A DNA stretch of 64,000 nucleotides from Sipunculus nudus (lineage: Eukaryota; Annelida; Sipuncula; Golfingiida; Sipunculidae), in contig CM049314.1 of assembly GCA_026874595.1 (NCBI GenBank), positions 2,069,318 to 2,133,317 on the forward strand, in the 5' to 3' direction. Both the position numbers and the translations under genes were made by a program. Positions 1 to 64,000 of the stretch are shown here, one piece after another. The first letter of the stretch is position 1. Every line of letters starts with the position of its first letter. The notes below the pieces were generated by a model, which saw only the letters and a list, made by a program, of their open reading frames with translations, was not told the origin of the DNA and searched no databases.

Positions 1-1741
1 TAATGTGGATGATGTACTAACCAACGCGTAATGTTTAGGAATAATGTGGATGATGTACTAACCAATGCGTAATGTTTAGGAATAATGTGGATGATGTACT
101 AACCAATGCGTAATGTTTAGGAATAATGTGGATGATGTACTAACCAATGCGTAATGTTTAGGAATAATGTGGATGTACTTACCAACGTGTAATGTTTAGG
201 AATAATGTGGATGATGTACTTACCAACGCGTAATGTTTAGGAATAATGTGGATGATGTACTAAGCAATGCGTAATGTTTAGGAATAATGTGGATGATGTA
301 CTAACCAATGCGTAATGTTTAGGAATAATGTGGATGATGTACTTACCAATGCGTAATGTTTAGGAATAATGTGGATGATGTACTAACCAATGCGTAATGT
401 TTAGGAATAATGTGGATGATGTACTTACCTACGCGTAATGTTTAGGAATAATGTGGATGATGTACTAACCAATGCGTAATGTTTAGGAATAATGTGGATG
501 TACTTACCAACGCGTAATGTTTAGGAATAATGTGGATGATGTACTAAGCAATGTGTAGTGTTTAGGAATAATGTGGATGATGTACTAACCAATGCGTAAT
601 GTTTAGGAATAATGTGGATGATGTACTAACCAATGCGTAATGTTTAGGAATAATGTTGATGATGTATTTACCAACGCGTAATGTTTAGGAATAATGTGGA
701 TGATGTACTTACCAAAGCGTAATGTTTAGGAATAATGTGGATGATGTACTAACCAATGCGTAATGTTTAGGAATAATGTGGATGATGTACTAACCAATGC
801 GTAATGTTTAGGAATAATGTGGATGTACTTACCAACGCGTAATGTTTAGGAATAATGTGGATGATGTACTTACCAACGCGTAATGTTTAGGAATAATGTG
901 GATGATGTACTAACCAATGCGTAATGTTTAGGAATAATGTGGATGATGTACTTACCAACGCGTAATGTTTAGGAATAATGTGGATGATGTACTAAGCAAT
1001 GCGTAATGTTTAGGAATAATGTGGATGATGTACTAACCAATGCGTAATGTTTAGGAATAATGTGGATGATGTACTAACCAATGCGTAATGTTTAGGAATA
1101 ATGTGGATGATGTACTAACCAATGCGTAATGTTTAGGAATAATGTGGATGATGTACTTACCAATGCGTAATGTTTAGGAATAATGTGGATGATGTACTTA
1201 CCAACGCGTAATGTTTAGGAATAATGTGGATGATGTACTTACCAACGCGTAATGTTTAGGAATAATGTGGATGATGTACTAACCAACGCGTAATGTTTAG
1301 GAATAATGTGGATGATGTACTAACCAATGCGTAATGTTTAGGAATAATGTGGATGATGTACTAACCAATGCGTAATGTTTAGGAATAATGTGGATGATGT
1401 ACTAACCAATGCGTAATGTTTAGGAATAATGTGGATGTACTTACCAATGCGTAATGTTTAGGAATAATGTGGATGATGTACTTACCAACGCGTAATGTTT
1501 AGGAATAATGTGGATGATGTACTAACCAACGCGTAATGTTTAGGAATAATGTGGATGATGTACTAACCAATGCGTAATGTTTAGGAATAATGTGGATGAT
1601 GTACTAACCAATGCGTAATGTTTAGGAATAATGTGGATGATGTACTAACCAATGCGTAATGTTTAGGAATAATGTGGATGATGTACTAACCAACGCGTAA
1701 TGTTTAGGAATAATGTGGATGATGTACTAACCAACGCGTAA
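1..1741 (-). repeat. 41-bp minisatellite spanning a 5' splice site
   Basis: About 42 units of 41 bp (a few are 35 bp, lacking one GAT-type step), continuing past the left edge. Read on the minus strand each unit holds TTACGCGTTG, the last ten bases of the KGAES exon, then a donor, either GTTAGT as in the real junction or the stronger GTAAGT. The array overlaps the exon end at 1732-1741. Confidence 0.97.
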
Positions 1742-1835
1742 CTGTTAACATGTTGTTCTGCAGCTTCCTTATCTCCATCTATGACACGATTAAATATTGC
1801 TGACTCAGCGCCTTTTACCAGAATGTACCCAGTAC
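1732..1835 (-). CDS. ATP11B: ATP11-like exon: nucleotide domain, KGAES
   Basis: Two bases plus 34 codons. Acceptor TTTTACAG, donor TTG|GTTAGT. It reads [20 protein letters not shown] and ends [14 protein letters not shown] is the ATP11B form of the nucleotide-binding KGA motif. The next family residues (EGLRTL) should begin the next exon, outside the window. Its last ten bases and the donor recur in the 41-bp array. Confidence 0.95.
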
Positions 1836-4800
1836 CTGTAAAACAGATATCCATAACATCAGCAAAAACAAATTACATAACAAGTGAAATAAAGACATTT
1901 AAAGTGATTAATCATATCAACTGCTTCAGTGCAAAATTCAAATTTACAAAACATAATTTCAGTGAAAAGGAATTCCTGATAAGAATATAACTACTTCACA
2001 ATGAATAATGAAACAAAAAGCATCTGATATTCCATTAATGCATATAGTTGTGTAGACAAAGAAAAATAACATATTAAAGGAAAGACAATAACATAGCTAT
2101 AGACAGATGTATGGTCATAATGTCTAGTCATTCCATGACAATAGAAGTTTTGCAGATGCGGTGTATTCTTTGAAGTATTTTTCCTCTATTGATGTAGTAC
2201 TCCTGCTGATGAAGCGATTCTGTGGATGTCATCTCTAACAATAACGCTCATCCTCTTTCTCATTTGGGATTTCTTTGAATTATTAGGATACCTACTCACC
2301 TTCCTCATCTCTAACAATAACGCTCATCTTCTTTCTCGTTTGGGATTTCTTTGAATTATTAGGATACCTACTCACCTTCCTCATCTCTAACAATAACGCT
2401 CATCTTCTTTCTCGTTTGGGATTTCTTTGAATTATTAGGATACCTACTCACCTTCCTCATCTCTAACAATAACGCTCATCCTCTTTCTCGTTTGGGATTT
2501 CTTTGAATTATTAGGATACCTACTCACCTTCCTCATCTCTAACAATAACGCTCATCCTCTTTCTCGTTTGGGATTTCTTTGAATTATTAGGATACCTACT
2601 CACCTTCCTCATCTCTAACAATAACGCTCATCCTCTTTCTCGTTTGGGATTTCTTTGAATTATTAGGATACCTACTCACCTTCCTCATCTCTAACAATAA
2701 CGCTCATCCTCTTTCTCGTTTGGGATTTCTTTGAATTATTAGGATACCTACTCACCTTCCTCATCTCTAACAATAACGCTCATCCTCTTTCTCGTTTGGG
2801 ATTTCTTTGAATTATTAGGATACCTACTCACCTTCCTCATCTCTAACAATAACGCTCATCCTCTTTCTCGTTTAGGATTTCTTTGAATTATTAGGATACC
2901 TACTCACCTTCCTCATCTCTAACAATAACGCTCATCCTCTTTCTCGTTTGGGATTTCTTTGAATTATTAGGATACCTACTCACCTTCCTCATCTCTAACA
3001 ATCACGCTCATCCTCTTTCTCGTTTGGGATTTCTTTGAATTATTAGGATACCTACTCGCCTTCCGCATCTCTTACATAACGCTCATCCTCTTTCTTGTTT
3101 GGGATTTCTTTGAATTATTAGGATACCTACTCACCTTCCTCATCTCTAACAATAACGCTCATCCTCTTTCTCGTTTGGGATTTCTTTGAATTATTAGGAT
3201 ACCTACTCACCTTCCTCATCTCTCACCTTCCTCATCTCTTACAATAACGCTCATCCTCTTTCTTGTTTGGGATTTCTCCGAATTATTAGGATACCTACTC
3301 ACCTTCCTCATCTCTAACAATAACGCTCATCCTCTTTCTCGTTTGGGATTTCTTTGAATTATTAGGATACCTACTCACCTTCCTCATCTCTCACCTTCCT
3401 CATCTCTTACAATAACGCTCATCCTCTTTCTTGTTTGGGATTTCTCCGAATTATTAGGATACCTACTCACCTTCCTCATCTCTAACAATAACGCTCATCC
3501 TCTTTCTCGTTTGGGATTTCTCTGAATTATTAGGATACCTACTCACCTTCCTCATCTCTAACAATAACGCTCATCCTCTTTCTTGTTTGGGATTTCTCCG
3601 AATTATTAGGATACCTACTCACCTTCCTCATCTCTAACAATAAAGCTCATCCTCTTTCTTGTTTGGGATTTCTCCGAATTATTAGGATACCTACTCACCT
3701 TCCTCATCTCTAACAATAACGCTCATCCTCTTTCTCGTTTGGGATTTCTTTGAATTATTAGGATACCTACTCACCTTCCTCATCTCTCACCTTCCTCATC
3801 TCTAACAATAACGCTCATCCTCTTTCTCGTTTGGGATTTCTTTGAATTATTAGGATACCTACTCACCTTCCTCATCTCTCACCTTCCTCATCTCTTACAA
3901 TAACGCTCATCCTCTTTTTTGTATGGGATTTCTCCGAATTATTAGGATACCTACTCACCTTCCTCATCTCTAACAATAACGCTCATCCTCTTTCTCGTTT
4001 GGGATTTCTCTGAATTATTAGGATACCTACTCACCTTCCTCATCTCTAACAATAACGCTCATCCTCTTTCTCATTTGGGATTTCTTTGAATTATTAGGAT
4101 ACCTTCTCACCTTCCTCATCTCTAACAATAACGCTCATCTTCTTTCTCGTTTGGGATTTCTTTGAATTATTAGGATACCTACTCACCTTCCTCATCTCTA
4201 ACAATAACGCTCATCTTCTTTCTCGTTTGGGATTTCTTTGAATTATTAGGATACCTACTCACCTTCCTTATCTCTAACAATCACGCTCATCCTCTTTCTC
4301 GTTTGGGATTTCTTTGAATTATTAGGATACCTACTCGCCTTCCTCATCTCTTACATAACGCTCATCCTCTTTCTTGTTTGGGATTTCTTTGAATTATTAG
4401 GATACCTACTCACCTTCCTCATCTCTAACAATAACGCTCATCCTCTTTCTCGTTTGGGATTTCTTTGAATTATTAGGATACCTACTCACCTTCCTCATCT
4501 CTCACCTTCCTCATCTCTTACAATAACGCTCATCCTCTTTCTTGTTTGGGATTTCTCCGAATTATTAGGATACCTACTCACCTTCCTCATCTCTAACAAT
4601 AACGCTCATCCTCTTTCTCGTTTGGGATTTCTTTGAATTATTAGGATACCTACTCACCTTCCTCATCTCTCACCTTCCTCATCTCTTACAATAACGCTCA
4701 TCCTCTTTCTTGTTTGGGATTTCTCCGAATTATTAGGATACCTACTCACCTTCCTCATCTCTAACAATAACGCTCATCCTCTTTCTCGTTTGGGATTTCT

Positions 4801-7800
4801 CTGAATTATTAGGATACCTACTCACCTTCCTCATCTCTAACAATAACGCTCATCCTCTTTCTTGTTTGGGATTTCTCCGAATTATTAGGATACCTACTCA
4901 CCTTCCTCATCTCTAACAATAAAGCTCATCCTCTTTCTTGTTTGGGATTTCTCCGAATTATTAGGATACCTACTCACCTTCCTCATCTCTAACAATAACG
5001 CTCATCCTCTTTCTCGTTTGGGATTTCTTTGAATTATTAGGATACCTACTCACCTTCCTCATCTCTCACCTTCCTCATCTCTAACAATAACGCTCATCCT
5101 CTTTCTCGTTTGGGATTTCTTTGAATTATTAGGATACCTACTCACCTTCCTCATCTCTCACCTTCCTCATCTCTTACAATAACGCTCATCCTCTTTTTTG
5201 TATGGGATTTCTCCGAATTATTAGGATACCTACTCACCTTCCTCATCTCTAACAATAACGCTCATCCTCTTTCTCGTTTGGGATTTCTCTGAATTATTAG
5301 GATACCTACTCACCTTCCTCATCTCTAACAATAACGCTCATCCTCTTTCTCCTTTGGGATTTCTCTGAATTATTAGGATACCTACTCACCTTCCTCATCT
5401 CTAACAATAACGCTCATCCTCTTTCTCGTTTGGGATTTCTCTGAATTATTAGGATACCTACTCACCTTCCTCATCTCTAACAATAACGCTCATCCTCTTT
5501 CTCGTTTGGGATTTCTTTGAATTATTAGGATACCTACTCACCTTCCTCATCTCTAACAATAACGCTCATCCTCTTTCTCGTTTGGGATTTCTCTGAATTA
5601 TTAGGATACCTACTCACCTTCCTCATCTCTAACAATAACGCTCATCCTCTTTCTCGTTTGGGATTTCTCTGAATTATTAGGATACCTACTCACCTTCCTC
5701 ACTTCTAACAATAACGCTCATCTTCTTTCTCGTTTGGGATTTCTTTGAATTATTAGGATACCTACTCACCTTCCTCATCTCTAACAATAACGCTCATCCT
5801 CTTTCTCATTTGGGATTTCTTTGAATTATTAGGATACCTACTCACCTTCCTCACCTCTAACAATAACGCTCATCTTCTTTCTCGTTTTGGATTTCTTTGA
5901 ATTATTAGGATACCTACTCACCTTCCTCATCTCTAACAATAACGCTCATCTTCTTTCTCGTTTGGGATTTCTTTGAATTATTAGGATACCTACTCACCTT
6001 CCTTATCTCTAACAATAACGCTCATCCTCTTTCTCGTTTGGGATTTCTTTGAATTATTAGGATACCTACTCACCTTCCTCATCTCTAACAATAACGCTCA
6101 TCCTCTTTCTCGTTTAGGATTTCTTTGAATTATTAGGATACCTACTCACCTTCCTCATCTCTAACAATAACGCTCATCCTCTTTCTCGTTTGGGATTTCT
6201 TTGAATTATTAGGATACCTACTCACCTTCCTCATCTCTAACAATAACGCTCATCCTCTTTCTCGTTTGGGATTTCTTTGAATTATTAGGATACCTACTCA
6301 CCTTCCTCATCTCTAACAATAACGCTCATCCTCTTTCTCGTTTGGGATTTCTTTGAATTATTAGGATACCTACTCACCTTCCTCATCTCTAACAATAACG
6401 CTCATCCTCTTTCTCGTTTAGGATTTCTTTGAATTATTAGGATACCTACTCACCTTCCTCATCTCTAACAATAACGCTCATCCTCTTTCTCGTTTGGGAT
6501 TTCTTTGAATTATTAGGATACCTACTCACCTTCCTCATCTCTAACAATCACGCTCATCCTCCTTCTCGTTTGGGATTTCTTTGAATTATTAGGATACCTA
6601 CTCGCCTTCCTCATCTCTTACATAACGCTCATCCTCTTTCTTGTTTGGGATTTCTTTGAATTATTAGGATACCTACTCACCTTCCTCATCTCTAACAATA
6701 ACGCTCATCCTCTTTCTCATTTGGGATTTCTTTGAATTATTAGGATACCTACTCACCTTCCTCATCTCTAACAATCACGCTCATCCTCTTTCTCGTTTGG
6801 GATTTCTTTGAATTATTAGGATACCTACTCGCCTTCCTCATCTCTAACAATAACGCTCATCCTCTTTCTTGTTTGGGATTTCTTTGAATTATTAGGATAC
6901 CTACTCACCTTCCTCATCTCTAACAATCACGCTCATCCTCTTTCTCGTTTGGGATTTCTTTGAATTATTAGGATACCTACTCGCCTTCCTCATCTCTAAC
7001 AATAACGCTCATCCTCTTTCTTGTTTGGGATTTCTTTGAATTATTAGGATACCTACTCACCTTCCTCATCTCTAACAATAACGCTCATCCTCTTTCTCAT
7101 TTGGGATTTCTTTGAATTATTAGGATACCTACTCACCTTCCTCATCTCTAACAATAACGCTCATCCTCTTTCTTGTTTTGGATTTCTTTGAATTATTAGG
7201 ATACCTACTCACCTTCCTCATCTTTAACAATAACGCTCATCCTCATTTTTGTTTGGGATTTCTTTGAACTATTAGGATACCTACTCACCTTCCTCATCTC
7301 TCACCTTCCTCATCTTTAACAATAACGCTCATCCTCTTTCTCGTTTGGGATTTCTTTGAATTAATAGGATACCTACTCACCTTCCTCATCTTTAACAATA
7401 ACGCTCATCCTCTTTTTCGTTTGGGATTTCTTTGAACTATTAGGATACCTACTCACCTTCCTCATCTCTAACAATAACGCTCATCCTCTTTCTCGTTTGG
7501 GATTTCTTTGAATTATTAGGATACCTACTCACCTTCCTCATCTCTAACAATAACGCTCATCCTCTTTCTCGTTTGGGATTTCTTTGAATTATTAGGATAC
7601 CTACTCACCTTCCTCATCTCTAACAATAACGCTCATCCTCTTTCTCGTTTGGGATTTCTTTGAATTATTAGGATACCTACTCACCTTCCTCATCTCTAAC
7701 AATAACGCTCATCCTCTTTCTCGTTTGGGATTTCTTTGAATTATTAGGATACCTACTCACCTTCCTCATCTCTAACAATAACGCTCATCCTCTTTCTCGT

Positions 7801-10800
7801 TTGGGATTTCTTTGAATTATTAGGATACCTACTCACCTTCCTCATCTCTAACAATCACGCTCATCCTCTTTCTCGTTTGGGATTTCTTTGAATTATTAGG
7901 ATACCTACTCGCCTTCCTCATCTCTTACATAACGCTCATCCTCTTTCTTGTTTGGGATTTCTTTGAATTATTAGGATACCTACTCACCTTCCTCATCTCT
8001 AACAATAACGCTCATCCTCTTTCTCATTTGGGATTTCTTTGAATTATTAGGATACCTACTCACCTTCCTCATCTCTAACAATCACGCTCATCCTCTTTCT
8101 CGTTTGGGATTTCTTTGAATTATTAGGATACCTACTCGCCTTCCTCATCTCTAACAATAACGCTCATCCTCTTTCTCGTTTGGGATTTCTTTGAATTATT
8201 AGGATACCTACTCACCTTCCTCATCTCTAACAATCACGCTCATCCTCTTTCTGGTTTGGGATTTCTTTGAATTATTAGGATACCTACTCACCTTCCTCAT
8301 CTCTAACAATAACGCTCATCCTCTTTCTGGTTTGGGATTTCTTTGAATTATTAGGATACCTACTCACCTTCCTCATCTCTAACAATAACGCTCATCCTCT
8401 TTCTCATTTGGGATTTCTTTGAATTATTAGGATACCTACTCACCTTCCTCATCTCTAACAATAACGCTCATCCTCTTTCTTGTTTTGGATTTCTTTGAAT
8501 TATTAGGATACCTACTCACCTTCCTCATCTTTAACAATAACGCTCATCCTCTTTTTCGTTTGGGATTTCTTTGAACTATTAGGATACCTACTCACCTTCC
8601 TCATCTCTCACCTTCCTCATCTTTAACAATAACGCTCATCCTCTTTCTCGTTTGGGATTTCTTTGAATTAATAGGATACCTACTCACCTTCCTCATCTTT
8701 AACAATAACGCTCATCCTCTTTTTCGTTTGGGATTTCTTTGAACTATTAGGATACCTACTCACCTTCCTCATCTCTCACCTTCCTCATCTTTAACAATAA
8801 CGCTCATCCTCTTTCTCATTTGGGATTTCTTTGAATTATTACGATACCTACTCACCTTCCTCATCTCTAACAATAACGCTCATCCTCTTTCTTGTTTGGG
8901 ATATCTTTGAATTATTAGGATACCTACTCACCTTCCTCATCTCTAACAATAACGCTCATCTTCTTTCTTGTTTGGGATATCTTTGAATTATTAGGATACC
9001 TACTCACCTTCCTCATCTCTAACAATAACGCTCATCCTCTTTCTTGTTTGGGATATCTTTGAATTATTAGGATACCTACTCACCTTCCTCATCTCTAACA
9101 AAAATGCTCATCTTCTTTCTTGTTTGGGATATCTTTGAATTATTAGGATACCTACTCACCTTCCTCATCTCTAACAATAACGCTCATCCTCTTTCTTGTT
9201 TGGGATATCTTTGAATTATTAGGATACCTACTCACCTTCCTCATCTCTAACAATAACGCTCATCTTCTTTCTTGTTTGGGATATCTTTGAACTATGAGGA
9301 TACCTACTCACCTTCCTCATCTCTCACCTTCCTCATCTTTAACAATAACGCTCATCCTCTTTCTTGTTTGGGATTTCTTTGAATTAATAGGATACCTACT
9401 CACCTTCCTCATCTCTAACAATAACGCTCATCCTCTTTCTCATTTGGGATTTCTTTGAATTATTACGATACCTACTCACCTTCCTCATCTCTAACAATAA
9501 CGCTCATCCTCTTTCTTGTTTGGGATATCTTTGAATTATTAGGATACCTACTCACCTTCCTCATCTCTAACAATAACGCTCATCTTCTTTCTTGTTTGGG
9601 ATATCTTTGAATTATTAGGATACCTACTCACCTTCCTCATCTCTAACAATAACGCTCATCCTCTTTCTTGTTTGGGATATCTTTGAATTATTAGGATACC
9701 TACTCACCTTCCTCATCTCTAACAATAACGCTCATCCTCTTTCTTGTTTGGGATATCTTTGAATTATTAGGATACCTACTCACCTTCCTCATCTCTCACC
9801 TTCCTCATCTTTAACAATAACGCTCATCCTCTTTCTCGTTTGGGATTTCTTTGAATTAATAGGATACCTACTCACCTTCCTCATCTCTAACAATAACGCT
9901 CATCCTCTTTCTTGTTTGGGATATCTTTGAATTATTAGGATACCTACTCACCTTCCTCATCTTTAACAATAACGCTCATCCTCTTTCTCGTTTGGGATTT
10001 CTTTGAATTATTAGGATACCTACTCACCTTCCTCATCTTTAACAATAACGCTCATCCTCTTTTTCGTTTGGGATTTCTTTGAACTATTAGGATACCTACT
10101 CACCTTCCTCATCTCTCACCTTCCTCATCTTTAACAATAACGCTCATCCTCTTTCTCGTTTGGGATTTCTTTGAATTAATAGGATACCTACTCACCTTCC
10201 TCATCTCTAACAATAACGCTCATCCTCTTTCTTGTTTGGGATATCTTTGAATTATTAGGATACCTACTCACCTTCCTCATCTCTAACAATAACACTCATC
10301 CTCTTTCTTGTTTGGGATATCTTTGAATTATTAGGATACCTACTCACCTTCCTCATCTCTAACAATAACGCTCATCCTCTTTCTTGTTTGGGATTTCTTT
10401 GAATTATTAGGATACCTACTCACCTTCCTCATCTCTAACAATAACGCTCATCCTCTTTCTCATTTGGGATTTCTTTGAATTATTAGGATACCTACTCACC
10501 TTCCTCATCTCTAACAATAACGCTCATCCTCTTTCTTGTTTGGGATTTCTTTGAATTATTAGGATACCTACTCACCTTCCTCATCTCTAACAATAACGCT
10601 CATCCTCTTTCTTGTTTGGGATTTCTTTGAATTATTAGGATACCTACTCACCTTCCTCATCTCTAACAATAACGCTCATCTTCTTTCTCGTTTGGGATTT
10701 CTTTGAATTATTAGGATACCTACTCACCTTCCTCATCTTTAACAATAACGCTCATCCTCTTTTTCGTTTGGGATTTCTTTGAACTATTAGGATACCTACT

Positions 10801-13800
10801 CACCTTCCTCATCTCTCACCTTCCTCATCTTTAACAATAACGCTCATCCTCTTTCTCGTTTGGGATTTCTTTGAATTAATAGGATACCTACTCACCTTCC
10901 TCATCTTTAACAATAACGCTCATCCTCTTTTTCGTTTGGGATTTCTTTGAACTATTAGGATACCTACTCACCTTCCTCATCTCTCACCTTCCTCATCTTT
11001 AACAATAACGCTCATCCTCTTTCTCATTTGGGATTTCTTTGAATTAATAGGATACCTACTCACCTTCCTCATCTTTAACAATAACGCTCATCCTCTTTTT
11101 CGTTTGGGATTTCTTTGAACTATTAGGATACCTACTCACCTTCCTCATCTCTCACCTTCCTCATCTTTAACAATAACGCTCATCCTCTTTCTCATTTGGG
11201 ATTTCTTTGAATTATTAGGATACCTACTCACCTTCCTCATCTCTAACAATAACGCTCATCCTCTTTCTTGTTTGGGATATCTTTGAATTATTAGGATACC
11301 TACTCACCTTCCTCATCTCTAACAATAACACTCATCCTCTTTCTTGTTTGGGATATCTTTGAATTATTAGGATACCTACTCACCTTCCTCATCTGTAACA
11401 ATAACGCTCATCTTCTTTCTCGTTTGGGATTTCTTTGAATTATTAGGATACCTACTCACCTTCCTCATCTCTAACAATAACGCTCATCCTCTTTCTTGTT
11501 TGGGATTTCTTTGAATTATTAGGATACCTACTCACCTTCCTCATCTCTAACAATAACGCTCATCCTCTTTCTTGTTTGGGATTTCTTTGAATTATTAGGA
11601 TACCTACTCACCTTCCTCATCTCTAACAATAACGCTCATCTTCTTTCTCGTTTGGGATTTCTTTGAATTATTAGGATACCTACTCACCTTCCTCATCTCT
11701 AACAATAACGCTCATCCTCTTTCTCGTTTGGGATTTCTTTGAATTATTAGGATACCTACTCACCTTCCTCATCTCTAACAATAACGCTCATCCTTTTTCT
11801 CGTTTGGGATTTCTTTGAATTATTAGGATACCTACTCACCTACCTCATCTCTAACAATAACGCTCATCCTCTTTCTCATTTGGGATATCTTTGAATTATT
11901 AGGATACCTACTCACCTTCCTCATCTCTAACAATAACGCTCATCCTCTTTCTCATTTGGGATTTCTTTGAATTATTAGGATACCTACTCACCTTCCTCAT
12001 CTCTAACAATAACGCTCATCCTCTTTCTCGTTTGGGATTTCTTTGAATTATTAGGATACCTACTCACCTTCCTCATCTCTAACAATAACGCTCATCTTCT
12101 TTCTCGTTTGGGATTTCTTTGAATTATTAGGATACCTACTCACCTTCCTCATCTCTAACAATAACGCTCATCCTCTTTCTCGTTTGGGATTTCTTTGAAT
12201 TATTAGGATACCTACTCACCTTCCTCATCTCTAACAATAACGCTCATCCTTTTTCTCGTTTGGGATTTCTTTGAATTATTAGGATACCTACTCACCTACC
12301 TCATCTCTAACAATAACGCTCATCCTCTTTCTCATTTGGGATATCTTTGAATTATTAGGATACCTACTCACCTTCCTCATCTCTAACAATAACGCTCATC
12401 CTCTTTCTCATTTGGGATTTCTTTGAATTATTAGGATACCTACTCACCTTCCTCATCTCTAACAATAACGCTCATCCTTTTTCTCGTTTGGGATTTCTTT
12501 GAATTATTAGGATACCTACTCACCTTCCTCATCTCTAACAATAACACTCATCCTATTTCTCGTTTGGGATTTCTTTGAATTATTAGGATACCTACTCACC
12601 TTCCTCATCTCTAACAATAACGCTCATCCTCTTTCTTGTTTGGGATTTCTTTGAATTATTAGGATACCTACTCACCTTCCTCATCTCTAACAATAACGCT
12701 CATCCTCTTTCTTGTTTTGGATTTCTTTGAATTATTAGGATACCTACTCACCTTCCTCATCTTTAACAATAACGCTCATCCTCTTTTTCGTTTGGGATTT
12801 CTTTGAACTATTAGGATACCTACTCACCTTCCTCATCTCTCACCTTCCTCATCTTTAACAATAACGCTCATCCTCTTTCTCGTTTGGGATTTCTTTGAAT
12901 TAATAGGATACCTACTCACCTTCCTCATCTTTAACAATAACGCTCATCCTCTTTTTCGTTTGGGATTTCTTTGAACTATTAGGATACCTACTCACCTTCC
13001 TCATCTCTCACCTTCCTCATCTTTAACAATAACGCTCATCCTCTTTCTCATTTGGGATTTCTTTGAATTATTACGATACCTACTCACCTTCCTCATCTCT
13101 AACAATAACGCTCATCCTCTTTCTTGTTTGGGATATCTTTGAATTATTAGGATACCTACTCACCTTCCTCATCTCTAACAATAACGCTCATCTTCTTTCT
13201 TGTTTGGGATATCTTTGAATTATTAGGATACCTACTCACCTTCCTCATCTCTAACAATAACGCTCATCCTCTTTCTTGTTTGGGATATCTTTGAATTATT
13301 AGGATACCTACTCACCTTCCTCATCTCTAACAATAACGCTCATCTTCTTTCTTGTTTGGGATATCTTTGAATTATTAGGATACCTACTCACCTTCCTCAT
13401 CTCTAACAATAACGCTCATCCTCTTTCTTGTTTGGGATATCTTTGAATTATTAGGATACCTACTCACCTTCCTCATCTCTAACAATAACGCTCATCTTCT
13501 TTCTTGTTTGGGATATCTTTGAACTATGAGGATACCTACTCACCTTCCTCATCTCTCACCTTCCTCATCTTTAACAATAACGCTCATCCTCTTTCTCGTT
13601 TGGGATTTCTTTGAATTAATAGGATACCTACTCACCTTCCTCATCTCTAACAATAACGCTCATCCTCTTTCTCATTTGGGATTTCTTTGAATTATTACGA
13701 TACCTACTCACCTTCCTCATCTCTAACAATAACGCTCATCCTCTTTCTTGTTTGGGATATCTTTGAATTATTAGGATACCTACTCACCTTCCTCATCTCT

Positions 13801-16800
13801 AACAATAACGCTCATCTTCTTTCTTGTTTGGGATATCTTTGAATTATTAGGATACCTACTCACCTTCCTCATCTCTAACAATAACGCTCATCCTCTTTCT
13901 TGTTTGGGATATCTTTGAATTATTAGGATACCTACTCACCTTCCTCATCTCTAACAATAACGCTCATCCTCTTTCTTGTTTGGGATATCTTTGAATTATT
14001 AGGATACCTACTCACCTTCCTCATCTCTCACCTTCCTCATCTTTAACAATAACGCTCATCCTCTTTCTCGTTTGGGATTTCTTTGAATTAATAGGATACC
14101 TACTCACCTTCCTCATCTCTAACAATAACGCTCATCCTCTTTCTTGTTTGGGATATCTTTGAATTATTAGGATACCTACTCACCTTCCTCATCTTTAACA
14201 ATAACGCTCATCCTCTTTCTCGTTTGGGATTTCTTTGAATTATTAGGATACCTACTCACCTTCCTCATCTCTAACAATTACGCTCATCCTCTTTCTTGTT
14301 TGGGATATCTTTGAATTATTAGGATACCTACTCACCTTCCTCATCTCTCACCTTCCTCATCTTTAACAATAACGCTCATCCTCTTTCTCGTTTGGGATTT
14401 CTTTGAATTAATAGGATACCTACTCACCTTCCTCATCTCTAACAATAACGCTCATCCTCTTTCTTGTTTGGGATATCTTTGAATTATTAGGATACCTACT
14501 CACCTTCCTCATCTTTAACAATAACGCTCATCCTCTTTCTCGTTTGGGATTTCTTTGAATTATTAGGATACCTACTCACCTTCCTCATCTTTAACAATAA
14601 CGCTCATCCTCTTTTTCGTTTGGGATTTCTTTGAACTATTAGGATACCTACTCACCTTCCTCATCTCTAACAATGACGCTCATCCTCTTTCTCGTTGGGT
14701 CAAAGTCAAGGACATGACATACTTCATAGCGTTTCATCTGACCAGCATATGAGACCTCTGCCCTGTCGTCCCGAACTCCATGATATATAATACCATATCT
14801 GCAATGTGAATTTCATACAGGATAAACATACATAAAATCATATCATACCCTTACACTTTAAAGCATCATAATACATTTGTAACTCATCTTGTTTAAAATG
14901 TTGATAGCGGGTATTTTCCCATGTCTATATACCAAGAACTGTAACTTGATCTTATCTCTGGCAAATAAAACCTGGCACATGAGGTATGTGCTTTCTCTCT
15001 TCTGTCGTGTTTTATGTAGAGCTAAAAAAAGGTAGACAATTTATGACTCCAGGGGAAAATTAGCTGACTCAGACATGTTACCTTGGCAACATTCCACAAC
15101 AGAATATTTCAAAAGTTAAACACGTTAAGAAATGGGATTTCTTTTCATTTTAAAGAATGGCCATTTTGTTATGTTCGTATGTGTAATTTTAATGAACACT
15201 ACTGAGTTATCCAAACACAACTGGAGGAACTAAATGGACCTGTACTGAACTAAAGTGAACCATTAATTAAATCAAATGTTGGAATATCTTACCTTCTACA
15301 TGCCTCAACAAAAGCTTTCTCATCTGGAGATGAGGCTTGGTATTCATACTCAAACCCTGTTTCACTGTATGTGCCTGTCCCATTGTTGTCTTTACGATCC
15401 ACATGTACCGTGTGACACAAGACAAGGACACGGAAAAAACGTAACATGTCATCCTGGAAAAAACACCGCAAGGACCATGGTTACTAGTATAAATGACAAA
15501 ATGGAAGCATTCTTTCTAATAATTTTACAAAAGCGATTATATTCAGATCAAAGAACTATCTAAGTAAAACTTCTTTTTGAATTCTCTTTGAATTAACACA
15601 CATTTCTAAAATGAGGTCACAGTGACCTAGTATCTAGTATGGCAAGAGACACTGCCCCAATCTAACAGCATGCCAGATTCCAGGTCAGTTACTTGAAACT
15701 GTTTTGAAATGTGCCTTGTTAAAGGATTTCCTTCTTGCCAGACAAACAAAACAAACTGGAACAATGCCACACAGCTGAGCAAAAAGAGGATCTTGGAGTT
15801 TGGAACAGATCATCACATGGTAATAAGAAATGGATTTATTTTAAAATAAATACTCAGATGGTACTGACAGAGTAATCTTTGACCACAGCAGGCTGTACAC
15901 CGGGAATATCTGTTTTATAACACAAGTTTCCTCCAACATCAACACAGCGAACCTCTCCTATTGCACACTGCCGGAACTGCATGTCGTTTTCTGTCAATGT
16001 TCCTGTTTTGTCTGTGAACAAGTACTCCACCTGATGGTCAGAATGTAAAATATTAGCTTATTCCATTAATTAATACAGGACAGAACATGTATTTGAAAAT
16101 AAGTATATTAAAATTACTCTAGAAAAATTAACCAGATGTTTTTTATATGTGACATTATGGTTAAATAACCAGCTAAATTAATTTAACATAATTTCACTTA
16201 CTTACTTATATGTTATGGTACACACAAATTCTTAAAACCATTGTGGTGTGCAAGGCAATGAATAACAGTTCAACCTCAAACTTGTCCAGATTTAGTATCT
16301 GATATTTAACTGATATTCAATATATTTAGGACTATGCTTTATCAAGTGCACTGCTCACTAAACTGCTAATTGTTTGTCACACAGCCATATCTTGTACAAA
16401 ACACTTCGGTTAAAATATTCAAATAACCATCACATGTTGTTCTGTCTTTTCACAATTGGAAAAACGTTCAAGATAATGAATATTGATAGAGTGATCACAT
16501 ATTTTGTTACCTGTCCCAGCTCCTCGTTGAGGTCTGATGTGTTGGCCTTGGCCGGTTCGTTGATTTGTGCATCATACATCTCACGATCCCATTGGAAAAA
16601 CATTGAACCAAAAAATTTTTGTAATTCTGGAAATAAATATCATTTCTCTTGTAAGAATTTAATCTTAAGAACAAATAAAAATAAAAAATAAAATCAAAAT
16701 AAAATCTGGAGTTTTAATTAATGTTTTAATTTTAATTAAGGCTCAGGGATATAATAAGAGTTCATTATCTGCTTTGAAAGTATACCAACATAATACAACG

Positions 16801-19800
16801 TGTGTTTAATTTAATGATGAATTTCTAGGAGGCTTGATGTTATGGAATATTGAAGGATTGTTACAGTCTACTTCACAAAACAGTGTTTGCAGAATTTGAT
16901 AATAACTATAATCTGAAATTAAGTTGTATAATTAAAATAAATTGAAATTAAGTAGAAGATAATAGTATCACATGGTAGAAATCCATTGCTTATTAAAATA
17001 AACTAGCGGGACATTTTATTATTTCCTTACCTAACTTCACATATTTATTACTGTGTTCATTGTACAATTCCACAGCTCCCTCACTTTGTTCTGATTATCT
17101 GATGACGTGACAATCTAGAATGGGCTCTTACATTTCCTAACTACCTACTGTAACATATAAAGATATAGGTTTTACATAGTTGACATTTACTAATTTACCT
17201 ACTGTTACATATAAGGATATAGGTATCACATAGTTGACTTTTCTTAACTTACCTACTGTGACATATAAGGATATAGGTATCACATAGTTGACTTTTTTTA
17301 ACTTACCTACTGTGACATATATGGATATAGGTATCACATAGTTGACTTTTCTTAACTTACCTACTGTTACATATAAGGATATAGGTATCACATAGTTGAC
17401 TTTTCCTAACTTACCTACTGTGACATATATGGATATAGGTATCACATAGTTGACTTTTCTTAACTTACCTACTGTGACATATAAGGATATAGGTATCACA
17501 TAGTTGACTTTTTTTAACTTACCTACTGTGACATATATGGATATAGGTATCACATAGTTGACTTTTCTTAACTTACCTACTGTTACATATAAGGATATAG
17601 GTATCACATAGTTGACTTTTCCTAACTTACCTACTGTGACATATATGGATATAGGTATCACATAGTTGACTTTTCTTAACTTACCTACTGTGACATATAT
17701 GGATATAGGTATCACATAGTTGACTTTTCCTAACTTACCTACTGTGACATATATGGATATAGGTATCACATAGTTGACTTTTCTTAACTTACCTACTGTT
17801 ACATATAAGGATATAGGTATCACATAGTTGACTTTTCCTAACTTACCTACTCTGACATATATGGATATAGGTATCACATAGTTGACTTTTCTTAACTTAC
17901 CTACTGTGACATATATGGATATAGGTATCACATAGTTGACTTTTCTTAACTTACCTACTGTTACATATAAGGATATAGGTATCACAAAGTTGACTTTTCC
18001 TAACTTACCTACTGTGACATATAAGGATAGAGGTATCACATAGTTGACTTTTCCTAACTTACCTACTGTTACATATAAGGATATAGGTATCACATAGTTG
18101 ACTTTTCCTAACTTACCTACTGTTACATATAAGGATATAGGTATCACATAGTTGACTTTTCCTAACTTACCTACTGTTACATATAAGGATATAGGTATCA
18201 CATAGTTGACTTTTCCTAACTTACCTACTGTTACATATAAGGATAAAGGTATCACATAGTTGACTTTTCCTAACTTACCTACTGTTACATATAAGGATAA
18301 AGGTATTACATAGTTGACTTTTCCTAACTTACCTACTGTTACATATAAGGATAAAGGTATCACATAGTTGACTTTTCCTAACTTACCTACTGTTACATAT
18401 AAGGATATAGGTATCACATAATTGACAAGCACCATGAACGCCAAAAATTCTTCTATCACAGTCAAAAACTGAAATGACAAGACACATCACAATTAAAATG
18501 TATCCTCTGATCAGCCTTTTAAAATATATATCACACATAATATACTTTTGTATCACTAATAAAGAGATAATTAGGAGAAACTCATCACCTATTAATGCTT
18601 TTGTAAATTAACTTATATACATGATGATCATAACAATATTGTTTAATTACCTGTTTATTGTCTATCTTATATCAATGTGTGAAATTTTTTGTTAAATCAG
18701 ATAATCCCACAAACCTTCCATTTTATTAACTTAATAACCTATTAATACATACACAAAACAAATAACAGTCAAAACCACAAAATGAGAACCAGTCATATCA
18801 GAAAATCTGTTCTGTTTAAAAATGCACAGGTGTAAGGGAAACAGAAAAACAAATCTTTAGGTTTCTATGAAATATATATTTTCTCAAATATGTTTCCTAT
18901 TTGAATCGATTCTGTTTAAGCAAATGCCCATTTGACATAACCTGACTGGTCTGTCTGCCTCATTCATCATTCATCATTAAGATAGACCTGGCGGCTAAAT
19001 CTAGGTCTAATACTTTAAGGGGCCTGAGGTGTTCCCACTGTGTACTCGAAGATGATTTACCTTTATGTAAAAGTGTACCTACTGATAATGATTCATTGAT
19101 GTTTTATGGTGCACTGACAGATAACAGTGTTTAGGAGGTGTTTTATATAAACAGATGTGTTTCCTTGTACTTTAGTGTACTTTCAGCTAAGAGTTTTTTT
19201 TTCTATCGGGTGTTGTAGTAAGCACTTTAGTGTACTTACAGATAACTCTGTTATATGAAGTGTTTTAGTGTACTTACAGATAATTCTTGTAAATGAGGTG
19301 GTTTGGTGCACTTACACATAATTTTTTTGGTATTTCAGTGTACTTACAGATAATTCTTGTATATGAGGTGGTTTGGTGCACTTACAGATAATTTTTTTGG
19401 TATTTCAGTGTACTTACAGATAATTCTTTTATAAGAGGTGGTTTGGTGCACTTACACATAATTTTTTTGGTATTTCAGTGTACTTACAGATAATTCTTGT
19501 ATATGAGGTGGTTTGGTGTACTTACAGATAATTTTTTTGGTATTTCAGTGTACTTACAGATAACTCTTTTTCAGGAGGTGTGTACCACATGTTTTGGTTC
19601 TGATCCTGTCCATAAAACCAGTGTTTAAGCCCCGTCATGAGGCCCGCCTCGAAAACAAGGACACACAGGAACACAATCAGGTACTTGTTCATAGATCTAC
19701 AATGAAAAAAGAATCAGCAAAGAAACATTGTCATAAAGTTCTTTTATTTTAAGCATTAAGGTTAAAATTCCAAAACAATTTAGCAATAATTTATTGGTGC

Positions 19801-20193
19801 ACCAAACAATCATGACAGAAAAGTGCTGAATCAGCAAAAAAGTTGATTCAAGATATTGTTTTAAACAATTAGCAGATCTTCAAGAAAGAGAAAATGTGTA
19901 TAACAACATTCATTTACTGTGAGTTAATGTGTTAAACTGGATATTGTTTAAACATGCACTTCATTTCTGGGATGAAAGATTAATTGACACTCCAGAGTTG
20001 TCATCAGTAAACATTAAAATAGGATGGGACGGAACTTACTTTTCTACCCTAGAAAATTTAGTTGACTTGTATTTTGAGTTGAGAGCCATTTTGGTCTCCT
20101 GGCCTGTATATATTGCACAACCTGCAAGCGGAGAGAACAAAAATGTTATAAGTTTCATGTATCTGATACCGCCTGGTGTGTTGTGGCACTGTA

Positions 20194-20242
<49 letters not shown>

Positions 20243-23200
20243 GTTAACTGTTATACAGTCAGGTATATACATGACCCTATGTCTGTGATATGAGGAACTG
20301 CATATGTACCACCGATACAGCTTTATGTATGAGAAATCACACTGGTTCATTTGTATAAAAGAAGCTCTAAATTTTCTGAATGTGAAGCTGATGGACTACA
20401 GGTACAATGTATATTTCAAATCTGTGTTCAGAGTAATATCTTGTACATGTAATGCCGTATCTACAGTGGAGGTCATCATTGATGTAGAAAAATGTGTGCA
20501 CCTGGCTTTAATCACGGTGTAAGATATAATGTTTAGTCACTATATATCATAGTAAGTATAAAATTGATCTTTGCACTTGACTCTATCAGCCGTTCATATT
20601 GGCTGAAAGATTGACTGACTTCATATCTATTATAATTTAATTACCATGCAACATTCAACAATTATCAGTTATTTAGAAAAATATTTTGATTTAATAACTT
20701 TCCATTTTGAAAAAGTGATTTATCAGCACATTCATTGAAAATTTAACAAAACTGTTGACACGGCTGTTTAGGAATAGGTTTGCTTTCCTCACTAACAATC
20801 TTGTGAATACACAAACTGGTATGTAAACATACAGCAATAAATATGACATGAAAACTTACCATAAATAAATGGCGTATTTTTTAACCTTGATCCCCGTAAC
20901 ACTACATTTTCTGGTCCCAGGGACTTAGTTACTGATTCACCTCGAGCCATATGAATATTCATACGACCTACAAATCTGTACAAGTCTGTTATTGGTTGCT
21001 GACATTCTATGTTGGCACGGAATTCATAAAGCTGTGTTTCTGTTTGTAAATGCCTTGTTTCTTGTAGACATAAAAAAGTCTGAAAATAATAAAAAAAAAA
21101 AGAAAAATTTATGCACAGCACATATCAAACGTTTTAAATGAAAACTGAATTGATAAAAAATCTGTGTCATACTGCATCCTCTGGAATTTAATTTCATACT
21201 CTGGTCTTGCTTGTTGTTTCTTTTATTTTTTGTATATTTAATACTCTTTTGTTTGATGTAAACATGTATGTTAAGATGTAAACATTTTGATATTTCATGG
21301 AAACTGGAAAACTCTTGCCAGTATAGTTTTCTTAGTTCACAACAGATGGCAGCACTCATTGAACATGGTGAAAATGATTACTGTACTATGACCAATTGTA
21401 GAAAGAGACTGGGGAGTGCAGAGGTGGGGGGGGGGGGAACAATATCTCTGACTTGAATCAGTATGAGTATTGATTGCTCTGACATAATGCACATGAAAAA
21501 CGTTATAAAGTTTTCATAAACATGTACGACAAACTGCTATTTTTTCATGTTATTCTTTACAGTCCCTCTATCAATATTTTATCAACTGATATTAACATTC
21601 TCCTTTAGCCTAACCTTTATTTTCTGAACATTTACAGCAAAACAATTATTTTTATTCTGTAATACTGTACAACACCAAGAATAGCAGTACAAACCGTTTA
21701 CTGTTACACCTTCATGGTACTTAATGCCGATGTCTTGACCAGAGAACTAGTGAATACTCATGATGAGGATACAGACTATATTATTAATGGAGTTCTGAAT
21801 GGATCTGACATTGTGGACAGGGATGCTGTGCCTAAACCAGCGAGTCTGACATTGTGGACAGGGATGCTGTGCCTAAACCAGCGAGTCTGACATTGGGGAC
21901 AGGGATGCTGTGCCTAAACCAGCGAGTCTGACATTGTGGACAGGGATGCTGTGCCTAAACCAGCGAGTCTGACATTGTGGACAGGGATGCTGTGCCTAAA
22001 CCAGCGAGTCTGCAAACCACAAATCAGGTATATTGAATTGTGCTTAAACCCAGTCTAGTTACTTTCCATATTTAATGGTAATACTGTTTAACATAGATAC
22101 AACAATAATAACAGTTTATTCTACATGACTTTTTCAGAATCTATTTACATAATTTGTTGTACATACAAAAATAATAACATAGTTTATTCTACATGACTTT
22201 TCAGACTATATATTAACATAAATTGTTGTACATACAAAAATAATAACATAGTTTATTCTATCATGACTTTTCAGACCATATATTAACATAAATTGTTGTA
22301 CATACAAAAATAATAACATAGTTTATTCTACATGACTTTTTCAGGATATATTTACATAAATTGTTGTACATACAAAAATAATAACATAGTTTATTCTACA
22401 TGACTTTTTCAGGATATATTCACATAAATTGTTGTACATACAAAAATAATAACATAGTTTATTCTACATGACTTTTTTAGGATATATTTACATAAATTGT
22501 TGTACATACAAAAATAATAACATAGTTTATTCTACATGACTTTTTCAGGATATATTTACATAAATTGTTGTACATACAAAAATAATAACATAGTTTATTC
22601 TACATGACTTTTTCAGAATATATTTACATAATTTGTTGTACACACAAAAATAATAACACAGTTTATTCTACATGACTTTTCAGACTAAGTATTAACATAA
22701 ATTGTTGTACACACAAAAATAATAACATAGTTTATTCTACATGACTTTTTCAGAATATATTTACATAATTTGTTGTACATACAAAAATAATAACATAGTT
22801 TATTCTACATGACTTTTTCAGGATATATTTACATAAATTGTTGTACATACAAAAATAAAAACATAGTTTATTCTACATGACTTTTTCAGAATATATTTAC
22901 ATAATTTGTTGTACACACAAAAATAATAACATAGTTTATTCTACATGACTTTTTCAGGATATATTTACATAAATTGTTGTACATACAAAAATAATAACAT
23001 AGTTTATTCTACATGACTTTTTCAGAATATATTTACATAATTTGTTGTACACACAAAAATAATAACACAGTTTATTCTAGATGACTTTTCAGACTAAGTC
23101 TTAACATAAATTGTTGTACACACAAAAATAATAACATAGTTTATTCTACATGACTTTTTCAGAATATATTTACATAATTTGTTGTACATACAAAAATAAT

Positions 23201-26200
23201 AACATAGTTTATTCTACATGACTTTTTCAGGATATATTTACATAAATTGTTGTACATACAAAAATAATAACGTTTATTCTACATGACTTTTTCAGAATAT
23301 ATTTACATAATTTGTTGTACACACAAAAATAATAACATAGTTTATGCTACATGACTTTTTCAGGATATATTTACATAAATTGTTGTACATACAAAAATAA
23401 TAACATAGTTTATTCTACATGACTTTTTTAGGATATATTTACATAAATTGTTGTACATACAAAAATAATAACATAGTTTATTCTACATGACTTTTTCAGG
23501 ATATATTTACATAAATTGTTGTACATACAAAAATAATAACATAATTATTCTACATGACTTTTTCAGACTATATATTAACATAAATTGTTGTACATAAAAA
23601 AATAATAACATAGTTTATTCTACATGACTTTTTGAGAATATATTTACATTAATTGTTGTACATAGAAAAATAATAACATAGTTTATTCTATCATGACTTT
23701 TCAGACTATGTATTAACATAAATTGTTGTACATACAAAAATAATAACATAGTTTATTCTACATGACTTTTTCAGGATATATTTACATAAATTGTTGTACA
23801 TACAAAAATAATAACAAAGTTTATTCTGCATAATTTGTTTCTGAGTACATTTTTCATAAGTTGTTAAACTCACTTTGAGAATGGTGTCACCATCAAAGTT
23901 TTTCTGAGTACATTTTTGATAAATTGTTAAACTCACTTTGAGAATGGTTTCACCATCTAAGTTTTTCTGAGTACATTTTTGATAAATTGTTAAACACTCA
24001 CTTTGAGAATGGTTTCACCATCTAGGTTTCTCTGAGTACATTTTTCACAATTTGCTAAACTCACTTTGAGAATGGTTTCACCATCTAAGTTTTTCTGAGT
24101 ACATTTTTGATAAGTTGTTAAACTCACTTTGAGATTGGTTTCACCATCTAAGTTTTTCTGAGTACATTTTTGATAAGTTGTTATACTCACTTTGAGATTG
24201 GTATCACCATCTAAGTTTTTCTGAGTACATTTTTGATAAGTTGTTATACTCACTTTGAGATTGGTATCACCATCTAAGTTTTTCTGAGTACATTTTTGAT
24301 AAATTGTTAAACTCACTTTGAGAATGGTTTCACCATCTAAGTTTTTCTGAGTACATTTTTGATAAGTTGTTATACTCACTTTGAGAATGGTTTCACCATC
24401 TAGGTTTCTCTGAGTACATTTTTCACAATTTGCTAAACTCACTTTGAGAATGGTTTCACCATCTAAGTTTTTCTGAGTACATTTTTGATAAGTTGTTAAA
24501 CTCACTTTGAGATTGGTTTCACCATCTAAGTTTTTCTGAGTACATTTTTGATAAGTTGTTATACTCACTTTGAGATTGGTATCACCATCTAAGTTTTTCT
24601 GAGTACATTTTTGATAAGTTGTTATACTCACTTTGAGATTGGTATCACCATCTAAGTTTTTCTGAGTACATTTTTGATAAGTTGTTAAACTCACTTTGAG
24701 AATGGTTTCACCATCTAAGTTTTTCTGAGTACATTTTTGATAATTTGTTATACTCACTTTGAGATTGGTTTCACCATCTAAGTTTTTCTGAGTACATTTT
24801 TGATAAGTTGTTATACTCACTTTGAGATTGGTATCACCATCTAAGTTTTTCTGAGTACATTTTTGATAAGTTGTTATACTCACTTTGAGATTGGTATCAC
24901 CATCTAAGTTTTTCTGAGTACATTTTTGATAAGTTGTTATACTCACTTTGAGAATGGTTTCACCATCTAAGTTTTTCTGAGTACATTTTTGATAAATTGT
25001 TAAACTCACTTTGAGAATGGTATCACCATCTAAGTTTTTCTGAGTACATTTTTGATAAGTTGTTATACTCACTTTGAGATTGGTATCACCATCTAAGTTT
25101 TTCTGAGTACATTTTTGATAAGTTGTTATACTCACTTTGAGATTGGTATCACCATCTAAGTTTTTCTGAGTACATTTTTGATAAGTTGTTATACTCACTT
25201 TGAGATTGGTATCACCATCTAAGTTTTTCTGAGTACATTTTTGATAAGTTGTTATACTCACTTTGAGATTGGTATCACCATCTAAGTTTTTCTGAGTACA
25301 TTTTTGATAAGTTGTTATACTCACTTTGAGATTGGTATCACCATCTAAGTTTTTCTGAGTACATTTTTGATAAGTTGTTATACTCACTTTGAGATTGGTT
25401 TCACCATCTAAGTTTTTCTGAGTACATTTTTGATAATTTGTTATACTCACTTTGAGATTGGTTTCACCATCTAAGTTTTTCTGAGTACATTTTTGATAAG
25501 TTGTTATACTCACTTTGAGAATGGTTTCACCATCTAAGTTTTTCTGAGTACATTTTTGATAAGTTGTTATACTCACTTTGAGATTGGTTTCACCATCTAA
25601 GTTTTTCTGAGTACATTTTTGATAAGTTGTTATACTCACTTTGAGATTGGTATCACCATCTAAGTTTTTCTGAGTACATTTTTGATAATTTGTTATACTC
25701 ACTTTGAGATTGGTTTCACCATCTAAGTTTTTCTGAGTACATTTTTGATAAGTTGTTATACTCACTTTGAGATTGGTATCACCATCTAAGTTTTTCTGAG
25801 TACATTTTTGATAAGTTGTTATACTCACTTTGAGATTGGTTTCACCATCTAAGTTTTTCTGAGTACATTTTTGATAATTTGTTATACTCACTTTGAGATT
25901 GGTTTCACCATCTAAGTTTTTCTGAGTACATTTTTGATAAGTTGTTATACTCACTTTGAGATTGGTATCACCATCTAAGTTTTTCTGAGTACATTTTTGA
26001 TAAGTTGTTATACTCACTTTGAGATTGGTTTCACCATCTAAGTTTTTCTGAGTACATTTTTGATAATTTGTTATACTCACTTTGAGATTGGTTTCACCAT
26101 CTAAGTTTTTCTGAGTACATTTTTGATAAGTTGTTATACTCACTTTGAGATTGGTATCACCATCTAAGTTTTTCTGAGTACATTTTTGATAAGTTGTTAT

Positions 26201-29200
26201 ACTCACTTTGAGATTGGTTTCACCATCTAAGTTTTTCTGAGTACATTTTTGATAATTTGTTATACTCACTTTGAGATTGGTTTCACCATCTAAGTTTTTC
26301 TGAGTACATTTTTGATAAGTTGTTATACTCACTTTGAGAATGGTTTCACCATCTAAGTTTTTCTGAGTACATTTTTGATAAGTTGTTATACTCACTTTGA
26401 GAATGGTTTCACCATCTAAGTTTTTCTGAGTACATTTTTGATAATTTGTTATACTCACTTTGAGATTGGTTTCACCATCTAAGTTTTTCTGAGTACATTT
26501 TTGATAAGTTGTTAAACTCACTTTGAGATTGGTTTCACCATCTAAGTTTTTCTGAGTACATTTTTGATAAGTTGTTATACTCACTTTGAGATTGGTATCA
26601 CCATCTAAGTTTTTCTGAGTACATTTTTGATAAATTGTTAAACTCACTTTGAGAATGGTTTCACCATCTAAGTTTTTCTGAGTACATTTTTGATAAGTTG
26701 TTATACTCACTTTGAGATTGGTTTCACTATCTAAGTTTTTCTGAGTACATTTTTGATAAGTTGTTAAACTCACTTTGAGATTGGTTTCACCATCTAAGTT
26801 TTTCTGAGTACATTTTTGATAAGTTGTTATACTCACTTTGAGATTGGTTTCACTATCTAAGTTTTTCTGAGTATATTTTTGATAAATTGTTAAACTCACT
26901 TTGAGAATGGTTTCACCATCTAAGTTTTTCTGAGTACATTTTTGATAAGTTGTTATACTCACTTTGAGAATGGTTTCACCATCTAAGTTTTTCTGAGTAC
27001 ATTTTTGATAATTTGTTATACTCACTTTGAGATTGGTTTCACCATCTAAGTTTTTCTGAGTACATTTTTGATAAGTTGTTAAACTCACTTTGAGAATGGT
27101 TTCACCATCTAAGTTTTTCTGAGTACATTTTTGATAAGTTGTTATACTCACTTTGAGAATGGTTTCACCATCTAAGTTTTTCTGAGTACATTTTTGATAA
27201 TTTGTTATACTCACTTTGAGATTGGTTTCACCATCTAAGTTTTTCTGAGTACATTTTTGATAAATTGTTAAACTCACTTTGAGAATGGTTTCACCATCTA
27301 AGTTTTTCTGAGTACATTTTTGATAAGTTGTTATACTCACTTTGAGATTGGTTTCACCATCTAGGTTTCTCTGAGTACATTTTTGATAAATTGTTAAACT
27401 CACTTTGAGAATGGTTTCACCATATATGTTTTTCTGAGTACATTTTTGATAATTTGTTATACTCACTTTGAGATTGGTATCACCATCTAAGTTTTTCTGA
27501 GTACATTTTTGATAAGTTGTTATACTCACTTTGAGAATGGTTTCACCATCTAAGTTTTTCTGAGTACATTTTTGATAAGTTGTTAAACTCACTTTGAGAA
27601 TGGTTTCACCATATATGTTTTTCTGAGTACATTTTTGATAATTTGTTATACTCACTTTGAGATTGGTATCACCATCTAAGTTTTTCTGAGTACATTTTTG
27701 ATAAATTGTTAAACTCACTTTGAGAATGGTTTCACCATCTAAGTTTTTCTGAGTACATTTTTGATAATTTGTTATACTCACTTTGAGATTGGTTTCACCA
27801 TCTAAGTTTTTCTGAGTACATTTTTGATAAGTTGTTAAACTCACTTTGAGAATGGTTTCACCATCTAAGTTTTTCTGAGTACATTTTTGATATGTTGTTA
27901 TACTCACTTTGAGATTGGTTTCACCATCTAGGTTTCTCTGAGTACATTTTTGATAAATTGTTAAACTCACTTTGAGAATGGTTTCACCATATATGTTTTT
28001 CTGAGTACATTTTTGATAATTTGTTATACTCACTTTGAGATTGGTATCACCATCTAAGTTTTTCTGAGTACATTTTTGATAAATTGTTAAACTCACTTTG
28101 AGAATGGTTTCACCATCTAAGTTTTTCTGAGTACATTTTTGATAAGTTGTTATACTCACTTTGAGAATGGTTTCACCATCTAAGTTTTTCTGAGTACATT
28201 TTTGATAATTTGTTATACTCACTTTGAGATTGGTTTCACCATCTAAGTTTTTCTGAGTACATTTTTGATAAGTTGTTAAACTCACTTTGAGAATGGTTTC
28301 ACCATCTAAGTTTTTCTGAGTACATTTTTGATAAGTTGTTATACTCACTTTGAGATTGGTTTCACCATCTAGGTTTCTCTGAGTACATTTTTGATAAATT
28401 GTTAAACTCACTTTGAGAATGGTTTCACCATATATGTTTTTCTGAGTACATTTTTGATAATTTGTTATACTCACTTTGAGATTGGTATCACCATCTAAGT
28501 TTTTCTGAGTACATTTTTGATAAATTGTTAAACTCACTTTGAGAATGGTTTCACCATCTAAGTTTTTCTGAGTACATTTTTGATAAGTTGTTATACTCAC
28601 TTTGAGAATGGTTTCACCATCTAAGTTTTTCTGAGTACATTTTTGATAATTTGTTATACTCACTTTGAGATTGGTTTCACCATCTAAGTTTTTCTGAGTA
28701 CATTTTTGATAAGTTGTTAAACTCACTTTGAGAATGGTTTCACCATCTAAGTTTTTCTGAGTACATTTTTGATAAGTTGTTATACTCACTTTGAGAATGG
28801 TTTCACCATCTAAGTTTTTCTGAGTACATTTTTGATAAATTGTTAAACTCACTTTGAGAATGGTTTCACCATCTATGTTTTTCTGAGTACATTTTTGATA
28901 AGTTGTTAAACTCACTTTGAGATTGGTTTCACCATCTAGGTTTCTCTGAGTACATTTTTGATAAGTTGTTAAACTCACTTTGAGATGGGTTTCACCATCT
29001 ATGTTTTTCTGAGTACATTTTTGATAAGTTGTTAAACTCACTTTGAGATTGGTATCACCATCTAAGTTTTTTCTGAGTACATTTTTGATAAATTGTTAAA
29101 CTCACTTTGAGAATGGTTTCACCATCTATGTTTTTCTGAGTACATTTTTGATAAGTTGTTAAACTCACTTTGAGATTGGTTTCACCATCTAGGTTTCTCT

Positions 29201-32200
29201 GAGTACATTTTGATAATTTGCTAAACTCAATTTGAGAATGGTTTCACCATATATGTTTTTCTGAGTATATTTTTGATAAATTGTTAAACTCACTTTGAGA
29301 TTGGTATCACCATCTAAGTTTTTTCTGAGTACATTTTTGATAAATTGTTAAATTCACTTTGAGATGGGTTTCACCATCTAAGTTTTTCTTAGTACATTTA
29401 TCATAAGTTAAATTTTGTTATACTCACTTTGAGATTGGTTTCACCATCTAAGTTTGCCGTGGTGATGTAACATTCCCCGTCCGGATCATGTGCCGATAAC
29501 ATGACCATGTCACATGGAATACCCTCATTAGCGTGTACCCGGACAATATCACCCACCTCAAAAAGAGAAATTCAAATTAAGTTATAACTTTAACTACTGC
29601 TCTTGTAAGTTTCACATTACAAGTTAACATTCATTTTAAACATGTACTGCTTATAGCCTTAATTTTATGTATCATAATTACAGACTATATTTTAGGAATA
29701 CGGCTATAAGACTGATATATAAGAAATAAACAGCAAACCTTTCATCAAGTTTAAATTGACTTGTTTAAATTACTGTAAATTAAAATGTAAAACAAAATTT
29801 CTGGTGATCTGTTACTGAGCAGCCCAAAGCATATTTATAGTCATAAATGTACGATAAGCAAGACAGGTCCTAGTTTCAATGACACATCTACATGACAACA
29901 GGTAAGGTCAAAAAGTAAAATGCAGTCTGAATGGCATGAGAACACTGAGGTACACATCCAGTTTTACAAATTTGACATTATATTGCATCTTGCCATACAA
30001 TTTTTATGGGCCAACATGATTTTCACTACACTGGGTGTGAAAATCTTACAAACTAAGCAAAAATCATAAGGGAAGGTAGCTCTTTAAAACTTATATATCA
30101 AACAGGAAATGACAAAATTTTGCTATGTAAGCACATTAAACAAAAAACACAATTTTGAAAGGACTGAGATGCACTTATGTTATTTTCTCAACTTACAACA
30201 ATGTCCATGGCCTTGATTTGTATGAGCTCACCGTCCCGCACCACACTGACAAGCCCGAAGTTCACCTCATTGTCAGCTTTATGTCGCAACCAGTCCTCAT
30301 ACCCCTACAAACATAACAGACAATGAACCAGTCCTCATTCCCCTACAAACATAACACACAATGAACAAGTCCTCATTCCCCTACAAACATAACACACAAT
30401 GAATCAGTCCTCATACCCCTACAAACATAACACACAATGAACCAGTCCTCATAACCCTACAAACATAACAGACAATCAACCAGTCCTCATACCCCTACAA
30501 ACATAACAGACAATCAACCAGTCCTCATACCCCTACAAACATAACAGACAATCAACCAGTCCTCATACCCCTACAAACATAACAGACAATCAACCAGTCC
30601 TCATACCCCTACAAACATAACAGACAATCAACCAGTCCTCATACCCCCACAAACATAAAGGAATGAACCAGTCCTCATACCCCTACAAACATAACAGAAA
30701 ATGAACCAATCCTCATACCCCTACAAACATGACACACAATGAACCAGTCCTCATACCCCTACAAACATAACACACAATGAACCAGTCCTCATACCCCTAC
30801 AAACATAACAGACAATCAACCAGTCCTCATACCCCTACAAACAACAATCAACCAGTCCTCATACCCCTACAAACATAACAGACAATCAACCAGTCCTCAT
30901 TCCCCTACAAACATAACAGAAAATGAACCAGTCGATCCTCATACCCCTACAAACATAACAGAAAATGAACCAGTCTTCATACCCCTACAAACATAACAGA
31001 AAATGAACCAGTCGAACCTCATACCCCTACAAACATAACAGAAAATGAACCAGTCATCATACCCCTACAAACATATGACAGACAATCAACCAGTCCTCAT
31101 ACCCCTATAAACATAACAGACAATGTACCAGTCCTCATACCCCTACAAACATAACACACAATGAACCAGTCATATACCCCTACAGACAAAACAGACAATC
31201 AACCAGTCCTCATACCCCTACAAACATAACAGACAATGAACCAGTCCTCATACCCTCATAACAGTCTGTACCATATACTGGTGAAGCTTATTTCAAATTG
31301 AAGGTGATCATATTTGGGATGGGATTAAATGTACAGAGGTAAAGGGGATGAGGGTTAGGGACAGGGCAAAATGGGGAATAAGGGGTGGTGATGGAGGTCA
31401 TGTGACGTTACAACATAGGAAAAGTTCTACCAACTTGTAAATATACCCAAAATCAGTCACGTAATCAAAGTATGGGCATGCAGTATTGCATTTCAATGTA
31501 TCTAACAAAGTTATATAATAAATATATATATATGTCAGGGTAGAGTTTGCGATATGGTAGAATCAGAGTTTCTACTGGGAGAAACTACGATCTGAGTCTC
31601 TGCTGGTAGAAACCATGATCGGAGTCTCTACCAGTAGAAACTCCGATTCCACTGGTATAGAGATTCTGATTGTGGTTTCTACCAGTTGAAACTGCGACTG
31701 ATCATTACACAACAAATTAACACCTTAATTGTGACAGCTTTCACACTTTGTGAGTAGTTTGGTTACAAAAACATACATTAAAGGTAAAAAGTTATGGTAA
31801 ACGTTTCACACCTAATCAATACTTGCCTGTTATCTCTCCCACTTAGTGAATTATTTTGTTAGAAGAACAAACATTAAGGGTAATAATTTTACAACATAAT
31901 GGTTCTTTGCCTGTGACATACTTAAAATAAATAGGAAATAAATTCACAGGTTTTTTAAGGGGAAAAGGCATAAGAAATAAAGTCATAATTTTTAAAGAAA
32001 ATTCACATATTTAATATTTAGATAAATATATAATATCAATAAACAACCACTGAAACTTATTTTGGGATTTGCACCAACAGAGTTCCTATCTGTAGAACTG
32101 AAGTTCCTACCAGTAGGATCACAGTATCTCCTGGTTGGCTTATCATTAACTGAAGTTCCTACCAGTAAGATTACAGTTTCTACTGGCCTGGTAGGATCGC

Positions 32201-35200
32201 AGTTTCTACTGGTTGGCCCATCAGTAGAACTGAAGTTCTTACCAGTAGGATCGCAGTTTCTTCAGGTAGGAACTGTGATTGGAGTCTCTACCAGTATAGT
32301 ATCAGTAGAATTGAATTTCCTACCAGTAGGATCGGAGTTCCTACTGGTAAATTTTTAGTCTGTCACTGCTGAAATCTAGTGAGCACTTGGTGTACTAATA
32401 TCTCTAAGCAACCACAAAATGACAAAACATCAGTGAACATGGATGTTGCTATCATGTGTAACACCAAATAATTTAAACTGACTAGCTTATACTGTAGACA
32501 AAATTTCACATTTTATTGGTGCCAGGTTTGATGTTGAATCAAGGATCAACTCTAGAAAACTGAAAATGATCTAGACTGATACCCAGCAACCTCTCGCTAA
32601 TGCTGCAGAACGGCCAGAACCATGGTGAAATATCTAAATATCTTAATATTCATTTTATAATAATCCTATAAATCCTGTGTATACCCGTTAATGTGCCGTT
32701 ATAGGTAGGTATTAGCACCAGGAAGTCTGGAGTATTAACATCTTAAGCAGGAGAATTGGGAGAGTGGACATTCAAGTTTAAACTTTGTGTCTGGTTTACA
32801 CACTGAATGCTGATCAGTCTCGATTAAAGGGACACCTGACTGATTATGAGCACCATAAATTGTGCACACTGGAACATTACTTCTTTGAATAATTGGAATA
32901 ATACATTGTCTTTATGTAGTTCCCAGTATTTTACATAATGTCTTTATATAGTTCCCAGTATTTTCTCTTTTACCATGTATAGAAGGTAAAATGGAATCAG
33001 GTGACCTAGAGTTTAAGGAGCAAAGATTACACATACATTATGATGTAATAAAGGTTAACCAAGCAAGTGTAAAGCATGACCATGACCTTTAATATAAGTG
33101 ACTTACATCATGGGATATGATTACTGATTATCGGTAAATGAACTATTTAAGCCACTGTTAATAATGACCACAACAAACTGTAATACGTGACCCCTGGATA
33201 CACATGACACTTATTACTGTACTTAACATTTTATACTATCAATGCATAATTACTTCATGTCAAACAACCATGTAGTTATTCTGGGAAATTAAGAATGCTT
33301 AATAATAATATATATATTAGTCTTATCATAATGTTAACTCCATCCTCATTTAATTAATTCAGTGCCACAAACATGCAACTGATCTATCCGAACTAAATCC
33401 TTTTGGGATTGTCTGACCTGATCCTGATTAAGATCTGGGCTTGACCAGATCCCAATTGAGATTCTGATATAATCTGATCAACCAAACATCGTGATTTATT
33501 GCGAGTGACATAACATTTTATACTTTTACTTGAGTGGAGCATGTGTTTATATTTTTTTATACTTTTAACTGCATGGAGCATGTGTTGATATTTTTATACT
33601 TTTACTTGAGAGGAGCATGTGTTGATATTTTTATACTTTTACTTGAGAGGAGCATGTGTTGATATTTTTATACTTTAACTTGAGTGGAGCATGTGTTGAT
33701 ATTTTTATACTTTTACTTGAGTGGAGCATGTGTTTATATTTTTTATACTTTTACTTGAGTGGAGCATGTGTTGATACTTTCTGATACTTTTAACTGAGTG
33801 GAGCATGTGTTAATATTTTTTATACTTTGACTTGAGTAGAGCATCTGTTGATATTTTTTATACTTTTACTTGAGTGGAGCATGTGTTGATACTTTTTGAT
33901 ACTTTTAACTGAGTGGAGCATGTGTTAATATTTGTTATACTTAAACTTGAGTGGAGCATGTGTTGATATTTTTTCTACTTTCACTTGAGTGGAGCATGCG
34001 TTCATATTTTTTATACTTTGACTTGAGTGGAGCGTGTGTTGATACTTTTTGATACTTTTAACTGAGTGGAGCATGTGTTGATATTTTTATACTTTTAATT
34101 GAGAGGAGCATGTGTTGATATTTTTATACTTTTACTTGAGAGGAGCGTGTGTTGATATTTTTTTATACTTTAACTTGAGTGGAGCATGTGTTGATATTTT
34201 TATACTTTTACTTGAGTGGAGCATGTGTTTATATTTTTTATACTTTTACTTGAGTGGAGCGTGTGTTGATATTTTTTATACTTTAACTTGAGTGGAGCAT
34301 GTGTTGATATTTTTATACTTTTACTTGAGTGGAGCATGTGTTTATATTTTTTTATACTTTTACTTGAGTGGAGCGTGTGTTGATACTTTCTGATACTTTT
34401 AACTGAGTGGAGCATGTGTTAATATTTTTTTATACTTTGACTTGAATAGAGCATCTGTTGATATTTTTTATACTTTTACTTGAGTGGAGCGTGTGTTGAT
34501 ACTTTTTGATACTTTTAACTGAGTGGAGCATGTGTTAATATTTGTTACTTGAGTGGAGCATGTGTTGATATTTTTTCTACTTTCACTTGAGTGGAGCATG
34601 CATTCATATTTTTTATACTTTGACTTAAGTGGAGCGTGTGTTGATACTTTTTGATACTTTTAACTGAGTGGAGCATGTGTTGATATTTTTTATACTTTTA
34701 CTTTAGAGGAGCATGTGTTGATATTTTTTTTTATACTTTAACTTGAGTGGAGCATGTGTTCATATTTTTTGTACTTTGACTTGAGTGGAGCATGAGTTGA
34801 TACTTTTTGATACTTTTAACTGAGTGGAGCGTGTGTTGATATTTTTTATACTTTTACTTGAGAGGAGCATGTGTTCATATTTTTTTATACTTTTACTTGA
34901 GTAGAGCATCTGTTGATATTTTTTTATACTTTCACTCGAATGGAGCATGTGTTAATATTTTTCAAGCCAAACAGGAAGCCTCAATTTCATTGGCCATTGA
35001 CAAAAATTTTAGCTTGTAACTCTTGCTTTCATATAATTTTAAAAAATCAAGGTTTGATGTATATCAGGAATACATATACAAGAATAAAAACTATTCAATG
35101 CTATATATGAATAAACTTTTGGTAATATCAGAAAAGCTGAGGAAAGAACAGATTCAAACTAACTTAACTGAAGTAATAAATATCAGCAAAATATCAAATC

Positions 35201-36919
35201 GCCCTTGTTCATAATAGCATATGATAAATCTAATACTGTAAATATATGTACTGTGGATAACTACTGATTTAGAAGCCTTCATCATAGATCTTAAATGCAA
35301 TGTTACCTTGATTTCTGTAAAACCAATCAACATGTAAGGGACATACATATATATATATATATATATTACTTTCTCTATGCTCTGCATTGTAACTTCATTC
35401 TGACCTGACTTCAGATGTCACTTATCTCAGGTATACACCAATACTGCCTGCTATTGGTGAAGCACTTCACCTGGGGATAGGTGTGGTGAGAGATAAGAAT
35501 GCTATCAAGGTTGGAGTTGCCATAGCAACAAGGTCAAGTGCGCAGATGTCACATGACACAAAGTAATGTTAACGCACGCTAGTTTTATGGGGACAGGTAA
35601 ACAATCATGTGACGGTAAGATATATTGGCCAAGTGATAAAAGTGCTGTTACTCTGAAGGTCAGATTACTCAATCCTGTCACTGCCAGCCTCTAAGCCAAA
35701 TTGGTTAATTCAAAAAGAAGAAACAGATATATCATTTTGATGAAAAGTTAAGATTTGGGATTCTCACTAAATTATATAGAGCAAACCTGAAAATCTGATA
35801 TAATATGAGGGGCTTATAGAAACACATCATTCTTATCATGGTATGTAACATGTACAAACAGCATAAATTAGGAGAAGTTATTGCAAAATGAATATCCCTT
35901 CCACATATCATACAAAAACCATTTTAAAATATTTTGTGTTTTCAAACAACATTTAAAAGCATTATCCGAACTATTATCAAACTTTTTTTAAACCTGGTCA
36001 CTACAATGTCAGGTGACCTAACAGGGGTGACAGCTTTGTACATGTAATTGACCCCACCCTGATGTCCATTTCCAGTATCATACATGTACCTGGAATAACT
36101 TGTACCTAGTACAGATAAGGTACTTTAGTTCCAGGTACAGGTACCAGATACTTCCTTCTCATGACAGCCAGGTACAGGTACAGGTACTCTGAATAGTGAA
36201 CCTAGGTACAGGTATAAGTACCTGACCCCAACCCTGGTCTACATGGGTGTCTATGTATGACTTTTACATGATTTTTCTTTCTTTTTTTGGGGGGGGGGGG
36301 GCGGCGGGTGTAGGTTTGTGGATCAAAGATCAGGTAGCACCTACAAACCTGCTTAGCCTGATGCCTGTGTGAAAGCAAAAACACTCCTCAATCCATGTTA
36401 TAACTGTGTAGTGAGTGGAAGCTGTAAAATAAAACTATCTAGTCAACTTTTTAAATATCTGTGTGTATATAGGCAACAGGACGATTTACCCCACAGACAT
36501 TTATCCTGAATCATTTACCCCTATCATTTATCCCCGACCCCACCCAAGACATTTAAAAAAAGACCTGATTTTATTTTGAAACTGGGTTGACCAAAGCTGT
36601 GGATATATGATTGATTTTGTCTGCATTTCCCCCAGTAATATGCTGATCAACCTCTGATGCAGACACTGGTATACTTCCAGAAAGCTGGGATTTGAGACAA
36701 GGAATAAACAGTTAATCAAAATTAAAAGCCAAGTTAAATCAGAATCTTTGGTGGAGGTCTGATCTCTCTTAGCGTGGTTTTATGAGATATATTTAAATAT
36801 ATCTTACCTGTTTGCACATGGTGACTCCTATAACAAAAGCCAAGGGCAGGAAGCTTGTGATTGGACTGACTGGGCTGTCAATTACCAGCTGAGGAAACAA
36901 TAGACATGTACATATTATT

Positions 36920-36997
<78 letters not shown>

Positions 36998-38262
36998 TGA
37001 CTTATATTGAAAACCTTACAAAAAATCATTATGACTAAATCAGGGTTATCTATAAAAGTACTGTTTATTTTTTTTTTTGTAAACCAAATTCCCATATTCA
37101 ATACTATATTACACACAAATATGAGTTGTGTTGAGTATGTTAATATATGTGTAAACTGAAATGATTGGACTTGATTGCACAGATTTTGTCATTTTAACTC
37201 TTGATAAGAGAAATTATCTAAGCTTGTTCAGCAACAGTGCACATGCTGCACAGACTTAAACTGGTGTTAAAGGTGTCAAACAGCCTTCTGTCACAGTTCC
37301 AGTGACTGTGTCAGGTAATCAAAAGTATAAGACCTGTACAATTGATTGTTCTAGTATTTATGTTGAATGTAATATCTTGATCTACAAAGTGAAAACTGCT
37401 CACTTACTTCAATTAAACCGATACACAAGAAGTAAAAGTTGGCAATCCTCTGGAACTGTTCAAACAAGTTCTTGGGAATGAAGTTCCAGGCATGGTACTG
37501 AAGAGAAAAACAGGTATACATGAACATCAGAAATGCATAAAAATACCTAGAAAGCAATATTAATATGACTACATGGAAATCTTATTTACGGTGCCAAATT
37601 GTTTGAGTATGTCATAAAGTGATGGCTCCTGTTCTGAATGTCAACAAATCCTGGACCTTGCCCATCAGAAAAAAGCTGATGTGTCAGCGTATGTCTGACA
37701 TTTCCCTGGCTCTGGGGCTGAATTGTATTAACCACAAGTATATGGTGTATCAATAATACAATATGCTACAGGGCTGACATAATTTATTTTTTTATTTTTA
37801 CAATAATCATTACATTTTTGTTAGATCTTTCTGTACATTATTAAGACATTTCAGTTAATCAATAGAAAAAGATGTTCCACTGTCGCTGTATATCTGACAA
37901 ACCTTATGTGCCATGATAGGGGAAAGGGACATATATCTCCCATATTTAAATCCCTGTAACCCTCCCCCCCCCCCCCCCAACAACATTCCTTGATCCAGCT
38001 ACTGTGACCTCTGCCATGTGCCATACAAAACTGAATGGTTCACATACAGGACAACACAGCACTAGGTGTTGTTAATGTTGACTGGCCACAATATTTGCAG
38101 TAATTCTTGCAGTAAGTTCGATGATATATCACGGTGTCATGCACTCACCTTGTAAGACTGCACTCTGTTGGTACAGAACTTTTCTTGAGGTCTGTGGTGT
38201 TCGTAGTCATGGTGATTGCCAACGTAGATTGTTCTGTTTTCTGGGCGTGGTGGTCCCCGACA
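1732..38262 (-). CDS. ATP11B: Class VI P4-ATPase (phospholipid flippase), partial, 14 exons seen
   Basis: P4-ATPases move phospholipids from the outer to the inner membrane leaflet of plasma membrane, Golgi or endosomes, coupled to ATP hydrolysis and usually to a CDC50 partner. Fourteen minus-strand exons (38149-38262, 37408-37497, 36808-36888, 30197-30304, 29428-29556, 20860-21079, 20040-20121, 19558-19696, 18387-18468, 16511-16626, 15869-16030, 15293-15453, 14656-14798, 1732-1835) total 1731 nt, 577 codons, with every intron phase matching. Visible in order: NLFEQF before TM1, TM1-TM2, [22 protein letters not shown] of the actuator domain, TM3, TM4 with [18 protein letters not shown] with the phosphorylated Asp, [19 protein letters not shown] and KGAES in the nucleotide domain. 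KGAES, SSPDEKA and DNEVN favour ATP11B over ATP11A or C as I recall those proteins. Family members are about 1150 residues, so about half is present: the initiator exon was not found and the TGDK, GDGxND and TM5-10 part lies past base 1. Confidence 0.95.
1836..2230. other. Unique intron sequence between the KGAES exon and the 76-bp array
   Basis: About 395 bp of AT-rich sequence, including the polypyrimidine and acceptor of the KGAES exon at its left end. No exon or mobile element is seen in it. Confidence 0.7.
2231..14697 (-). repeat. 12.4-kb, 76-bp minisatellite spanning a 5' splice site
   Basis: About 160 units of 76 bp fill nearly all of one intron. On the minus strand each unit is about 40 bp of exon end coding [12 protein letters not shown], then donor GTGAGT and about 36 bp of intron. 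Some units carry an extra 15-bp step that duplicates GATGAGGAAGGTGAG, giving two donors in one unit. Variant units recur in blocks: near-identical blocks at offset 1279 bp (about 3.1-4.0 and 4.4-5.3 kb) and at offset 4232 bp (about 8.5-9.9 and 12.7-14.1 kb). Confidence 0.98.
14656..14798 (-). CDS. ATP11B: ATP11-like exon: nucleotide domain, RKRMSVIV
   Basis: One base, 47 codons, one base. Acceptor ATTGCAG, donor GAAG|GTGAGT. It reads [20 protein letters not shown] and ends [17 protein letters not shown]. The final about 40 bases ([12 protein letters not shown]) and the donor are the repeat unit of the 12.4-kb array in the next intron. The exon uses GTC in MSV where the array units use GTT, a synonymous difference. 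Confidence 0.96.
14799..15292. other. Ordinary intron
   Basis: A 494-bp intron between the SSPDEKA and RKRMSVIV exons. AT-rich, with no repeat or open frame of note. Confidence 0.8.
15293..15453 (-). CDS. ATP11B: ATP11-like exon: nucleotide domain, CHTV and SSPDEKA
   Basis: Fifty-three codons plus two bases. Acceptor TTTTCCAG, donor AG|GTAAGA. It starts [18 protein letters not shown] and ends [20 protein letters not shown] and SSPDE are nucleotide-domain signatures of P4-ATPases. Confidence 0.96.
15454..15868. other. Ordinary intron
   Basis: A 415-bp intron between the DKTGTLT and SSPDEKA exons. Nothing else seen in it. Confidence 0.8.
15869..16030 (-). CDS. ATP11B: ATP11-like exon: phosphorylation site DKTGTLTEN
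   Basis: Fifty-four codons, phase 0. Acceptor CCATCAG, donor TCT|GTCAGT (a less usual but acceptable donor). It reads [20 protein letters not shown]; the Asp of DKTG forms the aspartyl-phosphate. The following linker is shorter than I recall for vertebrate ATP11B. No array touches either edge. Confidence 0.96.
16031..16510. other. Ordinary intron
   Basis: A 480-bp AT-rich intron between the [11 protein letters not shown] and DKTGTLT exons. Nothing else seen in it. Confidence 0.8.
16511..16626 (-). CDS. ATP11B: ATP11-like exon: [11 protein letters not shown]
   Basis: Two bases plus 38 codons. Acceptor ATTTCCAG, donor CAG|GTAACA. It reads [18 protein letters not shown], then [11 protein letters not shown], the invariant P4 stretch just before the phosphorylation site. 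No array touches either edge. Confidence 0.96.
16627..17129. other. Unique part of the intron beyond the 54-bp array
   Basis: About 500 bp of AT-rich intron leading to the acceptor of the [11 protein letters not shown] exon. No exon or element seen. Confidence 0.7.
17130..18426 (-). repeat. 54-bp minisatellite spanning a 5' splice site (TM4 repeats)
   Basis: About 24 units of 54 bp. On the minus strand a unit is 40 bp of exon end ([13 protein letters not shown] plus one base) followed by 14 bp of intron beginning GTAAGT. Because 54 is a multiple of three and the intronic part has no stop in this frame, the array is open for 447 codons with an 18-residue period. It is not a separate gene. Units farthest from the exon are the most degenerate. 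Confidence 0.97.
18387..18468 (-). CDS. ATP11B: ATP11-like exon: TM4 with PISL
   Basis: Twenty-seven codons plus one base. Acceptor CATTTCAG, donor GTAG|GTAAGT. It reads [15 protein letters not shown] then [12 protein letters not shown], and joins AA of the next exon to make Glu of VTVE. PISL in TM4 is the P4 counterpart of PEGL in cation pumps. The last 40 bases and the donor are tandemly repeated in the adjacent 54-bp array. The donor chosen here is the exon-proximal one, the only choice that makes TVE-LQKF contiguous as in relatives. Confidence 0.95.
18469..19079. other. Unique intron sequence between TM3 and TM4 exons
   Basis: AT-rich intron of about 600 bp next to the acceptor of the TM4 exon. 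Nothing recognised. Confidence 0.7.
19080..19566 (-). repeat. About 70-bp dimeric minisatellite spanning a 5' splice site
   Basis: Alternating half-units of about 38 and 32 bp, each with TTATCTGTAAG on the minus strand, which is the end of the TM3 exon (TTA TCT) plus its donor. Some half-units have TTATGTGTAAG. The pattern is clear from 19228 to the exon and decays toward 19080. Confidence 0.88.
19558..19696 (-). CDS. ATP11B: ATP11-like exon: TM3 and following lumenal loop
   Basis: One base plus 46 codons. Acceptor CATTGTAG, donor [29 protein letters not shown] is TM3. The tail [10 protein letters not shown] is the lumenal loop. The final bases GAGTTATCT and the donor recur throughout the tandem array at 19080-19566. 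Confidence 0.95.
19697..20039. other. Ordinary intron
   Basis: A 343-bp intron between the [11 protein letters not shown] and TM3 exons. No repeat seen. Confidence 0.8.
20040..20121 (-). CDS. ATP11B: ATP11-like exon: [11 protein letters not shown] segment
   Basis: Eighty-two bases; enters completing a split Gly codon and leaves with two bases of Lys. Acceptor GCTTGCAG, donor AA|GTAAGT. It reads [20 protein letters not shown], matching the P4-ATPase YTG.ETKMALN motif before TM3. Confidence 0.96.
20195..20240. repeat. (CA)n microsatellite
   Basis: About 23 uninterrupted CA dinucleotides inside the intron upstream of the [11 protein letters not shown] exon. Open frames crossing it on either strand are low-complexity. 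Confidence 0.97.
20241..20859. other. Intron sequence, no recognised content
   Basis: About 620 bp of AT-rich intron between the CA repeat and the donor of the exon ending at 20860. Short open frames here resemble no known protein. Confidence 0.6.
20860..21079 (-). CDS. ATP11B: ATP11-like exon: end of actuator domain
   Basis: Seventy-three codons plus one base. Acceptor ATTTTCAG, donor ATG|GTAAGT. It contains [20 protein letters not shown], then [19 protein letters not shown], matching the family's IECQQP.ADLY, LGPES.LLRGA.LKNT blocks. It starts in phase 0 directly after the K of DGETNLK across an 8.3-kb intron. Confidence 0.96.
21080..21760. other. Intron sequence, no recognised content
   Basis: AT-rich intron with a run of G at about 21425-21437. 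No exon or mobile element seen. Confidence 0.6.
21800..22012. repeat. Short 41-bp minisatellite
   Basis: About five near-identical copies with the core CATTGTGGACAGGGATGCTG followed by TGCCTAAACCAGCGAGT. Neither strand matches an exon edge of the flippase gene. Confidence 0.93.
22085..23835. repeat. About 68-bp AT-rich minisatellite
   Basis: About 25 units containing TTTATTCTACATGACTTTTT, then ATTGTTGTACATACAAAAAT, abutting the 63-bp splice-site array. No unit part matches a known exon of the gene, so this is an ordinary intronic minisatellite. Confidence 0.95.
23839..29454 (-). repeat. 63-bp minisatellite spanning a 5' splice site (DGET repeats)
   Basis: About 89 units of 63 bp. On the minus strand each is 27 bp of exon end coding NLDGETNLK, then GTGAGT and 30 further intronic bases. 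The unit length is a multiple of three and the intronic part is open, so most of the array reads as one 1683-codon frame with a 21-residue period ([19 protein letters not shown]). This is array read-through, not a structural protein gene. Near 29041-29420 units carry 1-bp indels that break the frame. Each unit also has TGTACTCAG 30 bases before its donor. Confidence 0.97.
29428..29556 (-). CDS. ATP11B: ATP11-like exon: actuator domain with DGET
   Basis: Forty-three codons, phase 0. Acceptor TTTTTGAG|GTGGGTGAT, a GAG-type site, and donor AAA|GTGAGT. It reads [20 protein letters not shown] and ends [16 protein letters not shown] is the dephosphorylation loop of the actuator domain. The last 27 bases (NLDGETNLK) and the donor form the repeat unit of the adjoining 63-bp array. 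Confidence 0.96.
29557..30196. other. Ordinary intron
   Basis: A 640-bp AT-rich intron between the GYEDWL and DGET exons. No repeat seen. Confidence 0.8.
30197..30304 (-). CDS. ATP11B: ATP11-like exon: start of actuator domain (GYEDWLRHK)
   Basis: Thirty-six codons, phase 0. Acceptor TTTGTAG|GGGTATGAG, donor GTT|GTAAGT. It begins [15 protein letters not shown], near-identical to the human family, and ends IKAMDIV. The acceptor plus the first 18 coding bases (GYEDWL) are the unit of the 38-bp tandem array directly upstream in the transcript. The real acceptor is the copy at the exon-proximal array edge. Confidence 0.96.
30288..31258 (-). repeat. 38-bp minisatellite spanning a 3' splice site
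   Basis: About 25 units of 38 bp. On the minus strand each holds a pyrimidine-rich run ending TTATGTTTGTAG, an acceptor, then GGGTATGAGGACTGGTT, the start of the GYEDWL exon. It is the only one of the six junction arrays built on an acceptor. The exon starts at the last copy, so extra acceptors lie upstream in the intron. Confidence 0.97.
31259..31547. other. Intron sequence, no recognised content
   Basis: AT-rich intron between the 38-bp array and the palindromic repeats, including a short TA run near 31520. Nothing else seen. Confidence 0.6.
31548..31700. repeat. Short palindromic repeat cluster A
   Basis: Degenerate units around CTACCAGTAGAAACTC and its near complement GAGTTTCTACTGG, so neighbouring units can pair as hairpins. 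The same motif family forms cluster B about 400 bp away. Confidence 0.75.
32085..32352. repeat. Short palindromic repeat cluster B
   Basis: Repeats of CTACCAGTAGGATCGCAGTT and its near complement, about 22-24 bp per arm, closely related to cluster A. A 98-codon plus-strand frame (32062-32358) is a reading of these repeats and looks non-coding. Confidence 0.75.
32353..33530. other. Intron sequence, no recognised content
   Basis: AT-rich. It contains a 29-bp direct duplication near 32910-32960 (around TGTCTTTATATAGTTCCCAG). No exon or element recognised. Confidence 0.6.
33530..34960. repeat. 37-38-bp AT-rich minisatellite
   Basis: About 37 diverged units around TTGAGTGGAGCATGTGTTGA then TATTTTTTATACTTTTA. 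Units vary (GCGTG, AGAGG forms) and there are blockwise repeats, for example about 33760-34080 resembling 34370-34680. It does not match any exon edge of the gene. Confidence 0.95.
34961..36070. other. Intron sequence with a short (TA)n run
   Basis: AT-rich intron; a TA microsatellite lies at about 35347-35368. No exon or transposon recognised. Confidence 0.6.
36075..36228. repeat. Degenerate GGTAC-rich repeats
   Basis: Irregular repeats of AGGTACAGGTAC and GTACCTGG-type motifs over about 150 bp. Origin unknown. Confidence 0.6.
36289..36301. repeat. Poly-G tract
   Basis: Thirteen consecutive G, followed by a GCGGCGGGTG step. Similar long G or C runs occur at about 21425, 37964, 45291, 50087, 50211, 52488 and 59754. 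Confidence 0.9.
36302..36807. other. Intron sequence, no recognised content
   Basis: About 500 bp between the poly-G tract and the donor of the TM1-TM2 exon. No exon seen. Confidence 0.6.
36808..36888 (-). CDS. ATP11B: ATP11-like exon: end of TM1, lumenal loop, TM2
   Basis: Twenty-seven codons, phase 0. Acceptor CCTCAG, donor CAG|GTAAGA. It reads [19 protein letters not shown] and continues to CKQ. The SPVSP loop and SFLPL start of TM2 match the ATP11 pattern IDTPTSPVTSGLPL. Confidence 0.95.
36920..36994. repeat. (AT)n microsatellite
   Basis: About 75 bp of nearly pure AT dinucleotides, just upstream of the branch region of the TM1-TM2 exon acceptor in transcript order. Confidence 0.97.
37408..37497 (-). 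CDS. ATP11B: ATP11-like exon: NLFEQF motif and TM1
   Basis: Thirty codons, phase 0 at both ends. Acceptor TCTTCAG, donor GAA|GTAAGT. It contains [20 protein letters not shown], a stretch strongly conserved in P4-ATPases, followed by the hydrophobic start of TM1. Confidence 0.96.
37498..38148. other. Ordinary intron
   Basis: A 651-bp intron between the RTIYVG and NLFEQF exons, with a poly-C run at about 37964-37978. Nothing else seen. Confidence 0.75.
38149..38262 (-). CDS. ATP11B: ATP11-like exon: N-terminal cytosolic segment
   Basis: Thirty-eight codons, phase 0 at both ends. Acceptor TTTTAG, donor AAG|GTGAGT. It reads [16 protein letters not shown] and ends NRVQSYK, aligning with the family segment that contains RTIYV and the NRI.SSKY run before TM1. 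A short upstream exon holding the start Met is expected but was not identified at higher coordinates. Confidence 0.92.
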
Positions 38263-38433
38263 CTAAAACAAACAAAAAATAAATACTTCACCTTGAATTC
38301 ATCAAGATTTATATAAACAGCACATTAAAAAAAAGGTTATATGTTAAATACCTGTATGTAATAAAGTTATATCATTGTATATCACATGCAGAAGAGATCC
38401 ATTTATTTATTTCAAACAACATGAATTGAAGTA

Positions 38434-41400
38434 CAGTGAAACCTTTGTTATAAGACCACCTGGGGGTCTGCCCAAAAGTGGTCTTGATTGACAGGTGGTC
38501 TTATTTATTCAGTCAGTTTAATCAATGTGAAGGCTTTTGGTTCACTTAAGGGTGGTCTTAATATTAAATAGACAGGTGGTCCTATTTATTCAGTCAGTTT
38601 AATCAATGTGAAGGCTTTTGGTTCACTTAAGGGTGGTCTTGATATTAAAAAGACAGGTGGTCTTATTTATTCAGTCAGTTTAATCAATGTGAAGGCTACT
38701 GGTTCACTTAAGGGTGGTCTTGATATTAAATAGACAGGTGGTCTTATTTATTCAGTCAGTTTAATCAATGTGAAGGCTTTTGGTTCACTTAAGGGTGGTC
38801 TTAATATTAAATAGACAGGTGGTCTTATTTATTCAGTCAGTTTAATTAATGTGAAGGCTACTGGTTCACTTAAGGGTGGTCTTAATATTAAATAGACAGG
38901 TGGTCCTATTTAAGTCAGGTCTGAGTAATTAATGTGAAGGCTTTTGGTTCACTTAAGGGTGGTCTTAATATTAAATAGACAGGTGGTCTTATTTATTCAG
39001 TCAGTTTAATCAATGTGAAGGCTACTGGTTCACTTAAGGGTGGTCTTGATATTAAATAGACAGGTGGTCTTATTTATTCAGTCAGTTTAATCAATGTGAA
39101 GGCTTTTGGTTCACTTAAGGGTGGTCTTAATATTAAATAGACAGGTGGTCTTATTTATTCAGTCAGTTTAATTAATGTGAAGGCTACTGGTTCACTTAAG
39201 GGTGGTCTTAATATTAAATAGACAGGTGGTCCTATTTAAGTCAGGTCTGAAGAATTAATGTGAAGGCTTTTGGTTCACTTGAGGGTGGTCTTAATATTAA
39301 ATAGACAGGTGGTCCTCTTTAAGTCAGGTCAGTAATCAATGTGAAGGCTTTTGGTTCACTTAAGGGTGGTCTTAATATTAAATAGACAGGTGGTCCTATT
39401 TAAGTCAGGTCTGAGTAATTAATGTGAAGGCTTTTGGTTCACTTAAGGGTGGTCTTAATATTAAATAGACAGGTGGTCTTATTTATTCAGTCAGTTTAAT
39501 TAATGTGAAGGCTACTGGTTCACTGAAGGGTGGTCTTAATATTAAATAGACAGGTGGTCCTATTTAAGTCAGGTCTGAGTAATTAATGTGAAGGCTTTTG
39601 GTTCACTTAAGGGTGGTCTTAATATTAAATAGACAGGTGGTCTTATTTATTTAGTCAGTTTAATTAATGTGAAGGCTACTGGTTCAGTTAAGGGTGGTCT
39701 TAATATTAAATAGACAGGTGGTCCTATTTAAGTCAGGTCTGAGTAATTAATGTGAAGGCTTTTGGTTCACTTAAGGGTGGTCTTAATATTAAATAGACAG
39801 GTGGTCTTATTTATTCAGTCAGTTTAATTAATGTGAAGGCTACTGGTTCACTTAAGGGTTGTCTTAATATTAAATAGACAGGTGGTCCTATTTAAGTCAG
39901 GTCTGAGTAATTAATGTGAAGGCTTTTGGTTCACTTGAGGGCGGGTCTTAATATTAAATAGACAGGTGGTCCTCTTTAAGTCAGGTCAGTAATCAATGTG
40001 AAGGCTTTTGGTTCACTTAAGGGTGGTCTTAATATCAAATAGACAGGTGGTCCTATTTAAGTCAGGTCTGAGTAATTAATGTGAAGGCTACTGGTTCACT
40101 TAAGGGTGGTCTTAATATTAAATAGACAGGTGGTCTTATTTATTCAGTCAGTTTAATTAATGTGAAGGCTACTGGTTCACTTAAGGGTGGTCTTAATATT
40201 AAATAGACAGGTGGTCTTATTTATTCAGTCAGTTTAATTAATGTGTAGGCTACTGGTTCACTTAAGGGTGGTCTTAATATTAAATAGACAGGTGGTCTTA
40301 TTTAAGTCAGGTCTGAGTAATTAATGTGAAGGCTTTTGGTTCACTTAAGGGTGGTCTTAATATTAAATAGACAGGTGGTCCTATTTAAGTCAGGTCTGAG
40401 TAATTAATGTGAAGGCTTTTGGTTCACTTAAGGGTGGTCTTAATATTAAATAGACAGGTGGTCCTCTTTAAGTCAGGTCAGTAATCAAAGTGAAGGCTTT
40501 TGGTTCACTTAAGGGTGGTCTTAATATTAAATAGACAGGTGGTCCTATTTAAGTCAGGTCTGAGTAATTAATGTGAAGGCTTTTGGTTCACTTAAGGGTG
40601 GTCTTAATATTAAATAGACAGGTGGTCTTATTTATTCAGTCAGTTTAATTAATGTGAAGGCTACTGGTTCACTTAAGGGTGGTCTTAATATTAAATAGAC
40701 AGGTGGTCCTCTTTAAGTCAGGTCTGAGTAATTAATGTGAAGGCTTTTGGTTCACTTAAGGGTGGTCTTAATATTAAATAGACAGGTGGTCCTCTTTAAG
40801 TCAGGTCTGAGTAATTGATGTGAAGGCTTTTGGTTCACTTAAGGGTGGTCTTAATATTAAATAGACAGGTGGTCCTCTTTATGTCAGGTCAGTAATCAAT
40901 GTGAAGGTTTTTGGTTCACTTAAGGGTGCTCTTAATATTAAATAGACAAGTGGTCCTATTTAAGTCAGGTCTGAGTAATCAATGTGAAGGCTTTTGGTTC
41001 ACTTAAGGGTGGTCTTTATATTAAATAGACAGGTGGTCCTATTTAATTCAGGTCTGAGTAATAAATGTGAAGGCTTTTGGTTCACTTAAGGGTGGTCTTA
41101 ATATTAAATTGACAGGTGGTCCTCTTTAAGTCAGGTAAGTAATCAATGTGAAGGCTTTTGGTTCACTTAAGGGTGGTCTTAATATTAAATAGACAGGTGG
41201 TCCTATTTAAGTCTGGTCTGTGTAATTAATGTGAAGGCTTTTGGTTCACTTAAGGGTGGTCTTAATATTAAATAGACAGGTGGTCCTATTTAAGTCAGGT
41301 CTGAGTAATTAATGTGAAGGCTTTTGGTTCACTTAAGGGTGGTCTTAATATTAAATAGACAGGTGGTCCTCTTTAAGTCAGGTCTGAGTAATTAATGTGA

Positions 41401-41466
41401 AGGCTTTTGGTTCACTTAAGGGTGGTCTTATTAGATAGGTGCATCTTTCAGACAGGGGTTCCCCTG
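38434..41466. mobile_element. Non-autonomous TIR DNA transposon with internal satellite
   Basis: The left end CAGTGAAACCTTTGTTAT and the right end (complement CAGGGGAACCCCTGTC) form imperfect inverted repeats, each flanked by TA, as expected of a TA-target element (Tc1/mariner-like or another TA-targeting group; superfamily not settled). The inside is almost wholly an array of about 36 units of about 80 bp, in two alternating forms, built around AGGTGGTCTTATTTA and TTCACTTAAGGGTGGTCTTA. The unit shares TAAGACCACCT with the left terminal region, so the satellite probably grew from the subterminal sequence. No coding capacity. Confidence 0.8.
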
Positions 41467-44400
41467 TAATTTGTTAAATGTTTTGGATGCCAGGTAAGCT
41501 TTTACATACAACCCAGATTCTACCTGTATTCTGTTTAGGTAGAAGTTAAACCACACACCAGAATCTTTTCTTCAGATGACATGGTGACAACAGAAGTCTT
41601 GATCCCATAAGACCAAGGGGAATGGACTGAACTAGCTATAATGTAAGTCTCCATGTAAACTGATTTGTGATGACTGAAACCACTTAATATTTTACAAAAC
41701 ATAGGCCATGATTCACACAAACAAAGATTAACTTTCTTAAACTTTATATCAGGTCTTTTATAATTTGAGGCAAAAGGCTGATCTGATAACGTAAAGAGTT
41801 GGTCAAACAAAACTTCTTATATATCAATACAAGGATTACATTATGCATATTTTACATGACAAATTTGCCACCAAATATTAAAAGTACACCTTAAAAGATC
41901 ATTCTCAACTTGTAGTGAGAATTAAACATACCTATCAAAGGTGTCTTATTTTACTGAACTCCACTAGAAAGCCATGTATTTGACATTTTGTCATGACTTT
42001 ATGGTAACTTGTATGGTAAAAACGGAACCGGGTGTATGACAGCATTATTAGCATTTACCATTTGCCATTTTGAACTGCTATTTTGTCATTTTCAAACTGT
42101 ATGTGCTTGGGAAACCAAAAACAAGCCATTCAGGACAAAACAGGCATTTTAGACCATGCATTATTCAACTGGTTTAAAACTTTCACACAATTAGGACAGG
42201 TAGATATAATGTCCCCATGGACCTTTCATGCGTCTTAGTGCAAAAAACCAGGATATATTCGTGTTGCGAGTGCAAAGCCCTCAATAGAGCCTCTCAAATA
42301 AATCGGTCCTCAGCACTGAGACCTTGGTATGAGGTCATACCTAGAGATAAGCACTCAACTAGGGCTTACTTTTTTACTATTAACTTGCTTATATACCTGA
42401 CCCACAGCAGGTTCCATGTTAATGTTGATAAACTGCTTGATTCAGAAGTGTATGATACAACTTACTGTTGAAGAGATTAAAATATAAAACATTTAAAAAG
42501 CTGGATACTTCAGAGATAAATCTACACAGGCCCCTTAAGTTAAATGTTTTCAAAATATTTTTACTGTAGAAAACTGCATTATTCTATCGATCAGAAACCT
42601 TTACACACTGAAGGAGATGGGACTGCACAAGATATAACCAGCAAACAGCATAAAACTATACAATACAGGTATCAATATGTGGAAATATAAAGAAAATGCC
42701 ACACATGTATAGGATATTGATGCCAGTATAAACATTGATTTACAAGGGGTTGATCAAACACAATTAATGATTTACTATATTTTGAGTACATACATTATAT
42801 GACATATAAGCATATGTATAAACATAGATTTACAAGGGGTTGATCAAATACAATTAATGGTTTACTATAGTTTGAGTATACATTATATGATATGTAAGCT
42901 TAATTATTTTAGTTTTTTTAAATCATCATCTGACATATGAAAATTATTTCACCACACCAGGAATCAAAATTTGATTCTTACAGACTAGCTTTTACCTTCT
43001 CCACAAAAATTAATTACTATAAGTTTCTTAAAAAAGTAACATGCTTGAACTTTAAATGGTCTTTTCACTGAAAACCCTACATTTAATAAGATGGATACAT
43101 TCATAAAATCTGGCCGTACAGGACACAGGTCTGTAGATATGGCATGCACCTTTATTGACAGTCACAGAAGTGGAGGAAAATCTTTACGGTAGATCTTCTG
43201 GTGGCCTAGATCTGAGCCGTGGGTCTTTGTGTATTGAAGGCTGCATTAATAATTTATCATCTCCATGTTTTATGTTTACTTTAGTCAGTGTTTACTCTAG
43301 TGATCTAGTAGTTCACTGAATTAAATCACAATTTAGTTTTTATTTTTTTTTATTATTATGACATTTTACAATTAAGTCAGTTGATGGCTTCACCACAGAC
43401 AGCACCCCCCCTGTGTAATACGCACCATAACTCCGTGTGGTTAAACCAAACAACACTTTACATTTACTTTTATACGCTTTGAGCAATTTCTCATTTTTGA
43501 GTAATTAACCAACTTTACATTTAATACACAGATCTTCCAAATGATCAACTTACATGTATGTCAATAATTTAATGATATTTACATATAATTTCCATTAATT
43601 ATATAATTACATTTTGTTAGGTAATATCACAATTTGCTGATCCAGTTACATAATAACATGAGCTGTAGTTCAAGAACAGATTGAATATCTTAATTGCCAG
43701 TATTATACACAAACTACAGCAACTTTATCATTAACTTGGATAAATGGTTTAAAATCTCCTCTGGATATAAAAAGATGACACTTCAATATTTGATCAAATT
43801 TACAGCATTGTACCAGTATGTATGAGACTTTCCTCTGATAGTAAGTCAGACATGTGCTGACTTTCCTAATAAAATATGACTTGAAGACACAAGGGATTAA
43901 ATTTCTGACAGTGAACAGTTGTGAACTTGACTACAACTGTTAGTATCATTTAAACACAGTTTCAGATTACCTGCAAACAGTAAACAGCTATAAAACGTAT
44001 TCTGCCATACAGTCAACAAGTCTGGAAATACTGTTGACATTTTTTCATTTGAGCTAGCTAGGCCTCTATCAGAATTTGAGAAATGTACAGTTATTACAAT
44101 CTTATTTAATGAGGACAGTAGACCTGATGTTGTCTATACAATGACAACAACAGTCCCGTGATATCTGACACATAAACCTTATTATTAATTCATGTTTACT
44201 GAACATAAACTAATATGGTTGGCATGTTGTTCATACATTAAGTACAGAATATAAATACCACATGGCTTCTCTGCAAATTCACATTTGTGTTTCTGACACA
44301 AAATCTAAAACTATATATATATATATATGTGTGTATATAATTTGCAAGAAATCTAGTGCCTTAATTACCTGCACACACTGTAATACAATATGGTTGACTT

Positions 44401-46980
44401 CCAACCACCAAAGCCATGAAAGGACTGTTGTTACAGATACCAGATGATGACAAATTTGTTGATTAACATTTACCAGTGAGCAGTCCATTAAATCAGAATG
44501 GTTAAATTATTAATTAAATTATCAATTAAGCCTCAATGTTAAATGTTGGTTATGATTTCTGCAGTATTCCTCAGGCCTGTATAGTATTAGATAAACATTT
44601 GCTTCCAGATTTTAAATAAGGTTAATACATTAGCCAGCTAGGCAGAGTTAAAAACTGAATGTGAAGGTTGGCACAATATTATGTGAAATGTCTTGAATTA
44701 TGATGTCTCCATACTTTATTCCATGACTAAAATAATCATGGGACCAAGCTAGGAGTTATATATATAAACTCCCAGATATGACCATGCATGTTATCAACTA
44801 CTATGGAGATTATTAAAAACAAGCTTAGCTGTAAGAACAGGCCACTGTACAAGAGTACCTGTTAAAGTCCAGTATCTAGTACAAGTAGTGTCAAGTCCCT
44901 ACACTTTGTAAGTTTTGAAACATAATAATGTGTATCAATACTGACAGTTAATCAGGCAGACCAGCCCCTGCTGAAATGATATCACCCACTTGGGTGGCAA
45001 GTAGATTATGGTGTCACCCCCTTTAAACCAGAACTATTCATAAACCACAACAGGAGAGTCAAACAACATATATTCATCTTTCAGGGTTACATTTTCAAAT
45101 ATACTGTTATATTTTTTCATCTCTTTGTTTGATTATGTATGAGTTTTAAAAAGTGTTTTGTTCCAGTATATTCTGTTATCCCACAACACATTTTAACTTA
45201 AATATTAAGCCTACCCCCAAGGGGGGAGGGGGTGCATGCATTCACATTGGACTTTTTTTCTGTATGAATATTTGGGTCATTTTCTTTTGATGGGGGGGGG
45301 GGGACTTTCAATGTTCTTTTCAATTCAACAGACAGTGTCAAGTATACTTTAGTTCCAACTTTTATGAAAATTTTATCTTTTCTTATGTGTCATATGTCTT
45401 TTAATTTTAAATCTCCAAAAGATTTCATGCAGTCAAATAACCCAGAAAAGTGGAGTCTATTCAAGCTAATATCTGTGAAGGTTAATTCACTGATGATGCA
45501 CTGCCCTTCTGTACCTAACAAACCCTATCAAAATAAACAAGGACTAACATTCCAGAATGAATCATTGTACAACCACTTTAAAGTCTGCTCCAGTTATCAA
45601 TCAAACCTCATAAACTAAAACATCCTTCACAGAATGACCCAGCAGTTCTCCAACAACTTTAAAATTAATTAAAACAGCCATGCATGCATGCACAACTGTG
45701 GATATTGTGTTATCCACATGGGAAGCTGTGTACAGCAGAGTCTGTTTGGCATCCACCAGGCTGGAAAACCATACCCAGGCACAGTAACTCTACATCTACA
45801 AGTTCTCCATCCTGTCACTGGTGCTTACTTGGGCAGGCCAGCACTGGGCACACCCCTAATTACTTGTCAAGGCAGTGTTAATGAAACATGAAGGACAAAT
45901 CTGAAGGGTTCTGCAGATCTCTCAAACAGTAAACCATCTATCACAGAATACTCATACAAACTTAAACATCAACCGAGGCAAGGCCACACAAAACAAATTA
46001 CCGTTAGTTGTTCTCTGGATCATTATGGATCACCACACCAGTTTTACTTGTTTTTATTTTTGCAAATGAGGACCAGGTAATTTGTAATGCTGCTAATTTT
46101 TGCCCCTGTTCATTTCCAGGTTAACTAATTAAAGGTATGGAAATTGGACTAATTTTTGTGCTAATTAAATGATACATCATTTCAAGATTTGAAGCTAACT
46201 TTCATATCATTCCTGATATAGTTCAGCAAATTCTCAATAGGTTTAAAATGATTTTAATACAAACTGAAGCAGAATGTTTTGTGCATGTAAAGAGAAAACA
46301 GTACAACACATTTTGGCTGCTAATTAGATTCAAAGTGGCTGTATATATAATGCTGATGTGAATATCTTTAGCATAAAACATAACTTTTTCTATATTTTTC
46401 TCTGCATAAATTGGTCTACAACCAATTTGTATATGAAGGGGGTACTCCATTGAACTCCACTATGAAACAGAGCAATTTGCAGATGTCCTCAAGAGAAAAC
46501 CTGGATGAAAGTGAGGCTCATGCACTTTTCAAATTGGGGCATATTAGTATTTTCAGAAGGAACGTAATGGTACTTGAGCTGCATGGCTCCTGATTCAAAC
46601 ACCTCAACATCATATTACAGAGCAAGCCTGCTGTGAGGAAATTAAGAGAAAATAATTCATGTGGATCCATTTTTTTACACCTAGCTGAAATTGCATTTTA
46701 GAGTGTGGTTTTTATAAAAATAAAAATGTACATATTTATTTATATTAACGTAAGGAACTTAGGTGATTCATGTTATGTTTATGTTATCATGTGCTATTTA
46801 TCTTGTGGTACAAGTGCTTTTATCATAGACAGAACAGAGTCAAGTGGCTGATGGGGCAATATATCCCAGCTGCTTAGTACACTCATGTATTAATTTGTAA
46901 ACACTGCATTAGATGAATAACAAAAGCATAACTGGTATTTTTCAACGCATGGACAAAATTTTAAGATTCAGTGTGAAAAT
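41467..46980. other. AT-rich sequence without recognised genes
   Basis: Either intron 1 or upstream of the flippase gene. It contains a 90-bp direct duplication at 42727-42899, a TA run near 44312-44328 and a G run near 45291-45303. Two overlapping plus-strand frames at 45684-45891 are relatively GC-rich but resemble nothing I know. No splice-consistent exon was found. Confidence 0.55.
42727..42899. repeat. 90-bp direct duplication
   Basis: Two diverged copies around GATTTACAAGGGGTTGATCA, head to tail. Confidence 0.85.
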
Positions 46981-46984
46981 GAAA

Positions 46985-47477
46985 ACATCATGTTCTTGTG
47001 AACACTACAAACCCTCAAAACATCATGTTCTTGTGAACACTACAGACCCTCAAAACATCATGTAATGTGAACACTACAGGCCCTCAAAACATCATGTAAT
47101 GTGAACACTACAGACCCTCAAAACATCATGTAATGTGAACACTACAGGCCCTCAAAACATCATGTTATGTGAACACTACAGACCCTCAAAACATCATGTT
47201 CTTGTGAACACTTCAGACCATCAAAACATCATGTAATGTGAACACTAAAGGCCCTCAAAACATCATGTAATGTGAACACTACAGACCCTCAAATCATCAT
47301 GTAATGTGAACACTACAGACCCTCAAAACATCATGTAATGTGAACACTACAGGCCCTCAAAACATCATGTAATGTGAACACTACAGACCCTCAAAACATC
47401 ATGTTCTTGTGAACACTTCAGACCATCAAAACATCATGTAATGTGAACACTACAGACCCTCAAAACATCATGTAATG
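46985..47477. repeat. 34-35-bp minisatellite
   Basis: About 14 units around CATCATGTAATGTGAACACT then ACAGACCCTCAAAA. Some units carry TTCTTGTGAACAC. It is interrupted near its right end by the 700-bp insertion and ends at about 48210. Confidence 0.95.
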
Positions 47478-48177
47478 TACGCTCTTTACACAGCGCTTTA
47501 ACTATAGGCCTACTACCTATATGGTAAGCGCTGTTTGTTATGACCTCATATCCTGAATTGCTACACCAGAGGGGAGCACTGTATTTTTGTCCAATCAGAT
47601 GAGATCTTGTGCTGGAAGACACGGCCAAGCGAGGAATACACGGAGCCAATCATGTTGATTTAGTTTTGAGTGACAGCACATCGTCCCGGTAACTCGTCTG
47701 AACAAGCCATAGGCTCGGAGAGAATTGCCGCAGACGTGGTTTGCTTAGGGCCTTGGGCACATAGGATGCCCGGCCGGTAAGCTGTAATTCAAACGAAACG
47801 TAACAACAAAGGCTGCGTGCACACCTCGCTGGCTGGTTTCAGTTCTGCAGACAGCAGATACATGGCTACGCTAACACAGTCATACTGTCAGAATCGAATT
47901 GGTTGATGATGCGAGAATGCAGAGGGGGCAATTAAAATTCGACCGTTAACTGTCTTCAAACAGCACTTGAAGCGCAGCTATGGGCAGAGCCAGGATGCCT
48001 GTCGAGTGTTTGTTGATTGGCATCTGGTTGGCTGCTTGTCACATCCTACGCACATGTTTTTCAGCGGACAACGAACTGCCATCTGGTGTCTAAATATATC
48101 ATAAACGGTCAAAGCTGGCAGCATGAAAATCAGTTGCTTCTTTAGAAGCGTAAGATTTCCCCTGCCTCGGGAGCGTA
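47478..48177. mobile_element. 700-bp CpG-rich insertion with 9-bp target duplication
   Basis: Inserted inside the 34-bp array and flanked by CATGTAATG at 47469-47477 and 48178-48186. Its ends are inverted repeats of only seven bases, TACGCTC and GAGCGTA. A 9-bp duplication fits Mutator-like elements (8-9 bp would also fit Merlin), but no transposase is present, so it would be non-autonomous. By eye it holds about 28 CpG, far above its surroundings, and its base composition differs. A promoter island caught between repeat units is the alternative. Confidence 0.65.
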
Positions 48178-48186
48178 CATGTAATG

Positions 48187-48210
48187 TGAACACTACAGAC
48201 CCTCAAAAAA
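48187..48210. repeat. Remnant unit of the 34-bp array
   Basis: The rest of the interrupted unit, TGAACACTACAGACCCTCAA, follows the right copy of the 9-bp duplication, proving that the insertion is inside the array. Confidence 0.9.
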
Positions 48211-49241
48211 GAAAACTAGAAAAGTTGTCACAGATTAAATTGTATAAACACCTTGGAGGATCACAGTCAAACTTTACTTCACTGTGTGCCACACTAAAAA
48301 GCATATGTCACAGTTCCGCAAAACCGTGGTTGGATCAGTGATCCAGATTACCTCCAAGATTGAATGGATTGTTCCTTTTCTGAATGGATTGTTCCTTTGC
48401 TGTTACCCTTACCAATCAAAAATTTCATCAAATTATGTTCATAACTATTTGAGTCATGTTGCTTGAAGACCAATCCAATGATGATTAATACATGCTACTT
48501 CTTGGCATATAGCTAAATTACATGTATGCACATACATACCAGCCTGATAAACCTCCAATATACATCCATTTCTGCCAGTTGTACACAGAGCTGTGTTTTT
48601 AAGCACACCTGATGAGAATGTAACTTCCAGTTTGTTTTAATCATAACCCAGGTACAGATGCTCAAAGGTAACTCATCTTATTTATCCTGAACAAGCATCA
48701 ATACATGCCAGGTAACATTCATTACATGCCAAATACATCATTACATGCCAGGTAACATTCATGAATACACACTGAACCTGAGAGTAACCTCTCCTCACAT
48801 TTTTTATATTACTTTTTGAAGTGATTACTGATTAAAATAAATTAAAACCATTATAATGAACACTTATAAAATCACAACATTAAGAACATGTATATTTAAA
48901 GTGTTTAAAGTTTGCTTCTGCCTTTAACTTTAACAAAACATCTATATTAGCATGCACAATCACTTTCATAACGTTATAAGTGTCCCGGTATCCCTCAAAA
49001 CAGGATCTTTTTCACACACAAGAATTAAACGATATATATACCGGTAAATCCAATCATATTTTTAACTTATTCTACTAATTACATGACAGTTATCATTTGC
49101 ATTCACTATATGAATGACGGTCATGGAAAATTTATATTTCAATATACTATATAGTGTGAGAATATGCTTGAATCAGAGCTGACATAAAACGTGACAATAA
49201 ATGAAGTCTTACAATACCATTATGATCTGGGTCAAAACATA
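48211..49241. other. AT-rich sequence without recognised genes
   Basis: No exon recognised. Small direct repeats occur at about 48360-48400 (GAATGGATTGTTCCTTT twice) and 48705-48760 (ATTACATGCC). Confidence 0.6.
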
Positions 49242-49622
49242 AACAAGGGACCTATGGGTCACGGCGCTCAGCTGAATGAGACAGATACAATTGTGTCACT
49301 GTTGTTGTATGTAGGTCTGTAAGATTTCATTTTGACAGATGTAATTTTTTGTATTAATTATGTAGTTGAGCGGAATAGTTATATAGAAGTATCAGTATTT
49401 CAAATATGTACAAGAATGTGTGTCTAAAATATTGCAATGGGAATGACCAGATGTTGTAAACTGCAGAGGAAGGAAGTGGAGATTTGCAAGTATAAAAATA
49501 CACATTTAATAAATCAAAATATTTATGGAAAAATAGATAGAAAATTTTTGGGAAGCAGTTGTTTCTGAATTAGAGAGGAAACAGAATGTCTCAAAAAGTA
49601 TCTATAGAGAAGAAATTGCAGA

Positions 49623-50027
49623 TTAAGCTGAGAAGTTGCCATGTTTGATCTGAATTGAAGAATGGGGGATTGTTGCTAATAATATCTTGTGATCTGACCA
49701 TGTGTTTTCTAATGCTGAAACTGAAGCATTTAAACAGTTAGTAAAGACAAGATCTATGGTATTTCTATGGTCATTGGTTGGTTCTCTGACTAGTTGTTGA
49801 CATTTAAAGAGTTGACATAATTGTGTCAATTTGGTGTTATATATTATATTAGAAATGTCAATATTGAAATCGCCCATGATCACTATAGGCAGGTTGTGGT
49901 CAACTTGAGAGACTAAAACTTGGGAGTTCAGAGAAGAAGTTACTGATGGGACATGCGGATGACCTATAGAGGAAAACAATCTGAAGTGACTGAGTCTAAG
50001 TGTGAATATAGAGAAGAGATGACTCAA
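49623..50027 (-). pseudogene. APE-type endonuclease domain fragment (LINE or Helentron origin)
   Basis: A 134-codon open frame. The C-terminal part of an exonuclease-endonuclease-phosphatase fold is visible: LPIVIMGDFNID with the catalytic Asp-Asn pair, QQLVREPTNDHRNTIDLVFT, and WSDHKILLATIP with the SDH motif. Upstream catalytic motifs are missing, so it is 5'-truncated. The frame stops about 20 residues after SDH and no reverse transcriptase follows in the remaining 380 bp of the block. That fits either a broken CR1-like LINE piece or the C-terminal endonuclease carried by Helentrons. Not expected to be functional. Confidence 0.8.
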
Positions 50028-50394
50028 AATCTGGTGTTGTTTGGTGGTGAAGGGTTACATGGGGACTCAGCTGTTTGACCTGATTGGGGGGGGGGGGATG
50101 GATGAGAGTTGTAACCCTGGTGGTACAATACAAAATCTAAAATGTAGCATAGCCATGAATAAAATAAAATACCAAAAATTATAACATTCATCTAGTTAAT
50201 GCACCATCTGGGGGGGGGGGAATGCAGGGCAGAGGGGAAGCCTGCTATTAGTGGCCAAGCTGAGCCTGGGGCAAGCTGCCTGGGGTGGGTTACATAATGC
50301 AAGTGATGGCTGTTCTACTAGGTGGGCCAGATGTAAATAACACTTGACATGGTGTATGAAAACTTGAATAAAAGCTACTCTTTTCAATCAATTC

Positions 50395-51050
50395 CTTTGA
50401 AATCAGATTTTAAAATATAAAATCCTTATGTATATATGCTGTGAAAATTAAATCAACAGTGCTTGCAGAGAAAAAACGTGCCATTCCCAAAGTTGGACAA
50501 AATTTAAGGTATTAATTTTTTATTTATGCTAATAACTTGAAAATTTTGCAAAATTCAGATCTAATTTTGGGTAAATAATTGAATCTTGATTAAATAAAGT
50601 TATATTCCGGAAAAAAAGTCTCCAGCTTCAGCAATTCTTATGTTAGGTGAGTAAATATATTTCCTGATTTTTTAAAAATTGCATTATATTTGGGCCCATA
50701 ACTTCAAAATAATACCCAATACTGACCTAATTTTTGGTATGTTCATAGAAAATGTATGGACAAACATGAATACTAAATATGACCAAGAACAGATCAGTGG
50801 TTTTGATATTAGGCAGCCTTGAAGTGTAACAATGGCTTTTTTATGGAAAACGGAGGTTTTTCCTTAATATCTCAGAGGAACGAAGTCCTAATGACTCAAT
50901 TTTTGGTATGGTAGGAGATTTTGGGAACATCTAATGGTATGTATAATTTTGGATTCGTAGGTCCAACGGTCTTAAAATGTGCCCTGTTAACGGACGGACG
51001 GCCGGACGACGTACAAAGGACCACGACTATAGCTCAGATGACTTAGGTCA
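50395..51050 (+). repeat. Copy A of a 0.65-kb dispersed repeat core
   Basis: Shares with copies B, C and D, in the same order, CTGTGAAAATTAAATC, ATTGAATCTTGATTAAATAA, TTTGGGCCCATAACTT, GTGGTTTTGATATTAGGCAG, TTGAAGTGTAACAATGG and the GGACGG tract. Confidence 0.9.
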
Positions 51051-54000
51051 AACATTTAAAATCATTTGAGGTCCTGGTAGAATATTTTGCATTGTAAACA
51101 TATTTAAAATCTAATAAATCAGCATATAGAGTGACACAACACCTGGTACTTGGATGCTGCTAGTATTGTGCATTTTTTTTTCTGAACAAATTTAGTTATT
51201 CTCACTTGTGAACTTGTTACATAATTTCATCTTTGCAATTTCTGAAATATATTATGCAGTTATGTACCCCTATATAACAATAACAACAAAATCAGTATCA
51301 AGTTTATATATGTGCAGTTATGTACCCCTATATAACAATACCAACAAAATCAGTATCAAGTTTATATATGTGCACAACTAATCTTTTCTAAAACTTCATA
51401 TGCATTCAATTTCAGTACATTTTGAGTAAATATTATGGTTGAAATTTAAATATACACTGAAATTTAAATGCTATCAACAAAGTTTAAGTCTGAATTTAAA
51501 ATATACATTTTGAATTATGGTAATTCATGCATCTAATGTGAATGGTTTATTATATTTAAAAAAGACAATGCTTTATCTGCTTATCTCTTTAATTTAAAAG
51601 TTCAGTTCTATGGAGGATTAATAGATATTTTAAATTAAAGGAAGGAAAAGAACAATACACACAAAAAAGGCATGGTCAAATAACCATGGTTTCAGGCAAT
51701 TAAAAAATCCAACAGACGTAGCAAAATAATGCTTCATGAAGCTGTGTTTTATTTGTATTACCAGTATTAATGAAAAATTAATCACAAATTTTAGGGAAAA
51801 CCAGAATTTTTTAGGGACCTGCAATTGCTTTTGTTTCACAAGTCCAGTCTGGGCAGGTATTTCTTTACTGAAAATGCAGAGTCCTGACAGTGATACAATA
51901 GACTACATACATTGGCTATAATTGGAACAACGTTTAATTTGAGGGACAAAATTTGTGACAGGCATTCTGCTATGTATTAATTATGTGCAGTGTATTATTT
52001 ATGTGCATTCTGTGTGACTCAGTCTAATTGAGGTATGATGGCAGTGTGGCTATACACACCTGAGACAGGTGTCTGTTAATTAACATCTAAGGGCCTAGTG
52101 AATTTATATAATTTCAGCCCAGAGGGGACCAGAGGCAAATTTGTCCTAGTACTGTATTATAAGTATCAAGATGTGACGGCAGAAAAATTTTATTTCACAC
52201 AGATTTATGTTCATGGGATTACCAATAACCAGTATAGTATATTAAATATATGCAACTATATTCGATATGCAACCTGTGACATCTTGCTTTTATTGTGTAT
52301 GCAAAATGGCAGCCCCCATCAGCATTTTGAGAAACTCAGGGAGGACTTTTTAAGAGGACTTGTGTAGACCTCCCTGTGTTGAGAGGACTTGTATAAACCT
52401 GTCTGCAAAGTTAAAGCAGAATAACGCTTTTTTGGATCATGCCCAAATTTTATGTCTAAGAGGAATGTTGCCAAGCGAAAAAGGGTTGGGGGGGGGGGGG
52501 GGGGTTGAAGTTTAAATAAACATCAATTGTTGTATGATGGGTGGTACATGGGCATTGGCAATGTGTAATAGGTCAATTTCAGGAGTAATACTTTCTTATT
52601 TTTAAATAACTTTGATTAACTGCAGTTATTAATATGTTAATAACTGAGGACCCAGGCAGATCTTGTGCAGTAAACAAGTGTTAAATTGTTTTTCCTGAAG
52701 ATGGTATGTACAAGTCCATGATCGAGCACCCCTTTTACAAAGACCTGTATCTATATCAGTTCAGTAATTTTTCTCTTTTTTTTCTTCAAAAAAACCAACC
52801 ACAGGTGAATACATAACATCCTTGGGAATGGTAAAAATATCATGGTGATAATGGAATTTGACATTTTTCCAGCACAATAGTGTACAAGGCAGCTACATGT
52901 GGATAGGAAAAAAAATATTACTTACTGTGCAGAATCTTGAAAAGGACACAATACAAACAGTTCAAACTACTCAAGCACCATAAGATTTATGTAAGTATTG
53001 CATGTGACTACATGATTTTTTATTCTATGCAGCCTGGTAGATTCATCACTGTATCATACAAAGTACAGATCTACAGATATCATAGGTGACTCACAGATCT
53101 ACAGTTGCCACGTCAATAAACCTAAACTAAGAGCAGTCTACAGACCTGAATAGGGCTGTAACAGAAAGTATCGCATGATACAATACATGTTATGATAAAT
53201 TATTCATCAGATACCACACAATATGTCAACAAATATAATCAAATATATTATTAAAATTTCAATCCAATCTTTCTTGTTCTTTCCTCTCAAACTGATAAAT
53301 TTCCATTCTGTTACTTTATTAATTTTGGTAAGGGAATAATCTTTTACAAGTAACCTGTTCATTGATTAAATGATGCAGAAAATAACCCATCAGACACCGA
53401 TAAATTCATCTCCGACTGACGACATTCTACTTTATATGCCTTCACTGCTTAAGAGATGATCACAAATCATCAACGTGTTGATACCAGAACATCACGTCAA
53501 TACCTATATTATATCTTGATACTGTATCAAGGAGAGTAGATCTATATATACATATGCACTGTTGTACTGTCATAGCTTTTATATTTTGTTATATAAATTA
53601 GTAAATTTTGTGTTATTACTGAATTGTAATATAAAATTTCCTGTATACATGTATACAATGCAAAAATGTAACTAATTCTTACCCAAAACAAATTATTGTG
53701 ACTTCAAGTCAAATGTAAAGAAAATCAAAGAAATATATTCTATATATGTCTCTCACCATGACATTTATTTAGATAACAAATTTATTATGTTAATACATGT
53801 TATTTGGTGTTACATGGAAACTTATATTAACTCTTATTCTCATACATTTAGTATAGCCGTTGTCAGTCCAGACACATTGGATTGTGGGAAGAATCCTGAT
53901 AGATGACCAATCAATATGTGTGATTGCCAGTGGTACACAGACTGAGTGAGGAGACTGCTCATGCTGTGGACCAGGCTGTGCTGCCCCGGGGTGGGCCTGC

Positions 54001-54598
54001 TTAAGTACATTCATTATAACGATCCTGACAGCCTGGTGGCTGCTGGAAATAGCCTGTAATGCAGCGACAGACTTACACATGTATGTAGTTTACCTGTCTG
54101 TACTCTTATTCTAATACCCTGGCTTCTTTACTTAATTCCTAAAGTATGCCAGATTTCAGTAATATTTATTTTGTTAGCACCTGAACAAAAAAATGGTAAT
54201 GGTGACCTTAATACTAAAGCTGTAAGTATGATCACAACTCTAACTCCAACACGCTTTCTTTTATTTCAGATTTAAAGGAAAGGGCAATCATTTATAAACC
54301 AAAATGTTCATATATACCACGTATAGAAAAAATGCCCAGACCTAAATCAGCACACCACCTCTTGAGCTGCTTCAAACTCAGATACACACACTTTCCCTCA
54401 GTTTATATATGTACAAACAACAACTTAGTACATTTTCCTCAAAGGTTAAAGAAATTTCCTTTTAACATGATATAAGGATAATTGCAATATTTCCCTAAAA
54501 TGATAGTTGATATTTTGCTTTTCATTTAAATAAATATTTCAATAGGAATTCAATGATTCAGTTTTATAACATTTAACTAGAAAAATGACAGGTCAGGA
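51051..54598. other. AT-rich sequence without recognised genes
   Basis: Contains a 58-bp tandem duplication at 51256-51372 and a run of about 15 G at 52488. The stretch at about 53850-54070 is less AT-rich than its surroundings and has a 96-codon minus-strand frame that I cannot match to anything. Confidence 0.55.
51256..51372. repeat. 58-bp tandem duplication
   Basis: Two copies of a unit starting GCAGTTATGTACCCCTATAT, differing at about one position. Confidence 0.95.
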
Positions 54599-55560
54599 AG
54601 GGCCCCGCAGAGATGCAGTCATTTTAAATTGAAGTACTGTGAATCTGGTGTACTTTGGTAGCATGGGCTGATAGAGTGATATTTGAAAATTAAAGAACCT
54701 GTAAAGAACAGCTGACATGTATAAACTGGAAGAAAAGATATGGTAAAGTGAAAATGTTCAAAGCTATCAAAATAATGATATAAAAGAACTGCATGCATTT
54801 TTAGTTTCTGTATTTGTGTATTACCTGTGCCAATTATTCTTGTTTGAAGTCTTGGCCCACTTGTGTCAAATATTTTTTCCAGTATTTGTATGTTGAATTG
54901 GCCTTATTATATGTGAGGCTTGAGTCTTTACATGAACCTTGTAGTATTAGAGAGAGTCAGCTGTTGATTAGTAGTGATAAAATGGTCATTCTCTTGAACT
55001 GAGATTCAGTTGTTCTTGGGCTTGGGTCTACAGATGCACTGTGTTGTGTAGAATGGCTACATATGAGTCTGGGGACCTTATATGAAATAGTTTTTACGAG
55101 TTAATGTGTTAACAATGCATGTCCTTTTGCATGCATATTTGCCAAGAGAGCGCAACCTTACTTGGTGTTCAGTAATGGTTTTTACTGCATAACTTACAGA
55201 AAAATGGCTGACAATGATCATATATCATGACTCGTTGCTGTTGACATGAGGACCTGTCCTACTGTTAAGGTGGAACAAACAATTATTGTTACAATTATGA
55301 TTTCTGCCCTCCTGAAAGAGGGACCTAAAATTTAACACCAAACTGTGAATAACTTTTTTGACCTTTGACCTCCGGACCTAAAAATTGATAGGGATCTTCC
55401 ATAATTGATGGTTAATACATATTTCAGGTTTGAACTCAATCCGTCAATCCTAACTGGAGTAATCATCCGGAAAAGAATTTGTGGATGGACGAACAGACAG
55501 ACAGCTAGACAGACCGACAGGTCAATTACTATAGGGCACCTGCTTTTCAAGCGGGGCCCT
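54599..55560. mobile_element. TIR element with AGGGCCCCGC ends
   Basis: AGGGCCCCGC at 54599-54608 and its exact complement GCGGGGCCCT at 55551-55560 bound about 960 bp. Near the right end are a GGACGAACAGACAGACAG tract and CTATAGGGCACC, a layout seen in widespread mollusc and lancelet repeats. No coding capacity. Target duplication not clear, so the exact ends and superfamily are open. Confidence 0.65.
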
Positions 55561-56512
55561 AATAAATAATATAATATAACTGAATATAAGTTCAATGAGT
55601 GAATGGAATGGTACCAGATACTCAATGGCCTGAGAGAGTAAGGACGGATGTACCCAGCACCATACAATCAGAGCTAGTGAGTGGCGTGACTTTAATACGG
55701 ACACCATACGGCACAGTTTTTACCGTGGCGTGGCTTTGTGTACATCCTGTGGTATCCACACCCACAGTTGTCTATTGATAGGGCGATAACTTCTCCCTCC
55801 ATAAAACACTCCTGGAGAGTGGATGCCTCACCTAGTTACACAAACGTCACAGGTAAACAGTACAGACAAACTACAGGTAAACCATAGACTAACGCAGGCT
55901 CCAGGCTGCTAGGGTGTAGTGCAATATTTCACAAGACAAACAGCAGTTAAACTACACTAAGTACAGTCATATCACATGGACCATATAGCTGAGTGGTTTT
56001 GCACACCTAGTACCTAATATATATACAGGTGCAGGTCAAAATGTAGAACTCACATTTAAGTATACTTCAGGTCAAAATGTAAAACTCACAATAAAGTACC
56101 CTTTTCAAATTTTATTTTATTAGAACAAGGATGATAAACTGACATGACTATATGGCTAAACCCCAACAAGTAGTAGCAATATATTGATCAAGGAGTGGAA
56201 ACAAAAGGAAATTTTGTGTACTCAGTATTAGTAAGCCTTTACAATGTAATGTATCAAATTGTTGAATGGCATGAATTGATAATCCAAAAGTCATAACCTG
56301 TTATACAAGACATTAAAGCAAACGGATGATGTTTCATAAAGATTTAACAAGGGAGATGGACAGACAATTGGACAGAATGGACTAATGCCTTTATTTCACT
56401 TTCAAGGGAATAATGCATTTAAGTTTAAAAATAAAGCCTATGTTTTCAGCATATCCGCTTTTTCCATTAATAGTTTTTATCATATTCATTTTATTCAGTT
56501 TTATAAATTTGT
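55561..56512. other. Sequence without recognised genes
   Basis: Somewhat higher CpG at 55670-55850, with no exon identified. A short degenerate repeat (GGTCAAAATGTA, twice) lies at about 56034-56085. Confidence 0.55.
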
Positions 56513-57799
56513 AACAAGGGACCTATGGGTCACGACGCTCAGCTGTTATATATGATAAAAAAATATTATTTAGAAATGAGGCACATGCTGGTTTTGTGTG
56601 GTAATAAATATAAGCTGTATTATGAGTTGTTGTTGTTTAGCTTATGTATGATTTTGATAGTACCTTTGGAGACAGGGAAGAGGATTGATTTCATTTATTT
56701 TATTAACAAATGGAGTGCTATTGTCACACAGATTTTGACTTGGCCATATAACTTATAAGCAGAATATATAATATAAGGGTTTAACTATTAATTTAAAAAA
56801 ATTACAAATATTGTCCAAAATATTATTTTTTTTTAAATAATAAGAGAATCATATGATTTTTTTAAATGAAATATAACTGAAATGATTATCAAAATAATAT
56901 TAAAGAATATATTCATGAATGCATTCATGAATACATTTTGAAAGTATTTGCACTGGTATTCATATACTTTCATTTTTACCTGAATTCCCATTCTTTATGC
57001 AAGAAATTTTATAATGGAGTACATAATCATATTCGTATTTAAATACAATTACAAAGAATTCGCACCATGACTGGTATTTATTCAGTTTTCACCAAACAAT
57101 GATGTTGAGAATCCAGAATATACAAAATTCACACATTTAAATAATGATCATAAGTACCTGGTTTTATGGCTTTTATTTATATTAAAAAGTAACTGTAATA
57201 AATTCATTTTGGACTAATTTCACATCAATGTACACACTAGACACAGTAGGAATCTAGATTAATATTATCAACTGCATCTTTGTCTATCATTAATTTCCAT
57301 CATATGATCCCTAATGATTAGTAATGAATGATATGATTTACTTCTTTATCATTAAAATTGAACTGAAAAATACCATAGGTGACTGCATGGTGTTATTTGG
57401 AATACGTGACATTCTATCCATCGATACAAGATTCTTATATCATCAGTAACTGCAAGTTAATTTCCTGTTATTATAAACTAACAAATTCCTTTTCTATTTT
57501 TCTTTAATTTTTTATTAAAAACCAATAAAAATTTATTAATTTATTGTTTATTGTTATGTAGTTGGTTAAAACTACTAGATGAGTTGGGTTGGACACCTGG
57601 ATCAACTGTGGCTGGCCATAAGCTGCCTGGATTCCCCTGTATGCCTCGCCTCAAGCATGCATAATTTGCTGAAAGTTCAACAAGGTCAACATACAGGTGA
57701 CTCAAGAGGGGCTGGAGAGAGCCAAAGTCTGACAGGGTCTCATAAAAACATTTATAAAAGCTACAATTTTGGCCAATTTCTTTCAGCTTTCTAAACTTA

Positions 57800-58330
57800 A
57801 AAGCTGAAATCCTTATGTGTGCATGATATGAAAATTATATCAACAGTGCTCACAGGAAACAAACGTGCCATGGTCAAAGTTGGGCAAAATTAAGTTATTA
57901 ATTTTACATTTATACTAATAACTAATAAAATTTGAAAAATTCATAACTAATTTTGGGTATTCAATTGAATCTTGATTAAATAATGTTACATCCCTGACAA
58001 AAAATCTCTAGCTTCAGCAATCCCCTTGTTAAGGGAGTAAATATATTTCTTGATTTTTTACAAAGTGCATTATGTTTGGGCCCATAACTTAAAACAATTA
58101 CGCAATCCTGACATCATTTTGGCAAGTGCATAGAGAATGAAAAATATGTATATTATTTATGATTAAAGTCAGATCAGTGGTTTTGATATTAGGCAGTCTT
58201 GAAGTGTAACAATGGGTTTTTAATGGAAAAATGAAGTTTTTCATTAATATCTTGAAGGTATTAAGTCCTAGTGACCAAATTCTTGGCATGGTAGGGGATT
58301 TTGGAGACATCTAGCTGTATGCCGAATTTA
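57800..58330 (+). repeat. Copy B of the dispersed repeat core
   Basis: Same ordered motifs as copy A, but it stops before the GGACGG tract and hairpin, where it passes into copy C. Confidence 0.88.
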
Positions 58331-59122
58331 AGGAACTAAGAGCTGAAGCTTGGGAGCTGAGCTCTTGCAAACTGCATAACACTAGCTTGATGTAAACAAT
58401 ATGTTACATGGTGCTTGAAAACTTGAATAAAATCTACATTTTTTGATCAACTGGTTTCAAATTTTTGGTGTTAACAGTTGAAAAGGTAACAAAAACATGC
58501 TGTGAAAATTAAATCCACAGTACTCACAGGAAAAAAACGTGCCATGGTCAAAGTTGGGCAAAATTTAAGGTACCAATTTTTTATTTTTATTAATATTTTA
58601 AAAAATTTAAAAGATTTTCATCTAATTTTGGGTATACAATTTAATTTTGATTAATTAAAGTTATATTACTGGAAAAAAGGTCCATAGCTTTAACATGTTT
58701 TGTGTTAAGTGATCAAATATCTTTCCTGATTTTTTACAAAATGCATTATGTTTGGGTCCATAACTTTTTTAAATTATATAATACAGACATAATTTCTTGA
58801 ATGTACATAGGAACTATATAGAGGAATATTTATGGTAAATATGAGGAAAAAAAGATCAGTGGTTTTGATATTAGGCAGTCCTGAAGTGTGAAAATAGGTT
58901 TTTAATAAAAAATTGAGGTTTTTCCTTAATTTCTCAAAGGAACAAAGTCGAAAAGACCCAGTTTTCGGCTTGGTAGGAGATCTTGGGGACATCTAACATT
59001 ATGCCGAATTTTGGATTCCTAGGTCTTACGGTTTCAAAACGTGCCACATCTACGGACGGACGGACGGACGACGGACAATGGACCACGACTATAGCTCAGA
59101 TGACTTATAGTCAGCTGAGCTA
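58331..59122 (+). repeat. Copy C of the dispersed repeat core with hairpin end
   Basis: Same ordered motifs, GGACGGACGGACGGACGACG tract, then the terminal hairpin with a 13-bp stem (one mismatch) and TAT loop at about 59093-59121. Confidence 0.9.
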
Positions 59123-59627
59123 ATAAAAAAATCAGGAAATATAAGTTAAAATATCAGAATTCTAAGTTGCAATCATTATTTATCCAGAGTGTAGCTCCTA
59201 TCGGGTCATATTATGCATACACATATATTTTATTATTTATAAATCACAAATGTTTTAACTGAATTTAAAAGAAAATAATGCCACAACATGGCATCTACAA
59301 GATTATTCCTTGAATCACTATTAAAAAGTTTTGTACGCAGGAGTTGTCAGTACCTGCTTAATTTTATTCACAAAAATGAAAGATTCAGTAAATTTGATAA
59401 ATTAAAACATATTTTCAAATAAAGTATACACACTGTTGGTTGAATAAGGGACAAACAATATAATTGTGCTAATTACTATCTCAGCTATCATTTATTACTG
59501 GAATTAATAGTCAATTTCACACCTGGTGAAGTTTTTACTCTTCTGAAGTAAGGAATTACTAATCTGATGAACATCTACACTTTCATAGTAATACACCACT
59601 TTCTAGATACAATTAAATGTACACTTT
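59123..59627. other. AT-rich spacer between repeat copies C and D
   Basis: About 500 bp without recognised content. Confidence 0.6.
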
Positions 59628-60844
59628 AATCATTGTAACCCTGGTGGTACAATACATAATCTAAAATGTAGCATAGCCTAGAATAAGAATGAATCAAATA
59701 AAGACAATTATAAAATTCATCTTGTTTTATGCACCAGTTGGGAGAGGGGGGAAGGGGGGGGGGGCAGGCTACTAGTAGTGGCCAAGCTGAGCCAAGGCAA
59801 GCTGCCTGGAGAGGGTTACATAACACAAGTGAAGGCTGTAGTACTAGGAGGACTTGATGTAAACAACAACTGACATGGTGTATAAAACTTGAATTAAAGC
59901 TTCTCTTTTCAATCAATTCCTTTGAAATTTCAGATTTTAAAAGATTAAATCCTTATGTATATATGCTGTGAAAATAAAGTCAACTGTGCTAACAGGGAAA
60001 AACATGATATAACCAAAGATGGACAAAATTTAAGGTATTGATTTTGTATTTATGCTAATAACTTTAAAAATTTGCAAAATTTAGATCTAATTTAGGGTAA
60101 ACAATTGAATCTTGATTAACCCTTTACTGTTTACAAGCACTCAAAATGGGCAACTAGAATGCCATGATATGTATAGATTCTGTCAGGACAAAAATATTGC
60201 ATATTATTTTTAAGTTTCAATGATTTTCAATAATCTTCAGCAAACCCTCTAAGTGGGAACTGTTGAAAATTTGATAAAGTTACAAAAAAACTTGAAAAGA
60301 TATGGCTGTTAGTGTAAATATAAATAGTGTCAGAATCTGTCGGAAAACTAAAATAAATGTAAACAGTAAAGGGTTAAATAAAGTTATATCCCTGAAAAAA
60401 AGTCTCAAGCTTCAGCAATTATCATGTAAAGTGAGTAAATATATTTCCTGATCTTAAAAATTGCATTTTATTTTGGCCCATAACTTCAAAACAATAAGCA
60501 ATACTGACCTAATTTTTGGTATGTTCAAAGAAAATGTATGGAAGAATATGAATACTAAATATGATTAAAAAAATATTGGTGGTTTTGTTATTAGGCAGCC
60601 TTGAAGTGTAACAATGGCTTTTTTTATTGAAAACAGAGGTTTTCCCTTAATATTTCAAAGGAACGAAGCCCTAAGTGACCCAATTTTCAGTATGGTAGGA
60701 GATTTTGGGGACATCTGTGTGCAAAATTTTGGTTTCATAGGTCCAACGGTTTCAAAACGTGCCCTGTTAATGGACGGACGGACAGATGGATGACGGATAA
60801 TGGACCATGACTATAGCTCAGATGACTTATAGTCAGCTGAGCTA
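59628..60844 (+). repeat. Copy D of the dispersed repeat core with hairpin end
   Basis: Its leading part (GTAACCCTGGTGGTACAATA, also at about 50110) shows that A and D share a longer unit than B and C. It contains the MITE at 60120-60373 and ends with the same hairpin as copy C. Confidence 0.9.
60120..60373. mobile_element. 254-bp piggyBac-like MITE
   Basis: Perfect 15-bp terminal inverted repeats CCCTTTACTGTTTAC / GTAAACAGTAAAGGG flanked by TTAA at 60116-60119 and 60374-60377. Copy A keeps the empty site, CTTGATTAAATAAAG, proving insertion with TTAA duplication. TTAA targeting and CCC ends are the piggyBac pattern. Non-autonomous. Confidence 0.93.
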
Positions 60845-62147
60845 AAAATGTATAACTCTGATGAGATACAAAACTAAAAAAGTGGTGGCAGTCAGGTCTC
60901 AAGTCCAGCAACTCAACTGCTTAAGGCTCCATCATATCCCCACATAAAACCAATATATATATATGTGTATCCTGCTCCAGCCATACACTGATCTATATAT
61001 GAAGCAATAATTAGGGATAATTGGATGTCTATATGCTGCATAATGAATACTTATGTCTCAGACAATCTGGACAGTTCTAATCCCTTAATTAAGACAATCT
61101 TCCGCGCAAATTTAGCGCAATTTTTTCAGCATGGAAAAGGGGCCTTACAGTGAAAATGTTCTGATTTATAATTTTTATTTTCCAAAATGCCTTGGAACTG
61201 ACTTGTTTGTGAATAGGGCCAGGGCATCATTCAAGCATGGGCAATGTCTGCAAAGAATGTGTTTAAATTAAGATTGACTGAAAATGAACAGGGGGAGACA
61301 CCTATACCCATTTTGAGCACCACATGTTGTGTCCAGTGGTATATTACACACCAAAGCACAGCTTGCATAGCCACACACTTCAACTGTACATCTAAAAATG
61401 ATCTCCAAACAGAAGCAGAGTACATTACAGGAAGCTAACAGAAGCATGCAAAATCACAATGCATGTCCAACCTACAGTAAGACAACACAGCATAAGGTCA
61501 GGGTTTGGAAATAAGTCATGGCAGAAACAACTCGCTTGACTAGCCAAGCTTATCAGAAATTATTCTGGTCATTTCTTTGTGCACGACTACAGATGGATGC
61601 ACTGAAATGCCCACAAAGTGTTTCAATGTGAAACATCTTCAGCTGGTTTTATACATATTTATCTATCTAAACAAATTACGGTTGTCTGCACAGAAATAAG
61701 CACTTCTAAGAATATGACCTTTCCCGTCTTTTACTGTCACCTTTGCATGAGTCATTTCATTTAACTTGTCTACCACGTACATATTATAATACACCTACAG
61801 TAAGTGTATTACTGACTAAGGTTTCAATTTGGTGTGACATAAAAATGGCTGTTATTTACAAGTTTAAAAATCAAAACAAAATTATATGTAATACATTATT
61901 ATAGCTGGTAAGTGATATTTATCAAAAGATTTCAGAAGCACAATCTAATATGTACATGGAGTAATGGAGCTTGGAGAATGTGTAGGTAAAATTTACCTTC
62001 TTTTAATTGCCATGAAAAATCCATTTTTAAATAGCTTTGCTAATGCCATGAATGAATAATTAACACATTTTCTTTTGATTTTAATAGACAAGTTTAAAAG
62101 AAAAATTTTACTAACCTAGCTGAAACAATACATGTACTTGATTTTTA

Positions 62148-62202
<55 letters not shown>

Positions 62203-64000
62203 TTTATATAAATATGTATAAAGCAGACATTTGGCATACTGGCATGGAACTTGTTCCATGCTAGGAATATTACTGGTAATTAACTTATGGATCTCCATCT
62301 CAACTTGCCCCAGCAAAAGTTATGCCACCATTGTTAACCAAAATCTGCCTCATTCAATTGTTCTGTTAAGTTTTATATTAAACTGGGATGTTCAATGGAA
62401 ATATGTAAGTAAAACTATGGCAAAATATGTAACCTGAATGCTCACAAGAACCTGTAATGTTAAGTGTTGTGTGATGTTCAACTTGAATAAATGTCACTCT
62501 GATGTACAGCCAGAATGGGAGCCATAATGATAACAGGAACCCACATCTGTAACATTGAACTGTGAAGCTTTAAGTGTTATGTTTAACTGAATAAATTATG
62601 TGTTAAAGTTACAAGGACTTCCTTCGAAAGTCATCAGATATGTACAACATGCATTCATTCCCATACATGTGATAATACAGTGATTGTATGGAATGAATTA
62701 ACAGCTGAGACTGACCAGTGTAATGTGTGAATCACAGAATCAATTTAGATATCTATGTAAACAGTCACAGCAAACATGATACACCTTATATTTATGGTGT
62801 AAATTGTGATACAACTAAGATAGAGATATTAAACATACAAATGCATGTATTACTGGGTGTGTAAGTGGCCTGGACTGCAATCATAAGAAACTTTGGCTGA
62901 GAGGCAACACAGACACATTAATGAAGACTGATATTTCAGTAAAGAATAAAGCTATATTTGACGTCACTGAACTGACAGTAGGTGCAGGAGGGATCATACA
63001 TTCATGTTTTAACACCAATGAGGGATCATAAAAGTAAGATTTTTATAACAGCTGGCACAAATAACTTTACTTACAGGCCATAATGCAAAGTCCAAACATA
63101 GGAAATATTTATTATTCAAGTAAAAGTAGCTTTAATATGGTGATGTCATCAGACCTGCACTGAAACAGCCATTGCTGGATTACAGGATATGGCATTATGG
63201 TCAATAAATAATTCGCTACTGCCAGGTGAAGCACTTATGTTTAATCTACCTGTACATCTCGAGTGACGAATTAGTGAACCAGTTCTGGGCTTCTGTCTAA
63301 TGCATTTGGTTCACGTCAATGATACTCATTTGTTGAGGCCTGGGGGCTGATTTCATACTGATGTCTTTGATAACTGTGCTGTACTGCCATCTCTGGTCTA
63401 TATAACTTTTACTTAGCTATACTGGGAAGATTGTATGAATTCACTTTATGTAAACTAGTGCAGGTAATGGACCAGCAAATAAGACAGATTTATTATCAAA
63501 GACAATAGTTATACTTTAAACAAAGTACTGTAACATCTGTATCAACCTGACTCCTTTAATAATGCAAAAACCTTTTTTAGATAAACTGGTAGTTTGATCT
63601 ATATATACATGCATATTTTATTTAATTATAGCGAGGTAATTATTGTGAATTACACAAGATGGACCTCTAATAACTAGCCAACTTATTAGAAATGGAATAG
63701 ACAGCATTCTGTGGACAGGTCATCGTCAATGTGACATTAAAGGTGGATGGTACTTCTTACCGAAGATACATCTTAGGAGACATACTCTGATGAAATAAAA
63801 TGTATACTGAATCAGGATTTACCTAGGATGCTCTGAACAAAGCAGAATTAAATCCTAGGGTTTCTTTAAATATTAAGTGAAGTTATACAGGTCAGTGTAA
63901 AATGCAGTCATTTCAAGATAAAATTTTAAGGATCTCAAGACAAATTTTAAGGACTCAAATAACAGTGCAGCCATCCAGTAACAGCTGTAATTAAATGACA
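60845..64000. other. AT-rich sequence without recognised genes
   Basis: Holds the AT microsatellite at 62150-62199. Short open frames here (for example 61244-61438 and 62231-62437) resemble no known protein. No exon of the flippase was found. Confidence 0.55.
62150..62199. repeat. (AT)n microsatellite
   Basis: About 50 bp of pure AT dinucleotides. Confidence 0.97.

Follow-up and report, generated by a model that had tools for sequence, protein, structure and literature searches.

Why should six tandem arrays in a single gene each be built on an exon–intron junction, and do the splice-site copies that they contain serve any purpose? The question arises from a 64-kb window (the whole stretch of DNA that was analyzed), in which an ATP11-type P4-ATPase gene, which encodes a lipid-flipping pump, carries six tandem arrays whose units each combine the edge of an exon, its splice site, and adjoining intron, a composition that places them alongside the mirages of amphioxus and the exon stuttering of chicken.

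Gene model and anatomy of the junction arrays

Fourteen exons of the P4-ATPase were located on the minus strand of the window:

1732..1835, minus strand: P4-ATPase exon; last 10 bases match the 41-bp unit
14656..14798, minus strand: P4-ATPase exon; last 40–41 bases match the 76-bp unit
15293..15453, minus strand: P4-ATPase exon without a junction array
15869..16030, minus strand: P4-ATPase exon with DKTGT, the P-type ATPase phosphorylation motif
16511..16626, minus strand: P4-ATPase exon without a junction array
18387..18468, minus strand: P4-ATPase exon; last 40 bases match the 54-bp unit
19558..19696, minus strand: P4-ATPase exon; last 11 (perhaps ~22) bases match the 35/70-bp unit
20040..20121, minus strand: P4-ATPase exon without a junction array
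20860..21079, minus strand: P4-ATPase exon without a junction array
29428..29556, minus strand: P4-ATPase exon ending in LDGETNLK; last 28 bases match the 63-bp unit
30197..30304, minus strand: P4-ATPase exon starting with GYEDWLRH; first 17 bases match the 38-bp unit
36808..36888, minus strand: P4-ATPase exon without a junction array
37408..37497, minus strand: P4-ATPase exon; match to Pfam PhoLip_ATPase_N, E 2.6e-14
38149..38262, minus strand: P4-ATPase exon, the most upstream found

When the exons are joined at the exon-proximal sites, the final model comprises 1,731 bases in a single open frame of 577 codons with 0 stops, and GT and AG are present at 14/14 donors and 14/14 acceptors, respectively. 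The coding sequence is therefore intact across the exon-proximal joins, as would be expected of a mirage or stuttering gene. The best solved-structure match is ATP11C (7bsp_A; E 2.9e-140; query residues 1–204 and 201–507), obtained with a 509-residue draft protein that has two exons fewer than the final 14-exon model. A spliced gene marks the DNA as eukaryotic, and the resemblance to ATP11C suggests that it comes from an animal. Neither the start nor the end of the gene was found within the window. The initial annotation had described the arrays within 1–31258; they are real, but the gene lies on the minus strand and runs on to the exon at 38149–38262. Rfam and tRNA scans of the window returned nothing, and a search of viral contigs with six peptide patterns from a 346-residue protein piece and one 63-bp junction pattern yielded no relatives.

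All six arrays proposed at exon edges of this gene were recovered, with the same periods; the copy numbers refer to the intronic part of each array:

1..1746, minus strand: 41-bp array at a donor; ~42 copies in the intron; truncated where the window begins
2229..14696, minus strand: 76-bp array at a donor; ~164 copies; internal duplications
17133..18426, minus strand: 54-bp array at a donor; ~23 copies in the intron; exon frame stays open
19226..19571, minus strand: 35/70-bp array at a donor; 4–5 double units; decayed copies to ~19072
23838..29455, minus strand: 63-bp array at a donor; ~89 copies; open stretch of 1,701 codons in the exon frame (23990–29095)
30288..31255, minus strand: 38-bp array at an acceptor; ~25 copies upstream of the exon

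Five arrays thus sit at donors and one at an acceptor, too few for a donor preference to be claimed. Units of 41, 76, 54, 70 (two 35-bp halves), 63, and 38 bp include 10, 41, 40, 11, 28, and 17 exon bases, respectively, by ungapped extension, and a looser match in the 70-bp array extends, by eye, perhaps ~22 bp into the exon. An exon edge is part of every unit, as had been reported, but the earlier range of 9–45 exon bases becomes 10–41. Together the arrays sum to 22,440 bp, in agreement with the ~22.6 kb first estimated, and mean identity to the consensus is 0.949–0.977 across the six. BLAST with whole exons (E 0.01) recovered copies for 4/6 exons (159, 88, 23, and 14 hits) and gave 0 hits for the exons of the 41- and 70-bp arrays because their exon parts of 10 and 11 bases are too short; these two cases therefore rest on the in-phase continuation of the repeat into the exon, over 10 and 11 bases.

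A junction array is present in 6 of the 14 introns (13 complete, one cut by the window). The eight introns without one measure 343–738 bp, and the five complete introns with one measure 1,089–12,820 bp. After removal of all listed arrays, four of these five fall to 393–808 bp; the arrays do not account for all intron length because the remaining one, in which a non-junction array also lies, is still 4,105 bp long.

Frequency of arrays at junctions and independence of their births

Each unit appears to be of local origin, since a search at E 1 gave none of them a match to any other listed array or to exon sequence beyond the array concerned. The junction units gave 13 hits elsewhere in the window, and those examined were chance-level matches or decayed copies beside the 70-bp array. 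Because the units do not match one another, the six births can be regarded as separate, as the initial annotation had proposed from the unit sizes.

Arrays also occur away from junctions. Among the 11 arrays in the window with at least four copies, five span no exon found:

21804–22012: non-junction array in the gene span
22097–23837: non-junction 68-bp array in the gene span, AT-rich and purely intronic, abutting the distal end of the 63-bp array
33516–34962: non-junction array in the gene span
38490–41430: 82-bp array of the GTGGTCTTA type, upstream of the gene span, adjoining a related single copy (by eye; region 38430–41430)
46982–47478: non-junction 34-bp array, upstream of the gene span

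Four weak hits link the 68-bp array to its 63-bp neighbor (best E 0.022, a 30-base match at 83%), and this similarity is taken as chance, as is the contact of the 34-bp unit with an exon at E 0.42. The 82-bp array looks element-derived and not junction-derived. An exact 31-base piece of the 34-bp unit is isolated at 48178–48208, ~700 bp from its array, as though a split had occurred in the array or in its source.

Several other repeats were observed in the window. At 31562–32344, repeats of the CTACTGGTAGAAACT type occur in both orientations; to the eye they are imperfect palindromes, and they may be what is left of a mobile element. A weak endonuclease-reverse transcriptase match on the minus strand at 49623–50054 (PF14529, E 4.5e-5, under the curated cut-off) is likely a LINE remnant. 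The minus-strand open frames at 50196–50387 and 59626–59952 gave no convincing match in a Pfam search and resemble each other by eye; they are probably copies of one dispersed repeat.

The excess of arrays at junctions was measured by a placement test, in which each array was collapsed to one unit and placed randomly in the gene span with wholly exonic positions forbidden. TRF arrays whose period fell below 20 were excluded, rows that overlapped were combined by eye, and a unit was scored as junction-spanning if it held at least 9 exon bases plus 2 others. The P values that follow hold for this window and not for a genome because the window was picked for the pattern: for arrays of at least four copies in the gene span, 6/9 span a junction versus 0.89 expected (P 5.1e-5), or versus 0.83 expected (P 3.3e-5) in a variant count in which the 70-bp array is treated as period 35 and small arrays are collapsed too; at 20 or more copies the count is 5/7 (P 1.4e-4), at a period of 20 or more in the gene span 6/12 (P 2.1e-4), and in the whole window 6/19 (P 7.0e-6). 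The arrays that do not span a junction begin at 21804, 22097, 31562, 32113, 32303, and 33516 in the gene span, with seven more upstream.

These data support the view that junctions are favored for arrays within this gene, and the suggestion that repeats start preferentially at junctions holds to that extent. It is also conceivable that no bias exists, that duplications arise anywhere, that wholly exonic ones are purged, and that those at junctions survive since splicing hides them. The five arrays without a junction show that ordinary arrays do arise here, and the proposal in the initial annotation that junction copies are tolerated because they are spliced away fits the observations. Tolerance alone, however, predicts no excess over intron interiors, whereas the excess was obtained with exonic positions already forbidden. 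The choice of window inflates that excess, and we regard tolerance without bias as an unlikely explanation.

Copied splice sites and open frames

Counting complete units only, 304/315 donor units retain GT and 286 retain the whole consensus hexamer; at the acceptor, AG is kept in 24/25 units and the hexamer in 22. Fit of the copies to the U1 consensus is about equal to that of the true sites. The copied donors might be functional splice sites, kept in reserve or used as alternatives, or else the 54- and 63-bp units might add 18- or 21-residue repeats to some forms of the protein. The splice hexamer is nevertheless conserved no better than the rest of the unit: ranked by variability among all stretches (1 = least variable), it stands at 33/41, 26/76, 23/54, 28/70, 16/63, and 10/38, and special conservation of the copied donors was rejected.

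The frames point the same way. The exon frame remains open for 449 codons in the 54-bp array (exon included) and for the 1,701 codons noted above in the 63-bp array, but this openness matches chance: stop-making variant types number 0/15 versus 1.0 expected in the former (P 0.32) and 0/22 versus 1.3 expected in the latter (P 0.26), and selection for open frames through the two arrays was likewise rejected. In four of the six arrays the unit length is not divisible by three, and the consensus frames of these four contain stops. Among variant types in exon-derived columns, 18/56 are synonymous versus 12.4 expected (P 0.04), a borderline lean contrary to fully unconstrained copies that would favor function. 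The differences between exons and array consensuses are 4/4 synonymous (P 0.014), as expected if the exon changed under purifying selection. No selection was detectable on the donor copies or the open frames, and we consider it very unlikely that the copies are functional.

Birth and growth of the arrays

We consider it likely that the arrays arose through a mutational bias at exon edges, grew by recombination, and are spliced away with no function of their own. Six independent tandem duplications of 35–76 bp would each have reached 10–41 bp into an exon at one end and stopped within the adjoining intron at the other. The arrays would then have expanded and been homogenized inside the introns via unequal exchange or gene conversion. 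Splicing would use the copy beside the exon body, as suggested by the intact frame and the ATP11C match, and the remaining copies would be removed with the intron; use of this proximal copy would leave the protein unchanged. The surplus splice sites, like the long open frames, would be by-products, and the junction excess points to the proposed bias.

The ends of the arrays bear on the first step. In the 63-bp array, the exonic start and the intronic end both fall at unit column 35. The 54-bp array begins at column 14 and has its ungapped edge at column 2, followed by a one-base gap and more match, so that it is in phase at both ends if one lost base is allowed. Such in-phase ends are as a simple tandem duplication predicts. 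That prediction is not borne out for the 76-bp array, whose end (column 70) does not share the phase of its start (column 35).

Later growth has left traces in two arrays. The 76-bp array contains exact internal blocks, one of 1,007 bp (lag 1,279) and one of 695 bp (lag 4,232), and the end units of the 63-bp array diverge more than its middle units; no clear effect of divergent ends was seen in the 41-, 76-, and 38-bp arrays. The block duplications and the divergent ends are consistent with unequal exchange. The blocks could alternatively be assembly duplications, which makes the copy numbers uncertain, and they would be the natural starting point for supposing that the arrays were invented or inflated by the assembler. 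A draft genome is also said, in the accessible text of PMC3087553, to be aberrantly assembled at one amphioxus mirage. The copies differ from one another, however, as the identities to the consensus show, the units start at six distinct junctions, and assemblers do not choose splice sites; there is only a very slim chance that the arrays as a whole are an artifact.

What might initiate duplications at exon edges was considered in terms of base composition and structure. The initial annotation had suggested breaks or R-loops there, and R-loop or G-quadruplex instability would suit the 76- and 38-bp arrays, whose coding strand is rich in G (skew 0.47 and 0.68). The coding-strand GC skew of the 41-, 54-, 70-, and 63-bp arrays is −0.40, 0.12, −0.29, and −0.03, however, and array GC is 0.30–0.41 with a G4 motif in 0/6 arrays, so that across a skew range of −0.40 to +0.68 the R-loop proposal finds no support. 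Initiation of the arrays by either structure is highly improbable. For comparison, GC is 0.43 in exons, 0.33 in array-free introns, and 0.34 in the window minus arrays and exons. Birth driven by hairpins was also unsupported: eight units were folded (the six junction units and two of the five others), and none of the junction units folds much better than shuffles (z −1.38 to 0.93). R-loops, G4, and hairpins thus fail to explain all six arrays.

Comparison with mirages and exon stuttering

The initial annotation knew of no gene with such growth at six junctions, but the kind has already been published; the comparisons here draw on the accessible parts of the cited papers. In amphioxus, tandem repeats across exon–intron boundaries, termed mirages, are described in the globins BflGb6 and BflGb9 (PMC3087553), in Adh3 according to earlier work cited in that paper, and in PGBD5, with troponin C by citation (PMC3902484). 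As in the P4-ATPase gene, they are minisatellite-like copies of exon edge, splice site, and intron at a donor or an acceptor, and we also count as likeness their units of 10–160 bp and their occurrence at several loci in one genome (PMC3087553, PMC3902484). The amphioxus copy numbers are small (6 and 3 in BflGb6 haplotypes, 2–7 in PGBD5) compared with up to ~164 here, and six arrays in one gene are unlike the amphioxus mirages in the accessible text of PMC3087553 and PMC3902484. Regular splicing and length instability are reported for amphioxus (PMC3087553), whereas the present arrays are known from the DNA of one haplotype.

Exon stuttering in chicken affects 236 introns of 115 genes, with 190/236 introns on dot chromosomes; GC content, G4, and meiotic events are named as possible causes, and GC-rich genes of the gerbil are also mentioned, with data not shown (PMC12954441). 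More than 90% of the copied exon sources lie at most one base from the exon border, the exon parts measure 20–187 bp (median 36) and the splice site is copied, purely intronic arrays occur alongside, and spans range from 112 to 23,555 bp (PMC12954441), all of which resembles the arrays described here. Copies number 1–44 (median 4) in chicken (PMC12954441), against up to ~164 here. Chicken stuttering also has a GC-rich setting, whereas GC here is 34% outside arrays and exons, with no G4. The GC-rich gene and chromosome setting is thus absent from this locus, and the arrays are therefore not filed as dot-chromosome stuttering.

Two further systems likewise involve short duplications that copy splice signals, namely human internal tandem repeats at exon–intron boundaries (PMC2812944) and intron gain by way of tandem genomic duplication (PMC3443670). 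As far as their accessible text goes, those duplications create new introns or repeat-bearing exons, whereas existing introns are enlarged here. A literature search covering few subscription journals found no described case of six junction arrays in one gene, and no further junction arrays appear in the accessible parts of PMC12783039 (earthworm intronic minisatellites), PMC4039745, and PMC10015627.

The six-array gene is a genuine, extreme instance of a phenomenon that is already known, though not widely, and it probably works like amphioxus mirages and chicken exon stuttering. What is new is the dose, with ~164 copies in one array and 6/14 introns involved, and the AT-rich setting, which speaks against high GC being required and weakens the case made in chicken for GC and G4. 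The case also joins two previously unlinked reports: the chicken paper (PMC12954441) does not contain the words mirage, lancelet, or minisatellite and has amphioxus once, in its reference list. Six independent seeds in one gene make the question of why repeats start at junctions a countable one. We tentatively raise the broader possibility, though it seems to us rather doubtful, that exon edges are a general hotspot for short tandem duplication in animals and that amphioxus, chicken, and this AT-rich genome display one process, linked to how the junction itself is transcribed, spliced, or repaired rather than to GC content, which can drive most of the intron growth in a gene.
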